Part shown: in pieces, positions 1 through 53,066 of the stretch | Layout: each line of letters opens with the position of its first letter | How positions within the stretch are numbered: position 1 is the first letter of the stretch | From: Methanocorpusculum sp. | Lineage (GTDB): Archaea; Halobacteriota; Methanomicrobia; Methanomicrobiales; Methanocorpusculaceae | Assembly: GCA_017399555.1 (NCBI GenBank) | Contig: JAFQBW010000008.1 | Location: forward strand, 1-53,066 | Reading direction: 5' to 3' | DNA length: 53,066 nucleotides | Program-made: the position numbers and the translations under genes | Notes under the pieces: generated by a model | Told to the model about the DNA's origin: nothing | The model's input: only the letters and a program-made list of their open reading frames with translations | Databases searched by the model: none

Positions 1-120
1 AAGGAAAGCAAGCCGCGGACGGAGTACCGTCTTGCAGATGCCGAGGGCGGCTCCTATCTCATCACGAAAACGGAGTATGACTTCGCCCTGTATCTCTATA
101 ACAAAAAGAACGCTTCATAA
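1..120 (+). CDS. C-terminal fragment of an unknown protein
   Basis: Only the last 39 codons are inside the window, in frame 1 and ending with TAA at 118-120. The fragment is polar with a short aromatic stretch (TEYDFALYLYNKKN) near the end. No domain can be named from so little. It is followed at once by a hairpin that may end its transcript, so it probably belongs to an operon entering from the left. Confidence 0.6.
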   Translation, partial: KESKPRTEYRLADAEGGSYLITKTEYDFALYLYNKKNAS

Positions 121-133
121 TCACACAAACCAC

Positions 134-156
134 GGGGAGACAGCTTCTGTCTCCCC
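134..156 (+). terminator. Hairpin after the partial gene
   Basis: A perfect 10-bp inverted repeat, GGGGAGACAG / CTGTCTCCCC, with a 3-base loop lies between the stop of the left-hand fragment and the next ribosome site. The T-rich tail (TCTGTTA) is weak, so it may be a terminator or a processing/stability hairpin. Confidence 0.5.
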
Positions 157-180
157 TCTGTTACAGGAGGAAATGAACAC

Positions 181-582
181 ATGATAAATTGGAGAGTCCT
201 TAATTTCGATTTTCCCGAGGAGCTTCCTTTCCAACACATGCTCCAGCGACATGGCGCCGAGGCGTCCATCTACGTTACCATTGTTGGAAGCCACAAGGAA
301 CCGACGAAATATCGCCGCAATGAAGTGACAAGGTATCCCTGCAATGAGGAGACGAAGCTGCGGGAACTGTGGCAGCTCTGCCGCCCCCACGGGGACTATC
401 TGCTCTGGCAGCCCGTACAGCCGGTCCCAAAGCCGCCGGAGAAATACCGCATCTGCCTGCCCATAGTCTGCACCACACGGGATAAAGGACGCTGCGCCCT
501 GCTGGATGACATGTACTGTATGAAAGAGGGCCGCTGCCCCCATCAGAGGGTCCATCCGGAGTTCTCTGATGAACGCTGGTGA
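181..582 (+). CDS. Hypothetical 133-aa protein, Cys-rich C-terminus
   Basis: The start at 181 is chosen because AGGAGG lies about 10 bases upstream; an ATG at 173 meets a stop two codons later. No family is recognised. The C-terminal third carries closely spaced cysteines and histidines (CTTRDKGRC, then DMYCMKEGRCPHQ) that could bind a metal. It is the first gene of a plus-strand operon running to about 4800, directly upstream of the two-module paralogue array. It is probably cytoplasmic, as no signal peptide or membrane segment is visible. Confidence 0.7.
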   Translation: MINWRVLNFDFPEELPFQHMLQRHGAEASIYVTIVGSHKEPTKYRRNEVTRYPCNEETKLRELWQLCRPHGDYLLWQPVQPVPKPPEKYRICLPIVCTTRDKGRCALLDDMYCMKEGRCPHQRVHPEFSDERW

Positions 583-594
583 CGGAGGTGTTTC

Positions 595-1350
595 ATGGAC
601 ATTTTAGATACTGCTCTGACCCCGGAATCGCTCTACGCTTTCATGGAGCGGATTCCCTATTTGACTGACAGAAATACTGGTGTATCCTTCCGGCTGTCTG
701 TTCCCCTTCCCATTGCTGACGATGGCGACATCGTGTATTGCGGTGAGGTTGTTGCGCAGGACCGGACATATAGGAACTGCATTCTCTGGAAGTTAATTTT
801 CTGCTTCTCGATAGGCAGGGGCATATACGATATCACTGTTTTTAAAAACAATGAGGTCGTGCGCAAATGCTCCACCATGACTACATCCGAATTCTATGAC
901 CTTATCGGCAGTCAATTCACCCTGAACCCGCCACGCAGCAGCAGGGACTCGCAGCGCAGATGCGTTTGGAACACAGTGCCGTTAATGGATGTACTGCGAT
1001 TTTTGGAGGATGCGCCGGCCGCAATCAATTCTCAAATACATCTTGACATTACTCTACATCGCAGTCTTGGGTCTGGCGACATCGTTTATCACGGTACAAT
1101 GTGGACTGACGGGCCACCACGAAAACGCAAAAAACTATATGATTGTTATCTGGAGTTTCGCTACTCCACCGCCTGCAGCCTCCACGATGTATCTGCATAC
1201 GTTAAGAAAGAGAAAGTGGTCAATGTCAGCTACATACTGTTTCCCCACTTCCAGAAATGCGTGGAGAGAATCTTCGTCCCCAGATATAAAGCGCCACAGA
1301 TGCATCTTGCAGAAACGCCCATAATCATCCGTCAGATAAGGAGTTCATAA
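595..1350 (+). CDS. Two-module repeat protein, paralogue 1
   Basis: This 251-residue protein has two copies of a ~105-residue module, at about residues 11-113 and 129-235. Each module has an N-terminal helix-like stretch, a strand pair around a GDIVY.G motif, an aromatic strand, a G/S-[IL]-[YH]-D-[IV] motif (GIYDITVF in copy 1, SLHDVSAY in copy 2), and a C-terminal segment ending in a hydrophobic pair. A basic linker (RSSRDSQRR) separates them. GGAGG precedes the start. The stop overlaps the next start by one base (TAATG), so translation is probably coupled. The two following genes have the same architecture. No known family is recognised and no function is proposed. Confidence 0.75.
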   Translation: MDILDTALTPESLYAFMERIPYLTDRNTGVSFRLSVPLPIADDGDIVYCGEVVAQDRTYRNCILWKLIFCFSIGRGIYDITVFKNNEVVRKCSTMTTSEFYDLIGSQFTLNPPRSSRDSQRRCVWNTVPLMDVLRFLEDAPAAINSQIHLDITLHRSLGSGDIVYHGTMWTDGPPRKRKKLYDCYLEFRYSTACSLHDVSAYVKKEKVVNVSYILFPHFQKCVERIFVPRYKAPQMHLAETPIIIRQIRSS

Positions 1351-2087
1351 TGAAATACAATCCTCTTATCCCGCCCCTCTCTGTCCAGTCTCTGGCGGAG
1401 TTCCTGCGGGATTTGGCCTATTCGAAAAAGCTGTTTCACTCTGTGGACTGGAGCCTGTCTGTTTCCCCTCCTAACGAGGGGGACGCGGCAATCCGGCATC
1501 TCGGGAGCATCTGTACCCACGCCCGCTCCCGCCCTGTTACTAAACGCATTTACCTATCCTTCTGCTATACAGAGGACATGGGCATTCATGATGTGAAAGC
1601 AACTGTGGAGGGCAATACCGTGCGGCATGAGCAAAGCATGACCTTCGAGGCGTTTCGCAGCTATGCCATGTCTTTATTTGATGCGGATTCCCTGTATGCG
1701 CCAGAGCGTGTTCGTGAACGCCAGCAGAAACGGCCGACAAAGGACGCTCCCACGCTGCTGGAGTTTACTGCATTCCTATGCAGCTTCTCTCCTGCCTCCG
1801 GCGAAGCAGTGGACTGGTCTCTGCGCGTCCTCCATCCCCGCGACATCTGGGATGACGTCGCCTATAGCGGAGGACTTTGGACTCATTATCCATCGGCAAT
1901 CCCTCCCGCTGCCCCCTTCCATTCCATCTCGTTCTCCTACTCCAGAACCTGGGGCATTTACGATGTCTCGGCATGGAATAACAAAATTAAGTACGCAGAG
2001 ATAAAGAGAACTGACCTCAATGGCCTAAAGCGGCTGGCAGAAAACCTTTTTACATCCACATCAAATGAATTGGAGGATGCCATATGA
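1350..2087 (+). CDS. Two-module repeat protein, paralogue 2
   Basis: This 245-residue paralogue of its neighbours shows the clearest internal duplication. Module 1 (about residues 11-113) has VDWSLSV, then CTHAR, then YLSFCYTEDMGIHDVKA and a MTFEAF..YAMSLF end. Module 2 (about 132-240) has VDWSLRV, GLWTHY, ISFSYSRTWGIYDVSAW and a LAENLF end. A basic linker (RVRERQQKRPTK) lies between them. It starts in the stop codon of the preceding gene and its own stop overlaps the next ATG by four bases (ATGA), so all three paralogues are probably translated together. Function unknown; likely soluble. Confidence 0.75.
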   Translation: MKYNPLIPPLSVQSLAEFLRDLAYSKKLFHSVDWSLSVSPPNEGDAAIRHLGSICTHARSRPVTKRIYLSFCYTEDMGIHDVKATVEGNTVRHEQSMTFEAFRSYAMSLFDADSLYAPERVRERQQKRPTKDAPTLLEFTAFLCSFSPASGEAVDWSLRVLHPRDIWDDVAYSGGLWTHYPSAIPPAAPFHSISFSYSRTWGIYDVSAWNNKIKYAEIKRTDLNGLKRLAENLFTSTSNELEDAI

Positions 2088-2887
2088 AACAATCCCGGAG
2101 AGAAGACACCTCTGCAATCCCGGCAACCAGTACGGTACCATCTCCCACATTGCTGCAAATCATGGACTTTATTTATGGCCTGGAACATTCTCCCGGCATG
2201 CGATTTACTCTGAACTGGAGCATTTATCTAACCGAGCTGCGGAACGAGAATGGCGACGCTGTATTCACAGGCGACATCTATACCCATGACCGCACCGAAC
2301 CGCCGCGCTTTTACCGCTGGCTCCGTTTTCAATGGACCCAGACAAGAGGCATCTACCATGCGACTGCGTACGAGGACTATCAGATGATGTCGGAGTTCCC
2401 GGTTATGACGTTTCCGTCCTTTGTGGAACATGTCATAACACTGTTTGAAGCCGAAGATTTTGACTACTCTGTGGCGGACGAGCCTGTGGAAAATGTAACT
2501 ATGAAAAAGCGCAGGCCTGTCCGACGCAACCGCAAAAAACCTTATTTACAGGAACTTTTCGATTTTTGCTATGAGGTCTCCCATTTCAATGGCGGTATCC
2601 TCGACTGGAGCGTCGGCGTTCAATATGACCATGACAAGAACGGCCGTCTTTACTATGAGTTTTCACCCGGACGCCACAGAGCAAAAGGAGTCCCCATCCA
2701 AAAGTTTTATCCAAGTCTTTGCTTCTGCTATGATGAGTCTATTGGAATCTATGCTGTTTTCGCCTGGGAAGACCCTCTTACCCCTGTCGAACACAAGAAA
2801 CTTTCATTTAATGACTTAAAGGCTTTGGTCTGCCGGCTGTATCAGATTGACGGCAGCGGCCAAAGTCTCCCGACAAAGGAGCCTTGA
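2084..2887 (+). CDS. Two-module repeat protein, paralogue 3
   Basis: At 267 residues this is the longest of the three paralogues. Module 1 (about residues 21-127) includes LNWSIYLT, DIYTHDR, FQWTQTRGIYHATAY and VITLFEA. Module 2 (about 150-258) includes LDWSVGV, LCFCYDESIGIYAVFAW and a final LVCRLYQ. The linker MKKRRPVRRNRKKP is strongly basic. The N-terminal 20 residues are polar and look disordered. The 4-base overlap with the previous gene indicates coupling. The shared modules suggest repeated gene duplication, with each protein perhaps forming an intramolecular pair of the same fold. No function is assigned. Confidence 0.75.
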   Translation: MKQSRREDTSAIPATSTVPSPTLLQIMDFIYGLEHSPGMRFTLNWSIYLTELRNENGDAVFTGDIYTHDRTEPPRFYRWLRFQWTQTRGIYHATAYEDYQMMSEFPVMTFPSFVEHVITLFEAEDFDYSVADEPVENVTMKKRRPVRRNRKKPYLQELFDFCYEVSHFNGGILDWSVGVQYDHDKNGRLYYEFSPGRHRAKGVPIQKFYPSLCFCYDESIGIYAVFAWEDPLTPVEHKKLSFNDLKALVCRLYQIDGSGQSLPTKEP

Positions 2888-2888
2888 T

Positions 2889-3776
2889 ATGAAGGAAAAC
2901 AGAACCATCCACATTGCTGTCTTAAAGGAGCATCTGCATCCAGAATCCATTATGAGGGCGCTGGCGCCTATCGCCAGATGTACCTGCACGATTCATGACG
3001 ACATTATCCACATCACAGCCGTTACGGAGCTGACACGCAGCAAGCACCCCGACAATGCCTGCGCTCTCACGAACGATATCATCTCCGAGCTGGAGACAGA
3101 GGAAAAGATAGAAACTATCCTCGACGGACTTGGCTGCTGCTTCGTGCTTATGCCCGAGGAACAGCTCCCTCTTTCGCCGGTCGGCCATGCCCGGGCCGAA
3201 GGTCTCAATAGCCTCCTTTCCAGCATCCATCAGGTCAGGGAAAAGTCAAATGACCTCGTTCACTATGTCGCAACGCAGGACGTGGGTTTTGCCATGCGGC
3301 GTGTCCTATTCTATTCCGGAAATGCGCTGTTCCACGTTCTGCTGCAAAGGGAAAAGGCGCTTGAATCCAGTCGCTCTCCGCTTACGTCGGACAACTATCA
3401 GTCCACCCTGCGCTTCTGGGCCTATGGCGAGTATAAGGACCATACTCTTTGCTTTGTGGATATTGGTCATCCCACGCCGGAGCAGGTCGTGCGTATCCTG
3501 AGCCAGTACGATGAATGGTATGGAAATACCGACCAGGACACAGAGGTATACGCGTTGGAATATCAAATACTCACGCGGATGCTCCTCTGTGACAACAAAC
3601 TTCTGCTGAATCCGAAATACCTCGATACCACGGAGCCGGAAGTCACAAACTGGATTGACGAGATGCTTTTGGCGACAGATGCGTCTCGGACAGTGGACGG
3701 TCAAACCGCCTTCGCACTTGCAAGACAACTGACGCAGCAGGACATCAACAGCCTCTGCTCCATCTCTGAAATGTAG
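2889..3776 (+). CDS. Hypothetical 295-aa protein
   Basis: The start is the ATG at 2889, seven bases after AAGGAG and just past the stop of paralogue 3; a longer frame opening at 2847 would lie inside that gene. The protein is soluble-looking and mixed alpha/beta, with no recognised domain. It does not contain the two-module repeat of its neighbours (no GIYDV-type motif). Its position in the same run suggests co-transcription with the paralogue array. Function unknown. Confidence 0.7.
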   Translation: MKENRTIHIAVLKEHLHPESIMRALAPIARCTCTIHDDIIHITAVTELTRSKHPDNACALTNDIISELETEEKIETILDGLGCCFVLMPEEQLPLSPVGHARAEGLNSLLSSIHQVREKSNDLVHYVATQDVGFAMRRVLFYSGNALFHVLLQREKALESSRSPLTSDNYQSTLRFWAYGEYKDHTLCFVDIGHPTPEQVVRILSQYDEWYGNTDQDTEVYALEYQILTRMLLCDNKLLLNPKYLDTTEPEVTNWIDEMLLATDASRTVDGQTAFALARQLTQQDINSLCSISEM

Positions 3777-3882
3777 GTTGTAAATGGACTGTTTGGTTGT
3801 ATATTACACCACTTCCCCTTGCCTTTTCCTTTTCACAGTGCTATTCTGAATGCAGCGATACACGAAGCAGGAGGCTGTCCCA
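3777..3882 (+). other. Intergenic gap with pyrimidine-rich tract
   Basis: This 106-base gap has no clear hairpin terminator. It contains a pyrimidine-rich tract followed by CACAGTG at about 3835 and a GCAGGAGG ribosome site. That loosely resembles the repeated CATACTG leaders elsewhere in the window, but two positions of the box differ and the second box is not convincing. It is recorded only as a possible degenerate member. Confidence 0.25.
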
Positions 3883-4302
3883 ATGGAGAAATATCAGTTG
3901 TCTACCACACGCACTTTTGAAGATGTCTGGGCGGATATGGCGCCCAGTGAGGAGGCTTTATCCAGCAGCCCTTACCCGAAGAAAGAGGTTTTTTATCTAC
4001 GGGGCGACCACACCGGCTACCGCTGGTACGTTGAGAACTTCCCCGTCCACAGGGATATGGCAACGCCGGAGCTGAAGCATGAATTCAATGAGCTGATGAA
4101 GGATATTCTGGAGACGGAGCCTATCAAAAGCGGCATCCCCGGCATTCTGGAATTCTGCAAGGATTACCCAGAGAGCGTTTTGAAAGACGGCAGCATGAAT
4201 CGGTATAACTTCTACTACGAGGGCGAGGCCGGCAACTACTGGATTCAGTTTCTGGACATGCCCAAGAACTATAACTTCTACGCACATGCTTATGTAAAAT
4301 AA
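3883..4302 (+). CDS. Hypothetical 139-aa protein
   Basis: The start at 3883 is set by GCAGGAGG eight bases upstream; an in-frame ATG at 3850 has no ribosome site. The sequence is acidic and rich in aromatics, with paired Trp/Tyr strands (YRWYVENF, NRYNFYYEG, NYWIQFLDM) that suggest a small beta-sheet domain. No signal peptide or membrane segment is seen. The next gene starts 18 bases after its stop, so the two are probably co-transcribed. Not recognised. Confidence 0.65.
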   Translation: MEKYQLSTTRTFEDVWADMAPSEEALSSSPYPKKEVFYLRGDHTGYRWYVENFPVHRDMATPELKHEFNELMKDILETEPIKSGIPGILEFCKDYPESVLKDGSMNRYNFYYEGEAGNYWIQFLDMPKNYNFYAHAYVK

Positions 4303-4320
4303 CTTTTATGGAGATATACC

Positions 4321-4800
4321 ATGGAATACGAAGCAGCGCTGTGTTTTGTCAATGAAAAAATCCAATGTGCTGTAGACTCACTCAAATCCGGCCGTTGGAT
4401 TGTTTTGGGCGAGGACAATATTATCCCCGCAGTCGGTGGGCCACAGTTCTCCTACACGACGAAGAAAGATGCCATTTTCGATTTTGGGTGCCGCTGTCTT
4501 GACGCAAGACGCATTCCAAAGGTGAAGAAATTGCGTGATGGGGTCTACGAATACTACGTGAAGGACTGTGACGATGGGCACGACAAGTCTCCCGTATCCA
4601 TCATAAAACTGACTAATAAGAACTTGGGGGAATATCAGGATATGCTTCGTCTGGATTTAGAAACTATCCGTGACGAGGAGCTTGACTCCATCTTTGAAAA
4701 CCCGCTCTACGCGGACGATGATGCACGAAAAGAGGCTATCGTGTCTTTCACCCACCGCGAAATTTATGAATGCATTAAGGCTAACAGTGAGACGGTGTGA
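4321..4800 (+). CDS. Hypothetical 159-aa protein
   Basis: A GGAGATATACC ribosome site precedes the ATG. The protein is charged, with a run of acidic residues in the C-terminal half (ETIRDEELDSIFE, YADDDARKE) and no membrane segment. The family is unknown. It is the last plus-strand gene before a bidirectional terminator that faces the convergent DUF6054-like gene. Confidence 0.65.
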   Translation: MEYEAALCFVNEKIQCAVDSLKSGRWIVLGEDNIIPAVGGPQFSYTTKKDAIFDFGCRCLDARRIPKVKKLRDGVYEYYVKDCDDGHDKSPVSIIKLTNKNLGEYQDMLRLDLETIRDEELDSIFENPLYADDDARKEAIVSFTHREIYECIKANSETV

Positions 4801-4854
4801 TTGCCGTGTCGCAGCACGACGTATTCCGGGTTATTGACGAGCACATAAACGACA

Positions 4855-4886
4855 AAAGGGCGAAGGCATCACTGCCTCCGCCCTTT
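4855..4886. terminator. Bidirectional terminator between convergent genes
   Basis: AAAGGGCG-AA-GGC pairs with GCC-TC-CGCCCTTT. T-rich sequence lies on the 3' side and A-rich sequence on the 5' side, so it can act on both strands, between genes ending at 4800 (+) and 4899 (-). Confidence 0.75.
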
Positions 4887-4898
4887 CATTTTACCCTA

Positions 4899-5225
4899 TC
4901 ATAAGATATCCCGCAGCTTATCCAGAAATGCTTCCTCGCCCCAGGTGTTGATTTTAAAGAACAGCGCCTGGCTGCCGCCGGCTGTGATTGCCGACAGGTG
5001 GATGATGCCGTCACTTCCCTGAAACAGCGTCACATTCATGCTGACCCGGTTCCCTCCGGCATGGCTGAATCGTTCAAAGACACGGACACTGCAGCGTGCA
5101 TCTCCGCAGCGGAAATCGCTGCTCTCCTCCGCAGAGGCGGATATGCTTCCATTCAGGATGCCTTCCTCTATCCTCGTAAGCAGCTGGTCAAAATCGCCCC
5201 GAAGGGTCTGCTCAAGCTTTGCCAT
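4899..5225 (-). CDS. DUF6054-like protein
   Basis: This 108-residue protein opens with MAKLEQTLRGDF and ends with GGSQALFFKINTWGEEAFLD. That pattern is remembered as the DUF6054 family of Firmicutes; the identification is from memory and should be checked. It has no membrane segment. It is the third gene of a minus-strand trio, and its start overlaps the end of the upstream gene by 14 bases, so translation is likely coupled. Function unknown even for the family. Confidence 0.65.
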   Translation of the reverse strand: MAKLEQTLRGDFDQLLTRIEEGILNGSISASAEESSDFRCGDARCSVRVFERFSHAGGNRVSMNVTLFQGSDGIIHLSAITAGGSQALFFKINTWGEEAFLDKLRDIL

Positions 5226-5814
5226 CTATTTCTCCTCCCCTATCTTTCCTCTGCACCTCTATGATGACCGGCGGAAACTCAAATAATGGCTCTGCTGCCA
5301 GAGTTTCATCCGGGTTTTCCAGACCAAGAACATCATAATATTCGCTCGTAAACCGCAGGTTGCTGTCATCGAAAGATGCCTGTAGCTGCCTCACATACCG
5401 ATATGGCTCCTCCATCGGCTCCAATCCCAGTTCCCGCTGGATGGTCTCCAGTACCGCTTGCTGCTCCGGCCGCACGGCATTATCCTCGCCCACAAGAAAG
5501 TCGTTGAACTGTTCCTGTGTCCAGAGGATGATTTGCTCGGCGGCCGTCGTTGCCTTACAAGCCAATATCAGCTGCAGAAAGTCCTTGAAGTTTTCCGCCA
5601 GCGGATACACATACTTATCGCAGCAGGTCTCCGGATTGACCGCAAACACCCGCTCGCCGTACCCGTCGATGAAGCAGTAGTGGATGCCATTCTCCCACCC
5701 GATGACTCGGGCGCCGACAGGCGTGCAGAAGTATCCGCCTTCACTGTCACCCTTCTCAAGGCCAATCCAACGTCCATCGATGCTAAGAGCTTCGTATTTT
5801 TCAAGCCAGGTCAT
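5212..5814 (-). CDS. SUKH/SMI1-KNR4-like protein (tentative)
   Basis: This 200-residue soluble protein has an N-terminal WLEKYEAL....GRWIGLEKGD and a tryptophan/glycine-rich GARVIGWENGIHYCFIDGYG segment that looks SUKH-like. SUKH proteins are best known as immunity proteins in contact-dependent toxin systems. The match is by eye and weak. It overlaps the upstream propeller-like gene by four bases (ATGA) and the downstream gene by 14 bases, so the three genes form one translationally coupled unit. No toxin gene is visible nearby. Confidence 0.5.
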   Translation of the reverse strand: MTWLEKYEALSIDGRWIGLEKGDSEGGYFCTPVGARVIGWENGIHYCFIDGYGERVFAVNPETCCDKYVYPLAENFKDFLQLILACKATTAAEQIILWTQEQFNDFLVGEDNAVRPEQQAVLETIQRELGLEPMEEPYRYVRQLQASFDDSNLRFTSEYYDVLGLENPDETLAAEPLFEFPPVIIEVQRKDRGGEIDGKA

Positions 5815-7445
5815 TGCTTTGTACTCTCCCTTCTCTTTGCGGGCATCAACTCGTAGAGCCTGACAACACTAAGCTTATCTGCGTCTGCAAATGGTGATGT
5901 ACGCACCCCCTGCTTCATTGTAAGCAGATAACAATGCCCATCCTGCCGCAGAATCTTTGCGATGTCCCCTTTTGTACGATGTCGTGAAATAGCCTGCAGC
6001 TGCGTGTCCCATACCTCAATGCTGGCGTCTCCTGTGAGCATAACTGGTCCGACCTCGGGCAGAACCTCTTTCATATACGCATCCTCATCGTCCCGCAGCT
6101 CCCGCTCCATGATAATCTCCCGCTTTTGGATATCGAGAATCGCCAGACGGTTATAGGCAATATGGAAGTAGAGCAACCCCGTAGACTCGTCCAGCAATGG
6201 CTTGCCAAGCTGCATCATTCCACGCCGCTCCACAGGGACTTTAATATGCCACCGCTCGTTCAGCATCTCATCGTAACAGGTAAGGACCGGCGTCTTCCCA
6301 TCCAGACAATGATACATGTAGATGCTACCGGCATAGATGATTGGATACGACCAGTGCCGCGCATTCAGAAATTGCACAGAGCATCTGATACTCCCTTCCA
6401 TGTCAAGCAGGGCAAGACATGCCGTTTGGTCATCCATCCTGTCATACACGATGGCATACAGGTCCTCTGATACCTTCTGCGGCGGCCGAATCCCATAGTC
6501 TGTGCGGCCGAGGTCCAGGCACCACAAAATGTTTTTCTCTCTCATATCATAGCAGAGGCCATCCCAGAAAAGGATGCTGTCGTTCAGCACCCCGGCATCG
6601 ACAGTCCCGTGCTCCGTGTTCTCCATCCGCTCAAGCAATTCGCCGTCATTGGTATAGCAGCATAACCTGTGCTTTCCGTTATGGGCGCCCCAAAAACCAA
6701 CGGAGAAGACCGTCATTGTATCAGAGCGCACACAGGTCCGATAGCCATCCACTCTACCCGGCTCGTCTATCTCCAAATACTTGTGCAGTTTCCCGTCCGG
6801 AGCAATCGACCAGAAGCTCTTTTCATTCCATCCTCTGTTATCATATCGGACAATGGGGTATGTAATGGGGTAGTCGAACTCACCGGTCACCTCATCCAGT
6901 AACGCCAGCTTCGTCTGATTTTTGATTTTACTTTGCTCTGCCTTGCGTGAAAGATACTCCTCCAGGTAATCGCGCCCCAAAGGTTTTGCGTAGATAAGAG
7001 ATTCCTCGTCCACCCACAGAACGCATCCCAAAAGGCTTTCCATCAGATGCACGCAAAGCTCCGGAGACCGCTCCTGAAAGATGGCTTTAAGGGTCTTCTC
7101 CTCCTCCGACGGCAGGTTCAATGTCTCAATAAACTTCTTGGGCTTCCCGGGACTCCTCGCAAAGCTTTCGTATTCCGCAGGCACATGGCCGGCAGCCTTC
7201 TTGCCTTCCTTATAGACAGTCAGTTCAACAAAGTCGTCATCAAAGTATTCTACCGTCAGGATACTGTATGGCAGCTGCTTTGAAAGGCGCTTCGCCTCCT
7301 TCTGCGCGGTGCCCCAGTCAATGGCGTCGCCAAGTACCGTTATCCAGCCCTCCGCAAGGGCAGTCACCGTGTATTGCGGGCACTGCGCCCTTACAGACTC
7401 CACATCATTGCACTGTATCTGGATATTTGCAAACTTCGCTCCCAT
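5811..7445 (-). CDS. 544-aa protein, probable beta-propeller
   Basis: GGGAGG lies eight bases before the ATG. The first ~180 residues are mixed and charged. From about residue 190 the sequence has recurrent short strands with aromatic/aspartate turns (SFWSIAPDGKLHKY, CYTNDGELLERM, LAILDIQKREI, IEVWDTQLQAI), as in PQQ/WD-type propellers. There is no signal peptide, so it is probably cytoplasmic, perhaps a scaffold or sensor. It heads the minus-strand trio and is transcribed divergently from the lipoprotein gene at 7555. Function not known. Confidence 0.6.
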   Translation of the reverse strand: MGAKFANIQIQCNDVESVRAQCPQYTVTALAEGWITVLGDAIDWGTAQKEAKRLSKQLPYSILTVEYFDDDFVELTVYKEGKKAAGHVPAEYESFARSPGKPKKFIETLNLPSEEEKTLKAIFQERSPELCVHLMESLLGCVLWVDEESLIYAKPLGRDYLEEYLSRKAEQSKIKNQTKLALLDEVTGEFDYPITYPIVRYDNRGWNEKSFWSIAPDGKLHKYLEIDEPGRVDGYRTCVRSDTMTVFSVGFWGAHNGKHRLCCYTNDGELLERMENTEHGTVDAGVLNDSILFWDGLCYDMREKNILWCLDLGRTDYGIRPPQKVSEDLYAIVYDRMDDQTACLALLDMEGSIRCSVQFLNARHWSYPIIYAGSIYMYHCLDGKTPVLTCYDEMLNERWHIKVPVERRGMMQLGKPLLDESTGLLYFHIAYNRLAILDIQKREIIMERELRDDEDAYMKEVLPEVGPVMLTGDASIEVWDTQLQAISRHRTKGDIAKILRQDGHCYLLTMKQGVRTSPFADADKLSVVRLYELMPAKRRESTKQ

Positions 7446-7490
7446 ACACTATCCTCCCATCATTGCCCGATATTTTTGCTAATGCAATTA

Positions 7491-7519
7491 TTGCACAAAA
7501 TGTCGCCTTGTGCTATACT
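7491..7519 (+). promoter_or_regulatory. Sigma-A-like promoter for the lipoprotein gene
   Basis: TTGCAC, a 17-base spacer and TATACT, with TG one base before the -10 (extended -10). It lies 36 bases upstream of the ATG at 7555 and in the divergent gap with the propeller-like gene. Confidence 0.75.
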
Positions 7520-7554
7520 TTTTCTACGAAAATTGCGTAGGCGGAGGTCTTGTT

Positions 7555-8199
7555 ATGAAATACGCAAAAGGAGTTGCTGCTTGCTTCCTTTCCCTTTCCC
7601 TTCTCTTTTCTCTGACTGCCTGTGGCGATTCCACAGGAAATACTGAAAAGTCACTGTATGACCAGGGTCTTGAATTGGTTACCTTGATGAATGAGATGGC
7701 GGAAAGTGAAGAATACCTTGCAGCTTATTCATCGAGTCCTGACCTTGCGGCTGTCGTGCATGAAATCGCGCAGGGTGATTACAGTGAGCCGAAAGCTGTT
7801 TTTGCAATCTCCCCTGGCGAAGAATTCTATGCCATCTTCATGGAGATGGCCTCTATGAACAATCTATCTGATACTTTGAAGGACGCCATGGCAGATAAAG
7901 CTATGACAGCCATTTTAACACAGGTAAACGCCATGGGCGGCACTTCAACACTTGCCGCAACTGCCGCCTGCACTGCCGGCAAAACCTTTGTTTGCAGTGA
8001 CGCTGATAGTAATGTGATTTACCTCTACACCTATGAAGACGCCTACCCAGTCGGTATTTCCTTTGTGACTGGCGAAGGCGGCGCCGTTTCTGCTTCAGGA
8101 ACATTTGTAGCATATGACGATTTCACCTGTGGCTCTGCAGATGAAATAAAAGCGTTCTTTACCGATTACGAACTGGAAGTCTCCGAAATTGAGCCATAA
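7555..8199 (+). CDS. Putative lipoprotein, 214 aa
   Basis: GGAGG seven bases upstream fixes the start at 7555. The N-terminus is a typical lipoprotein signal: MKYAKG, a hydrophobic stretch, then LTAC with the lipid-modified Cys at about residue 23. The mature part is acidic and Ala/Ser-rich, with no recognised domain. It is expected to sit on the outer face of the membrane. It has its own sigma-A-like promoter and precedes HU by 44 bases; no hairpin separates the two, so read-through into HU is possible. Confidence 0.75.
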   Translation: MKYAKGVAACFLSLSLLFSLTACGDSTGNTEKSLYDQGLELVTLMNEMAESEEYLAAYSSSPDLAAVVHEIAQGDYSEPKAVFAISPGEEFYAIFMEMASMNNLSDTLKDAMADKAMTAILTQVNAMGGTSTLAATAACTAGKTFVCSDADSNVIYLYTYEDAYPVGISFVTGEGGAVSASGTFVAYDDFTCGSADEIKAFFTDYELEVSEIEP

Positions 8200-8243
8200 C
8201 TGTGGCCTTAATATGAATTCAGAAGATAGAGAGGAAAAGTGAA

Positions 8244-8519
8244 ATGAACAAACAGGAACTGGTCAAGAAAATCGCCGCCGAGTCCGACATCAGCCAGAAG
8301 CAGGCCGCCGTCGTTCTGGACAACACCCTGAACGCCATCGTTGACGCCGTTGCCGCTGGCGAGAAGGTCCAGCTCATTGGCTTCGGCACCTTCGAGGGTA
8401 AGAAGCGTGAGGCAAGAGTCGGCCGCAACCCCCGCACCAAGGAGTCTATTGAAATCCCCGCTTCTGTGGCTCCCGTCTTCAAGGCTGGCAGAGAGTTCAA
8501 GGAGAAAGTCAAGGGATAA
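8244..8519 (+). CDS. hup: HU family DNA-binding protein
   Basis: This is a full-length 91-residue HU. It has the N-terminal helical dimerisation part (MNKQELVKKIAAESDIS), the IGFGTFEGKKREARVGRNP beta-arm region that wraps DNA, and the C-terminal KAGREFKEKVKG. HU bends and compacts DNA and supports replication and recombination. The gene uses preferred codons more strictly than its hypothetical neighbours, suggesting high expression. It is followed four bases later by a 47-codon gene and then a strong terminator. Confidence 0.95.
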   Translation: MNKQELVKKIAAESDISQKQAAVVLDNTLNAIVDAVAAGEKVQLIGFGTFEGKKREARVGRNPRTKESIEIPASVAPVFKAGREFKEKVKG

Positions 8520-8522
8520 CGG

Positions 8523-8666
8523 ATGCACAGGATTTGGGTGAACACTGTTGATAAAGTGGCATCCTTCAAAGCAGTTGACGGCTATGAGTTGATGGAGTAT
8601 GCAAGCTCGGAGTCCTACTGGGCATATATCCACGACCTTACAAAAAACGGATACCGATTTCAATGA
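8523..8666 (+). CDS. 47-aa micro-protein downstream of HU
   Basis: An ATG four bases after the HU stop opens 47 sense codons ending at TGA 8664-8666. The product begins MHRIWVNTVDKVASFKAVDG and is rich in Trp/Tyr, with no membrane segment. AGGG about eight bases upstream could serve as ribosome site. Support is its fit between HU and the terminator hairpin and its protein-like composition; homology is unknown. Confidence 0.5.
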   Translation: MHRIWVNTVDKVASFKAVDGYELMEYASSESYWAYIHDLTKNGYRFQ

Positions 8667-8669
8667 TAC

Positions 8670-8693
8670 CGGCGTCCGGTCACCCGGACGCCG
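8670..8693 (+). terminator. Terminator after the HU operon
   Basis: Stem CGGCGTCCGG / CCGGACGCCG with a 4-base loop, followed by ATTCTCTTTTT. Strong intrinsic terminator. Confidence 0.85.
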
Positions 8694-8746
8694 ATTCTCT
8701 TTTTAGGTAGGGGACATGCACCTCTGAAAAAAAGTTATATGCCAGT

Positions 8747-8775
8747 TTGACAACAGATATTTTATGTTGTAAACT
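8747..8775 (+). promoter_or_regulatory. Sigma-A-like promoter for cca
   Basis: TTGACA, a 17-base spacer and TAAACT. It gives a leader of roughly 120 bases before the cca start at 8903. That leader holds an 8-bp perfect hairpin at 8840-8862. Confidence 0.65.
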
Positions 8776-8839
8776 TGACCGCAGAAAGAGGCGCCATTCT
8801 TTCAAGTCTCCTACAACTCAACATACACTCCAAGCTGTA

Positions 8840-8862
8840 CCCGTAGGCCTCCAACCTACGGG
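8840..8862 (+). promoter_or_regulatory. Hairpin in the cca leader
   Basis: CCCGTAGG and CCTACGGG enclose a 7-base loop. No T tract follows, so it is not a standard terminator. It is not a T-box (no AGGGTGG-type motif). Role unknown; it could affect leader stability or translation of cca. Confidence 0.45.
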
Positions 8863-8902
8863 TTCATGCTATTGGACGACACACAAGCCAGGAGGTGATT
8901 TC

Positions 8903-10243
8903 ATGCTGCAGCTGCCGGCGAATGTAGAATTTATACTGAATATGCTCAACGAGTCCGGATACGAGGCCTATGTGGTAGGCGGCTGCGTGCGTGACGCCCT
9001 TCGTGGGCAGCAGCCTCACGACTGGGACGTATGTACCTCCTGCCTCCCCGAGGAGGCGGTCGAACTCTTTGAGGCGCTTGGGTATCCTGTATTGAAAACG
9101 GGACTCAAACACGGGACTATCACCATCTTGATGGATGGCGAGGGCTATGAAGTCACCACCTTCCGTACCGATGGCGACTACTCCGACCACCGCAGGCCGG
9201 ATGCCGTGCATTATACAGAGTCCCTGCTGGAGGATTTAAGCCGGCGAGATTTTACCATCAATGCCATGGCCTATAACCCGGTGCTTGGGTTCGTGGATTA
9301 TTACGGCGGACAGGCGGACCTGGAGCAACGTGTCATCCGCTGTGTAGGTGACCCCGGCCAGCGATTTAACGAGGATGCACTACGCATCCTGCGTGCGCTC
9401 CGCTTCTCTGCCGTGTTTGGATATGGCATTGACCCTGCCACGGAAAACAGTATCCGCCTCAACAAGCTGCTGCTCCATGAAATATCCGGGGAGCGTATCC
9501 GCGACGAGCTGTGTAAGATACTGGTAACGGAGAATTCGGCAAGGCTCCTGCGGCGCTATGCGGATATCTTTTCCGTTGTTATCCCGGAAATGGAAGCGTG
9601 CATCGGGTTCCGGCAGAATAATCCCTATCATCTCTACGATGTGTGGGAACATACCCTCTGCGCCCTGGAGGAATCACCTAATGATTTATGGGTGCGTCTG
9701 ACGCTCCTGTTCCACGACATTGGAAAGCCGCTGTGCTACACAGAGGATGAAAACGGCGTTGGGCATTTCTATGGCCATCCCGCAGTCAGCGAGCAGATGA
9801 CTCGCGCCAGAATGCGGGCGCTGCGGTTCAGTAACCGGGAAATTGATACCGTCAGCCAACTGGTCAGGCACCATGACGATGATGTCCAACTGTCTACCGC
9901 CTACGCCCGAAAGCTCCTCAACAGGCTTGGCGGCTTCGAGCAGGCGCGACGTCTGATTGATGTGAAGAAGGCGGATGTGTCCGCACAGGACCACGCCCTC
10001 TATCATCAGAGGACGGATAAGCTCTGCAGCTTTGGCCTTATCCTTCGTAAAATTGAGGCAGACAGTCTGGCATTCACCATCAAGGACCTGACCATAGACG
10101 GACATGACCTGATGGGCATAGGCTATGAGGCGGGACCGGGTATCGGCCAGATGCTCAAACGCCTCCTTGATGAAGTGATTTCCGGGGACCTGCCAAATAC
10201 AAAGGCGGCACTGATTGCCTACGCTGCCAAGCATAAGGAATAA
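8903..10243 (+). CDS. cca: CCA-adding tRNA nucleotidyltransferase
   Basis: The start at 8903 is set by a full AGGAGGTGAT site; the longer open frame from 8747 covers the promoter. The product has 446 residues. The class II nucleotidyltransferase core is intact: VVGGCVRDALRG at residues 24-35, the metal-binding pair D40/D42 in HDWDVCT, RRDFTINAMA, and EDALRILRALRF for nucleotide selection. A C-terminal HD domain follows (LLFHDIGKP, then RHHDDD). It adds or repairs the 3' CCA of tRNAs in the cytoplasm. It stands alone between its own promoter and a strong terminator. If the host chromosome also has one, this is an accessory copy. Confidence 0.93.
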   Translation: MLQLPANVEFILNMLNESGYEAYVVGGCVRDALRGQQPHDWDVCTSCLPEEAVELFEALGYPVLKTGLKHGTITILMDGEGYEVTTFRTDGDYSDHRRPDAVHYTESLLEDLSRRDFTINAMAYNPVLGFVDYYGGQADLEQRVIRCVGDPGQRFNEDALRILRALRFSAVFGYGIDPATENSIRLNKLLLHEISGERIRDELCKILVTENSARLLRRYADIFSVVIPEMEACIGFRQNNPYHLYDVWEHTLCALEESPNDLWVRLTLLFHDIGKPLCYTEDENGVGHFYGHPAVSEQMTRARMRALRFSNREIDTVSQLVRHHDDDVQLSTAYARKLLNRLGGFEQARRLIDVKKADVSAQDHALYHQRTDKLCSFGLILRKIEADSLAFTIKDLTIDGHDLMGIGYEAGPGIGQMLKRLLDEVISGDLPNTKAALIAYAAKHKE

Positions 10244-10260
10244 GCGTACATACCCCACAC

Positions 10261-10293
10261 AGCCACCGTGCATCGGCACGGTGGCTTTTTCTT
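10261..10293 (+). terminator. Terminator after cca
   Basis: AGCCACCGTG / CACGGTGGCT, a 10-bp perfect stem with a 6-base loop and a T-rich tail. Confidence 0.9.
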
Positions 10294-10301
10294 ATGCCCT
10301 G

Positions 10302-10343
10302 TTTCCTTCATACTGAATCGAATCTTTCCCTGACGATACGGAG
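10302..10343 (+). promoter_or_regulatory. CATACTG leader motif, copy A
   Basis: A pyrimidine-rich tract leads to CATACTG at 10309-10315, then TGACGATACGGAG at 10331-10343, 50 bases before the ATG at 10394. It sits directly after the cca terminator. No TTGACA-like -35 is seen at a normal distance. A weak inverted repeat (CCTTCA / TGAAGG) links the first box region with the ribosome site. Confidence 0.55.
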
Positions 10344-10393
10344 CAACATCATTTCAAACACTCAAATATCCAAAGACTGAAGGAGCGTGTTAG

Positions 10394-10576
10394 ATGAAAC
10401 TGAATATCGACGACCTCTGCCGCAAGCACGATTTATTTCTGACCAACCACCCTCAGCGTCCTGCCCTGCTCCTGCTGCTGCAGGATAACGACATGGCCAG
10501 CGATGATGCTGAGGCTGTTGCGGATGCCATCATTGACCTGATGGCGCCCAATGACCATCTCAAGGAGGATGTATAA
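10394..10576 (+). CDS. Small acidic protein, 60 aa
   Basis: AAGGAG eight bases upstream supports the start. It is leucine-rich and acidic (LLLLLQDNDMASDDAEAVADAI), probably helical, with no membrane segment. It is the first gene of the block driven by leader copy A. Its stop is one base before the next ATG, so the two are tightly coupled. Function unknown. Confidence 0.65.
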   Translation: MKLNIDDLCRKHDLFLTNHPQRPALLLLLQDNDMASDDAEAVADAIIDLMAPNDHLKEDV

Positions 10577-10577
10577 G

Positions 10578-11885
10578 ATGATTGAATTCTACGAGGGCGA
10601 GTGTTTTGCCGCCACAGGCATCACCCCCGATATTGAGCGTACCTATGTCCCCGTCTATCTCAAAAGAGGAACGCAACTGTTCTTTCTCACCAATAGGCTG
10701 GTAGCCGAAACAAACGAGACGATGGCGGCGGCCAACATCACTGCGTCCACATTGGAATGCGAAAACATCAAGGCCAGCTTTATCGCAAGTGGATGCCGGT
10801 TCTTTAAGGAGACCGGCACCCATGAAAATCCCCTGCATCTGCTGGACTTTATGAAGGAGCGAAGCTATACCTTTGCCGCATTTGATACAGAGGATATGTT
10901 CCGGTATTCCAACCGCAAAGACGGCTCTGTCCCGTTCGCTGTCTTCCACGGTAATCTGAAAGAACTGTCTGCAGCTTTCACATACAAGATTTTTGATGAC
11001 AGCCTCGTACAGGAACTCAAGCGGCGTATTCTCCCTTTTCTGCGGCAGCGTCCCGGTAAAGGGGACAAATCAGAGCATACCCCTGGCAAGGTCATCAAAA
11101 CCTTCGCAGACTGGCAAAGCTCCGGAGTACGCACCATCGACAAGTACATCTTTCCCGGTGACCATGTAGATGCCACCATCGTCGACCATTTCCGCAACAT
11201 CCTCCTCCCTGCCATCGACAGCCGCGGCTACCTGCAGGCAGGCGGTGAGGCGACTCAGGTAAAGGTCCATTGGCCTGATGGAAAAGCAAGGTATTTGCCC
11301 ACTTATCTCACATTCACCTGCCACGGCCCATACTGGACATTTTGCGGCATCTGCTTCCGGGAAGATACAGTCGACCTGACTGGCATCTATGAGGTATCCC
11401 TGCAGCCGGATGGGTCCTACAGCAATTTCCGACGCCTGCATGACCTCACAGAGCGGGAACGCTACGACATGATGTTCACGGCTGGCACGAGGCCCGACCC
11501 CACTTTGTGCGAGCAGTTGGTAATGCTGTGCAGGGAGAGAGGTACATTCAATCCATTGGATTGCTCTCTCTGGGAGGACCCGGAGCCGGGCGAACCCTAT
11601 CCTTACGGTATTCTCGCCTTTGATGACCAGGCCATGCTCAAGCTGTTTTTCCAGTACGGGAACTGGTCTGCGGGTACTGGCGCACTCTACCATGACCTTG
11701 CCTTTGTTAATCAGGTCAGCGGTGTTGGAGACTGGTGGACACTCAAATATGACCACGGCATTGGCCAGTGGGTGCATTTTGAGAGCATCCACTTCTATCA
11801 CGTCATCCAAAGGGGCGAGTTTGAGCAGTTGATGGAGCGGCTTGACGCAGCCACCATTCCCCAGTGCATCCAATGCGTCTATTGA
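10578..11885 (+). CDS. Hypothetical 435-aa protein
   Basis: The start at 10578 follows AAGGAGG by nine bases; the frame extending to 10551 overlaps the previous gene without a better site. The protein is soluble. It contains a Trp/Cys/His-rich segment in the middle (TFTCHGPYWTFCGICF at about 244-259) and aromatic strands near the C-terminus (GDWWTLKYDHGIGQWVHF). It ends in CIQCVY. No domain is recognised. It is the largest protein of the copy A block. Confidence 0.7.
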   Translation: MIEFYEGECFAATGITPDIERTYVPVYLKRGTQLFFLTNRLVAETNETMAAANITASTLECENIKASFIASGCRFFKETGTHENPLHLLDFMKERSYTFAAFDTEDMFRYSNRKDGSVPFAVFHGNLKELSAAFTYKIFDDSLVQELKRRILPFLRQRPGKGDKSEHTPGKVIKTFADWQSSGVRTIDKYIFPGDHVDATIVDHFRNILLPAIDSRGYLQAGGEATQVKVHWPDGKARYLPTYLTFTCHGPYWTFCGICFREDTVDLTGIYEVSLQPDGSYSNFRRLHDLTERERYDMMFTAGTRPDPTLCEQLVMLCRERGTFNPLDCSLWEDPEPGEPYPYGILAFDDQAMLKLFFQYGNWSAGTGALYHDLAFVNQVSGVGDWWTLKYDHGIGQWVHFESIHFYHVIQRGEFEQLMERLDAATIPQCIQCVY

Positions 11886-11894
11886 GGTGGCATC

Positions 11895-12179
11895 ATGACC
11901 TACTGTGATTTCATGAATATCCTTGATGAACAGGTGGCAAAAACCACCGGCTGCGCGGGACATGCTGCATTCAGAGCCGATGTGGAAGCACTCAAGACCA
12001 TCAACAATGGGTTTGGCCTTCCCGCCATCACTGCCAATGTATGGCTGCATAAAATCTGTGAGCTGTCCGATGCGGACCTCTGCGCCTATGTGGAGCGCTA
12101 CCGACCCGGCCTTTTGGATGCCCGGTATGAGCACTACCCCTTCGTTGGAAAGCCGGTGCCGTCGGAAGCACGCAGATAG
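11895..12179 (+). CDS. Hypothetical 94-aa protein
   Basis: GAGGTGG lies just upstream of the ATG. It is a small, probably helical cytoplasmic protein with a basic C-terminus. It begins nine bases after the previous stop, so it is in the same operon. Not recognised. Confidence 0.6.
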   Translation: MTYCDFMNILDEQVAKTTGCAGHAAFRADVEALKTINNGFGLPAITANVWLHKICELSDADLCAYVERYRPGLLDARYEHYPFVGKPVPSEARR

Positions 12180-12217
12180 GCGTATCATTCTACAAATGAA
12201 CCAAGAAGGAGTTTTTT

Positions 12218-13231
12218 ATGAGCACAAAGAAATCAACACTTAAAAAGCTGGAGCAGTTTCATCCCGGAGACTTCGTGCAGCTTTCTGACGACATCCTCCA
12301 TGATGCCTTCAAAGGACTGCATGGCCGCGTCCTCAAGGTCGTCAAATCCAGATGTATCGTCGCTGTTGCCTGTGAAAACGGCCAGCAATACGACGCATTG
12401 CCGGAAAATGTGATGATAGTCATGCCGGCTACAGCTGCCTTTGCCAAATGCCGTCTTCCTTGGAGCGCAAATGATGACTGGAGCGCATACACCGTCTCCT
12501 TCGGCGCCTACGATGCTTCTGTCTACCAGCGTTTCGGGGACAGACGGTGGGTTCTCTCCTGCAGCCAACTCCAGATTCAGCAGCGGCCTCTGCCAAATGG
12601 AGACCTCCCCTCCCTTCGTGTCGCGGAGGAGGAGTTGCGGACTGCAGCGATGCATCAGCGGGACCTTGCCAACAGCGCCCTGCGCGACCTTGGCATTGGG
12701 ACGGGATTCCGGGTGGATACCCGAATCGGTACCATGGAGGCGTCTCTCATCCAGAACGAAGAACTGCCCGGTGTCTCTATCGACCTGCATCCATTCGATG
12801 GTACTCCCGCCAGCAATCTTCTCTGTCTGCAGCAGGAGGATGACTGCAAACTCAGGGCAACAGTCTATGCGGAGCTTGGCAGCAATCCCTGCGACGGTTC
12901 TGAATGCGGAGACTACTCCCACAGCATTTGCTTTACAAAACCGGGGGAGTCGCCGGACGCGGACATCCATCCCCGGTGGGCCGTCTGCTCCAATAAGACG
13001 TCCCTTTATGAGGCTGCGGCAGAGTACGATTACCGGATGGCGCGGGAGATGATTATTAACCGCATGGTCTCCGGCGGCTATGCTGACCCGGAGAAGAATT
13101 ATCCCGAGGCTCTGGAAGGCGCAGTGTCCGAATACTTGAAAAACCGTAGTTTCGGTTGCGATGAGGACTATTCCCTCAGCGAGGCGATGGCTTGTCTTCC
13201 TTCCTTGGATAGCACAGAACAGGAGGGATAA
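12218..13231 (+). CDS. Hypothetical protein with KOW/SH3-like N-terminus, 337 aa
   Basis: AAGGAG precedes the ATG. Residues ~12-68 (FHPGDFVQLSDD, GLHGRVLKVVKSRCIVAV, then LPENVMIV) look like a KOW/SH3-type small beta barrel, as found in nucleic-acid or ribosome-associated proteins; this is by eye only. The remainder is unrecognised, with a helical acidic C-terminus. The following gene starts one base after its stop (TAAGATG), giving coupling. It is part of the copy A block. Confidence 0.6.
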   Translation: MSTKKSTLKKLEQFHPGDFVQLSDDILHDAFKGLHGRVLKVVKSRCIVAVACENGQQYDALPENVMIVMPATAAFAKCRLPWSANDDWSAYTVSFGAYDASVYQRFGDRRWVLSCSQLQIQQRPLPNGDLPSLRVAEEELRTAAMHQRDLANSALRDLGIGTGFRVDTRIGTMEASLIQNEELPGVSIDLHPFDGTPASNLLCLQQEDDCKLRATVYAELGSNPCDGSECGDYSHSICFTKPGESPDADIHPRWAVCSNKTSLYEAAAEYDYRMAREMIINRMVSGGYADPEKNYPEALEGAVSEYLKNRSFGCDEDYSLSEAMACLPSLDSTEQEG

Positions 13232-13232
13232 G

Positions 13233-13517
13233 ATGCTTTTACCGGGAAAATATGTATCCGAGAAAACAGAGCACTATTTGGACAGCTACCGTATCGTCAT
13301 GGAAGTAAAGGAGACAGAGAAATCCTACATATTCACCCTTATCGACTTCCAGAGCCGGTACAGCGCCGGACATATCGAATTGCTGTTTTCCAAGTCAAAA
13401 CGCTTCCTGCTGCGGAAAAACAAAGGCGGACATGCAATGCGTGTGTGGGATAACAAGAGTTTCACCTTCTATCCATATCAGGCAGGGATTCCGTATTTAT
13501 TTGAAAAGATAGACTAA
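13233..13517 (+). CDS. Hypothetical 94-aa basic protein
   Basis: AGGAGGG eight bases upstream places the start at 13233, just after the stop of the previous gene. The C-terminal half is basic and aromatic (SKSKRFLLRKNKGG, then FTFYPYQAGIPYLF), consistent with a beta-rich nucleic-acid or protein binder. This is the last gene of the copy A block and is followed by a strong terminator. Confidence 0.65.
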   Translation: MLLPGKYVSEKTEHYLDSYRIVMEVKETEKSYIFTLIDFQSRYSAGHIELLFSKSKRFLLRKNKGGHAMRVWDNKSFTFYPYQAGIPYLFEKID

Positions 13518-13522
13518 CACGA

Positions 13523-13549
13523 AAAGGGCTGGCGAAATGCCGGCCCTTT
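13523..13549 (+). terminator. Terminator ending the copy A block
   Basis: AAAGGGCTGGC / GCCGGCCCTTT with a 5-base loop and CCCTT after it. A and T runs flank the stem on both sides. Confidence 0.8.
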
Positions 13550-13552
13550 CCC

Positions 13553-13581
13553 TTGCGTTTATATTCGATTTCCGATAAAAT
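13553..13581 (+). promoter_or_regulatory. Sigma-A-like promoter for lipoprotein gene
   Basis: TTGCGT, a 17-base spacer and TAAAAT, 30 bases upstream of the ATG at 13612 and immediately after a terminator. Confidence 0.65.
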
Positions 13582-13611
13582 ACTTGGTAAGCTGGTCACA
13601 GGAGGTTTCCC

Positions 13612-14112
13612 ATGAAAAAAGCTATTATTGCACTCCTCTTTATCGTGCTACTGGCCTCCTTAACTGGTTGCCAGAAAACGTTGAGGGGCACAGATGCGTT
13701 GATTGAAAGAGCGCGGGAAGAACTCTCAAGCGCCGATGCCGACACAATCGAACTGCAGTACGCCGGTCTGTGCAGTAGAGATGACGACGCCCTCATTTGG
13801 TTTATCTCCGGCAACGAGTATCAGGCTCACACGTATCTCCCTATGGAGTGCGCCATTGTTGGTGAAAATGAATATACCTATACGCACACCTATAGCCCCA
13901 TGGAACGCGGCATGGATATCGCGGTTGTAGAATGGAAAGGCGGCTACTGCTTCCTCGTCAATAACGAGAAGTGCTGCACCATCCGAATCACAGACAATAC
14001 GGGAACATGAGACGAGAACATTGAAAAGGACGCTTACCCGTACATCTTCTACAATAATTTGATTCCATCCGAATACCTGTTCCTCGATGCAGAGGGCAAC
14101 GAAGTACCATGA
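13612..14112 (+). pseudogene. Lipoprotein gene with in-frame TGA
   Basis: GGAGG precedes the ATG. The product has a lipoprotein signal (MKKAIIALLFIVLLASLTGC, modified Cys at residue 20). Translation stops at TGA 14008-14010 after 132 codons. The same frame then continues for 33 protein-like codons (DENIEKDAYPYIFYNNLIPS and on) to a second TGA at 14110-14112. The continuation resembles the rest of the protein in style, so the first TGA looks like a recent premature stop. Read-through or a natural short form cannot be excluded. Other genes here use TGA as a normal stop. Function unknown. Confidence 0.6.
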
Positions 14113-14140
14113 ACCGATACCGGGGAGGCTTCCACCAGCG

Positions 14141-14905
14141 ATGAATTTCTTGAAAGAACTGCTGTTTCAAAAACGAATAAAGGACCTGCAGAAAAAAATC
14201 AACGCTCCTGTACGCGGCCTTCACATAGAGGGTGACCATAGCTACCTGGCCACCTATACGGAACTCAAGAAAATCCTTGCCCGTCGTGTTGACCCAATCC
14301 TGTCAGCAGAAGGCTATTCCTATGATGGAGCCTATCAATGGATAGGCCCGTGGGAGAATGACCACAGCCGAAGAATCATAAAAACAAGCCTGCTGAAAGG
14401 CGCCGGCGTAATCTATATGTGGGGCCGCTGCTACGATTTTATCCCTGTCATTTCTAATGACGGGAAATCCTATCGGTATCAGCGTACAGACAAAAGCGCC
14501 GGTCTGCAGATGTTCCCCCGTCCAACTGACTTGCACGCCGCTCCTATCCCTGAGATGAAAGGCGTCCCAAAGGAGTTCAGCTTATTTGGCCCCGATTTGG
14601 CAGATGTGGAGCGTCGGACATTCGATGCTTTTATTGAGACGAAGCCGCTTTGGGAGACTTGGTTTGGCCTTACAGAGGGATACGAGGCCGCTATTGCGGA
14701 ACTCGATAGGCAAATCAACTACGGGTACAGTGTAAACTGGCCTGCCGTTGCGTATGTAAAGGCTTTCCTCCTTGCAGTTCACGAGGGTCCGGATATCGGG
14801 CTGGAAGCCTTGAACACATATTTTCAGGACGAATACTATACGCCTCCTGCAGAAGACATGCAGGATAAGATACGAGCGAAGCTCCTGTCTCTACCAAAAC
14901 TATAA
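14141..14905 (+). CDS. Hypothetical 254-aa protein
   Basis: The start at 14141 follows GGGGAGG by 11 bases; an in-frame ATG at 14087 would lie inside the tail of the interrupted lipoprotein gene. The N-terminus is basic and helical. The middle has Trp-rich strands (AYQWIGPWENDH, GVIYMWGRCYDFIPV). It is soluble and of unknown family. A distant resemblance to DUF4304-type proteins in layout was considered, but no diagnostic motif is present. Confidence 0.6.
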   Translation: MNFLKELLFQKRIKDLQKKINAPVRGLHIEGDHSYLATYTELKKILARRVDPILSAEGYSYDGAYQWIGPWENDHSRRIIKTSLLKGAGVIYMWGRCYDFIPVISNDGKSYRYQRTDKSAGLQMFPRPTDLHAAPIPEMKGVPKEFSLFGPDLADVERRTFDAFIETKPLWETWFGLTEGYEAAIAELDRQINYGYSVNWPAVAYVKAFLLAVHEGPDIGLEALNTYFQDEYYTPPAEDMQDKIRAKLLSLPKL

Positions 14906-14919
14906 ACATCTCCACAGGG

Positions 14920-14946
14920 AAAGGCTGGCGAATCACGCCAGCCTTT
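14920..14946. terminator. Bidirectional terminator
   Basis: AAAGGCTGGCG / CGCCAGCCTTT, an 11-bp perfect stem between convergent genes. Confidence 0.85.
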
Positions 14947-14966
14947 CTTGCAGTCATACCTTATTT

Positions 14967-15857
14967 CTATTTGCTAAAATACCGAATGGCTTCCAAAAGG
15001 CCAGCATCTTCCTCATACAACGCGTTCTGATTCTCATCCAGGAGAATAGGATACCCATTGACATCTCCGTCCTCCGTAAAGATGAATATGTCCAGAACGG
15101 TCTCATCCACTGGAACAATCATTCTTACCCCAGCATTTCTAAAGGTGTAGTATTGGGCATCTTCTGGAAGGTCGCCGCCGTAGAATATAAGAACAGCTTC
15201 TTTTTTGGGGGAATAATACCCCCAACTGCCAAACTTGCCAGCGTCAATATATGTTGTGCCGCCACTGGCGTACCAGCGATTGCGGAATACCTTGTCCCGC
15301 TCATAGACGCATAGGGAGTAGCCCCCGCCGGCATCTGAAAAGAGCATGGCCATGTAATCACCATTTTCATCCGACGCTACACAGGACATGCTTTCTGCGT
15401 CCGGTTCCCGAATATCCTCGTCATCCCACTGGGTCAGATACTCTCCCGCCGCCTCCAGCATCCCCCTTTGGTCATCCGGACTGACCGAGGAAACATAGTG
15501 ATATCCAACATAGACGCCGGCAACTACCGCTACAAGAGCCGCAAGCCCTGCCAGCGTAAGCAGCACCCCTTTGATTATGTTACGCTTCCCCTTCTTCTCC
15601 GATTTGATAATTTGCTCACCTGCCTCTTTAGGAAGCTCCTCCTCCGTCAGTTCCCTGCCGACTATCAACTCGGTCACGCTTATCCCAAGTGCTTCCGCCA
15701 GCGGCTCCATGGAGTCAAGCGCCGGCATTCCACGCCCTGTTTCCCACCTGCTAATGGCTTTATCTGTCACATGGATTTTGTCCGCCAGTTCCGCCTGGCT
15801 CCAGCCCATGTCTTTTCTTCGTTTCACAATGAGTTCTCCTGTCAGTTTTGCATCCAC
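14967..15857 (-). CDS. Membrane-anchored XRE-family regulator, 296 aa
   Basis: A GTG start at 15857, eight bases after AAGGAG, is preferred over an upstream ATG at 15938 that has no ribosome site. Residues ~3-60 form an HTH_3 domain (WSQAELADKIHVTDKAISRWE). A single membrane helix follows at about 97-124, then a ~170-residue domain that would lie outside the cell. This is a one-component architecture: a DNA-binding head tethered to a possible external sensor. It is flanked by plus-strand blocks and carries its own extended -10 promoter. Confidence 0.8.
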   Translation of the reverse strand: MDAKLTGELIVKRRKDMGWSQAELADKIHVTDKAISRWETGRGMPALDSMEPLAEALGISVTELIVGRELTEEELPKEAGEQIIKSEKKGKRNIIKGVLLTLAGLAALVAVVAGVYVGYHYVSSVSPDDQRGMLEAAGEYLTQWDDEDIREPDAESMSCVASDENGDYMAMLFSDAGGGYSLCVYERDKVFRNRWYASGGTTYIDAGKFGSWGYYSPKKEAVLIFYGGDLPEDAQYYTFRNAGVRMIVPVDETVLDIFIFTEDGDVNGYPILLDENQNALYEEDAGLLEAIRYFSK

Positions 15858-15879
15858 GGAATCATCTCCTTCTGGCCGA

Positions 15880-15885
15880 ATTATA
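15880..15885 (-). promoter_or_regulatory. Extended -10 promoter for XRE gene
   Basis: On the minus strand TGC-TATAAT lies 22 bases upstream of the GTG start. The -35 region is poor. Confidence 0.55.
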
Positions 15886-15954
15886 GCATAAGGCATGGAA
15901 AAGCGCACTCTATCAAACGTAGAACACGGTATTTTCACCTTTTATCCTGTCCCT

Positions 15955-15981
15955 GTCCCTCTTTCTTTCATACTGCAGTAT
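15955..15981 (+). promoter_or_regulatory. CATACTG leader motif, copy B
   Basis: CTCTTTCTTT precedes CATACTG at 15969-15975, which is part of the perfect palindrome ATACTGCAGTAT (15970-15981). The second box is reduced to GAAGAAGGGAG (15992-16002), which here is also the ribosome site of the gene at 16011. It is the shortest member of the family. Confidence 0.5.
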
Positions 15982-16010
15982 CAACGCTATTGAAGAAGGG
16001 AGCATAACAA

Positions 16011-16343
16011 ATGGGCGTTAAACGCAAGGAACACACAGCATCTGAAATCAACGGTTTCTGCGAAGCAATCCTCCGCAGCATCGACCGGGAGAAGGTCCGC
16101 GGCTTCCACCCCTGGCAGTTCAGCGGCTCCGTTGCGCTGGATGACACGACCCTCATTGTCGCAACAACAAAGCAGTGGCGGGGCTATGTGGTGGAAATGC
16201 GGTTCTTTACCGATGAGCCGCCGCGATATCGCCATCGAATCGACCATCTGACCATCCGGTTGTCTACCAACTCCTATTCCAAAGAGGCGCTGGTAGAGGC
16301 CATCCGGCGTCTTCTTGAAAAGGAGGCGAAGCGGGATGCGTAA
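16011..16343 (+). CDS. Hypothetical 110-aa protein
   Basis: GGGAG nine bases upstream. The small, basic soluble protein has a W/F-rich centre (FHPWQFSGSV, QWRGYVVEMRFF) and a helical C-terminus. It overlaps the next gene by eight bases. It is the first gene of the copy B block. Not recognised. Confidence 0.6.
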   Translation: MGVKRKEHTASEINGFCEAILRSIDREKVRGFHPWQFSGSVALDDTTLIVATTKQWRGYVVEMRFFTDEPPRYRHRIDHLTIRLSTNSYSKEALVEAIRRLLEKEAKRDA

Positions 16344-16563
16344 AGTAAAAGTCCGAAAGCCCAGAGGCATGAAACAAAACGGCTATCGCTCCTATGACAT
16401 GTGCCCCTACTGCTATATGCCGGGCTGTGACCCCTTTGGCGCCTCCGCCCTGTACCGCAGGAAAATCGAACAGCGTCTGAAACGAGGTCTCTGCCCCGCC
16501 TGCGGGCACGCTCCCTGCCGCTGTAAATCCAAGCTGACGCTCAAAGCGCCGATTTGGAGGTGA
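16336..16563 (+). CDS. Cys-rich zinc-ribbon-like protein, 75 aa
   Basis: AGGAGG nine bases upstream of 16336 sets the start; an in-frame ATG at 16315 has no site. The protein is very basic and has eight cysteines: CPYCYMPGC, then CPACGHAPCRC. The CxxC pairs suggest a small metal-binding fold. It may bind nucleic acid, given the basic N-terminus (MRKVKVRKPRG). This is the last gene of the copy B pair. Confidence 0.65.
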   Translation: MRKVKVRKPRGMKQNGYRSYDMCPYCYMPGCDPFGASALYRRKIEQRLKRGLCPACGHAPCRCKSKLTLKAPIWR

Positions 16564-16588
16564 CAGGCTCCTCATTAAATGGTATCAT
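16560..16588 (+). promoter_or_regulatory. Sigma-A-like promoter
   Basis: GTGACA, a 17-base spacer and TATCAT, starting within the last codon of the Cys-rich gene and 33 bases upstream of the ATG at 16621. CATACCC overlaps the -10 and resembles the first box of the CATACTG leaders. Confidence 0.6.
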
Positions 16589-16620
16589 ACCCATATCACG
16601 ACCACAGGAGGACGCACATT

Positions 16621-16998
16621 ATGGCAAAACTCTCCCCCTCCACCCTCAACCGGATTTTAGAGGAGCTGGATACCTACGGTCTGAGCAGTACGAAAAAGGA
16701 ATGTATCCACGAACTGGTCACAGCGGAGCTTGCCCGCCGGGATGGCGTCGACCGCTTTCAGGAGTTTCACAAGTGGATTAAGCAGGGCGATATCATCCTG
16801 ACGCAGATGCTGGAGGAAAACCGGCTGCTCAAGGAGACAACGGCGCCGGATGCCGAGCTGGTGAGCAAGTTGGAGGTCCTGCGCATCATTGAGGCGCTTG
16901 CAACAGATGAACCGCAAAACGACCATGAAAAGGGCGCCAACTGGTGTGCCGGTAAAATCAAGAAGGCCGTGGAAAGCCTGCCTGCAGTTAAAAAGTAA
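16621..16998 (+). CDS. Hypothetical coiled-coil protein, 125 aa
   Basis: CAGGAGG ten bases upstream places the start at 16621. The sequence is almost wholly helical and charged, with a heptad-like stretch (IILTQMLEENRLLKE). It is probably a small cytoplasmic oligomer. It has its own promoter and a strong terminator, so it is likely monocistronic. Not recognised. Confidence 0.65.
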   Translation: MAKLSPSTLNRILEELDTYGLSSTKKECIHELVTAELARRDGVDRFQEFHKWIKQGDIILTQMLEENRLLKETTAPDAELVSKLEVLRIIEALATDEPQNDHEKGANWCAGKIKKAVESLPAVKK

Positions 16999-17013
16999 AT
17001 ACGCCTATCACCG

Positions 17014-17047
17014 GCCGGACCCATGATGGGTCCGGCTTCTTTTTTTC
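17014..17047 (+). terminator. Strong terminator
   Basis: GCCGGACCC / GGGTCCGGC with a 5-base loop, followed by TTCTTTTTTTC. Confidence 0.9.
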
Positions 17048-17049
17048 TC

Positions 17050-17133
17050 TCTGCGCTTCTTTCATACTGGCTTTGGCTATATCTGACTTGATGATGGGAG
17101 ATACCAATTCATCACACAGAAATACAAAGCCAG
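17050..17133 (+). promoter_or_regulatory. CATACTG leader motif, copy C, with long-range stem
   Basis: CGCTTCTTT precedes CATACTG at 17063-17069. The second box is TGATGATGGGAG at 17089-17100. A perfect 9-bp inverted repeat joins CTGGCTTTG (17067-17075) to CAAAGCCAG (17125-17133), which lies immediately before the AAAGGA ribosome site of the gene at 17150. The second box lies in the loop. Confidence 0.6.
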
Positions 17134-17149
17134 AAAGGAATCACGCAAT

Positions 17150-17509
17150 ATGTTCCGACGCAGAGTAGTTTTTATCGATGCCGCGGGAACCGCCTACATC
17201 TCCCCGGAGTTCAACGGTGATAAGGCGGAGATGGAGTATTTCCGTCTCTCCGACAGTTGTGATGTCAACTGGATGGAGATACAGGATACGTTCCGCCAGT
17301 GCAAGACTATCGAGGAGTTTAAAACCGCCTGCATCACGGCGCAGGGCTTCTATCATTCCTCGATGCCAAATCCCGACCCGGAGCCGCCGGCGCCTGCCGT
17401 CCCTGTCAGCGAGCTGGAGGCACCGCCCAAATGCGATGTCATCGTAGTCATCACACCAAGGGACTGCTACTACATCCATCAGATGGAGGTGAAGCGGGAT
17501 GATGCTTGA
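17150..17509 (+). CDS. Hypothetical 119-aa protein with Pro-rich linker
   Basis: AAAGGA is upstream. The N-terminal ~75 residues look folded (RRRVVFIDAAGTAYISPEF). A proline-rich linker (PNPDPEPPAPAVP) leads to a short hydrophobic strand (CDVIVVITPRDCYYIH). It is the first gene of the copy C block and overlaps the next gene by 11 bases. Not recognised. Confidence 0.6.
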   Translation: MFRRRVVFIDAAGTAYISPEFNGDKAEMEYFRLSDSCDVNWMEIQDTFRQCKTIEEFKTACITAQGFYHSSMPNPDPEPPAPAVPVSELEAPPKCDVIVVITPRDCYYIHQMEVKRDDA

Positions 17510-17996
17510 GTATCCGTTTGACCACATTGTCTTCTTTATTGATGACAGCACATGCGCCCTTATGATGCGGCGTCTTCTGTCCGATGATGCTGTCCTGCTG
17601 GAGGAAGAACAGGTCATCTTGAAGCTGTCTTACGAGGAGTTTCTGTCGGCAATGAAGACAGGGAATCTTCCAGCGTCCTTTACTGACCTGGACATGCTTC
17701 AGGAGCTGATGGAAACAGAGGGTCTTGACCTGGGACATGTCTCTAATTTTACAGGCACAGTTGAGACGAGCACTGAGCTGCTTCCTTTTATTTCAACAAA
17801 AAGCATTGAGCAAAGCTATGACGATGATGTAATTCTTTATCTCCCGCTGGATAAGGGGCGCAGTCTCTTTCAGGCTGCCTATCCTTCTGCCGGGGAGCTG
17901 CTTACAGAAATACGGCAGAAGCTCCAAAACTATTTGCCGGATGATTTTGACTATGCCGCTCATGTCTGTAAAGTCACAGGCACCTACTGCTGCTGA
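17499..17996 (+). CDS. Hypothetical acidic 165-aa protein
   Basis: GGAGGTGA lies inside the previous gene just upstream, supporting coupling. It is an acidic, leucine-rich soluble protein with no recognised domain; the C-terminus is VTGTYCC. It is the second gene of the copy C block. Confidence 0.6.
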   Translation: MMLEYPFDHIVFFIDDSTCALMMRRLLSDDAVLLEEEQVILKLSYEEFLSAMKTGNLPASFTDLDMLQELMETEGLDLGHVSNFTGTVETSTELLPFISTKSIEQSYDDDVILYLPLDKGRSLFQAAYPSAGELLTEIRQKLQNYLPDDFDYAAHVCKVTGTYCC

Positions 17997-18008
17997 CGGG
18001 GTGCGCCT

Positions 18009-18467
18009 ATGAAGAACATTACTCCGGAGACTGCAAGCATCATTATGATGCTGGATGAGGCCATGGTTGACATCATCACCCGTGACGAAAAGCCAAAAAG
18101 CCTGCTCAACGCCCGAAAAAAAGCGCTCGAACAAACTGCCGGCCAGATATGCATCTATATAGACGACTACTATGACCCTAAAATCATTGAAGTTGTTTGC
18201 CGCAAGAAAATTGACGCTATCATGCAGGCAAAGACTGCTAAAGAGCTGGATGAAATCGTCCATTCCCCGAAGCCGACCCTCTATGGAGGCAAATTGATTG
18301 ACCAACCCGGATACCAGTTTGATGAAGAAGAACTGTTGAACTGGTGTAAGGCATCCCTAAAAGCGCCGCCTGGCCCGGCTGTCGCAGCCCGTGTGGATGA
18401 GCTGTTCAAGCGCATCTACGGTATGAGCGTGGATGAATACACAAAAAGAAACCTGACTCCATCGTAA
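18009..18467 (+). CDS. Hypothetical helical 152-aa protein
   Basis: It begins 12 bases after the previous stop, with a modest GGGGTG site. It is helical and charged throughout (LLNARKKALEQTAGQI, VCRKKIDAIMQAKTAKELDEI). It has no membrane segment and is not recognised. It closes the copy C block and is followed by a terminator. Confidence 0.6.
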   Translation: MKNITPETASIIMMLDEAMVDIITRDEKPKSLLNARKKALEQTAGQICIYIDDYYDPKIIEVVCRKKIDAIMQAKTAKELDEIVHSPKPTLYGGKLIDQPGYQFDEEELLNWCKASLKAPPGPAVAARVDELFKRIYGMSVDEYTKRNLTPS

Positions 18468-18471
18468 GAAC

Positions 18472-18510
18472 GAAGGTGTGTGCTGCCGGCACGCACCTTC
18501 TCTTTTTCTC
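18472..18510 (+). terminator. Terminator ending copy C block
   Basis: GAAGGTGTGTGC / GCACGCACCTTC (one G-T pair), then TCTTTTTCTC. Confidence 0.8.
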
Positions 18511-18519
18511 TCCTGCAAG

Positions 18520-18565
18520 GGTTTCCTCCATACTGATGCTGCAATCCCTGACTGACGACATGGAG
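18520..18565 (+). promoter_or_regulatory. CATACTG leader motif, copy D
   Basis: GGGTTTCCTC precedes CATACTG at 18529-18535, then TGACGACATGGAG at 18553-18565 with a 17-base gap. The gene start is at 18608 with its own ribosome site. A short repeat CTCCAT / ATGGAG links the boxes. Confidence 0.6.
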
Positions 18566-18607
18566 AAGAAATGACAAACACAAAGGAAATCGAAAGGAGA
18601 CAATCAC

Positions 18608-18853
18608 ATGAAGATTTTTGCTGTCTTCAATTACCCGAACAACGGCCTGCAGCATCATCAGAAGGAAGTACGGTCTGCCCATCTGCAGCTTGGGAACAGC
18701 TACGAGCTGGAGCAAGCTTCTGTCGGCCCCTCCTTCTCTACTGTGGCGCTGTCTGGAATCCAGGGCTGCTTCAACTCCGTCCACTTCGACTTCATCGACG
18801 AAGCGCGGCGCCCTGTTGACATATATGCAATGCCCTGTTTCCGGAACTATTAA
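18608..18853 (+). CDS. Hypothetical 81-aa protein
   Basis: AAAGGAGA precedes the ATG with normal spacing. An overlapping frame opened by the GGAG of the upstream box at 18571 has a shadow-like composition and is not accepted. The product looks like a small beta-rich soluble protein (MKIFAVFNYPNNG, FNSVHFDFIDEA). It is the first gene of a long block of co-oriented genes reaching 22370. Confidence 0.6.
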   Translation: MKIFAVFNYPNNGLQHHQKEVRSAHLQLGNSYELEQASVGPSFSTVALSGIQGCFNSVHFDFIDEARRPVDIYAMPCFRNY

Positions 18854-18870
18854 CACGAAAGGAGCAACAC

Positions 18871-19173
18871 ATGGACGCAATATTTGAGGATTTTTTAGTA
18901 GACAGGAACGACGAGTTGGATAGCGCCGCTTACCAGCTCATGCGCCTGATGCTGGCGCTGCCAGAGGAAGAAGCGGAAGATGACCCGTTCCCCTGGGACA
19001 TGCAGCACATCGGCGAACTGGAGGATTTCATCGACACATATCTGGCAGAACACGGCCACCTCGTTTGCCATCCCTACTACGAAGGTGATGAAGGAGTCCC
19101 CTGCTACCGGGGCGAAGACTGTGAGCGTAAAACCTGCCCATTCAAAGAGAATCACAAAGAAGGAGAACAGTAA
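18871..19173 (+). CDS. Acidic protein with Cys/His C-terminus, 100 aa
   Basis: AAAGGAG upstream. The N-terminal 65 residues are strongly acidic and helical. The C-terminus holds CHPYYEGDEGVPC and CERKTCPF, a possible zinc site. It begins 17 bases after its neighbour. It is one of four consecutive genes here with Cys-rich elements. Not recognised. Confidence 0.6.
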   Translation: MDAIFEDFLVDRNDELDSAAYQLMRLMLALPEEEAEDDPFPWDMQHIGELEDFIDTYLAEHGHLVCHPYYEGDEGVPCYRGEDCERKTCPFKENHKEGEQ

Positions 19174-19174
19174 T

Positions 19175-19648
19175 ATGAAGTATGAAGATTTGAAGAAGGC
19201 CTATAACGACAATCCCCTCGTGTTCAATGGCGCGCTGCTGGCCGTGTTTACCCACGGTTCCAACGCCCTCGCCCGCCCGGACGCCCCTGTCCGATTTCAG
19301 GTCAGCGGCAACATCATCGATGCGGATATGCAGAGAAAAATGCTTGACCTCGCCTGTGAGCTTTCTATGGTCAGCTTCAACGACCTGATGGCTTTCGTTC
19401 ATAACGACGCGTCATTCCATTTCTCCAAGGAGTTTGCTCCCGGTCTGGATGAGGAGGGCGTCTGCCCTGTCTGTGGAGCCTCAGTGGAGTATAGCGGGGA
19501 GAATAAAATCGATGACGAGGGCGGCTCCTTCCCATGGACATGTCCCGAATGTGGCGCTACAGGCCGCGAAGGATATGTCCGGGCTTTTGACCGTCACTAT
19601 GACGTAGAGGACAAGGACGGCAATGCCATTGAGGGGCGGCCGGATTAA
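19175..19648 (+). CDS. Zinc-ribbon protein, 157 aa
   Basis: AAGGAGA lies upstream and the ATG begins one base after the previous stop (TAATATG). Residues ~1-95 are an unrecognised helical domain. A classical four-Cys ribbon follows (CPVCGASVEY at about 98-107, then CPECGATG). The last 25 residues are acidic. Such ribbons bind nucleic acid or proteins; no specific role is claimed. Confidence 0.65.
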   Translation: MKYEDLKKAYNDNPLVFNGALLAVFTHGSNALARPDAPVRFQVSGNIIDADMQRKMLDLACELSMVSFNDLMAFVHNDASFHFSKEFAPGLDEEGVCPVCGASVEYSGENKIDDEGGSFPWTCPECGATGREGYVRAFDRHYDVEDKDGNAIEGRPD

Positions 19649-19667
19649 AGACGAGGAGGGAATCACA

Positions 19668-20708
19668 ATGGCAAGCGGACAGTCTGATAACAACAAGTGT
19701 CCCGGCTGCGGGCAAAACACCCTGTTCCGGGAGTTTGACTGCAATACCGGCGAAACGCATGACAGGTGCAGAGCCTGTGCCTATGCCGCCTCCCTGACTC
19801 TGCGGATGGATGAAGAAAACCATCCTGTGCGGCAGGTCAAGGCAGCCTATCCCATCAACGGCTCTCTGGTCGTTGCCTCTGTGAATCATGCGCAGAAGCT
19901 CGTTACCTTCGAGGCGCCTGTCACCGGTGACATGGTTAAGGACGACATCCTGCACTTGCTCAGTGAAAACGGTAAAGGGGTGCGCGGCATCTATCTCAAG
20001 GAAAACGGGGAATATGAACGACTGCTGTACGCCAATGACGATTTCTCCCTTGAACGAGACAGCAGCGACGGCACTTCGCTCTTTACCGTAAAGAAAGCAG
20101 TCTACGATATCCACCTTCTCTGTCCGAGACCGGATGGAGTCACCGTTACTATCTCCCCCTTCTCCCCCGCCGATATCGAACGTCTCTCTGCCAGTGGCTT
20201 GAACGGCCCGTATATTGCGAAGGACCATTACCTGATACAGGCCAGAAACGAGGCGGGCGCCTTTGATGAGGTTTATCTGGAGCGCCGCATCGCTGAGGAA
20301 GTCAGCGCACTCTATGTAGTGGAACATGCGGTTTTGAGCCGCCAGGAAGATGGGTCTGCCACTCTCAACATCGACCTTCATCCCCACTATAACAGCATCG
20401 AGCGCTTTCCACCCAAAACCATCAACGTCGAGTACATTACTGAAATCCCTGGCGAGTGCAAGGAAATCTATCGCTCCTTGGAGGATGGCCGGTACTACCA
20501 GCGACTCCCGTCCCCACGGGAATCCTTTGCCCGGTGGGTATCCTGTCACGGCCCGAAGATGGGCTACATGGACAAGGCACGGATACGCGCCAACATCACC
20601 TTCCGCCACTGTTCTGCGGTCGAGACGGTATCATGGCGCAGGTGGAATGGCAACGGGGCCTATGACGAGCAGTTCCATCCGGGCTTCCGGAAAGGCGGCG
20701 GCGTATGA
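19668..20708 (+). CDS. Hypothetical protein with N-terminal zinc ribbon, 346 aa
   Basis: GAGGAGGG places the start at 19668. The N-terminus carries CPGCGQN and CRACAYA, a four-Cys zinc motif spanning residues ~11-36. The remaining ~300 residues are soluble, beta-rich and unrecognised. The C-terminus ends with a Gly-rich HPGFRKGGGV. The stop overlaps the next ATG by four bases. Confidence 0.65.
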   Translation: MASGQSDNNKCPGCGQNTLFREFDCNTGETHDRCRACAYAASLTLRMDEENHPVRQVKAAYPINGSLVVASVNHAQKLVTFEAPVTGDMVKDDILHLLSENGKGVRGIYLKENGEYERLLYANDDFSLERDSSDGTSLFTVKKAVYDIHLLCPRPDGVTVTISPFSPADIERLSASGLNGPYIAKDHYLIQARNEAGAFDEVYLERRIAEEVSALYVVEHAVLSRQEDGSATLNIDLHPHYNSIERFPPKTINVEYITEIPGECKEIYRSLEDGRYYQRLPSPRESFARWVSCHGPKMGYMDKARIRANITFRHCSAVETVSWRRWNGNGAYDEQFHPGFRKGGGV

Positions 20709-20935
20709 TTCGTTACCATATCAACAGCAAAGAGGTATCAAAAAAGGAGTTCTTCCGCTCCTTACGCGGAGACTGTCAGAAGGTTGCCGACACTCATGTT
20801 ATCGCCGGCTGGTGTGGTGTTGACACCACGGTCTTTGACGAAAAGAAATACCGCCAGACACAGGCAAGCCTGCGGAAAGGGCATATGGTCGTCTTCTTCG
20901 ACCGCGGCCGCACCTACGCTCTCTCCCGCAGCTGA
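20705..20935 (+). CDS. Hypothetical 76-aa basic protein
   Basis: It starts in an ATGA overlap with the previous gene. It is a small basic protein (KEVSKKEFFRSLRGD, then FFDRGRTYALSRS), possibly nucleic-acid-binding. No family is recognised. Confidence 0.6.
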   Translation: MIRYHINSKEVSKKEFFRSLRGDCQKVADTHVIAGWCGVDTTVFDEKKYRQTQASLRKGHMVVFFDRGRTYALSRS

Positions 20936-20955
20936 TGCCTGAGAAAGGAAATCTC

Positions 20956-21483
20956 ATGGATACATATCAAGTCATTGATTTCATCCGCATCAGACACGAC
21001 GAAGTAAAATTCGATGCGTGGAACAGCTGCTTCCGCATTAAAACAGATGAGTTACTGGATGAGAAGAAGCTATACAGAAAATTCAGGCTCTGTGTCAGGC
21101 AATTTCTCAAAACAGATGCCGGCAAGAAAGCTGTCAAGGAGACCAACAATTACTTTACTTGGCTCGACGCCATCGACTCAATCCCTCATGATTTCTGGAT
21201 GCGTTACGGCATCCACAGGGTCGCAAGCAGCGATATCCCGTTCCAATGTTGCGGCAGCACGGCTCTTTTGGTCTATTTAGACGAAGTTCTGTGTGACGAT
21301 GATATTGACCCGGATGACAAGCGCTGCTTATGCAGCACCTGTACCCACCGTATTACCGAGCGCAATGGTGAGCCGGTTTTGGACTGTTCAGAGGCCTTTG
21401 CAGGCGTATCAGAAATCGCAGATGATGGAGCTGTCGTGCTGGTCTGCGATGATTATAAAACAAACACCGAAATCCCCTCTTAA
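20956..21483 (+). CDS. Hypothetical 175-aa protein with Cys motif
   Basis: The start at 20956 is preferred because AAAGGAAA lies upstream; an ATG at 20935 overlaps the previous stop (TGATG) and is the alternative. The first ~100 residues are helical and basic. A CCGST and a CLCSTC motif follow, then an acidic C-terminus. Soluble, not recognised. Confidence 0.55.
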   Translation: MDTYQVIDFIRIRHDEVKFDAWNSCFRIKTDELLDEKKLYRKFRLCVRQFLKTDAGKKAVKETNNYFTWLDAIDSIPHDFWMRYGIHRVASSDIPFQCCGSTALLVYLDEVLCDDDIDPDDKRCLCSTCTHRITERNGEPVLDCSEAFAGVSEIADDGAVVLVCDDYKTNTEIPS

Positions 21484-21500
21484 ACACAAAGGAGGCCGCT

Positions 21501-22370
21501 ATGTTTATCTTACTGCAGGCAAATAACTGCGACACCAATATTTCTGCCACCCCGTTCCCTACCAAAGACGCTCTGCTTCATGCCATGGAACAGCAGTTCC
21601 TCAACGCCATCCCCGGTGCATTTGACCGCACCTCTTTCCCGAAGCTTTCCATCTGGCGGCAGGATGGATGGTCGATGGCGGAGGCGGATTTTGAAGCCTC
21701 TATTACCGAGCTGGGCGCCAGTATTACCCATGGCCACGATATGGTATATTGGGACATCGAGGAACTTCCCTTCGCCTTTACTACATCTCTCTGTACGCTT
21801 CGCAGCTCCCGTGAGTATGCGGACGATGAGAAGTACCACAGCGTCGAGGTATATCCGACCTATGGGGCAGCTTATACCGAGATGGTCAAAGATTTCGAGG
21901 CGCTGCGGGACGAAAAGATAAGGGAATCCGGAGATGACGACCCCAATTTTGCCGAAATCTTCTGTGGCAAAACCACCGCTGTCCTGCGCTACTATGAACA
22001 CGAGTTCCGTTGGGAAATTCAGACCCATACTGTGCCTGCGCAGCTGCATGGTGACGCTACGCAGATGTACGAGGGAATGTGCCGGATGCTGGAATACAGT
22101 CCCGACGACTTCCTGCTGGCCAAGCTCATGATGGTCATGCATCAAGAGGCAAGGGAATCAGACACTGCCCTGCTGTTGCGGTTGGCGAAAAAGATTTCCG
22201 ACGCCTACGATATGGCGGCCAGTCCCACCTTTACGCTGGCTGACCTTGCGGAGGCAATCTGCCACGAGGGGAACAGCTCCCTCGCTTCTTTGGCCGAACT
22301 GCAGGATGTCGCATTTACTGACCACATTTACTGTGCGGCGGAAGAATATCGTCATCGCATGACAATATGA
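21501..22370 (+). CDS. Hypothetical 289-aa protein
   Basis: AAAGGAGG precedes the ATG. It is a mixed, acidic soluble protein with a Trp-rich part (LSIWRQDGWSMAEADF, DMVYWDIEELPF) and a helical C-terminal half. It is the last gene of the block that begins at leader copy D and is followed by a bidirectional terminator. Not recognised. Confidence 0.6.
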   Translation: MFILLQANNCDTNISATPFPTKDALLHAMEQQFLNAIPGAFDRTSFPKLSIWRQDGWSMAEADFEASITELGASITHGHDMVYWDIEELPFAFTTSLCTLRSSREYADDEKYHSVEVYPTYGAAYTEMVKDFEALRDEKIRESGDDDPNFAEIFCGKTTAVLRYYEHEFRWEIQTHTVPAQLHGDATQMYEGMCRMLEYSPDDFLLAKLMMVMHQEARESDTALLLRLAKKISDAYDMAASPTFTLADLAEAICHEGNSSLASLAELQDVAFTDHIYCAAEEYRHRMTI

Positions 22371-22413
22371 GGTGAAGCCGCACTCAACACAGGAAAAGAG
22401 CAACAAACAGGCA

Positions 22414-22445
22414 AAGGGAGGCAGCCCGACAGGGCCGCCTCCCTT
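22414..22445. terminator. Bidirectional terminator
   Basis: AAGGGAGGC / GCCTCCCTT with an inner GCCC / GGGC stem, between convergent genes. Confidence 0.8.
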
Positions 22446-22460
22446 CAACATTTCATTTCT

Positions 22461-23030
22461 TCAATCTGAAGCTATCTCCTTCATCAGCCTGTAATTTCTT
22501 GTGCTGTATAGCAGGAAGGAGATGGACATCATGGCCGTACATAACGCAATCGAGGCGTTAGAAGCCAGTGTCGGAATATTGGGCCACACAGCATGAAGCA
22601 GCATCATGGCATAGAGCAAGACCGTACCCGCTTTCCCATGCCATTCGGCGCCGCGGACTTCTTTTGTTTTGCGGATGACAATCAATCCCCAGATGCCCGA
22701 CACAAACTCCTTCACCACCATAAAGGCCAACGGTATCCCCATCAGAGGAAATTTGAAGACGAGGCATATCAGCATGGCCGTTTGAGTAAGCTTATCCGCA
22801 ATGGGGTCCAGTGCCTTGCCGAGGTTGGAAATCATCCCAAACCTGCGGGCGATGATGCCATCCACGACATCCGTAACGCCGGAGAGAATAAGCACACCGG
22901 CAGACAGCAGGTACTCCTCCTTGAAGTGGTACAGCCACACAATCAGCGGTATCAGTGCGATACGCGCCATGGATAATATGTTAGGGATAGTGAAAATCTT
23001 ATTGCTTGGTGCTTTTGCGGCCTCACTCAT
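22461..23030 (-). CDS. CDP-alcohol phosphatidyltransferase
   Basis: AAGGAGGAGAG places the start at 23030, giving 189 residues; an upstream in-frame ATG would overlap the previous gene. The family signature is intact, DG..AR........G...D...D: DVVDGIIARRFG then LGKALDPIADK at about residues 52-78. Five to six hydrophobic segments are visible. Family members transfer an alcohol head group to CDP-diacylglycerol (for example phosphatidylglycerophosphate synthase) in the membrane. It is probably co-transcribed with the upstream GT8-VTT gene, suggesting joint work on a lipid or glycolipid. The exact substrate cannot be read from sequence. Confidence 0.88.
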   Translation of the reverse strand: MSEAAKAPSNKIFTIPNILSMARIALIPLIVWLYHFKEEYLLSAGVLILSGVTDVVDGIIARRFGMISNLGKALDPIADKLTQTAMLICLVFKFPLMGIPLAFMVVKEFVSGIWGLIVIRKTKEVRGAEWHGKAGTVLLYAMMLLHAVWPNIPTLASNASIALCTAMMSISFLLYSTRNYRLMKEIASD

Positions 23031-23052
23031 AGGCCTCTCCTCCTTTGCAGGC

Positions 23053-24681
23053 TTATCCGACCGACTCTCTGGCTCTGGTGCGGCGGTCATAGTATGTCTT
23101 ATATAGGATTCCGCCGATAATGGAGCAGACAAGTGTTCCTATCAGAATCAGCATGGAAATCATGTATTGCTGCTCCGCCAGCGCCACACCGCAAACAGTC
23201 GAGGACAAGACCGAGGGCATACGAGCAGTAAAGGATATCAGCATGAAGGGAATCGTTTTGACTGGCAGCAGGCCGACAAAATATGTAAATCCGTCCTTCG
23301 GTGCGCCGGGTATGAGATACAGCAGGAACAGGATTACATACAGCTGCTCAGACGCCTCTGCCTTTGAAAACGCCTTCAAATTCTTTGTGGGGATGAACGC
23401 CTCCACGAACCTGCGGCCATAGCGCCGGGTCAGCCACAGAATGGCCAGTGTTCCAATCATATTGCCAATGACACAGTAGAGCATCCCCGGCACCGCGCCC
23501 CAGGCATAGCCGGACGCTATTTCCAACGGCTCCGCCGGCACGAATTTCACGACTGTCTGCGCGGCGCGTATCAAGATGAAGGTAAGTTCATCGAAGGGGC
23601 CAAACTGCATCAGCCACGAGCGGAACTGTTCCGGATGTTCAAGGATGTGGATAAGCTCACGGCCGAAGAAAAACCAGCCAAGAACACAGGACAGAATAAA
23701 ACAGGTGGCGCAGCCAACAGCTATTTTCTGCCGCGTCGTCAACCGCATTATATTATGCAGCGCCTTTGCCTGTGCCTTCCACTTCCCTGCGGGCGCCGGC
23801 CCTTTCTGCTCCACAGGCGGATAGAAGCAGTCGAGGACGCCCCGGTATCCTTCCAGCCACGGTTTATATTTGCCATTATAATGGACGATGGCAGTCTCCA
23901 GCTCTACGTCCTGCAGGGTGAATTTCCTTCTCCAATGACGGAAGGCCCGTTCGTCCAGATTATAGATGCGCTCGTCAATCAGCTTTGTCCGACTGCCGAA
24001 TATGATATTGATGAGGTCCTGGTCACCCAAAAGCAGTTTCTGGATATTTTCGCTGAGACAGTTCAGAATGCTCTCCAGTGTAAAATCCCGCCGGATAGCG
24101 TCCAAGTCCATCAGCATGATGCCGGAGTTCAGATACCGGGCATTCTTCCGGATGCCCAGACGCCGGAGGTTGAACTGGTTTCGTAATCCGAACAAGTGGC
24201 CTGCCGCCGCGATATAGCAGCCTTCAAAGTCGAGTGAATAGAGTGGCAGAAGCGGCTTACGGATAATAATATCCGGGTCCAGATACAGACAACGCTGCAC
24301 CTCCGCCGGCAGGTAGTGGAATGCCATGAGACGATAGAAAGACTCCTCCGGCAATCGCTCCAGCACCGGTGTATCCTTGAACCATCGCTCCTCAATGCGG
24401 ATATCGTGGAATTGGATGCCGACCGCATCTACCGCAGTGCGTATCCGCGTCAGAGACTCTGCGGTCAGAGACGAATGGGCAATAAACAGCCGTGTATCGA
24501 CGCCTTCATGTTGCGCGGCATAGGAGTCCAGCATGACCAGCAGCGGCTCCACATACCGGTTATCGATTGTTACAAGAAGATTGACAGGCTCTGCGCCTGT
24601 AATCAAATTCATCATGAAATTACTCATTGCAATGGAATTCCGCAGGAATGGTTTGCTTCGGGATACAGGACTCCTCCTCAT
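23053..24681 (-). CDS. GT8 glycosyltransferase fused to a VTT/TVP38 membrane domain
   Basis: Residues ~33-280 match a GT8 fold: an N-terminal VNLLVTIDNRYVEPL strand, the DxD site in YLDPDIII, LNSGIMLM and GDQDLINI. After a linker, residues ~310-530 have several membrane helices with the VTT/DedA-type pattern (AAQTVVKFVPAEPLEIASGY, then PGAPKDGFTYFVGL). GT8 enzymes add a sugar from a nucleotide sugar; VTT proteins are linked to lipid scrambling. The start is uncertain: ATG 24681 is the maximum, while ATG 24627 or 24609 lies closer to the domain and neither has a good ribosome site. It lies upstream of the phosphatidyltransferase gene. Confidence 0.8.
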   Translation of the reverse strand: MRRSPVSRSKPFLRNSIAMSNFMMNLITGAEPVNLLVTIDNRYVEPLLVMLDSYAAQHEGVDTRLFIAHSSLTAESLTRIRTAVDAVGIQFHDIRIEERWFKDTPVLERLPEESFYRLMAFHYLPAEVQRCLYLDPDIIIRKPLLPLYSLDFEGCYIAAAGHLFGLRNQFNLRRLGIRKNARYLNSGIMLMDLDAIRRDFTLESILNCLSENIQKLLLGDQDLINIIFGSRTKLIDERIYNLDERAFRHWRRKFTLQDVELETAIVHYNGKYKPWLEGYRGVLDCFYPPVEQKGPAPAGKWKAQAKALHNIMRLTTRQKIAVGCATCFILSCVLGWFFFGRELIHILEHPEQFRSWLMQFGPFDELTFILIRAAQTVVKFVPAEPLEIASGYAWGAVPGMLYCVIGNMIGTLAILWLTRRYGRRFVEAFIPTKNLKAFSKAEASEQLYVILFLLYLIPGAPKDGFTYFVGLLPVKTIPFMLISFTARMPSVLSSTVCGVALAEQQYMISMLILIGTLVCSIIGGILYKTYYDRRTRARESVG

Positions 24682-24793
24682 AAGAAGTCCAAGACATCAT
24701 TCGCTGCGTACTGATGTCTGGGCAAAAGGTATCTAAATGGACGGCATCCCGTACGCCCCAAGGGGTTCAGTCTCCCGAATCCGTAATATCGCA

Positions 24794-24799
24794 ATTATA
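24794..24799 (-). promoter_or_regulatory. Extended -10 promoter for GT8-VTT operon
   Basis: TTGC-TATAAT on the minus strand, with an AT-rich but non-consensus -35 region. It lies about 110 bases upstream of the longest start. Confidence 0.55.
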
Positions 24800-24867
24800 G
24801 CAACGCGTTCATTATAAATAAAGATGCTTCAAAAAATCTTAATAAACTGTAAAACTTATCATCAGAT

Positions 24868-24910
24868 AAAAAAGCCGGCAGAGCGCTGCAGCTGTTACAA
24901 CGCCCTGCCG
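24868..24910 (-). terminator. Terminator after XRE membrane regulator
   Basis: On the minus strand CGGCAGGGCG pairs with CGCTCTGCCG (one mismatch) and is followed by GCTTTTTTAT. Confidence 0.75.
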
Positions 24911-24920
24911 ATTCCGTTAT

Positions 24921-25496
24921 TCAGTTGGGTACAGGGCCAATCCCCAGAGCGCCGACAAGGAAAAAGAAAACCACAACGGCCAGCGGTACAAAAAAGAGTA
25001 TGCCGGCGACAATGAATGTCTGAAGGCAAGGCAGCTTGTTCCTGCGACGCCATATCCCGTAGATAAGCGCTGCAACTGATGCCAGCAGGCAGATAACCGG
25101 GAAATAGATAAAGACAAAAGGCATCCACCCTGTAGCGTCGGCCAGAAAGACGCCTAACACGAGGAGCGCTGCAGCAGCAATGATTTTGATGACTGTCCTC
25201 CGCTCCTGCCTACGCTGGTGTCTAACGATTTCAAATGTATCTGTTAAGACCTCATCCACCGAGGCAGAGTCAATGGATGGTTCCGCCATCCTCTCGGAAC
25301 GCATAAGCTCCACGATGCCGACACCCAACGCCTGTGCCAGCGGCTCAAGGGAGTTGATGTCGGGCAGCCCGGCGCCTCGCTCCCATTTACTGACGGCTTT
25401 ATCCGTTACCTGCAGCTTGCGGGCCAAGTCAGCCTGCGTCATATTCTGTTCCTTCCGCACCTCTGCTATGAAGGCGCCAAATCTCTTTGCATCCAT
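24921..25496 (-). CDS. Membrane XRE-family regulator, 191 aa
   Basis: AAGGAGG lies upstream of the ATG. Residues ~5-60 are an HTH_3 domain (MTQADLARKLQVTDKAVSKW), closely similar to the N-terminus of the XRE protein at 14967-15857. After a charged linker there are about four membrane helices up to the C-terminus. The design is common in Firmicutes: a DNA-binding head tied to the membrane, perhaps responding to membrane state. It has its own promoter and terminator. Confidence 0.82.
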   Translation of the reverse strand: MDAKRFGAFIAEVRKEQNMTQADLARKLQVTDKAVSKWERGAGLPDINSLEPLAQALGVGIVELMRSERMAEPSIDSASVDEVLTDTFEIVRHQRRQERRTVIKIIAAAALLVLGVFLADATGWMPFVFIYFPVICLLASVAALIYGIWRRRNKLPCLQTFIVAGILFFVPLAVVVFFFLVGALGIGPVPN

Positions 25497-25520
25497 GATG
25501 TAGACCTCCTTGCTGCCTAC

Positions 25521-25549
25521 AGTCTACATGCATTTTTGCCTTGTGGCAA
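25521..25549 (-). promoter_or_regulatory. Sigma-A-like promoter for XRE gene
   Basis: Minus strand TTGCCA, a 17-base spacer and TAGACT with a TG directly before the -10. Confidence 0.6.
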
Positions 25550-25602
25550 CCGACGCTTCGTTTACATGACGTCTTTTCGACGTTTCTACGCAGCGTTCCG
25601 TT

Positions 25603-25637
25603 AAAAAGGGGCGGCACAGCGCCCTGCCGTACCGCCC
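25603..25637 (-). terminator. Terminator after beta-propeller gene
   Basis: GGGCGG...TG/CA...CCGCCC hairpin on the minus strand, followed by CCTTTTT, seven bases beyond the stop. Confidence 0.7.
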
Positions 25638-25643
25638 GCCCAA

Positions 25644-27530
25644 TCACCAAGTCATCTTCTGCACAGCAGCAGAGTCCATGGTGATGTAATAGTGTTCTCC
25701 ATCGTATTCCATTGTCTCGAAGCCATCACCGCTCCCTATCCCGATTTCTTTCAGAAGGATATAGGGATTCTCGGCCTGAGCGTCCACGCGATAGATGTTC
25801 CACGAGAAGGCAGAATTGCGGTAATCCCCCTGTCCGTCCGGCGAGAGCGACATGATACCGAAGGTGCTCTCATCATAGACTTCCCACACAAACTCAAACC
25901 GGTCTTCCGCAGGGATTTCCCCGGGTGAGTCATAGAGCAAACGCGGATTGGCGCTGTCAGAGAAATCAAAGATATCAATGCCGTCTGGTGTGTTGTTATA
26001 TCGGAGATAGACCCCATCACCCATTGAGATAATTGGCTCCAGTTTGCCAAAGGGACTGCCATAACTGTAGATATTAGCCACGCCGCTGACTGCATCGACG
26101 CAAAGGTCTGTGCCACTCATTTCAATTTCCAGTCCGGAAAACTCCACGAAGAACAGCCTTGCCTCCACCCGCACGTCATTTTCTTCCAGCGCGATGGTGG
26201 ATACTGTAGCGATTGTCCGATTCTCCTCCCAGAGCAGGTGGTCCATATCAAAGCGCATCCCATTGTCCAGTGCCAGCGTTTCCCAGTTCGTTTCGCCAGT
26301 GCTCATATTGGCTGTGATGGCCAGCAGTTCCGTCTTCTGGCTGCCGCCCGCGCTGGTCATATATTCCCCGATAATGCGGTAGATGCCGTCTTTTACATTT
26401 ACCGACCGCACATAGGGATAGCTGCCGTCCGGAAGCATCCCATCGCTGACCCGGACGCCCCCTTCCAGCCCCATCAGTGCCGCTGTGCTGATTTTCCCCG
26501 TGTAGTCAAAGCCATCACCTGTAGCGAAGGTGTAGATATCCGGATGCAGCACAAGCTTCTCTGTAGCTGTCTGTGTGACGATTGCCTGCCAGCCCGGGCC
26601 GTAAAACGCCTCCTCGATATCGCCGTAGAATGCCTGCTTATCCACGATGCCGCCGGAAGCCACGTCGATAATGGTAGTCGCAATATACTGCACGCTGGTC
26701 GGCTCGCCCAGGATGCAAACCTCATGGTTTTCCCATGGGATTTGCTCGCCGTTTTGGGAAAGCTCCGGCATGTATTCATCTGTGTCGTCCAGCCGGGACC
26801 AACCGCAGGCACAGACGCCATCCGACGTCATAAGATATAGCTTGTCGTCAGACACATAACAGGCCACCATGCTGCCAAGCTGGATAAATTCATCTGTCAG
26901 CACAGGAGACGTCGGGTTGGAAAGGTCATAGGTCGTCACCCGCACACTGCGTTCCTCATCCAGCTCTGAACCACCACTGACAAAGCTATCCACCAACACC
27001 AAACGGTCTCTGGCGAGGAACAGCTGCTCCGCTTCTCCTGCAATGCCCGACGCCGCTGCTGACGTCATGCTGCCAAGTTCTGATACCACCACTTGCCCTT
27101 GTCCGATGTGGTAGCCATACCCTTGATGTCCCACCAACTTCTTCCCCTCGATTATGTGCTGGCTGACGGCTTCGATATCCGGCGTAAAGCTACCGTCCGC
27201 CCCCAGAGTAGCTGCATGGTAGTCATTACTGCTCAAATAAGACAGAAGCTCCTCCAGCGTAGCATAGGTGTCCGATGTCGCCAATGCCACAGGCGGGTCG
27301 CTGCTGTCTGGCGGCACAACGACAGGACTGTCCGGTGTTGGGGGAACGGGAGGTGTGCTCCTCCATACATGTAGTCCAAATGCGCTGGCTGCGACCAGGC
27401 AGACACAGGCGGCCATGGCGCCCCACCGCCTCCAGTATCCGTGCATTTTCTTTGCTGGCGTTGTCTCACTGCGCTCCAGCAATTCATTCCCGATATGGTT
27501 CAGACCTCGATACAGGTCATTCCGATTCAT
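25644..27530 (-). CDS. Membrane-anchored beta-propeller protein, probable sigma-factor partner
   Basis: The 628 residues start with a ~30-residue cytoplasmic part (NRNDLYRGLNHIGNELLE), then a membrane helix at about 37-55. A Pro-rich stalk (STPPVPPTPDSPVVVPPD) leads to a large external domain. That domain has repeated strand motifs (VVVSELGSM, VRVTTYDLSNPTSPVL, TPDGIDIFDFSDSANPRLLY) as in the PF09826 beta-propeller family. Its ATG overlaps the end of the ECF sigma gene by 14 bases. Position and topology suggest it controls that sigma factor, although no classical anti-sigma zinc motif is visible. Confidence 0.75.
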   Translation of the reverse strand: MNRNDLYRGLNHIGNELLERSETTPAKKMHGYWRRWGAMAACVCLVAASAFGLHVWRSTPPVPPTPDSPVVVPPDSSDPPVALATSDTYATLEELLSYLSSNDYHAATLGADGSFTPDIEAVSQHIIEGKKLVGHQGYGYHIGQGQVVVSELGSMTSAAASGIAGEAEQLFLARDRLVLVDSFVSGGSELDEERSVRVTTYDLSNPTSPVLTDEFIQLGSMVACYVSDDKLYLMTSDGVCACGWSRLDDTDEYMPELSQNGEQIPWENHEVCILGEPTSVQYIATTIIDVASGGIVDKQAFYGDIEEAFYGPGWQAIVTQTATEKLVLHPDIYTFATGDGFDYTGKISTAALMGLEGGVRVSDGMLPDGSYPYVRSVNVKDGIYRIIGEYMTSAGGSQKTELLAITANMSTGETNWETLALDNGMRFDMDHLLWEENRTIATVSTIALEENDVRVEARLFFVEFSGLEIEMSGTDLCVDAVSGVANIYSYGSPFGKLEPIISMGDGVYLRYNNTPDGIDIFDFSDSANPRLLYDSPGEIPAEDRFEFVWEVYDESTFGIMSLSPDGQGDYRNSAFSWNIYRVDAQAENPYILLKEIGIGSGDGFETMEYDGEHYYITMDSAAVQKMTW

Positions 27531-28086
27531 CGATGTATCCCTCCTTCATCAGGTGAAGTTTCAGTTTCTTCCGTGTCCTTGTGAGAATCACGGAGACGTT
27601 CTTTTCTGTCAGTCCGTACCGGTCTGCGATGACGTTCATGGTCTCCGTGTAAAAGTATCTGCGGATAAACACGTTTCCGTCCCGCTCCGGCAGAGCCTGC
27701 ACGAATCGATGGAGGCTGCGGCCAAGCTCCTGATACTCGTAGTCCCGCTCCACGTCCGACTCGCTGGCGAGGCATTCCGCCAGCTCGTCCAGCACCATCA
27801 CGATTTCCCCGCCGCCACGTTTCTCTGTGTTCCTTGCGTGGAAGCGGTTGAAGGACAGGTTCCGCGTTATCCGGGCGAGGAACAAGCGGAGCCGCTGCGG
27901 GCGCTGCGGTGGCATGGCGTTCCATGCGTTGAGCCAGGTATCGTTGACACATTCCTCTGCGTCTTCATGGTTATGCAGGATATTATCCGCGATTGCAAAG
28001 CAGTAAGCGCCATACTTCTCGTTTGTTTCTGTTATGGCGTGAGAATCTTTCCGCCAATACAGGTCAATGATTCGTGTATCGTCCAC
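27517..28086 (-). CDS. ECF-type RNA polymerase sigma factor
   Basis: A GTG start at 28086 follows AAGGAGGAGG; a longer frame has no site. Of the 189 residues, about 15-80 fit sigma region 2 (EKYGAYCFAIADNIL, HEDAEECVNDTWLNAW) and about 120-180 fit region 4 (VFIRRYFYTETMNVIADRYG, EKNVSVILTRTRKKLK). It would direct RNA polymerase to a small set of promoters. It is coupled with the downstream membrane propeller gene. Whether it recognises the CATACTG leaders is unknown; its own promoter looks sigma-A-like. Confidence 0.88.
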   Translation of the reverse strand: MDDTRIIDLYWRKDSHAITETNEKYGAYCFAIADNILHNHEDAEECVNDTWLNAWNAMPPQRPQRLRLFLARITRNLSFNRFHARNTEKRGGGEIVMVLDELAECLASESDVERDYEYQELGRSLHRFVQALPERDGNVFIRRYFYTETMNVIADRYGLTEKNVSVILTRTRKKLKLHLMKEGYIDESE

Positions 28087-28154
28087 AGCAGGCCCTCCTC
28101 CTTTCCTCAATCTAAGGGACCCCTTCACCCTATAAGACAGGATATCATAGCTCT

Positions 28155-28184
28155 ATACTACATAAATCATCGACTTTTTATCAA
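28155..28184 (-). promoter_or_regulatory. Promoter for the sigma factor operon
   Basis: Minus strand TTGATA, an 18-base spacer and TAGTAT, about 69 bases upstream of the GTG start. Confidence 0.5.
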
Positions 28185-28196
28185 CCTCTTTATTCC

Positions 28197-28225
28197 TTGC
28201 TTCTTTTGGCCGATATTACTATTAT
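28197..28225 (+). promoter_or_regulatory. Sigma-A-like promoter for the GGDEF gene
   Basis: TTGCTT, a 17-base spacer and TATTAT, 37 bases upstream of the ATG at 28263, divergent from the sigma operon. Confidence 0.7.
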
Positions 28226-28262
28226 AGAAACGTCTTTTTCTTTTGGCGAAAGGAGACCCGTA

Positions 28263-29627
28263 ATGGAACTTGATGAAATACTGCAAACCAACAGGATAGA
28301 CAGCGGCAAGCCCGAGATACTGTTTTCCACCCTCCAGATGCTGCTGACTACCCTTCCAGATATGATTTTCGTGAAAGATATAAACCTCGTATACGTGGCA
28401 TCCACCGATTCCTTCGCGGCCATGACTGGCCATTCATCCGTTACTGACATCATTGGACGGACAGATGAGGAGATATTTGAAAGCCGGGAACTGGCAATGA
28501 GATATGTGGCGGATGACCGTAAGCTCCTCTCTGGCGGAAAACACCTGATTGATTACGTGGAGCCTCTTACAGACAAAGACGGAACGCCCCGATACAGCGC
28601 AACTTCCAAGTATATCCTCAAAAACGGCGACGGTGTACCTGTGGGACTGTTGGGCATTTCCCGTGACGTCACAAATAAGGTTCGGGCAAGGCAGCAGTAT
28701 CAGCAGGAAATCGAGTACCTGTTCAATCTGCCTGCCGACGCATACGCCGCAGTATTCATTGACGTCACCGACTGGCGCATTATTGGACAGCGAAGACAGG
28801 TGATTCACCAGTACGAAGTGCCCCTGTTTGATACGCTCTCCCACTTCATCAACATAGCGGAAACCGGCGTGGTCGATGCCGATGGTGAAGCTTATCAGTT
28901 CTATCGTGATTTTACCGAAGAAGCATTGAGCAGCATATACCTCAAGGGAAAAAGCGGCCTATCCATGGAATACCTTCGGAGAATGTCCGATGGGAACAGC
29001 TACTGGGTACGGGATGAGATAAAGTTTATGTCCGACCCGGAAAACGACCATCTTTGCCTCATGCTCGTTATCCGCGACGTCGATTCCGCCCACAAGGACG
29101 AAGAACAGCTGCGCCGTGCCGCTGAAACCGATGGGATGACAGGCCTGCTGAACCGTGCTGCCTCCAGGCAAAAAATCCAGGCATTCCTATCCGGAGAAGG
29201 CTCCAATGGAAAGCACGCTACCTTCATGATTGATATAGACAATTTCAAGGCTGTCAACGATAATTTCGGCCACCGCGAAGGAGACTTGCTCCTTACAAGG
29301 CTGGCAGAGGGCATCAGAGCCTGCTTCCGTGACTCGGATATCATCTCCCGCATCGGTGGGGATGAGTTCTTTGTACTTGCCAAGCATATGTCCAGCCATG
29401 ACGCCGCCAAAGCGCGTGCGGACAAACTCCTCTCCCTTGCCCAAGATATCTGTGCCCCTTATGCGTCTGTCTCCACATCCATCAGCATCGGCGTCAGCCT
29501 GTTCCATGAGGATGGCGATACTTTGACCGATTTATATGTGAAGGCGGACGGCGCCCTCTATCTGGCCAAGAACCGTGGGAAGAATCAGGTCGCTTTTGCC
29601 TCTGAACTTCATCAGGCTGATGCATAA
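28263..29627 (+). CDS. PAS-GGDEF diguanylate cyclase
   Basis: The start at 28263 is set by AAAGGAG. Residues ~20-145 hold a PAS domain (LPDMIFVKDINLVYVASTDS, then GLLGISRDVTNK). A second sensory segment occupies ~150-285. The C-terminal GGDEF domain (about 295-450) has an intact active site, RIGGDEFF, with the product-inhibition pair RxxD (RDSD) just upstream. It should make cyclic di-GMP from two GTP in the cytoplasm. No membrane helix is seen, so the signal is probably internal. An HD-GYP protein at 44745 could degrade the product. Confidence 0.92.
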   Translation: MELDEILQTNRIDSGKPEILFSTLQMLLTTLPDMIFVKDINLVYVASTDSFAAMTGHSSVTDIIGRTDEEIFESRELAMRYVADDRKLLSGGKHLIDYVEPLTDKDGTPRYSATSKYILKNGDGVPVGLLGISRDVTNKVRARQQYQQEIEYLFNLPADAYAAVFIDVTDWRIIGQRRQVIHQYEVPLFDTLSHFINIAETGVVDADGEAYQFYRDFTEEALSSIYLKGKSGLSMEYLRRMSDGNSYWVRDEIKFMSDPENDHLCLMLVIRDVDSAHKDEEQLRRAAETDGMTGLLNRAASRQKIQAFLSGEGSNGKHATFMIDIDNFKAVNDNFGHREGDLLLTRLAEGIRACFRDSDIISRIGGDEFFVLAKHMSSHDAAKARADKLLSLAQDICAPYASVSTSISIGVSLFHEDGDTLTDLYVKADGALYLAKNRGKNQVAFASELHQADA

Positions 29628-29651
29628 CCCTATACTTCCGCAGGAAAAGAA

Positions 29652-29695
29652 ACAGCAGGAAGCATATCTACCGATTGCTTCCTGCTGTCTTATTA
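29652..29695. terminator. Bidirectional terminator
   Basis: ACAGCAGGAAGC / GCTTCCTGCTGT, a 12-bp perfect stem between convergent genes. Confidence 0.85.
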
Positions 29696-30256
29696 TTCTA
29701 CTTGGACCTCTGCAGCGGCCGCAGACGCCACCTGTTCCGGAGCTGGAACTGCGATTTCCGCCTCCCCTGCGATTTCATTGGCGCTCTTTGTCCTGCCGTC
29801 TGCCGGCTCCTCGTCCTCGAACAGGGAGTCGTATTTTTCGCCCTCCCCCTGCTTCATCATCGCAGCGGTCTTTGCTGCCATGTAGAGTTCCTTGCTGTAC
29901 TCCATCAGTTTCTGCTCGTCCTTCTGCGGCACCTCCCCGCCGGAGGCGATGCGGCGGTATATCTCCATTATCTTAGCCAAATCATCAGCCGCTTCTGAAA
30001 GCACCTCGCTTTGCTGCCGGGCCACCTCCGCGTTATGGATGGCCGTCTTTCTGGCCATGATGTCTTCCATGACGCCCATTGTCGCTTCGTACTGGGCATC
30101 TACAACAGCCAGCTCCCGGGAAATCTCCACCCTGTCAAAGTTCTGAGCGCCCGGGTCGTTTTCATTGTCTTTCAGCAGCTTCGTGAGCGCCTGCTTTTGA
30201 TTACGAAGGACATCCAACTGGGCGGAATATGCTTTTCTCACTTCCTCTATTTTCAC
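29693..30256 (-). CDS. Coiled-coil protein, 187 aa
   Basis: The first ~145 residues are continuous charged helix (VRKAYSAQLDVLRNQKQALT, then QQSEVLSEAADDLAKIMEIY), followed by an Ala/Glu-rich tail. It is probably a cytoplasmic oligomer. GGAGG is upstream. It lies in the same direction as the next gene, 65 bases apart. Not recognised beyond the coiled coil. Confidence 0.65.
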   Translation of the reverse strand: MKIEEVRKAYSAQLDVLRNQKQALTKLLKDNENDPGAQNFDRVEISRELAVVDAQYEATMGVMEDIMARKTAIHNAEVARQQSEVLSEAADDLAKIMEIYRRIASGGEVPQKDEQKLMEYSKELYMAAKTAAMMKQGEGEKYDSLFEDEEPADGRTKSANEIAGEAEIAVPAPEQVASAAAAEVQVE

Positions 30257-30321
30257 AAGGCAGACCTCCCTTCTATGAATTATATCGACACAGAGAGACG
30301 GTATCGTAAGTGTAAGCCGGC

Positions 30322-30726
30322 TTATTCTGGACGCATCATATTGTCGATATCATCCAGAAGGTGGCTTGCAAACCATGCCCGCTGGTCCGGTGTCAATCTC
30401 TCAAAGCACCTGTTCGCATTCTCTCTCCCTAAAGCCGCCCTTTCATAAACGTCTTCCGCATATTCCTCGGGCACCATAGCCAGCAAGACCGTCACAAGTT
30501 CAAGAAATGCAGCGTTGGTTTCCTCCTGTGGAAGATTAGATAACTGCATGATGACTTCCTGATACGCAATGGACACGGCCAAATCTTTATCCTTCGCCTT
30601 CATTTGCATCGTTAGACGGTCAATGACCTCTCCTATCGACAGGCCGGTTTCGTTAGATAGCTTCTCAAGGCCTTCCGCAGTCATCTTCATGACTGTAGCT
30701 TCTATCCGTGTTGTATTCTTCCCCAC
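30322..30726 (-). CDS. Hypothetical 134-aa protein, RHH-like N-terminus
   Basis: The N-terminus (TTRIEATVMKMTAEGLEKLS, then GLSIGEVIDRLTMQM) has the strand-helix-helix layout of ribbon-helix-helix DNA-binding proteins. The rest is helical, acidic and unrecognised. It lies just after the beta-lactamase-fold gene and is probably co-transcribed with it. The assignment is by eye only. Confidence 0.55.
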   Translation of the reverse strand: MGKNTTRIEATVMKMTAEGLEKLSNETGLSIGEVIDRLTMQMKAKDKDLAVSIAYQEVIMQLSNLPQEETNAAFLELVTVLLAMVPEEYAEDVYERAALGRENANRCFERLTPDQRAWFASHLLDDIDNMMRPE

Positions 30727-30747
30727 CGCATTGCTCCTTTCTCTTTC

Positions 30748-32127
30748 CTATGGCCGGCAGTTCCCACAAGGGTCATAGCCGGCGCTGACGGCAGCGTTTC
30801 TTGTGTCAAAATAGACCCGGTTCTTCTCCATCGGCAGGCTGCCGCAGGTAGGCAGGTGAAACTTCTTGGAGTTTTTGTTTCCAATGTAGTCTTCCGCATC
30901 GTCCTGTATCTGCGGCGGCGCCACGGGGGCATCGTTCTCCTGTCCCAATACGCTTGGTTTACAGTTCCCGCAAGGTGAATATCCCGCCGAAGCCGCTTCC
31001 TGCGCCGTATCGAAGTAGACCCTGTTTTGTTCAGCGGGAAGGCTCCCGCACGTAGGCGAATGATATTTCTTGGAATTCTTATTGCCTATGTATCCGACAT
31101 CATCGGCATTCTGACCACTGCCGTCCACTGTTGTTGGGTTCGTGATGACTGTGCCGCTTTTCTCCGTAGTAAATTGCACCGTTTTCCCATCGCTGATACA
31201 GATGACGTCTCCCTGCATGTCGGTACGATAGACCTCAGCGCCCGCGTCGCGGTACCGGCTCATCACATCATCGTGGGGATGCCCATAGCTGTTCCCCTCA
31301 CCCACAGAAATGACGACGTACTGGGGCATGACCTCACGCAGGAACACATAGCTGGAGGAGGTCTCACTGCCGTGATGCGGTGCTTTGAGGACGGTGGCAG
31401 ACAAGTCATAGCCGTCATCCACCAGCATCCGCTCCACCTCTGCCTCCGCATCGCCGGTGAACAGGAACGACGTCTCTCCATATTGGACTTTACAGCAGAT
31501 AGAGGTATTATTGAGATTATCCGCATCCTCCACCTGAGGTCCATAGAACACGACTTGACTTTGGCCAAGCGCAATGGTATCGCCCGGTTCCGGCGTCGTA
31601 ATCGCCTCTGCCGCTTTTTCCGCCTTCTCAATGAAATTAGCGTAAGCCTCTGAATCCGAGCCTGTTTCCGGTATGAATACTGTCCCGGCGGAACACAGGG
31701 ACAGCGCACCGGCCAACCCGCCAATGTGGTCTTCATGGGCATGGGTCCCAATCACGTAATCCAGATGGCTGACACCAAGGCCCTGCAGGTAGGCATACAT
31801 GAGGCTGGAATCGCCCACGTTCCCACCGTCTATCAGCAGAGTCTGCCCATCGCAGATAAACAGCGCTGCATCTGCCTGACCCACATCGATAAAGTGTACC
31901 TCCAGCGTTCCGGATACGGGCGACGGCATCTGCACCAGCTGCTGCGCATCCCCCGATTCAGCTTCCTTCCCGGAACTATCCGACGCCATCTGTTGGCTAA
32001 AGCCAGACTCGTTCCCGCCCTGATTGCGGCTGTCATCTACCCGGGTATCCTCAGGCACACCACAGGCGGCCAGACAAAGGCTCAACCCAACTATGGCTAT
32101 GGCCAGGCAATGTCGTATCCTTCTCAA
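30748..32127 (-). CDS. ComEC-like metallo-beta-lactamase-fold lipoprotein with two Cys-rich repeats
   Basis: The start is taken as TTG 32127, five bases after AAGGAGG. A signal peptide ends in LAAC (lipidated Cys at about residue 22). After a Ser/Gln-rich linker comes a beta-lactamase-fold domain (~75-335) with THAHEDHIGG metal ligands, FLFTGDAE and APHHGSE, like the hydrolase part of ComEC. The C-terminus has two copies of a ~45-residue module: YIGNKNSKK[YF]H.PTCGSLP ... VYFDT...A..AGY.PCGNC.P. These resemble the Ada-type metal-binding repeat. It is probably an external nuclease or hydrolase. The upstream gene ends at 32138. Confidence 0.85.
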   Translation of the reverse strand: MRRIRHCLAIAIVGLSLCLAACGVPEDTRVDDSRNQGGNESGFSQQMASDSSGKEAESGDAQQLVQMPSPVSGTLEVHFIDVGQADAALFICDGQTLLIDGGNVGDSSLMYAYLQGLGVSHLDYVIGTHAHEDHIGGLAGALSLCSAGTVFIPETGSDSEAYANFIEKAEKAAEAITTPEPGDTIALGQSQVVFYGPQVEDADNLNNTSICCKVQYGETSFLFTGDAEAEVERMLVDDGYDLSATVLKAPHHGSETSSSYVFLREVMPQYVVISVGEGNSYGHPHDDVMSRYRDAGAEVYRTDMQGDVICISDGKTVQFTTEKSGTVITNPTTVDGSGQNADDVGYIGNKNSKKYHSPTCGSLPAEQNRVYFDTAQEAASAGYSPCGNCKPSVLGQENDAPVAPPQIQDDAEDYIGNKNSKKFHLPTCGSLPMEKNRVYFDTRNAAVSAGYDPCGNCRP

Positions 32128-32137
32128 AGCTGCCTCC

Positions 32138-32623
32138 TTAATTGTCCTCCTCTGTCGCAAGCGGTTTCGTCAAATAGGCGGGAATGTAGACGCACAGCAG
32201 GTCATCCTCCGCCGTAATTGAGATACCATCGAATGTACTGAAAATCTCTGCCCACATATGCCGCGACAGGTCTCCCTGTTCGTCGCCTACATGGATAATG
32301 CCGTATGTGTAGTATTTGATATAGCCGAAGGACTGGTCATCCTTTATCTCATATACCATACGGTCACAATGGAACTCCGCGTTCTTTTTCAAGATTTCAA
32401 CAGTCTTTTGAAATTGGTACAGCATCTCGGCGTCAAGAATCCTTACCGTCTTTAACGCCCTCTCCTGCGTCTTTTCCATAGTCCGATGGAGCCATTCCAA
32501 TGATTCTTCCTTCTTCCGCTCATCCTCCGCTTTCTCCGCATCGGTACGGGCATCCAGCTCCTCCTGAATTTGCTTCTGCATGTTTCTCCAGTGCATCTCG
32601 GAATAATCATATTCTATCTTCAT
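32138..32623 (-). CDS. Hypothetical coiled-coil-containing protein, 161 aa
   Basis: The start at 32623 follows GGAGGTG by six bases; the frame extends further upstream without a ribosome site. Residues ~10-75 are a highly charged helix (QKQIQEELDARTDAEKAEDE). The C-terminal half has aromatic strands (SFGYIKYYTYGIIHV) and ends in YIPAYLTKPL. It is the first gene before the beta-lactamase-fold lipoprotein, whose ribosome site begins just after its stop. Not recognised. Confidence 0.6.
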   Translation of the reverse strand: MKIEYDYSEMHWRNMQKQIQEELDARTDAEKAEDERKKEESLEWLHRTMEKTQERALKTVRILDAEMLYQFQKTVEILKKNAEFHCDRMVYEIKDDQSFGYIKYYTYGIIHVGDEQGDLSRHMWAEIFSTFDGISITAEDDLLCVYIPAYLTKPLATEEDN

Positions 32624-32776
32624 CATACACCTCCAGAGCTGGCGATACAATCGCTCGCTTACAGCTCCTACTATACCACATCTGTGTGTATCATACAACC
32701 AACCCCTCCAGTCTCGCTTCATTTCATCCAGTGACACTATCGGTTAAACTTGTGTATGAATGGAGGGTGATGTTTT

Positions 32777-33127
32777 ATGGCCACCGAAAAGAAAGAAATC
32801 AATGTTGAGATAGGGCGACGTATTCGCGCACAGAGAGAGCGGGTCGGGATGACCCGGGAACAGCTTGCGGAGCGTGTCGACGTCACGCCCCGTTTTATTG
32901 CCGATGTGGAACGCGGCTGGTGTGGACCAAGCCTGACCACACTGAAGCAGATATGCGTTGTCCTTGGCGTCAGCAGCGACAGCCTTCTGTGGGATGACCG
33001 GCAGACCATTGACCTCAATAACCGGCTCCTCTATGTGGATGAAAAATACTGGCCCATTCTGGACGAGCTTCTGGTCAAGCAAATTGACCTTCTTCGGCTC
33101 GCCGAGGTGCCTGACGAGAAGGCATAA
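32777..33127 (+). CDS. XRE-family transcriptional regulator, 116 aa
   Basis: GGAGGG lies upstream. Residues ~10-70 form an HTH_3 domain (GMTREQLAERVDVTPRFIAD, then VLGVSSDSLLW). The C-terminus is helical with no membrane segment, unlike the other four XRE proteins in the window. It is likely a cytoplasmic repressor of unknown target. It is divergent from the gene ending at 32138. Confidence 0.85.
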   Translation: MATEKKEINVEIGRRIRAQRERVGMTREQLAERVDVTPRFIADVERGWCGPSLTTLKQICVVLGVSSDSLLWDDRQTIDLNNRLLYVDEKYWPILDELLVKQIDLLRLAEVPDEKA

Positions 33128-33159
33128 GTTTTCTTTCCCTCCTTGAGCAGACAATCCGC

Positions 33160-33174
33160 AATTCTGACATACTG
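33160..33174 (+). promoter_or_regulatory. Possible CATACTG box without second box
   Basis: CATACTG at 33168-33174 lies 32 bases before the small membrane protein gene. The upstream sequence is less pyrimidine-rich and the second box is not recognisable, so membership in the leader family is doubtful. Confidence 0.3.
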
Positions 33175-33205
33175 AGGTATCTGATGGGAAAGGGACGATG
33201 CCTAT

Positions 33206-33331
33206 ATGATTGCGGTAGGAATCATCTGCCTGATGGTTGGCGCCATCTTTGGATATGTGGCCTGCGCGATGCTCACAGTCGCATCCCGGGCCGACGACGC
33301 CATGGAACAGGCGCTGGAACAACACAAGTAA
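33206..33331 (+). CDS. DUF3789-like small membrane protein, 41 aa
   Basis: The 41 codons encode one membrane helix (IAVGIICLMVGAIFGYVACA) followed by a short SRADDAMEQALEQHK tail. This matches the remembered pattern of DUF3789 micro-proteins found on Firmicutes mobile elements. The ribosome site is weak. It is followed by a strong terminator. Too short for default gene finding, but the helix and ending look real. Confidence 0.6.
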   Translation: MIAVGIICLMVGAIFGYVACAMLTVASRADDAMEQALEQHK

Positions 33332-33345
33332 ATCCCCATGAAAAG

Positions 33346-33375
33346 CAGCGCGGCTCCAGAGATGGAGCCGCGCTG
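33346..33375 (+). terminator. Terminator
   Basis: CAGCGCGGCTCCA / TGGAGCCGCGCTG, a 13-bp perfect stem with a 4-base loop, followed by TTCCCTTG. Confidence 0.85.
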
Positions 33376-33394
33376 TTCCCTTGCTCCCACCTTC

Positions 33395-33423
33395 TTGCAA
33401 TCTGCAAATGCATCCGGTATAAT
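33395..33423 (+). promoter_or_regulatory. Consensus sigma-A promoter
   Basis: TTGCAA, a 17-base spacer and TATAAT, the best promoter in the window, 27 bases before the TTG start at 33450. Confidence 0.85.
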
Positions 33424-33449
33424 TCCCATATGGATGGAGGTGAGGTTTA

Positions 33450-33752
33450 TTGGATAAGTTTTTTGATGCGATGGACAGGTTCTTTTCCTTTGTCCGCAAG
33501 CACTGCGGGGCATTCTACTGGGTCTGCTGGGCGTATAGCATCGGTCTGATGATTCTGCAGCTTGTCTTTGAGTCCTACGAGCATATTGAAACCGTTATCG
33601 CTATCGCATTTATTCCCATGAATCTCATTTCCTGGCCGGTTTTTCTGGAAGCAAATAAACTCAAAGGACTCCCTATTCCGGTTTGGCGTACGGCTGTTTT
33701 CCTGCCCGCAGCGTCGGCTTTATTACCATTGCTTGTTCTTTTCGACCGTTGA
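33450..33752 (+). CDS. Small membrane protein, 100 aa
   Basis: A TTG start at 33450 follows GGAGGTGAGG; an internal ATG seven codons later is the alternative. The first 18 residues are amphipathic and charged (MDKFFDAMDRFFSFVRKH), then three hydrophobic segments follow. Function unknown. It is the first of four neighbouring small genes, three of them membrane proteins, served by the strong promoter upstream. Confidence 0.65.
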   Translation: MDKFFDAMDRFFSFVRKHCGAFYWVCWAYSIGLMILQLVFESYEHIETVIAIAFIPMNLISWPVFLEANKLKGLPIPVWRTAVFLPAASALLPLLVLFDR

Positions 33753-33768
33753 CGCGAGAGATTGAAAT

Positions 33769-34197
33769 ATGAAAAAAGTCAGTGAACGATTTGAATTGAT
33801 TGGGCTGGTCGTCTTTGGTGCGGCAGCAGTTATCGTCCATAGCCTCTATCCCGACCGCCCCCTTCTCTATGCCCTGCTCCTGCTCCCCGCTGTAATTTTC
33901 CTCGCCATTGCCTCTTTCCTGCATATGCGGCTGCCGAAAGAGGAAAAGGAGCCAGTCCGCATGGTTTTCTTTGATACACGTCATCTCTATCTTACTTTTC
34001 TTGTCTTCGCACTGGCGGAGCTGTTCTGCTTCCTTCAAGTGCTGCAGGACGGCGGGCACAACCGGTTAGCCGGTATCCTCGGCATCTGCGGCGTCATCGC
34101 CCTGCTGGCTGGAGAGGTCGTGTCCTATATCGTATATTACAAGCAGCAAAAGAAGAACAAACCCAAAAGAGTACATAAAAAGAAACGGAGAAGATAA
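33769..34197 (+). CDS. Membrane protein with basic tail, 142 aa
   Basis: It has four hydrophobic segments (from LIGLVVFGAAAVIVHSL to ILGICGVIALLAGEVVSYIV) and a very basic C-terminal tail (KQQKKNKPKRVHKKKRRR), probably cytoplasmic. The ribosome site (GAGAGATTG) is modest. It begins 16 bases after its neighbour. Not recognised. Confidence 0.65.
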   Translation: MKKVSERFELIGLVVFGAAAVIVHSLYPDRPLLYALLLLPAVIFLAIASFLHMRLPKEEKEPVRMVFFDTRHLYLTFLVFALAELFCFLQVLQDGGHNRLAGILGICGVIALLAGEVVSYIVYYKQQKKNKPKRVHKKKRRR

Positions 34198-34233
34198 TGC
34201 GCTGGCTACAGCCACGGAAAGGAGTTGACGTGC

Positions 34234-34623
34234 ATGGACTATGAAAAGGAAATACGCAAAGCCAAGCGCATCAACTACATTGCCTTTGGGATTGTCGTTG
34301 CCCTTACACTTTCCATTATCGTTGCCGGCCTTATTTATCACTATAAGCACACGTTCAGCACCGCCAAATGGCTGAATAACCCGGAGGAGCGTACGGCAAT
34401 CGTCGGTGACCTGCTGGACAAGCATGAGCTTATCGGTATGACAGAGGCCGAAATCATAGACCTTCTGGGCACCCATAATAACGACTACGGGTACTTTAAC
34501 GAGGCAGACCGCTATGTGTATTACATGGGACCGGAGCGGGGGTTTATCAGCATTGACAGTGAATGGCTCATCCTCGACTTTAAGGACGGCGTTGTTGCCG
34601 ATTGCTATATCACAACAGATTAG
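34234..34623 (+). CDS. Single-pass protein with SmpA/BLIP-like outer domain, 129 aa
   Basis: AAAGGAG supports ATG 34234; a TTG nine bases earlier is too close to the site. One membrane helix (residues ~14-38) is followed by an external domain. That domain contains LIGMTEAEIIDLLG, typical of SmpA/OmlA/BLIP-like folds, which bind other envelope proteins. No lipobox is seen. Part of the same small operon. Confidence 0.65.
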   Translation: MDYEKEIRKAKRINYIAFGIVVALTLSIIVAGLIYHYKHTFSTAKWLNNPEERTAIVGDLLDKHELIGMTEAEIIDLLGTHNNDYGYFNEADRYVYYMGPERGFISIDSEWLILDFKDGVVADCYITTD

Positions 34624-34633
34624 GAGATTTCGT

Positions 34634-34882
34634 ATGAAGAAAACAGCATATATCCTTGGCAGCATTGAGGCCGTCCTTGGCCTGCTCATCCTCTGCTGCA
34701 CTTCCATCCTCAACCAGGTCATGCCTGCACTTGGCCGTGTAGCGTTCCAGGCAGCAGCCGCCGGCAGCTATAGCCCTCGTGACTTTGAAATGTCCTTTAC
34801 CCTGCCGAACGGCATTGCCGTGGTGCTGATTATCCTTGGCGTAGGACAAATTTTGTTCTTCGCATTCTGCAAAAAAAGATAA
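34634..34882 (+). CDS. Small two-helix membrane protein, 82 aa
   Basis: AGGAGA is nine bases upstream. Two hydrophobic helices (YILGSIEAVLGLLILCCTS and GIAVVLIILGVGQILFFAF) flank a short loop, with a basic end (CKKR). Not recognised; likely part of the same operon. Confidence 0.65.
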   Translation: MKKTAYILGSIEAVLGLLILCCTSILNQVMPALGRVAFQAAAAGSYSPRDFEMSFTLPNGIAVVLIILGVGQILFFAFCKKR

Positions 34883-34901
34883 GCATTGAGGTGATAGCTT
34901 C

Positions 34902-35351
34902 ATGTCAGACCGTAATTCTGCTATTGCTGTCATAAAATCCATGATTGTTCCGTACCTGCGAGCTGCAGGTTTCAAAGGCTCCTTTCCACATTTCCGGCGA
35001 CCGAACAAGGACAATGGATTCGACCTGCTTTCTTTCCAGTTCGATAAGTGGGGTGGCGCTTTCTATATAGAGCTTTCGGTTGCCTATCCTTATCGGGCGG
35101 AATATAAAAACTGTTATCTTGTGGGCCTGAAGCCTGCAGAGGACGAAATCAAAAAGCTTGATGTCGGCAATACGCTTGTGCGCTACCGCCTATCGGGAAA
35201 CGATGGCGATTGGTTCCGCTATGAAACCATAGGCATTGAGGCTGCCGTTTCTCTGGCGAAGGCAGCGTTCATAAGGGAACTGACTTGGTACCAAAACCCA
35301 CCCATCTACGATGAGTTGGAAAAAAGAAAGGCTCGTGGACTAATCTACTAA
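34902..35351 (+). CDS. DUF4304 family protein, 149 aa
   Basis: GAGGTGA lies upstream. The sequence fits DUF4304: IVPYLRAAGFKGSFPHFRR, then GFDLLSFQFDKWGGAFYIE and AYPYRAEYKN. The domain is found in bacterial proteins often near toxin-immunity or phage-defence genes; its activity is unknown. It is the last plus-strand gene of the small membrane-protein operon, before a bidirectional terminator. Confidence 0.75.
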   Translation: MSDRNSAIAVIKSMIVPYLRAAGFKGSFPHFRRPNKDNGFDLLSFQFDKWGGAFYIELSVAYPYRAEYKNCYLVGLKPAEDEIKKLDVGNTLVRYRLSGNDGDWFRYETIGIEAAVSLAKAAFIRELTWYQNPPIYDELEKRKARGLIY

Positions 35352-35356
35352 AATAT

Positions 35357-35392
35357 GGTGGGGCGGCTTCCGTGAAAGCCGCCCCACCTTTT
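35357..35392. terminator. Bidirectional terminator
   Basis: GGTGGGGCGGCTT / AAGCCGCCCCACC, a 13-bp perfect stem with CTTTTC after it. Confidence 0.88.
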
Positions 35393-35395
35393 CAA

Positions 35396-35608
35396 TTATT
35401 CTTCCCCTTCATAGTCGCATTCCAGCACCAGCGTATATTCTTCTGATGCCCAGACAAAGGCAAGATTGCTCTCCAGTATCTTTTCCGGGATATCATCAAT
35501 GTTTTTGTACTGCCCCTCATAGAATTCCTCTGCGTCAGGTCCTATGCCGGTGATGAGCAGCTTCTGCCCCTCATAGCAATGCTCTAAAATAAAATCATCA
35601 ATCGTCAT
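35396..35608 (-). CDS. Small acidic protein, 70 aa
   Basis: AAAGGAGG is upstream. A compact, strongly acidic protein (ending LVLECDYEGEE) with no membrane segment. It has its own consensus-like promoter and is separated from the BceB-like gene by a terminator, so it is an independent unit. Not recognised. Confidence 0.65.
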   Translation of the reverse strand: MTIDDFILEHCYEGQKLLITGIGPDAEEFYEGQYKNIDDIPEKILESNLAFVWASEEYTLVLECDYEGEE

Positions 35609-35634
35609 TGTGCAGACCTCCTTTGATGGAGAAG

Positions 35635-35663
35635 ATTCTATCCTGACCGCTTTCCTCTGTCAA
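35635..35663 (-). promoter_or_regulatory. Sigma-A promoter for the 70-aa protein
   Basis: Minus strand TTGACA, a 17-base spacer and TAGAAT, 27 bases upstream of the ATG. Confidence 0.8.
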
Positions 35664-35679
35664 GGAAATATACAGAATA

Positions 35680-35723
35680 AGAATAAAAGAATCCGGAGTG
35701 GCTTTTTCGTCCGCTCCGGATTC
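35680..35723 (-). terminator. Terminator after the BceAB-like operon
   Basis: Minus strand GAATCCGGAG / CTCCGGATTC with a 15-base loop, followed by TTTTATTC. Confidence 0.82.
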
Positions 35724-35727
35724 TCTC

Positions 35728-37752
35728 TTACTGCATGTTTTGTCCACTGACGATTTTAAAGTATGCATTTGATGTGATGCGATAGACCAATACGTAAAAG
35801 ACGCCGAACACCAACAGACTGACAGCACATGTCCCCACAAAGAGAAGCACATTGTCCAGATTAAACAGCAAAAGCAGTTTATTGATGAGGGGGAATGCAA
35901 AGCATAAATGGATGGCTGCCGTGATGAGCGGCAGGAAAAATACCGTCAGCATCTGAGAATTGATGCTCTTACGGATTTCCCGCTTTGTCATTCCTACCTT
36001 CTGCATAATTTCAAAGCGTTGCTGGTCCTCGTAACCTTCGGAAATCTGCTTGTAGTAGATAATCAGCACCGCGGCGCAAATAAATACAAGACTCAGCATG
36101 ATGCCAAGATAGAACAAACACCCATAGAGCTGGAAGAATCCCTGGCGCTGCGCCTCCCTGCTTTCAAGACTCACGCTAAAGCTGAATTCTGTCTCGCCTA
36201 CTTCCGCAAGCAGTGCATCCCGAACCTCAACACCAATATCTACTTTCTGCTCGGCCGGAACATCCAGGTCAAAGCTATATTCCCAGTCCGTCCACAATGT
36301 TGTGCCAGCATCTTCAAATGCCTTAGCGCATTCAACGTAGTTCGGAAGAATGATATACATCGTCTGCATAATACTGCTGGTTGCATCATGCACCAGCTCG
36401 CATGCCTCCATCTCCTCCGCAACTTGAATGGTCGGGCCGTTGGGCACAGTTATCGTATCATAAGCATAATCTCCGCGTGTCAGATAGATGGCGCATTTCC
36501 CTTCGGGAATTGAAAGCTTTTTCTCCGCTGTGATGTTATAGTCCTCCAGCGGGATAAAATAGACTTGCCATAGTTCATCTGCCAGCCCGGAATCATACTG
36601 TAAATCCCCAGTAGAACGTACAACACCATCCGATAAAACAGCCGTCAGTGCAGCTGTGCGGTAGTCGGCCAGGTTGACTGGGATTGCGTCATAATCATCC
36701 AGCACCTCGACGATTCTTTGCCGTAGATATTCCAAATTTTCTTCTTTCATATCACCTGCGCTGGCAAAGGAGGCGCCAATATTGATGTCTCGTGGGAATC
36801 GCTTGCGAAGGCCGTCCTCTGCCCCGAAGTTTAAGCTGGCGGTGGCGGAAATCATCACAAGAACCATTGTGACCAGGATGCAGATGGACGCGAGACCGGC
36901 ACCATTTCGTTTCATGCGATATGCCATGGAGGAGACGGAGACAAAGTGGTTCGGCTTATAGTAATAAGACTTTCGTTTCTGCAGGATGCGGCAAAGCAAA
37001 ACAGAGCCGGAAATGAACAACAGATAGGTCGCCACGATGACCAGGGCGACGGCGAAAAAGAAGGTGCCAAGTGCGCTCAACGGATGCTCAATGGTAACTG
37101 CCGTATAGTAGGCAAAAATCAAGATACCCAACCCCAGAAAACCAAAGAGCCAGTTCCCCTTCGGCGGCTTCTCACCTGCATTTTCACTTCGCAGCAGTGT
37201 GATAGCATTTGCGGAACGCAGCTGCCACAGGGTATGGAGTAATATGAGCAGGAAGATAACCGCGAATACCACCAAAGTCGTTGTCACAGCACGGAAGGAC
37301 ACGCTAAAGGCATAGGTAACTTCAGTATGCATCACATACAGGAACCCAAGTTCCGCCAGTTTATACAGGGCAATACCTGCAAAGAGTCCAGCTGCCAGCG
37401 AAATGAAAGCAACAATTACCGCTTCCCAAATCACAATACGGCTGATGTTTTTCTTACCCATACCGAGGATATTATAGAGGCCAAATTCCTTCTTCCGCCG
37501 CCGAATCAGAAAAGAGTTCGTATAGAACAGGAAAATAAGCGCAAAGATGCCGATGACCTTGCTGCCAAGGTCAAGAACGATTCCAGCCGTTCGTCCGCCG
37601 GCCATATCGTTAAGCAACGGAGAGAGCGACAGCGATAAAATGATATAGAACATCATCACCATCCCTATGCAGGTAAGCAGATACGGGATGTAAAGGCGTT
37701 TGTTTTTACGGATGCTGTCCCAAGCCAGTTTCGTGTAAAAACCTCTCCTCAT
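35728..37752 (-). CDS. bceB: BceB-type ABC transporter permease
   Basis: This 674-residue permease has the usual BceB layout. There are about four membrane helices at the N-terminus, further FtsX-like helices, and a large external domain between about residues 310 and 530 (from AEDGLRKRFPRDINIG to REAQRQGFFQ). A final FtsX-like group of helices follows (LSLVFICAAVLIIYYKQISE, then KVGMTKREIRK). Family members protect against cell-wall peptide antibiotics such as bacitracin and also sense them through the partner kinase. Its ATG overlaps the end of the ATPase gene by four bases. Confidence 0.9.
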   Translation of the reverse strand: MRRGFYTKLAWDSIRKNKRLYIPYLLTCIGMVMMFYIILSLSLSPLLNDMAGGRTAGIVLDLGSKVIGIFALIFLFYTNSFLIRRRKKEFGLYNILGMGKKNISRIVIWEAVIVAFISLAAGLFAGIALYKLAELGFLYVMHTEVTYAFSVSFRAVTTTLVVFAVIFLLILLHTLWQLRSANAITLLRSENAGEKPPKGNWLFGFLGLGILIFAYYTAVTIEHPLSALGTFFFAVALVIVATYLLFISGSVLLCRILQKRKSYYYKPNHFVSVSSMAYRMKRNGAGLASICILVTMVLVMISATASLNFGAEDGLRKRFPRDINIGASFASAGDMKEENLEYLRQRIVEVLDDYDAIPVNLADYRTAALTAVLSDGVVRSTGDLQYDSGLADELWQVYFIPLEDYNITAEKKLSIPEGKCAIYLTRGDYAYDTITVPNGPTIQVAEEMEACELVHDATSSIMQTMYIILPNYVECAKAFEDAGTTLWTDWEYSFDLDVPAEQKVDIGVEVRDALLAEVGETEFSFSVSLESREAQRQGFFQLYGCLFYLGIMLSLVFICAAVLIIYYKQISEGYEDQQRFEIMQKVGMTKREIRKSINSQMLTVFFLPLITAAIHLCFAFPLINKLLLLFNLDNVLLFVGTCAVSLLVFGVFYVLVYRITSNAYFKIVSGQNMQ

Positions 37753-38513
37753 TTCCCATCACCACCTGTCGCCAGCATCGTCAGTGTATCGGAAATTTTC
37801 TGATACATCTGCTCGCTCGTATTCTCTCCGCGATAGATTTGATGGAACACCTCCCCATCCGCAATAAACAGCACGCGCTTGGCGTGGCTGGCCGCCTTCA
37901 CGGAATGAGTTACCATGAGGATGGTCTGTCCGTTTGCATTGATTTCCCGGAACAGGCGAAGCAGCTCATCTGTCGCCTTGGAATCCAGTGCTCCAGTAGG
38001 CTCATCTGCCAGAATGACCTTCGGATTCGTGATGAGTGCGCGAGCAACAGCAGTTCTCTGCTTCTGACCTCCGGAGACTTCATAAGGATATTTTTTCAGA
38101 ATATCCGAAATACCAAGCTGCAGGGCGATTGGTTTTAACCGCTCTGCCATCTCATGATGCCCTTTTCCCGCAAGAACCAGTGGCAGATAGATATTATCCT
38201 CGATGGAAAAGGTGTCCAGAAGGTTAAAGTCCTGAAACACAAAGCCGAGGTTGTTGCGTCGGAACATGGCCAAATCTGCCTCTTTTACTTTCGAGATATC
38301 TTTCCCTTCCAAAAGCACGGTACCGGCAGTCGGTTTATCCAGCGCAGCCAGAATATTCAGCAGCGTCGTTTTACCTGACCCTGACTCACCCATAATGGCT
38401 ACATATTCGCCAGTCTCTACGCTGAAAGAAACATTTTTCAAGGCCTCTACCTTATTACCGCCAAAGCGGGTAGTGTAGACCTTCTTGAGGCAATCAACTT
38501 GTAATACGCTCAT
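37749..38513 (-). CDS. bceA: BceA-type ABC transporter ATP-binding protein
   Basis: All ATPase motifs are present in 254 residues: Walker A GESGSGKTT (42-50), signature VSGGQKQR, Walker B VILADEPTG, and the H-loop VTHS. It drives the adjacent BceB-like permease in detoxification of peptide antibiotics. GGAGG precedes the ATG. An inverted repeat that could bind the response regulator lies just upstream. Confidence 0.93.
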   Translation of the reverse strand: MSVLQVDCLKKVYTTRFGGNKVEALKNVSFSVETGEYVAIMGESGSGKTTLLNILAALDKPTAGTVLLEGKDISKVKEADLAMFRRNNLGFVFQDFNLLDTFSIEDNIYLPLVLAGKGHHEMAERLKPIALQLGISDILKKYPYEVSGGQKQRTAVARALITNPKVILADEPTGALDSKATDELLRLFREINANGQTILMVTHSVKAASHAKRVLFIADGEVFHQIYRGENTSEQMYQKISDTLTMLATGGDGK

Positions 38514-38544
38514 TGGGTTTTCCTCCTGTTGGATTGATGACTCA

Positions 38545-38595
38545 AGTGTAGCAAAGGAGGGAATTGCATCGCCATTGATTTGGCTTACAATTCCC
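38545..38595 (-). promoter_or_regulatory. bceAB promoter with candidate response-regulator operator
   Basis: On the minus strand a TGC-TACACT extended -10 (38545-38550) has no recognisable -35. Instead, the 8-bp inverted repeat GGGAATTG / CAATTCCC occupies 38559-38566 and 38588-38595, just upstream. This is the expected arrangement for activation by the neighbouring regulator; binding is inferred, not shown. Confidence 0.55.
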
Positions 38596-38623
38596 CCGAT
38601 TTCCTAACATTTTTGTAAGAAGT

Positions 38624-39616
38624 TCATTCTGTCTCCAGCGGGTCCCGTTCCAAATCAATTCTCACAGTGGTCCCCTTGCCCGGTGCAGACTCTATCTCGA
38701 TTCGATGGCCGAGGTTACGGCAGATGCGCCGGCACAGATACAGTCCAAGGCCGCTGGCAGCTTTATCCTTTCGCCCGTTATATCCGGTGTAGCCTTTTTC
38801 AAACACGCGAGGCAGGTCCTCCGCCGCTATCCCTATTCCAGTATCACGGATACAGAGGGTTTTATTTGGTTCCGTATATATGCTGATGCTTCCTGCCGGT
38901 GTGTATTTCAATGCGTTAGAGACGACCTGCTCCATTACGAAAGAAAGCCATTTATCATCTGTTATGACCGTCATTTGCACCGGCTCATAGACCAGGGAAA
39001 TCCGTCTGTCGATAAATTCCCCGGCGTATTTATGAATCACCCGCTTGATAATGCTGTCCAAATCATATTTCTTTATTACATAGTCTGTACTGTTCGAGCC
39101 AAGGCGGAGATACATCATCACCATCTCCACATATTGCTCAATGTGGAACAGGTCTGTCTCCAATTTTCGGGACAGTGGGGAATCCTCTCCCTGTAAATGC
39201 AGACGCATGGCCGCTATCGGGGTTTTGATTTGATGCGCCCACGTAGTATAGTAGTCCATCATTTCAGCATAGCGGGCATCTTGTGCGGTCATCAGCTGCC
39301 TCCGGCTCTCCAAGAGCATATGGATGATGTCTTGGTAGTCTTTGTCGTCCGCCCCTGCCGGTTCCGGGAAGGCACTTAGGATTCCATCGGTCATCCTTTG
39401 CAGTTCCAATAGATGCAGGTGCTTGTGATAGGCACGCCGGAAGTGGATGGTAAAGATAATACTGCCTGCAAGGACGCAAAGGAGCACGGGGTATATGACA
39501 GCCTTGACAGGCAGGCGGTACAGCGCAAAAGATATCAGCAGGATAATGAAAAAAAGCATGAAAGAAGCTACCCCGACGACCCGCTGCTTTAGGTAGGAAC
39601 CCAAAAACTTCTTCAT
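38624..39616 (-). CDS. bceS: BceS-type intramembrane-sensing histidine kinase
   Basis: This 330-residue kinase has two N-terminal membrane helices (about 14-32 and 40-58) with almost no external loop, typical of BceS kinases that sense through the transporter. The phosphoacceptor is H128 in WAHQIKTPIAAM. The N box (VVSNALKYTP) and the G boxes (RDTGIGI, GLGLYL) are intact. It starts 15 bases after the regulator gene, in the same transcript. It should phosphorylate that regulator when the antibiotic flux through BceAB changes. Confidence 0.92.
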   Translation of the reverse strand: MKKFLGSYLKQRVVGVASFMLFFIILLISFALYRLPVKAVIYPVLLCVLAGSIIFTIHFRRAYHKHLHLLELQRMTDGILSAFPEPAGADDKDYQDIIHMLLESRRQLMTAQDARYAEMMDYYTTWAHQIKTPIAAMRLHLQGEDSPLSRKLETDLFHIEQYVEMVMMYLRLGSNSTDYVIKKYDLDSIIKRVIHKYAGEFIDRRISLVYEPVQMTVITDDKWLSFVMEQVVSNALKYTPAGSISIYTEPNKTLCIRDTGIGIAAEDLPRVFEKGYTGYNGRKDKAASGLGLYLCRRICRNLGHRIEIESAPGKGTTVRIDLERDPLETE

Positions 39617-39631
39617 GCACTTCCCTCCATC

Positions 39632-40303
39632 CTACTGTATGAAGTATCCAACACCAAACTTGGTGCCAATGTAATCCGTCAGCCCTGCGGCTTCCAGCTT
39701 CTTTCTAAGCCTGCCGACATTGACCGTTAATGTGTTCTCATCTACGAAGCTGTCCGTCTTCCACAAGGCTTCCATGAGTTTTTCCCTGCTTACGACCTTC
39801 CCTTTATTCTGTAGCAGCACCGTCAGAATGCGATGTTCATTTTTCGTCAGTTCGATTTGTTCCCCGTTGTAGCTGAAACTCCCATCTTCTGTGTTCAATA
39901 TGGCGCCTCGATGTTCCAGCAGGGTGACAGAAGCGCTGAAATCATATGTCCGGCGCAGCAGAGCGTGTACCTTCGCCATAAGTACATTTCGGTCGAAGGG
40001 CTTGGCAATGAAATCATCGGCGCCCATGTTCATGGCCATGATGATGTTCATATTATCTGATGCCGAGGAAATGAAGATAATGGGCACTTTGGAAACCTTG
40101 CGAAGCTCACTGCACCAGTGGTACCCGTCAAAAAACGGGAGTGAGATGTCCAGCAGGACCAGGTGCGGGTCAAAGGCTACGCACTCTGTCAGAACCTTTC
40201 GGTAATCCTCTGCACAACGCACCTGCATATCCCACGTTTCCGCCTGTTCTTTAATTGCTTCCGCAATGCTGCGGTCATCCTCCACGATAAACAACCGATG
40301 CAC
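39632..40303 (-). CDS. bceR: BceR-type OmpR/PhoB-family response regulator
   Basis: A GTG start at 40303 after an AGAAGGTGA site gives 223 residues; the longer frame from 40420 runs through the upstream terminator and is rejected. The receiver has the acidic pair D9/D10, the phosphorylation site D52 (LVLLDISLP) and K101 (AKPFD). A winged-helix DNA-binding domain follows (ELTKNEHRILTVLLQ, then LTVNVGRLRKKLE). It probably activates bceAB through the repeat at 38559-38595. Confidence 0.92.
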   Translation of the reverse strand: MHRLFIVEDDRSIAEAIKEQAETWDMQVRCAEDYRKVLTECVAFDPHLVLLDISLPFFDGYHWCSELRKVSKVPIIFISSASDNMNIIMAMNMGADDFIAKPFDRNVLMAKVHALLRRTYDFSASVTLLEHRGAILNTEDGSFSYNGEQIELTKNEHRILTVLLQNKGKVVSREKLMEALWKTDSFVDENTLTVNVGRLRKKLEAAGLTDYIGTKFGVGYFIQ

Positions 40304-40342
40304 TTCTTCACCTTCTTCCTTCTGAAAGTATATTTGCTGAAA

Positions 40343-40348
40343 ATTATA
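40343..40348 (-). promoter_or_regulatory. Extended -10 promoter nearest to bceR
   Basis: TTGC-TATAAT on the minus strand, 40 bases upstream of the GTG and downstream of the leader terminator. The -35 region is poor. It could give basal bceRS expression independent of the leader. Confidence 0.55.
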
Positions 40349-40374
40349 GCAAAAAGATGTGAACATTTCTATCC

Positions 40375-40467
40375 ATACAGCAAGAAAAGCGACAGCACAT
40401 GCTGCCGCTTTTCTTCTCAACTTTAATTAACTAACCGGGCTAACCACTTGTCGGCATCGCCCTTTTA
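40375..40467 (-). ncRNA. Putative short leader RNA or attenuator upstream of bceRS
   Basis: Transcription from the promoter at 40474-40501 would start near 40467 and meet a terminator at 40382-40415, giving an RNA of about 90 bases. It contains a five-codon frame, MPTSG then stop, at 40440-40457. It could be an attenuator whose terminator opens under antibiotic stress, or a free small RNA. No competing antiterminator stem has been proven. Confidence 0.45.
40382..40415 (-). terminator. Terminator in the bceRS leader
   Basis: AAGAAAAGCG-CAGC / GCTG-CGCTTTTCTT, a 15-position stem with one mismatch and a 4-base loop. The descending arm is T-rich. Confidence 0.75.
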
Positions 40468-40473
40468 ATTCTC

Positions 40474-40501
40474 ATCATAGCGGATTTCACTGCATTGTCA
40501 A
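40474..40501 (-). promoter_or_regulatory. Sigma-A promoter of the bceRS leader
   Basis: Minus strand TTGACA, a 16-base spacer and TATGAT: near-consensus, about 170 bases upstream of the bceR-like start. Confidence 0.75.
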
Positions 40502-40579
40502 GTAGGCAGGTATTCTATTAATGCAATCTGGCGCTTGGCCAACGTAGCGATTCTTGAGCATTGTCTGGATTTTCCTTCA

Positions 40580-41017
40580 TTAGACTTCGTTGTTGTAATA
40601 TTTGATTATCAAATCGGCAATGTCTTTTGCCACTTCACGAAATTCAAAGCATTCGTGTTCCCAAATATAAATGGTTGATGCATCTGTATTACCGTCCTCA
40701 AGAACACGATAACCATAATAATCACCACAGCCGTTTGTTGCGAAAGGAACAAATCGGTTGACTTTTTCTTCAAATTCTTCGGGTTCAAGATATTCAGAAA
40801 GTATTTCTCTATTTGTTTTTACATAGCTAATGATTTGCTCTGCTGAAAGCAAAAGCCAGCGGTCTCCATTCGTTTCTTGTAACAATGCTATGAGTTCTTC
40901 AGGGAATGGAAAGCCCAAATATTCTTCAGCCCTTCTTATCTCATCTTCGGGACACGGTTCTTGCACATTCGCCCATTGAATATCCGCTGTTAGTTTTTCA
41001 ATCAATTCTTTATACAT
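40580..41017 (-). CDS. SMI1/KNR4 (SUKH) family protein, 145 aa
   Basis: The SUKH signature is clear: CPEDEIRRAEEYLGFPFPEE followed by LIALLQETNGDRW, then YYGYRVLE. The family includes immunity proteins of polymorphic toxins and anti-phage or stress proteins. The gene is visibly more AT-rich than most of the window, including its codon third positions, and uses a plain CACCTC-type (GAGGTG) site. No toxin gene is adjacent. Probably a recently acquired orphan. Confidence 0.85.
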   Translation of the reverse strand: MYKELIEKLTADIQWANVQEPCPEDEIRRAEEYLGFPFPEELIALLQETNGDRWLLLSAEQIISYVKTNREILSEYLEPEEFEEKVNRFVPFATNGCGDYYGYRVLEDGNTDASTIYIWEHECFEFREVAKDIADLIIKYYNNEV

Positions 41018-41096
41018 AGCAACACCTCTATTGGTTTTAAAGCAGGCGGTAGTTGTGATACACGGCAGCTCCTTATATTGGACACTTAAAGCACAC

Positions 41097-41458
41097 CTAA
41101 TTCAACGCAGAAAACCATGTGTTAATCTCCAATAATACGACAACGCACTGTGCCGCGCAAAACATTAGCGTACCAATCAAGGGGATTACAGCCAAAGTAG
41201 CTCCCTCAAGATTGAACCGCGAGCCAGGATTACGCCTTACGTTCCTGTTGTATTCTACTTTTTCGCCAACTGGCAGAGTAACGAAAATAAAAAGGCAATT
41301 ATAGCAAGTACAGCAGGCGCACTACAACTCCACAAACAGATAGCTTTGGGGTATCCAAGCCCGACTAACATGCAGGACAGAAAGGATAGTGCAATCGCAA
41401 CCCTGCTAACGTAAAATGATGTTTTCCATCTCTCCGCGTAGGTTCCGTATTTGGACAT
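41097..41458 (-). pseudogene. Frameshifted small membrane protein gene
   Basis: GGAGGAG precedes ATG 41458. The frame encodes two membrane helices and stops at 41255 after 67 codons. In the -1 frame the sequence continues without a stop from about 41290 to a TAG at 41097-41099, giving VEYNRNVRRNPGSRFNLEGA and a third hydrophobic helix. The two parts join naturally at a TTTTTATTTT run, so a homopolymer indel (mutation or sequencing error) is likely. Programmed frameshifting is possible, but the run lacks a canonical heptamer. Function unknown. Confidence 0.55.
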
Positions 41459-41522
41459 ATTTCTCCTCCCTCCAGCAAATACATTGTTATCTATAGAAAG
41501 CATGGCGCATTTTATCCCCGTC

Positions 41523-42197
41523 TCATTTTTTCATGTAATTATCTAAAATGTCTTCGTATTCCACTGGAATTGTATAACACCATACGGTATAAGGCTTTGG
41601 CGACCCATCGCTATTATGCTGGTCCGGAGAAATCGTGGTGGTGATACACCAGCTTCCTTCCACAGTACCAAGATATCCAATATATTCCGTACCAATGGGA
41701 CAACCTTCGTATCCGACATACAGCACTTTCATGCTTTGTGTATCATTGGACTGGTAGATGGCTTCTGTCACAAAGGAAAAATCCCCGGATGCACGAGAAA
41801 GGATGTCTGCAATGGTGTCGCAGAACATCTCGTCCTCAATTTTCTTCCCATCCCAAAACACACATGTAATTTCTCCGGAATTTGGAATCTCATAGTCATC
41901 TCTCACCAGCAGAGACTGGTCTAAAAAACTACGGAGAACAATAAAGGTGTGAGACGAATCTTCCTCTACTTCGTTGATTTGCCAACCATCCTCTGTTTTT
42001 GCAATAGTTCGCCCTTCTGAATATTCTCCATAAGAAGGCACATACATCGTGTCTTTCCAATAGACGCCTTCCCCGCGGCGCTGGCCTGAGCGGTCAAAGA
42101 CAATAACACCTTGCGCTATAAGTAGAGCAGCCACCGCCAATATAACTACAGCAAGGGCGAGAAGCAGAATTAAACTTTTTCTTGTCCTGCCCTTCAT
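41523..42197 (-). CDS. Membrane-anchored exported protein, 224 aa
   Basis: ATG 42197 (GTG 42200 is also possible) begins right after the stop of the upstream gene, suggesting coupling. The basic N-terminus MKGRTRKS and one helix (LILLLALAVVILAVAALLIA) anchor a ~195-residue external domain rich in aromatic strands. No domain is recognised. Confidence 0.65.
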   Translation of the reverse strand: MKGRTRKSLILLLALAVVILAVAALLIAQGVIVFDRSGQRRGEGVYWKDTMYVPSYGEYSEGRTIAKTEDGWQINEVEEDSSHTFIVLRSFLDQSLLVRDDYEIPNSGEITCVFWDGKKIEDEMFCDTIADILSRASGDFSFVTEAIYQSNDTQSMKVLYVGYEGCPIGTEYIGYLGTVEGSWCITTTISPDQHNSDGSPKPYTVWCYTIPVEYEDILDNYMKK

Positions 42198-42200
42198 CAC

Positions 42201-42554
42201 TTATTCAGGCCACTCCCAACCGTCGCAACGCCCAATATAGTCGCAGGGGATGCCTTCAAACTTACCCGCCGGCAGTTCCTCCCCTTCCATCGTAATAACC
42301 ATGTTCTTACATACACGGTGCCATTCCAGTTCCTCCAGAGTGTCGTAGATGCCTGATGTGTAGGCCTTCAATGTGTAGTTGGCCAGGATATCCCGTTCCT
42401 CATCGTTCAATTTAGCGAGAATATCATTGATTCCGCTTTTCGCTTCTACGCCCTTGACCTCGCCGCGCTTGATGCTGGTCATGGCGGCACAGGAGCCGGA
42501 CAGCTTTACAAGGCTGTCAATCAACGACTTATAATTTTCCAACCCACTGCTCAT
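42201..42554 (-). CDS. Hypothetical 117-aa protein
   Basis: GGAGGTG lies upstream and a sigma-A-like promoter is at 42600-42628. It is helical in the first 90 residues (LENYKSLIDSLVKLSGSCAA, then LNDEERDILANYTLKAY). The end has CDYIGRCDGWEWPE. Soluble. It forms a two-gene operon with the exported protein. Not recognised. Confidence 0.65.
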   Translation of the reverse strand: MSSGLENYKSLIDSLVKLSGSCAAMTSIKRGEVKGVEAKSGINDILAKLNDEERDILANYTLKAYTSGIYDTLEELEWHRVCKNMVITMEGEELPAGKFEGIPCDYIGRCDGWEWPE

Positions 42555-42599
42555 GAGTACACCTCCATAGTTGTGCGATGCATGTTGTTTATGCCCTAT

Positions 42600-42628
42600 A
42601 TCATACCACCCCGCCGCCTTTCTTTCAA
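42600..42628 (-). promoter_or_regulatory. Sigma-A-like promoter (minus)
   Basis: Minus strand TTGAAA, a 17-base spacer and TATGAT with a TG upstream of the -10. Confidence 0.7.
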
Positions 42629-42713
42629 TTCTTCAATTCCCATCTTAAAGAAAAGTTCATTCTCACGGAGTGGATATGTTAAACTTCATGGACAGATTGC
42701 CAGCGGTAGTTGG

Positions 42714-42743
42714 TTGCAGAGGCGTCCTCTACCCTGCTATGAT
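42714..42743 (+). promoter_or_regulatory. Sigma-A-like promoter for XRE gene (plus)
   Basis: TTGCAG, an 18-base spacer ending in TGC, and TATGAT, 29 bases before the ATG at 42772. Confidence 0.6.
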
Positions 42744-42771
42744 GATAGTGAATATGAAAGGGGGCTGCACC

Positions 42772-43134
42772 ATGAACTTCAATGAAAAGCTCATAGAACT
42801 GAGGAAGTCAAAGGGTCTGTCACAGGACGAATTGGGACAGAGATTAGGGGTCAGCAGACAGACCATATCCAAATGGGAGCTGGCGCAAAGCTACCCGGAC
42901 TTTCAGCGCCTGGTCCTGTTGAGCGACTATTTCGGTATGTCCCTTGATGCGCTTGTCAAGGATGTCGACGTACAGGATGTACGGGAGAAAAATCTGAACG
43001 ACCAAAAGCTGACCGCTATCTACGACGATATCCAATCCGCAAAATCAACGTTCAACACGATATTTAATGGTCTCGCCATTTTTGGCGTCGTCGGCACCGT
43101 GTTTTTTCTCCTCCTCGGCATTCTCCTGCGCTGA
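42772..43134 (+). CDS. Membrane-tethered XRE-family regulator, 120 aa
   Basis: AAGGGGG lies upstream of ATG 42772; the longer frame covers the promoter. Residues ~5-60 are an HTH_3 domain (GLSQDELGQRLGVSRQTISK). A short helical linker leads to one C-terminal membrane helix (GLAIFGVVGTVFFLLLGILL). It is the smallest of the four membrane-bound XRE proteins in the window. Target unknown. Confidence 0.83.
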   Translation: MNFNEKLIELRKSKGLSQDELGQRLGVSRQTISKWELAQSYPDFQRLVLLSDYFGMSLDALVKDVDVQDVREKNLNDQKLTAIYDDIQSAKSTFNTIFNGLAIFGVVGTVFFLLLGILLR

Positions 43135-43156
43135 ACTTATATCGCATGGGCGCCCT

Positions 43157-43185
43157 GCCGGCACAGGCTCTTTCCCTGTGTCGGC
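43157..43185 (+). terminator. Terminator after XRE gene
   Basis: GCCGGCACAGG / CCTGTGTCGGC (one G-T pair), then TTTGTC. Confidence 0.65.
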
Positions 43186-43259
43186 TTTGTCATTCCACCA
43201 TACTGTTGTGAACTGCTCAATGACGCACGGAGGATATGAGTCCATGCGACAAGCAGTAT
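43184..43259 (+). promoter_or_regulatory. CATACTG leader motif, copy E, with inverted repeat
   Basis: CTTTGTCATTCCAC precedes CATACTG at 43199-43205, then TGACGCACGGAG at 43221-43232. ATACTGTTGT (43200-43209) pairs with ACAAGCAGTAT (43249-43259) with a one-base bulge, placing the second box in the loop. Confidence 0.6.
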
Positions 43260-43282
43260 TAACACACAGGAGGAACAAAGAA

Positions 43283-43471
43283 ATGCAGGAATACCGCAGA
43301 GTCATGGTGAAGCGCTACGGTTTCGCCCAAATCCCCGCCGATTCAGATACAGAGGCACTGGAGGAAGTCAAGTCAATGAGCCACAGTGACTTTGACTGGG
43401 GTGACGTGGATACGGATGACGCTGAAGTTATCGACGTGTTGGACGAACACGGGAACTCCATTCAAAGCTGA
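43283..43471 (+). CDS. Small acidic protein, 62 aa
   Basis: The start at 43283 follows AGGAGG. An in-frame ATG at 43244, ten or so bases after the GGAG of the second leader box, would add 13 residues and is a real alternative. The C-terminal half is very acidic (DFDWGDVDTDDAEVIDVLDE). It is the first gene of the copy E block and its stop overlaps the next start (TGATG). Confidence 0.6.
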   Translation: MQEYRRVMVKRYGFAQIPADSDTEALEEVKSMSHSDFDWGDVDTDDAEVIDVLDEHGNSIQS

Positions 43472-44052
43472 TGGATGCCATGATAGACCGTAATTTGCCG
43501 GCACAGCGCATTGAAACGGCGCCAGCATCGCCTGCAGATACACAGGCGCAAAATACAATTTGGTGGTCGTCATCAAACATTATCTCCCCGGCATCCTTCC
43601 TCGCCCTCCCGGATAATCGGGGAATCCCCCACGAAAGGCTGGTGTCGGAATGGCGAAATTTCTATGCCTTGCACCAGCTCCTGCTCTCCATCGGAGGGCA
43701 CGAGACCTGTTTCCCACCGGCTGAGGAGGACATAGAGGCCATACTAAAGCGCGGCCGCTTCTATCCCGGCCACTCAAGGATGATGGTGGGCAAGCCGAGC
43801 CAGTGCCACAGGAACAGCTGCGAACTGTGGCTGAATAACCGCCGGCAGTTCCAGGTCAGTATCGCCACCGGCTACGCCCTTTCCACAGACGGGCTTTGGC
43901 GCCAGCACACATGGCTCATCCATCGCTACAGGACCCGGACACAGAGCCGGCTGCGCCTTATTGAGACCACGGAGAAGCGGCTTGGCTACTTCGGGTTTGA
44001 GATGACCGAGGAAGAAGCGATGGCCTTCTGCAGCAGCAACGGATTATATTGA
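43471..44052 (+). CDS. Hypothetical 193-aa protein
   Basis: It starts in the stop codon of the previous gene. The first 30 residues are low-complexity; the remainder is basic and aromatic (ELWLNNRRQFQVSIATGYAL, WRQHTWLIHRYRTRTQSRLR). It has no membrane segment and is not recognised. The basic C-terminal half suggests nucleic-acid contact, but this is only a composition-based guess. Confidence 0.6.
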   Translation: MDAMIDRNLPAQRIETAPASPADTQAQNTIWWSSSNIISPASFLALPDNRGIPHERLVSEWRNFYALHQLLLSIGGHETCFPPAEEDIEAILKRGRFYPGHSRMMVGKPSQCHRNSCELWLNNRRQFQVSIATGYALSTDGLWRQHTWLIHRYRTRTQSRLRLIETTEKRLGYFGFEMTEEEAMAFCSSNGLY

Positions 44053-44063
44053 AGGAGGCAGAA

Positions 44064-44393
44064 ATGGAAACAGAATATCGGAATACTGTACCGGACGCTG
44101 TTCTGACGCAGCGCTCCGGAGAAGACGGATTTACAAAATCAGAGATTGTGGAGATGCTGGATAAACTCGTCCTGTCTCCTGACGAGGAAGTGGACGCCAT
44201 TTATCTGGAAGGCGACTCCGCCATCGCCTTCGGTTTCATCCGCATGGCAATCAGCGAGGAGAAGCTGTCCTTTGAGACCGGACAGCAGTCAGACTTCGGG
44301 CGTCAGGCCCTCACAGTCGTCAATGACGTTACTATGGAGAACGAGGACTGCCGGTACAACTTCGCAGGCGTTGATACGCTGATGTACTATTGA
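44064..44393 (+). CDS. Hypothetical acidic 109-aa protein
   Basis: AAGGAGG sets the start at 44064. An acidic soluble protein (MLDKLVLSPDEEVDAIYLEG) with a mixed fold. It is in the copy E block with short gaps on both sides. Not recognised. Confidence 0.6.
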   Translation: METEYRNTVPDAVLTQRSGEDGFTKSEIVEMLDKLVLSPDEEVDAIYLEGDSAIAFGFIRMAISEEKLSFETGQQSDFGRQALTVVNDVTMENEDCRYNFAGVDTLMYY

Positions 44394-44409
44394 CAGGAGG
44401 ATATCTGTT

Positions 44410-44682
44410 ATGCTCTCCCCTAAAGACGAAATGCAGCGCATTTTTGACCGGCTGCGGAAAATTGAGGCGGTCATCAATCCAACCAATGCCCCCTTCTACT
44501 TTCCTCTGGAGCATGAGCTGTGCGCCGAACGCAACCAGCTTATCACGGCCTACTATGAACTAAAGCGCTACGGAGACTGGTTTTTCAAACGTCATCCGAG
44601 CATCCTCATCGGAATGCATCTCACAGGAGCCACAGCTCTGCAGGCACGCATCAATCACGCCGTCGCCTGGAACACACGCTGA
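44410..44682 (+). CDS. Hypothetical helical 90-aa protein
   Basis: AGGAGG lies 11 bases upstream. It is mostly helical (MQRIFDRLRKIEAVI, then CAERNQLITAYYELKRYGDW). It is the last gene before a strong hairpin at 44695-44729. Not recognised. Confidence 0.6.
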   Translation: MLSPKDEMQRIFDRLRKIEAVINPTNAPFYFPLEHELCAERNQLITAYYELKRYGDWFFKRHPSILIGMHLTGATALQARINHAVAWNTR

Positions 44683-44694
44683 ATAAAAGCTTTG

Positions 44695-44736
44695 CCTCCT
44701 TGTTCTTCCATACTGGCAGAACAAGGAGGTGCTTTT
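44695..44736 (+). terminator. Terminator with CATACTG in its loop (copy J)
   Basis: CCTCCTTGTTCT / AGAACAAGGAGG form a 12-bp perfect stem followed by TGCTTTTC. The 11-base loop holds CATACTG (44709-44715). The 3' arm contains AAGGAGG, so the hairpin could also hide the ribosome site of the HD-GYP gene. Confidence 0.7.
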
Positions 44737-44744
44737 CTATTTCT

Positions 44745-45314
44745 ATGAACACTGTTATCAACGCACTGCTTATCGCACTTGACGCCAAGGACCCCGCCAG
44801 CGCCGCACACTGCCGGAACGTAGCGCTCATGACTGGCAGACTCACAAAACACATGGTTCTGCCGGACACGTTTTCATCGCTTCTCCAGTCAGCCGCACTC
44901 ATCCACGATGTTGGGAAAATCGGTATTCCAGACGCCGTGTTGAATTACCCCTGCTCCCTCAATCGGCCAGGCATGGCCATTATCCGCTCCCATCCGGACA
45001 TCGGCGCGCAAATCCTTTTGAACGGGGATATCCCCGACTCCATCATTGCCTGCGTGCGCCACCATCATGAGTTCTGGGATGGGTCTGGATATCCATCCGG
45101 TCTTTCCGGCCAGGACATACCACTTGGCGCCCGTATTATCACTGTGCTGGATGCCATTGACGCTATGTGCGGGCAGCGGTGCTATAGGGGCGCCATGCCT
45201 CTGAGCGACTGTCGAGGGGAAATCCTCCGTCTACGTGGAAAATGGTATGACCCGCAGGTGGTTGATACGCTCATGGAAAACTGGGAATCGGTCACTGACG
45301 GATTATACCCCTGA
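44745..45314 (+). CDS. HD-GYP domain protein, putative c-di-GMP phosphodiesterase
   Basis: ATG 44745 is the first methionine, although AAGGAGG lies 15 bases upstream, rather far; a non-ATG start in between is possible. The 189 residues are one HD-GYP domain: H22, the catalytic pair H54-D55 (LIHDVGKIGIPD), and HHHEFWDGSGYPSGL followed by PLGARIITVLDAIDAM. Such enzymes open cyclic di-GMP or related dinucleotides. No sensory domain is attached. It may balance the GGDEF protein at 28263. Confidence 0.88.
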   Translation: MNTVINALLIALDAKDPASAAHCRNVALMTGRLTKHMVLPDTFSSLLQSAALIHDVGKIGIPDAVLNYPCSLNRPGMAIIRSHPDIGAQILLNGDIPDSIIACVRHHHEFWDGSGYPSGLSGQDIPLGARIITVLDAIDAMCGQRCYRGAMPLSDCRGEILRLRGKWYDPQVVDTLMENWESVTDGLYP

Positions 45315-45321
45315 CGCTTTT

Positions 45322-45373
45322 CTGTCTTTTATTCTTTCATACTGCCATATACCTGCTCCAAAGATGACAGGAG
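45322..45373 (+). promoter_or_regulatory. CATACTG leader motif, copy F
   Basis: TTTTATTCTTT precedes CATACTG at 45338-45344, then TGACAGGAG at 45365-45373. The GACAGGAG part starts 21 bases after the first box, exactly as in copy G. The gene starts at 45408 with its own AAAGGAG site. Confidence 0.6.
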
Positions 45374-45407
45374 AATATATCTTACGGCGATTGAAAGGAG
45401 ACAGAGC

Positions 45408-46169
45408 ATGAGTTATACTATCGAATACAACCGACAATTCCTGCGCTCCGAGCGAGGCATCACACCCGTCTGGCTGTCTGGGAGCAACAATGTATGGGAA
45501 CCGAGACCCTATGGTCGGGAACGCCGGTGCCGGGAATGGAATTGTTTTATGAACCTGCTTGGCGCTCCCGAGGCAGAAATCATGGAGGCTGTCCAGAATA
45601 TGTGCGGCGGACCCTATCAGGAGCATTGGAAATCAAATGGACGGTGGGTGGATGACGCCGGGCTTATCCGGTGGGCAAAAAACGGCATCAGGGACGCCTG
45701 TACCGTTGAGGAGCTGCTGTCACGCAACTGGTGGTCCTCCCTCTCCGCCTATCTCCACATCTGGTCCCGGGACCTGAAAGACTCCATTGAGCTGCACAGC
45801 CGCATTGACGGAACGGCCGCTTTGGACGCCTTCATTGACAAGGCCAGAGCGCGCATCGGCAGCAAAGCGACCGGGGAGAGCATTTATCCCCATATCGTTT
45901 TCCCTGAGGAGCAGTTCCATAAGCCCCACGCCGTAGAGCGCTCTGCACCAAGGGGCGGCGACACCGCTTTACAAATCACCAGCGGAGAGCATACCGGCGC
46001 ATACATCCATAAAATCACGCGCCACAGCTACTGGTACAGCAAGAACCCAAAAGATGCCCGGCTATACTGCGGCGTCAATGCCGCAAAGCTGGCGGCAGAG
46101 CGTCTGATGAAACGGCATGAGACACTAAACCTTGTACCCGTGGTCTTAAAGGCCCCGGGCACTGTGTAA
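45408..46169 (+). CDS. Hypothetical 253-aa protein
   Basis: AAAGGAGA lies upstream. It is a basic soluble protein with a Trp-rich N-terminal half (TPVWLSGSNNVWEPRPYGRE, then RNWWSSLSAYLHIWSRDLK) and a basic C-terminus. It is the first gene of the copy F block, 19 bases before the macrodomain gene. Not recognised. Confidence 0.6.
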   Translation: MSYTIEYNRQFLRSERGITPVWLSGSNNVWEPRPYGRERRCREWNCFMNLLGAPEAEIMEAVQNMCGGPYQEHWKSNGRWVDDAGLIRWAKNGIRDACTVEELLSRNWWSSLSAYLHIWSRDLKDSIELHSRIDGTAALDAFIDKARARIGSKATGESIYPHIVFPEEQFHKPHAVERSAPRGGDTALQITSGEHTGAYIHKITRHSYWYSKNPKDARLYCGVNAAKLAAERLMKRHETLNLVPVVLKAPGTV

Positions 46170-46188
46170 TATACGGAGGTAGTCATTC

Positions 46189-46665
46189 ATGAAATATATC
46201 ATTGGAGATATTCTCACACCCAACCCTTTGGAAGACCATCTCGTTATCGTTTGTCATCAGGTCAACTGCAAAGGCGTAATGGGCGCCGGGCTTGCCCGTC
46301 AGATTCGAGAAAAGCATCCCGACGTCTTCTCCCTCTACCGAGACAAATGCCTGCAGATTGCCGCAGGTATCGGCGGCCTTGGTGATGTGCAGTTCTGCTC
46401 TGTGATTGCGGATGCCGGCTATGTCGTAGCCAATGTCTTCGGGCAGGATGGCTATGGACGGGGAAAGCAGTTTACGGACTATGCAGCGCTGCGCAAGGCT
46501 TTTGAACATATTGCCATGGGTTTCCCGACCAGCACAATCCGCATCCCCTACCTCATGGGCTGTGGACTGGGCGGCGGGAATTGGGACGAGGTGCTTCGTA
46601 TCATCGAGGAGACACTTGATTCCAAAGGCATCGACGTGGAAATCTGGCAGCTCCCCGCGGACTGA
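46189..46665 (+). CDS. Macrodomain protein
   Basis: The 158 residues form one macrodomain: MKYIIGDIL at the start, the ligand loop VCHQVNCKGVMGAGLARQIR, and GCGLGGGNWDEV near the end. Macrodomains bind or remove ADP-ribose; the NCKGVMGAGLA loop resembles those that hydrolyse ADP-ribose from DNA or protein (DarG/TARG1-like). No ADP-ribosyltransferase toxin is seen beside it. GGAGG lies upstream, and a terminator follows. Confidence 0.88.
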   Translation: MKYIIGDILTPNPLEDHLVIVCHQVNCKGVMGAGLARQIREKHPDVFSLYRDKCLQIAAGIGGLGDVQFCSVIADAGYVVANVFGQDGYGRGKQFTDYAALRKAFEHIAMGFPTSTIRIPYLMGCGLGGGNWDEVLRIIEETLDSKGIDVEIWQLPAD

Positions 46666-46686
46666 TTTCTCTCAACATCAAAAGAG

Positions 46687-46717
46687 GGCCGTCCATCACC
46701 ATGATGGGCGGCCTTTT
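46687..46717 (+). terminator. Terminator after macrodomain gene
   Basis: GGCCGTCCATCA / TGATGGGCGGCC (one G-T pair) then TTTTCC. Confidence 0.82.
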
Positions 46718-46723
46718 CCATGC

Positions 46724-46769
46724 CCCTGTTCATGCATATTGTAGACGTACCCCTTACTGATGCATGGAG
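46724..46769 (+). promoter_or_regulatory. CATACTG leader motif, variant copy H
   Basis: CCCTGTTCATG precedes CATATTG at 46735-46741 (one base changed), then TGATGCATGGAG at 46758-46769 after 16 bases. CATGCAT (46731-46737) and ATGCATG (46760-46766) form an inverted repeat. Confidence 0.5.
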
Positions 46770-46801
46770 TTGGAAATATGATTATCAAAGGAGACATGGA
46801 A

Positions 46802-47926
46802 ATGAAGTATAAGAGCAACGCCCAGACCATCGTCATCGACTTCGATGATACCCTGTGTGAATTTGTACGGCCGGCTCTTGACCGGGTAAATCAGAAACAT
46901 GGTTGGGATGTCCGGTACGACGACATCACCGACTGGTATTTCTCCACCTTCCCGGAAGAAGTACGGAAGGCTATCTATCACGAATTCTCCCGACCTGAGC
47001 TGTACGAGTCCCAGACGCCCATCCCCGGCTCTGGTGATATGCTGCGGCATCTCATTGACGCCGGCCATGATGTTATCATCACCTCCTCCGCCTATCCCGA
47101 GTATATGACGACACGAGCCACGCAAATTATGACCCTGTTCCCCATGGTGTCGCAGGAAAACATCCTCCTGGGAACCCGGAAGGATACCGTGCAGGCAGAC
47201 ATCATGCTGGACGATGCCAGACACAACATTGAGCGGACACGGGCCAAGTATCCCATTCTTATCCGCCGGCCATGGAACCGCTCTATGACGGGACTGCTCT
47301 CCGTCAACAGCTTTGAGGATTTTCTGTGCCTTGTAGAACGCATCGCCGCACAGAACCCGCAGCCCATCCTCCGTCCGGACAATGAACCGAGCGTTATCTG
47401 TCTCGTGGCGCCGTCCGGGGCCGGAAAATCTGCCATTGCCCGTGCCCTATCTAAACACCCCGCATTTGGCATCCCCAAATCCATGACCACGCGGGAAAGG
47501 CGCCCGGATGAGCCAGTCGATGCGTACCGGTTTGTCAGCGACGCCACCTTCGAGCAGCACCTGAAAGCCGGACATTTTCTGGAGACGACCGTCTATTCCG
47601 GCCATAAGTACGGCACACAGAAAGAGGAAATCACGCGGCTCCTGGACAATGGCCAGCATGCGGTCATTCCCATCGACATGTGCGGTGCCGCGTCTCTGAA
47701 AGCGGCTTTTGGAGACCGGGCCATCCTTGTATTCGTGCGCAGGGACCGTGCCGCTGTCATTCAGGACATTGTTGCCCGCCGGGTGGATGATGCGGATAAA
47801 GTGCGTCGCATCATGAGCCTGGACGCCGAGTACGCCAATGAGGACCTGTGCGACTTCACACTGGTCAACAACAGCACCCTGCAGGATGCGGTACATCGCA
47901 TTACCGCCTATCTGAAAACAGCCTGA
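46802..47926 (+). CDS. 5'-nucleotidase (HAD) fused to guanylate kinase-like domain
   Basis: ATG 46802 lies eight bases after AAAGGAG; the in-frame ATG 46778 with GGAG eight bases upstream is an alternative. Residues ~8-185 are a HAD phosphatase of the 5'(3')-deoxyribonucleotidase type (VIDFDDTLCEF with D13 and D15, then TSSAYPEY and IMLDDARHN). Residues ~195-374 are a guanylate kinase-like domain (VAPSGAGKSAIARAL, KSMTTRERRP, then a YSGHKYGT-type segment). One half would remove phosphate from a nucleotide and the other add one. It is the only gene of its transcription unit. Confidence 0.88.
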   Translation: MKYKSNAQTIVIDFDDTLCEFVRPALDRVNQKHGWDVRYDDITDWYFSTFPEEVRKAIYHEFSRPELYESQTPIPGSGDMLRHLIDAGHDVIITSSAYPEYMTTRATQIMTLFPMVSQENILLGTRKDTVQADIMLDDARHNIERTRAKYPILIRRPWNRSMTGLLSVNSFEDFLCLVERIAAQNPQPILRPDNEPSVICLVAPSGAGKSAIARALSKHPAFGIPKSMTTRERRPDEPVDAYRFVSDATFEQHLKAGHFLETTVYSGHKYGTQKEEITRLLDNGQHAVIPIDMCGAASLKAAFGDRAILVFVRRDRAAVIQDIVARRVDDADKVRRIMSLDAEYANEDLCDFTLVNNSTLQDAVHRITAYLKTA

Positions 47927-47944
47927 TATACTCAACAACACAGC

Positions 47945-47971
47945 AGCCGTCCGGCACCATGCCGGGCGGCT
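47945..47971 (+). terminator. Terminator after the fusion gene
   Basis: AGCCGTCCGGC / GCCGGGCGGCT (one G-T pair), then TTGATTTTG. Confidence 0.8.
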
Positions 47972-48002
47972 TTGATTTTGGGATATTAGCCTGTCGCTGC
48001 GC

Positions 48003-48081
48003 CCCGTTTCATTCACCCATACTGCTTTTGTGATTTGATTCTGACGACAGGAGCGCAGGCAAATCAACACTATCACAAAAG
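48003..48081 (+). promoter_or_regulatory. CATACTG leader motif, copy G, with long stem
   Basis: CGTTTCATTCAC precedes CATACTG at 48018-48024. CTTTTGTGAT (48025-48034) pairs perfectly with ATCACAAAAG (48072-48081), with an inner TTGATT / AATCAA pair. TGACGACAGGAG (48042-48053) sits in the loop, and the ribosome site GGAGG follows the stem directly. This is the best-formed copy. Confidence 0.65.
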
Positions 48082-48093
48082 GAGGTCTATCCC

Positions 48094-48294
48094 ATGCGTA
48101 TCAAACGAACGGTTATCGCGGCAATCATCTGCTGCATTCTGGGCGTTGTTCTGTTCCTTATCTTCCATTACATCGGAAATCTGAACAGGCCTGCTCCGGC
48201 CCTCGGCGGCGAGCTGCTGGTCGCGCTTCTTCCCTTCCTCGTCTATTTTATCTTCCGCCCTATCCTGCGGGACATTTTCTGCGACATTATGTGA
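48094..48294 (+). CDS. Small membrane protein, 66 aa
   Basis: AAAGGAGG lies upstream. Two membrane helices (VIAAIICCILGVVLFLIFHY and LLVALLPFLVYFIF) with a short loop. It is the first gene of the copy G block. Not recognised. Confidence 0.7.
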   Translation: MRIKRTVIAAIICCILGVVLFLIFHYIGNLNRPAPALGGELLVALLPFLVYFIFRPILRDIFCDIM

Positions 48295-48309
48295 AAGGAG
48301 ACCGATGCC

Positions 48310-49146
48310 ATGATTCCCTTATCCCTCGACAAATCCAGTATCAAATTGGATTCAATCATCTACGCCATTGTCCCCACAGGCAAACGCAATGCTTTGGGGC
48401 GCTGGCACAACTCCCGCAATCCGGCTGAACTTGAGGTCCTGCCTGTCCGTATCACCGGCATCCACCTGCAAGCCGCCTCGACGCCAGGTGACATCGCTGC
48501 TCTGCGGGAGGAGTGGGCTGTAGAAGGGTTTGAATATAAGAAGGATGCCAGTCCTTTTACCCTTCGCTCTTTTGACAGCCTATCGATACAGGACTGCTTC
48601 TCCAACATTATCGAGGCCAATGTGGAATGTGTAAAGCGCATCAATAAGGTTACCGGTGAAAAGGGTGTTGTTTTGGAGCTGTGTCCGGAATGCCAGGAGG
48701 AGGTCATCATTTACAACGAGGGCATTACTCCCTGCCCCGATTGCGGTGAGCCACTGGTGCCCTGCAGCATCTGCGGGGACTGCGCTACAACCTTGTGTCC
48801 ATATGGCTGCAGAGGCATTGGAGACTCTGAAAGGCTCAAGCCCACCAATCCCGTTGTCCCGCCCGCTATTCGCCAGCAGGCCCTTAATCATATAATCGAG
48901 GAGCAGGAAATGAAGCGCATCCACGATGTCCGGCTGGAAGCAATCCGTGACTTTATCCGCTTTGAAGAATCCAGTTCGGAACGGTTCCCGTGGAGCGTCC
49001 CCGCCAAAGAGATGTTGAAGGATGAAGCAAGGCTGAAAGATGTCATGCACAGGCTCAAATGGCACAATACGGAATACGAGTCGGATGACCTCTACGGCCT
49101 GCTGGATAAAACCTTTGGCGTCAATCCGGAGGTGAAGAAAGCATGA
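48310..49146 (+). CDS. Zinc-ribbon-containing hypothetical protein, 278 aa
   Basis: AAAGGAG lies upstream. The middle (about 124-165) has three to four closely packed Cys motifs (CPECQEE, CPDCGEPLVPCSICGDC, CPYGC), probably two zinc sites. The C-terminal 100 residues are helical and charged. The stop overlaps the next ATG (ATGA). Cytoplasmic; function not known. Confidence 0.65.
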   Translation: MIPLSLDKSSIKLDSIIYAIVPTGKRNALGRWHNSRNPAELEVLPVRITGIHLQAASTPGDIAALREEWAVEGFEYKKDASPFTLRSFDSLSIQDCFSNIIEANVECVKRINKVTGEKGVVLELCPECQEEVIIYNEGITPCPDCGEPLVPCSICGDCATTLCPYGCRGIGDSERLKPTNPVVPPAIRQQALNHIIEEQEMKRIHDVRLEAIRDFIRFEESSSERFPWSVPAKEMLKDEARLKDVMHRLKWHNTEYESDDLYGLLDKTFGVNPEVKKA

Positions 49147-49649
49147 GGATTCTGATGTATACCGAGCCTTACCTTGACGCAGAACATACTCGGCCGCAGC
49201 AAATCTACACCCTGCTCCATGTATTAAAGGATGCCTATAACGAGGAGGCGGATGATGACGAGGCGTACCTCTCCATTGACCATGTGGCGGATGACGACAT
49301 CATCTTCGGTTCAGATGACCCTCAGGCCATCCTCGATGTCGTCAAGGATTGGAACGACATGGTTGTGGACAACCTGCGGGAAGCCCTGAATGGCTATGTT
49401 GTCTCGTTCAACAAAAATAAGGGGCATGATAATCCTCTGGCTGTTCTGGACAATACGGCCACCTATGAACTGAAGAAGGCTGCCATGGCAGCGGATAACG
49501 ACTTCTACTCCTTTGCTGACAACGCGCTTTATATCCCTGTTTCAGGGATTGGCGCTACTTATTTCCACACCGTCTTGTCAAATGCTGACCTGGCACGGGT
49601 GCGGCAGGAACCGGAGAACTTTGCAATCCTTGAAGTGCCGGCGAAGTGA
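49143..49649 (+). CDS. Hypothetical acidic 168-aa protein
   Basis: Coupled to the previous gene by a four-base overlap. It is acidic, with a run of Asp/Glu (NEEADDDEAYLSIDHVADDD). No membrane segment and no recognised domain. Part of the copy G block. Confidence 0.6.
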   Translation: MRILMYTEPYLDAEHTRPQQIYTLLHVLKDAYNEEADDDEAYLSIDHVADDDIIFGSDDPQAILDVVKDWNDMVVDNLREALNGYVVSFNKNKGHDNPLAVLDNTATYELKKAAMAADNDFYSFADNALYIPVSGIGATYFHTVLSNADLARVRQEPENFAILEVPAK

Positions 49650-49685
49650 CCCGTCTAATCTATAAACACGAAAGGAGACCCGAAC

Positions 49686-50204
49686 ATGGCGCATGATATG
49701 CAGCACCACGACGTTGCTTACTTCCTGCAGGTATTCGTTCCCAACTCCACACCCGAAAATCTCGATACAATGACTGAGGATATCGGGCAAGTATTGGAGT
49801 CTGAGGGCATCTGCACCCATTACGGTGACCAGGAGCCGGGAAAGGAATTCACCATCCTCCACTATGACTGCGACGGCTTTGGCGGCACGGTCACCGGGTT
49901 GGACGAAGGCGCCTTGATATCCGTATTTCAGAAGCTGTCCTCCCGGTATCCGGACACCTACTTTGACCTCTATGCGGAGGATGAAGATGACGGCAAGCAG
50001 AACAGCAGCTATGTGTTTCGCAACGGTCAGCACCGAGTCGACCACAGCATACTGATTGATTCCGAGATTCAACTGGAGCCGCAGAAGGCTGCCCAGTACG
50101 TTATCACCGCAGTTCTGGATGAGGATAGTCTGGAGAAGGTGAAGACGCTGCTGAACTTCATCGGCTTCGACTATGTGGTGGAGCCGGGAACGGACGCTGT
50201 TTGA
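49686..50204 (+). CDS. Hypothetical acidic 172-aa protein
   Basis: AAAGGAG lies upstream. It starts with His-rich MAHDMQHHDVAYFLQ and has an acidic middle (YAEDEDDGKQNSS); the end looks like a small ferredoxin-like alpha/beta fold (LEKVKTLLNFIGFDYVVEPG). Soluble, not recognised. Confidence 0.6.
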   Translation: MAHDMQHHDVAYFLQVFVPNSTPENLDTMTEDIGQVLESEGICTHYGDQEPGKEFTILHYDCDGFGGTVTGLDEGALISVFQKLSSRYPDTYFDLYAEDEDDGKQNSSYVFRNGQHRVDHSILIDSEIQLEPQKAAQYVITAVLDEDSLEKVKTLLNFIGFDYVVEPGTDAV

Positions 50205-50234
50205 TACCTATACTCATGAAAGGACATATCCTCT

Positions 50235-50651
50235 ATGAAACAACGACCCTGGAAAATACACTTAACTGCCAACGGCGTCCCCTGCTTCTGCTGCGGCAAA
50301 GTCGAATATCCCTACATTGACGGCATCTGCGACGCGCATACAGAAGGCCTCTACAAGCTGTACCGACATCCGGAGTTTCAGATGATTCTGGACTACCCGA
50401 CAAAACAAATCGGGTATATCCTCAATACACTTGCTGACGCAGTGCAGAGGGGTGAACGATTTACGCCGCGATTCATTGCTGGCATCTTTGAGGACTGTCT
50501 GATTCAACTGGTGCCCATCCAGTTGGAGGACACTCCAGCTTTTCGGGTCATCATCCCCGACAGGCATAATGTCTGGCCCAATGACCCTAAGTGCGAGCAT
50601 CCCTACAACAAGCAGCTCCTACACCTCGACCAACTACAGCGCAGCAGATAA
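50235..50651 (+). CDS. Hypothetical 138-aa protein with N-terminal Cys motif
   Basis: AAAGGA lies upstream. A CFCCGKVEYPYIDGICDAH segment (about 15-33) could form a zinc site. The remainder is mixed and basic. It is the last gene of the copy G block and is followed by a strong terminator. Not recognised. Confidence 0.6.
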   Translation: MKQRPWKIHLTANGVPCFCCGKVEYPYIDGICDAHTEGLYKLYRHPEFQMILDYPTKQIGYILNTLADAVQRGERFTPRFIAGIFEDCLIQLVPIQLEDTPAFRVIIPDRHNVWPNDPKCEHPYNKQLLHLDQLQRSR

Positions 50652-50694
50652 ACTTGCATCATCACTTCATAATGTAATTTGAATCGTGTCAGCA

Positions 50695-50738
50695 AAATCT
50701 CCCTCTGTCCATAAATGACGGAGGGAGATTTGTTTTAT
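50695..50738. terminator. Strong bidirectional terminator
   Basis: AAATCTCCCTCTGTC / GACGGAGGGAGATTT, a 15-position stem (one T-G pair), followed by GTTTTAT. Confidence 0.88.
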
Positions 50739-50772
50739 ATACCGACACGTTCCAAAGCATGGACGTCATTTC

Positions 50773-51408
50773 CTAAATCTTCTTTTTCCCAAAAGGACGG
50801 TTCATATATTTGGGATTGATGTAGAGGATATAGAACAACATGACCAGAAGCATCAACGCCAGGCCCACAATCCCCAATTTGAAATAAAACGTACACAGTG
50901 CAATGCCGAGCTGTATGGAACAGTACAGCAATTCGATTTTTGCATTTTTTCTTCTTTGCCGTATATCCTTTTCGTACATCAGGTTTCTAACCATCCATGC
51001 CGAACAGATGAAAAGGAAGGCAACGTTGATAAGCATCAGCTGGTAATCAGGTAACCTCTGCCCGTCGACTGTCTTATAAGAAATCTGCGTACAGGCGTAG
51101 AGGAATCCCGTTTGAATTGCTATTGCCAACACGGAGAGGTTCGTACGCAGAATCAGATTCGGCTTCCTCTTTGCGCTTTGCTTTTGCAGAAACGATTGCT
51201 CCTCGGCATACTTCTCCGGGTCTACAAGTTCAGATATACTGATTTCAAAGAGAGCTGCCAGCTCTGTTAGATTACTTGCAGTAGGGTCCGATTGGCCGGT
51301 TTCCCATTTTGACACAGCCTGCCTGCTTACTCCAAGCTGGTCAGCAATATACTCCTGTGACAATTTCAATTCTATCCGCTTGTTTTTGATATTCTCGCCT
51401 AAGCTCAT
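50773..51408 (-). CDS. Membrane XRE-family regulator, 211 aa
   Basis: ATG 51408 follows GGGGGTGA; a GTG three codons upstream is less well spaced. Residues ~5-60 are an HTH_3 domain (LSQEYIADQLGVSRQAVSKW). After a basic linker come about four membrane helices (for example YCSIQLGIALCTFYF, LALMLLVMLFYILYI). Like the proteins at 14967, 24921 and 42772, it couples DNA binding to the membrane. A 10-bp direct repeat upstream may be its operator. Confidence 0.83.
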   Translation of the reverse strand: MSLGENIKNKRIELKLSQEYIADQLGVSRQAVSKWETGQSDPTASNLTELAALFEISISELVDPEKYAEEQSFLQKQSAKRKPNLILRTNLSVLAIAIQTGFLYACTQISYKTVDGQRLPDYQLMLINVAFLFICSAWMVRNLMYEKDIRQRRKNAKIELLYCSIQLGIALCTFYFKLGIVGLALMLLVMLFYILYINPKYMNRPFGKKKI

Positions 51409-51459
51409 ATCGGTCACCCCCTGCCTTAATTATGCAGAATGAAGCTGTTGCAATCCACC

Positions 51460-51543
51460 AACTACATGTCAACCGTTAGTTGCACATGAAGTCTGGAGCC
51501 ATTTTACTACCTATCGACCATAACTTTTGCTCAAACTACATGT
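51460..51543. repeat. Direct repeat AACTACATGT, possible XRE operator
   Basis: Two identical 10-mers, 74 bases apart (about seven helical turns), each with the palindromic core ACATGT. The first overlaps a TTGACA on the minus strand that could be the XRE -35 element. Confidence 0.45.
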
Positions 51544-51645
51544 ATGATTATTACGATATATTTTAGCATGACCGGCTTTCGCGGACAACATCCGAAAAGC
51601 ACAACCTGTTCACGAACATATGGCCTGAAACTCCCTCTCCGCGCC

Positions 51646-51674
51646 TTGCTGAAAGGGCATAGGCATGGTATGAT
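51646..51674 (+). promoter_or_regulatory. Sigma-A-like promoter for the polymerase gene
   Basis: TTGCTG, a 17-base spacer and TATGAT, 39 bases before the ATG. No obvious LexA-type box overlaps it. Confidence 0.7.
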
Positions 51675-51712
51675 GGAGGCACACTAAAACACGTGGGAAG
51701 GAGGCGTCAACG

Positions 51713-53066
51713 ATGCCAGAAAAGCAGCGCACATACATCGCAATAGACCTGAAATCGTTCTACGCTTCCGTCGAGGCGCGGGAACGTGGCCTTGACCCTA
51801 TGTCGACCAACCTTGTTGTGGCGGATGCCAGCAGGACGGAGAAGACCATCTGCCTTGCTGTCTCCCCTTCCCTCAAAACCTATGGCATTCCCGGTCGGCC
51901 ACGGCTCTTTGAAGTTGTGCAGAAGGTCAAAGCCGCCAATGCTGAACGGCAGCGTAAGGCGCCAGGCAGACAGTTCACCGGGGAGTCTTATGACTTTACC
52001 GCATTGCAGAAGGACCCCTCTCTTGCAGTATCCTACATTGTTGCGCCACCTCGTATGGCCTACTACATGGAATACAGCACACAGATATACGGCGTTTACC
52101 TCAAGCACGTCGCCCCAGAGGATATCCATGTCTACTCCATCGATGAGATTTTCCTTGACGCCACCAGCTATCTCAAGACCTATAAAATCAGCGCCCATGA
52201 CTTTGCCATGCGTATCATCCGGGATGTTTTGAAGACCACCGGCATCACGGCGACCGCCGGCATCGGCACCAACCTGTACCTCGCCAAAATCGCCATGGAC
52301 ATCGTGGCCAAGAAGATGCCGCCGGATAAGGATGGCGTTCGTATCGCGGAACTGGACGAGCTTTCCTACCGTCAGAAGCTGTGGACGCATCGCCCACTGA
52401 CCGACTTCTGGCGGGTGGGAAAAGGTTATGCCCGGAAGCTGGAAGGGGTTGGCCTGATGACCATGGGCGACGTCGCTCGCTGCTCCATGGGCGGTCCCGC
52501 CGACTACTACAATGAGAAACTGCTTTATGATATGTTCGGCGTCAACGCCGAACTGCTGATTGACCATGCGTGGGGTTGGGAACCGGTCACCATCGCAGAC
52601 ATCAAAGCGTATAAGCCGGCAACCAACAGCATCAGCTCCGGACAGGTGCTGCAGGAGGCATATGACAGCCAGAAGGCAAGAATCGTCGTCCACGAGATGG
52701 CGGAGTCCATGGCACAGGACCTTCTCAAAAAGGGTCTTGTGACCGACCAAATCGTACTGACCGTCGGATATGACATAGAGAATTTGACCGACCCATCCAT
52801 CAGCCGAAGCTATAAGGGAAAAATCAAGGAAGACGCTTATGGACGCAAAGTGCCGGAGCATGCGCATGGCACGGAGAACCTTGGCCGGCAGACGTCCTCT
52901 GTTAAACTGATTACCTCTGCTGCCCTGCGGCTTTATGACCGCATCATTAACGAAAAGCTGCTGGTTCGCCGTCTGACCCTTGTCGCCGGCCGCGTGGTGG
53001 ATGAGTCCTCCGTACCCAAAGAGCAGCCTCCGGAGCAACTGGACCTGTTCACGGACTACGCGGCTA
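51713..53066 (+). CDS. Y-family DNA polymerase (UmuC/DinB-like), truncated by window end
   Basis: AAGGAGG lies upstream of ATG 51713. 451 codons are visible and the frame is open at the window edge. The palm holds the first metal site in IAIDLKSFYASVEAR and the second in YSIDEIFLDAT (about 141-151). TAGIGTNLYLAKIA and a WRVGKGYARKLEGVGLMTMG helix-hairpin-helix follow, then a little-finger region. The visible end (EQPPEQLDLFTDY) resembles the C-terminal clamp-binding tail of this group (LDLF), so little is missing. It would copy across damaged DNA; such genes are frequent on Firmicutes plasmids and integrative elements. Confidence 0.93.
   Translation, partial: MPEKQRTYIAIDLKSFYASVEARERGLDPMSTNLVVADASRTEKTICLAVSPSLKTYGIPGRPRLFEVVQKVKAANAERQRKAPGRQFTGESYDFTALQKDPSLAVSYIVAPPRMAYYMEYSTQIYGVYLKHVAPEDIHVYSIDEIFLDATSYLKTYKISAHDFAMRIIRDVLKTTGITATAGIGTNLYLAKIAMDIVAKKMPPDKDGVRIAELDELSYRQKLWTHRPLTDFWRVGKGYARKLEGVGLMTMGDVARCSMGGPADYYNEKLLYDMFGVNAELLIDHAWGWEPVTIADIKAYKPATNSISSGQVLQEAYDSQKARIVVHEMAESMAQDLLKKGLVTDQIVLTVGYDIENLTDPSISRSYKGKIKEDAYGRKVPEHAHGTENLGRQTSSVKLITSAALRLYDRIINEKLLVRRLTLVAGRVVDESSVPKEQPPEQLDLFTDYAA

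Follow-up and report, generated by a model that had tools for sequence, protein, structure and literature searches.

A repeated promoter-like motif and its leader element on a bacterial megaplasmid binned with an archaeal methanogen

Copies of the motif in the window

The window is the whole stretch of DNA that was analysed, 53,066 nucleotides of contig JAFQBW010000008.1 in a bin assigned to Methanocorpusculum sp. A sequence-only reading had listed seven copies of CATACTG and a CATATTG variant as a bipartite leader ahead of blocks of hypothetical genes, and all eight positions were confirmed. All copies lie on the + strand. Box 1 reads TTCCTTCATACTG at 10303-10315, ahead of a gene at 10394-10576, and its box 2 (TGACGATACGGAG, 10331-10343) has another Shine-Dalgarno (SD) sequence farther downstream. 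The form TTCTTTCATACTG occurs at 15963-15975, 17057-17069 and 45332-45344, preceding genes at 16011-16343, 17150-17509 and 45408-46169. Box 2 of the first (GAAGAAGGGAG, 15992-16002) is the SD of the gene itself, that of the second (TGATGATGGGAG, 17089-17100) is enclosed by a leader stem (TTTGGCT...AGCCAGA, 17072-17134), and that of the third is AGATGACAGGAG (45362-45373). At 18523-18535 box 1 is TTCCTCCATACTG, with box 2 TGACGACATGGAG at 18553-18565 and a gene at 18608-18853. The copy at 43193-43205 (TTCCACCATACTG) precedes a gene at 43283-43471, and a stem (ACTGCT...AGCAGT, 43212-43257) encloses its box 2 (TGACGCACGGAG, 43221-43232); it was counted as class I in the stem tests below because an ATG lies close behind its GGAG. 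The copy at 48012-48024 (TTCACCCATACTG), ahead of a gene at 48094-48294, has a stem TTTTGTGAT...ATCACAAAA (48026-48080) around box 2 TGACGACAGGAG (48042-48053). The variant box 1 (TTCATGCATATTG, 46729-46741) and its box 2 (TGATGCATGGAG, 46758-46769) belong to an NT5C-guanylate-kinase fusion gene at 46760-47926, or starting from 46802. Two further copies were found beyond those first listed. One (TTCTTCCATACTG, 44703-44715) lies within a strong inverted repeat, with a gene start at about 44745; the gene behind it was identified by eye as HD-domain-like. The other (TTCTGACATACTG, 33162-33174) has no scored box 2, and a 41-codon ORF (MIAVGIICLMVG..., 33206-33331) starts 31 bases after it.

CATACTG alone occurs 15 times in the window (5.5 expected). 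The signal is sharpened by a TTC three bases 5' of it, which was absent from the motif as first read. The resulting pattern TTCNNNCATACTG (TTC-N3-CATACTG) has 9 matches in the window, all on the + strand, with a shuffle mean of 0.10 and a maximum of 1. The whole bin holds 33 exact copies against 1 for the reversed-pattern control, and 29 of the 33 fall on nine contigs of together about 221 kb. The four matches outside the element were set aside, three belonging to a tandem repeat on C23 and the fourth lying on C10. In an unbiased word count TTC N3 CATACT ranked top: 29 of the 148 upstream regions contain it, against at most 5 in the shuffles. The logo and the spacing counts are based on 27 sites, the copies at 33162 and at C1 9872 having been dropped from the 29; the former later looked genuine. 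A normally spaced TTGACA had been reported as lacking, and this holds: TTGAC at gaps of 10-21 was found in 0 of 40 upstream regions holding CATACT. The distance from motif to gene, given earlier as 35-85 bases, measured about 29-80. The statement that nearly all copies follow a terminator was generous, since the scan lists strong terminators directly upstream in five of the eight reported copies (10261-10286, 17013-17037, 18472-18500, 43157-43185 and 47945-47971), and its counts are barely above those of its shuffles. On the sequence-level points of background frequency and free variation in related elements the outcome favours the sequence-only reading.

The element and its relatives

The nine motif-bearing contigs derive from a bacterial megaplasmid that belongs to the pRUMAL01/pB6464 family and was binned together with an archaeal methanogen. 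The element, spread over at least nine contigs, encodes its own DnaE, CHC2 primase, LigA, helicases, Tad-type operon and sigma-70 factor. The backbone of the pRUMAL01 family (replication and secretion genes in similar order) is present, with homologues on eight of the nine contigs and none on C53. The window is tied to this family by a Y-family DNA polymerase (51713-53066, + strand, cut by the contig end) that is 60% identical to a pRUMAL01 protein. Since the bin is that of an archaeal methanogen, its relatives from the same genus up to the phylum were taken to be archaea, and comparisons with genomes of the same genus, order, class and phylum, two of which apparently covered the same 232 genomes, served as background sequence only.

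Plasmid pRUMAL01 (Ruminococcus albus 7) measures 420,706 bp and pB6464 (Alkaliphilus) 435,827 bp. Both share with the element a serine-rich ATPase (69% and 46-48% identical, respectively), DnaE, a primase-type protein, SSB, the Tad operon and one or more sigma-70 factors, and each of the three related megaplasmids carries a repeated promoter-like motif of its own. Conservation in related elements had been proposed as a check, and pRUMAL01 keeps the bipartite layout, but with a different core (TATAAT for CATACTG). There TTC N3 TATAAT ranked joint first among unbiased words, in 49 of 278 upstream regions (shuffle maximum 13), and a gap scan gave 82 matches at N3 against 10-33 at 21 other gaps. 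The strict bipartite-leader form has 16 matches in pRUMAL01 and 0 in 150 kb of pRUMAL02 from the same strain. The two elements share this leader layout despite differing base composition (G+C about 51% in the element and 38% in pRUMAL01). Plasmid pB6464 differs in having an unrelated motif, GTTATGTTAAA, and 98 kb of it gave 0 matches to the box 2 pattern of the pRUMAL01 type. Among 27 homologous gene pairs the motif precedes 10 genes of the element and, in exact form, 10 of pRUMAL01, with both members having it in 5 pairs; this overlap is near chance, so only the matching distances are informative. Measured to the start codon from CATACTG and from TATAAT, respectively, in the five shared genes with an exact motif in both, they are 40/39 (RecD-like), 31/31 (Tad operon), 38/39 (DnaE), 25/23 (C36 gene) and 83/63 (DHH). 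pRUMAL01 also holds three copies of TTCNNNCATACTG (0 for the reversed pattern), which are not obviously promoters.

Box 2 and the leader stems

A second box, claimed earlier for six of the seven exact copies, was scored behind all seven, with its GGAG 23-27 bases past CATACTG, and is also visible behind the variant. Of the 27 logo sites, 16 have a box 2 as scored. Box 1 and box 2 appear to differ in kind, the one being a core promoter and the other a transcribed leader element. Box 2 is an SD-like leader, formed either by the SD of the gene or by an upstream GGAG inside a stem of copy-varying sequence. The stem test required a GGAG 14-40 bases downstream, by which 72 of 123 core matches were usable (41 from the element, CATACTG/C/T counted, and 82 from pRUMAL01). 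Where the SD lies farther downstream, stems enclose box 2 both in the element (n=11, z 3.0) and in pRUMAL01 (n=19, z 6.3), and 0 of 500 re-dealt arms were as good in either set. Where a start codon directly follows box 2, stems were no better than re-dealt arms (element n=20, z -0.3; pRUMAL01 n=19, z 1.3). The pRUMAL01 value is 6.3 when near-identical copies are removed (n=16) and 4.2 when the strongest hairpin pair is removed (n=15). One leader of the element and two of pRUMAL01 that have no second SD were left out; when restored, z is 3.0 (1/500) and 6.8 (0/500), respectively. Folding energy alone gives a weak signal, with mean z values of -0.44 (n=19) and -0.62 (n=18). Of the minimum-energy folds, 1 of 19 and 7 of 18 have the GGAG inside a plain hairpin loop. 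Separate-SD leaders, as a group, have a stem-loop near the predicted 5' end. By eye, no consistent start codon for leader peptides was seen behind box 2, and no Rfam family reached its gathering score in the window.

Reading of the motif and its alternatives

A dedicated promoter and leader that defines a regulon of the element, as first proposed, is the best reading, the motif preceding operons on nine contigs that belong to a single element, including those for a DNA polymerase, primase, SSB-like protein, RNase H and sigma factor. Judged from the sequence, box 1 is rather probably a plasmid-wide promoter read by the sigma-70-family factor of the plasmid, and box 2 a leader acting in translation or mRNA stability. 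CATACT would serve as the -10 hexamer, with TTC at about -18 to -16 and RNA starting about 7 bases past the hexamer; in pRUMAL01, A and G are commonest 7 and 8 bases past it. The likeliest reader is the sigma-70-family factor encoded on C9 (7787-8674), which matches sigma regions 2 and 4, can be aligned along SigA over its residues 10-249 and has no second match of this kind beside it on the element contigs at E 1e-4. Against this reading, it is 24% identical over 195 residues to the pRUMAL01 sigma factor. The motif ends 40 bases ahead of its start codon; as the gene carries the same promoter, it would be self-activating. Box 2 would be part of the transcript, lying about 10-22 bases from its start. 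In one class of leader its GGAG would be the SD of the gene; in the other it would sit ahead of that SD, enclosed by a stem close to the 5' end of the RNA, and would most likely act as a ribosome-binding or 5'-protecting mRNA stabiliser.

It is possible, but rather unlikely, that host SigA reads these promoters and that TTC and box 2 are sites for a plasmid-encoded activator or ordinary promoter context. The motif resembles SigA promoters in its -10-like hexamer and start-site geometry, and differs from them in the TTC at about -18/-16, in CATACT and in the lack of TTGACA. In favour of host SigA, the pRUMAL01 form has an ordinary TATAAT, which host SigA could read, and a T-rich -35-like block (TTTTAT) 17 bases upstream. 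Over the 150 bases ahead of its start, the gene of the single sigma-70 factor annotated in the pRUMAL01 gene table (possibly incomplete) also lacks the motif, whether exact or with one mismatch. Against host SigA, CATACT is without a conserved -35, a SigA-like pair is present in 20 of 148 upstream regions but in just one of the 29 that bear the motif, and 150 kb of pRUMAL02 from R. albus show no enrichment of the TTC-N3 form (5 at N3, 1-8 at other gaps).

For box 2, it is unlikely that the hairpins are sites for an RNA-binding protein, for example CsrA. GGA is found in or near the stem loops of many separate-SD leaders, but the CsrA family has 0 matches in the bin, so none is encoded on the recovered plasmid contigs; this point is weak, as the true host chromosome is outside the bin. 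For box 1, an ECF sigma factor of the element is a decidedly improbable reader. The contigs carry at least nine ECF-like ORFs, one of them in the window (27520-28152, - strand) confirmed by an NCBIfam match, but, judged by position, an ECF ORF directly follows none of the 27 logo sites, and the same two queries found none in pRUMAL01, despite its like layout, or in 98 kb of pB6464. ECF factors are not known to have the domain by which bases upstream of -10 are usually contacted, which also speaks against them. An operator or recombination signal with cassette-like repeats would suit multiple copies ahead of gene blocks, several right behind a terminator, but is very improbable, as the copies face a downstream gene, their start-codon distances agree with those of the TATAAT copies in shared pRUMAL01 genes, and the 27 aligned sites are little conserved beyond the two boxes.

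Plasmids are usually thought to depend on host promoters. A promoter read by the plasmid's own factor would be a direct and testable example of a plasmid that runs its own expression programme. The closest system described is SigN (ZpdN) of plasmid pBS32 in Bacillus subtilis, a sigma factor that the plasmid itself encodes and whose regulon, DNA replication genes among it, is largely confined to the plasmid; the SigN promoter is self-activating, SigN promoters read TTTACGTTT... with a GATAAAA/GATATAAA-like -10, and SigN is LexA-controlled and lethal upon induction (PMC6751061). The element is similar in encoding a sigma-70-family protein. The likeness may extend to a plasmid-restricted promoter, given the motif before many operons of the element, and to self-activation, the motif preceding the sigma gene of the element but not that of pRUMAL01 within 150 bases; the element differs in its promoter sequence and in carrying its own DnaE and LigA. 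The 5' mRNA stabilisers described for Bacillus (aprE, cryIIIA and ermC leaders) have, close to the 5' end, a stem-loop and/or an SD that no start codon follows (PMC3997798). The separate-SD leaders are alike in this, taken from their predicted 5' ends; compared with the Bacillus stabilisers, the box 2 element recurs across many leaders of one replicon and is joined to a probably private promoter. A wider proposal is more tentative: there may be a clostridial megaplasmid family of about 0.4 Mb with its own replisome parts, plasmid sigma factor, cognate core-operon promoter and built-in leader hairpin. If so, TTC-N3-CATACTG, TTC-N3-TATAAT and GTTATGTTAAA would be promoter dialects of different members, insulating plasmid expression from the host. 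The sigma factor and promoter could be a portable pair for gut Clostridia, and the motif supplies a criterion by which operons can be marked in elements made up almost wholly of hypothetical genes.

Wider searches gave several leads that were discarded. Viral contigs held no exact pattern of the pRUMAL01 type and no close relatives of the sigma factor or the backbone ATPase, and no motif was found in L055-L057. The 31 matches in G027 look like a single long repeat, going by the 6 of them that were read. The Subdoligranulum 'plasmid' OY725880 matched through a sigma gene that, by eye, adjoins a dnaG-like gene, and is therefore probably chromosome. Among 84,980 species genomes the exact bipartite pattern occurs in 7 stretches, and 2 viral contigs also have it; three of these nine matches are one phage-like sequence, and the rest lie in unrelated taxa and are chance-like, the one in Blautia (L049) only presumably so.

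A candidate core promoter

Alignment of eight of the noted CATACTG copies revealed an invariant TTC 3 bases 5' of CATACTG. The pattern TTCNNNCATACTG matches the window nine times, always on the plus strand (shuffle mean 0.10), and the 2.02-Mb Methanocorpusculum bin 33 times, with one match to the reversed pattern. The copies described in the window by the sequence-only reading are confirmed at sequence level, and their frequency lies well above these controls. Nine contigs (C1, C9, C18, C36, C42, C44, C51, C53 and the window, C65; together about 221 kb, here called the element) hold 29 of the 33 copies. Two of these 29 sites, 33162 and C1 9872, were left out of the logo and spacing counts; the former was later found to lie 31 bases 5' of a small ORF. 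The logo of the other 27 sites consists of TTC and CATACTG (box 1) with a weakly T-rich upstream region, and a conserved -35 is absent from it. A weight matrix trained on the 27 sites yielded 45 sites at a score of 14 or higher vs 4.0 in shuffles. One copy lies within a near-perfect inverted repeat (window 44680-44745; CCTTGTTCT...AGAACAAGG), which also contains the SD of the next gene.

Judged from sequence, the most plausible role of box 1 is that of a core promoter, a reading favored by gapped-word, gap, logo and start-distance results. An unbiased gapped-word count across upstream regions ranked TTC N3 CATACT first in the element (29/148 regions; at most 5 in shuffles). In pRUMAL01, the 420,706-bp megaplasmid of Ruminococcus albus 7, TTC N3 TATAAT shared first place with one other word (49/278; at most 13 in shuffles). 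Over all of pRUMAL01, TTC and TATAAT are separated by N3 in 82 cases, and by any other gap length in 10-33. A 150-kb part of pRUMAL02, another plasmid of the same strain, shows no N3 enrichment (5, other gaps 1-8). The pRUMAL01 logo has a TTTTAT block 17 bases 5' of TATAAT, with A and G at 7 and 8 bases, respectively, on its 3' side, the arrangement expected of -35, -10 and start site. In the element the closest SDs start about 7-10 bases 3' of CATACTG, as judged by eye, which fits a start site within about 7-10 bases of CATACTG.

Among 27 homologous gene pairs, the motif is present in 10 genes of the element (score ≥ 14) and, as exact copies, in 10 of pRUMAL01, five pairs having it in both. 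Start-codon distances in these five (CATACTG/TATAAT) are 40/39, 31/31, 38/39, 25/23 and 83/63; three further pairs with a one-mismatch site in pRUMAL01 gave 39/39, 125/122 and 73/18. Distances re-dealt among the eight pairs agreed as well in 0.36% of trials, the one-mismatch sites having been chosen after looking.

Matches were also met in other genomes. Contig C1 of comparison genome G027 carries a long repeated sequence containing TTCGTTCATACTG (31 pattern matches, six read), probably a mobile element. A Blautia genome has a single TTCTTTCATACTG, apparently intergenic and followed by a TGATGAATGGAG box (L049 1835(-)), a pair that could be due to chance.

Box 2 and leader stems

Box 2, the downstream SD-like box with GGAG, was scored behind 16 of the 27 sites. 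A like box in pRUMAL01, TGAT(A/G)A-N1-2-TGGAG, occurs 23 times vs 0 reversed, once in 150 kb of pRUMAL02 and not at all in 98 kb of pB6464, a 435,827-bp Alkaliphilus megaplasmid. Where a start codon closely trails GGAG, box 2 serves, or could serve, as the SD; in this class the stem signal is nil (element n=20, z -0.3; pRUMAL01 n=19, z 1.3). In leaders with a separate downstream SD a stem encloses GGAG, and its sequence varies among copies. The best-stem score of this class is 14.0 vs 11.75 for re-dealt arms in the element (n=11, z 3.0, 0/500) and 16.45 vs 12.76 in pRUMAL01 (n=19, z 6.3, 0/500); an earlier, narrower test gave z 2.9 (3/400) and z 4.3 (0/400), respectively. Some pRUMAL01 leaders duplicate each other; with one leader kept per duplicate set z is still 6.3 (n=16), and 4.2 without the strongest pair (n=15). 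Leader folding energies by themselves differ little from shuffles, being slightly lower. In Bacillus, mRNAs are known to be stabilized by a 5' stem-loop or by an SD that sits close to the RNA 5' end and has no start codon (PMC3997798). By this likeness, the favored analogy for the box 2 leaders is with such 5' mRNA stabilizers.

Sigma factors and related megaplasmids

A sigma-70-family factor of 295 aa is encoded on contig C9 (7787-8674). It matches sigma regions 2 and 4, its residues 10-249 align with SigA, and its start lies 40 bases 3' of the end of TTCATACATACTG. We infer that this factor reads the motif. The only annotated sigma-70 factor of pRUMAL01 is distantly related to it (24% over 195 residues), and on C9 and pRUMAL01 (on the circle) alike the sigma gene lies within about 6 kb of a RecD-like gene. 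Rival readers would be ECF sigma factors, for which at least nine similar ORFs were found on the element (C1, C9, C18, C42, C51 and window 27520-28152(-)); the same search in pRUMAL01, however, found none. Next to the window ECF ORF, on its downstream side, a large protein is encoded in which a membrane segment is visible by eye; this protein may be the anti-sigma.

The same word search in pB6464 pointed to GTTATGTTAAA, with 12 copies in the 98-kb discovery part (0 reversed) and 5 and 9 in two held-out 50-kb stretches (reversed 0 and 0). It is absent from the element and from 150 kb of pRUMAL02, and occurs once (1 reversed) in pRUMAL01. As judged by eye, many copies lie a short way 5' of an SD with its gene. 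Two lie directly 5' of tRNA genes (L090 1128(-), tRNA-Ile; 2458(-), a tRNA-Ser). The stretch L090 160-4047(-) of pB6464 carries 25 tRNA genes. Two sigma-70 factors were found in the part of pB6464 read. The signal may be used across the Alkaliphilus host too, the counts being from plasmids alone. On this evidence, each of the three megaplasmids appears to have its own repeated promoter-like signal. Plasmid sigma regulons as such exist, as for SigN of pBS32 (PMC6751061); pRUMAL01 is mentioned for dockerin genes in PMC4081043 and also named in PMC10838669. No earlier description of a private promoter of these megaplasmids was found in the open-licence literature, which is not proof of absence.

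Origin of the window

The nine contigs were picked for carrying the motif, and their unity needs independent support. This is provided by pRUMAL01 homology on eight of them (none on C53); a 15-kb piece of C10, a non-element contig of the bin, had no pRUMAL01 match. Much of the element's gene set is shared with pRUMAL01, in largely the same order. The element contigs encode a DnaE-type polymerase, a CHC2 primase-type protein, an NAD-dependent ligase, UvrD and RecD2-like helicases, RNase H, an exonuclease and an SSB-like protein, in addition to a SpaA-type surface protein and the sigma-70-family factor. A serine-rich ATPase is 69% identical to that of pRUMAL01 and 46-48% to that of pB6464. This ATPase (L034 16274-19870(-)), common to the three megaplasmids and presumably VirB4-like, is a DUF87 protein with a very long serine-rich insert; at E 0.001, no Pfam family matched it.

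The window is tied to this family by the motif and a Y-family polymerase 60% identical to that of pRUMAL01. Other bin contigs are archaeal where sampled (loci L082-L088), three stretches carrying methanogenesis marker 14, archaeal LeuRS and GluRS. Together these ties and markers assign the window to a bacterial plasmid that was binned along with a methanogen: the sampled contigs come from the archaeon, and a bacterial megaplasmid appears to make up the window plus eight or more further contigs. The contamination listed for the bin is 0.98%, despite the megaplasmid contigs. The window also carries a CCA tRNA nucleotidyltransferase gene (8897-10240), and a protein search of the bin gave no other match. 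At 46760-47926, behind a variant of the promoter, NT5C 5'-nucleotidase and guanylate kinase domains are fused in one gene.
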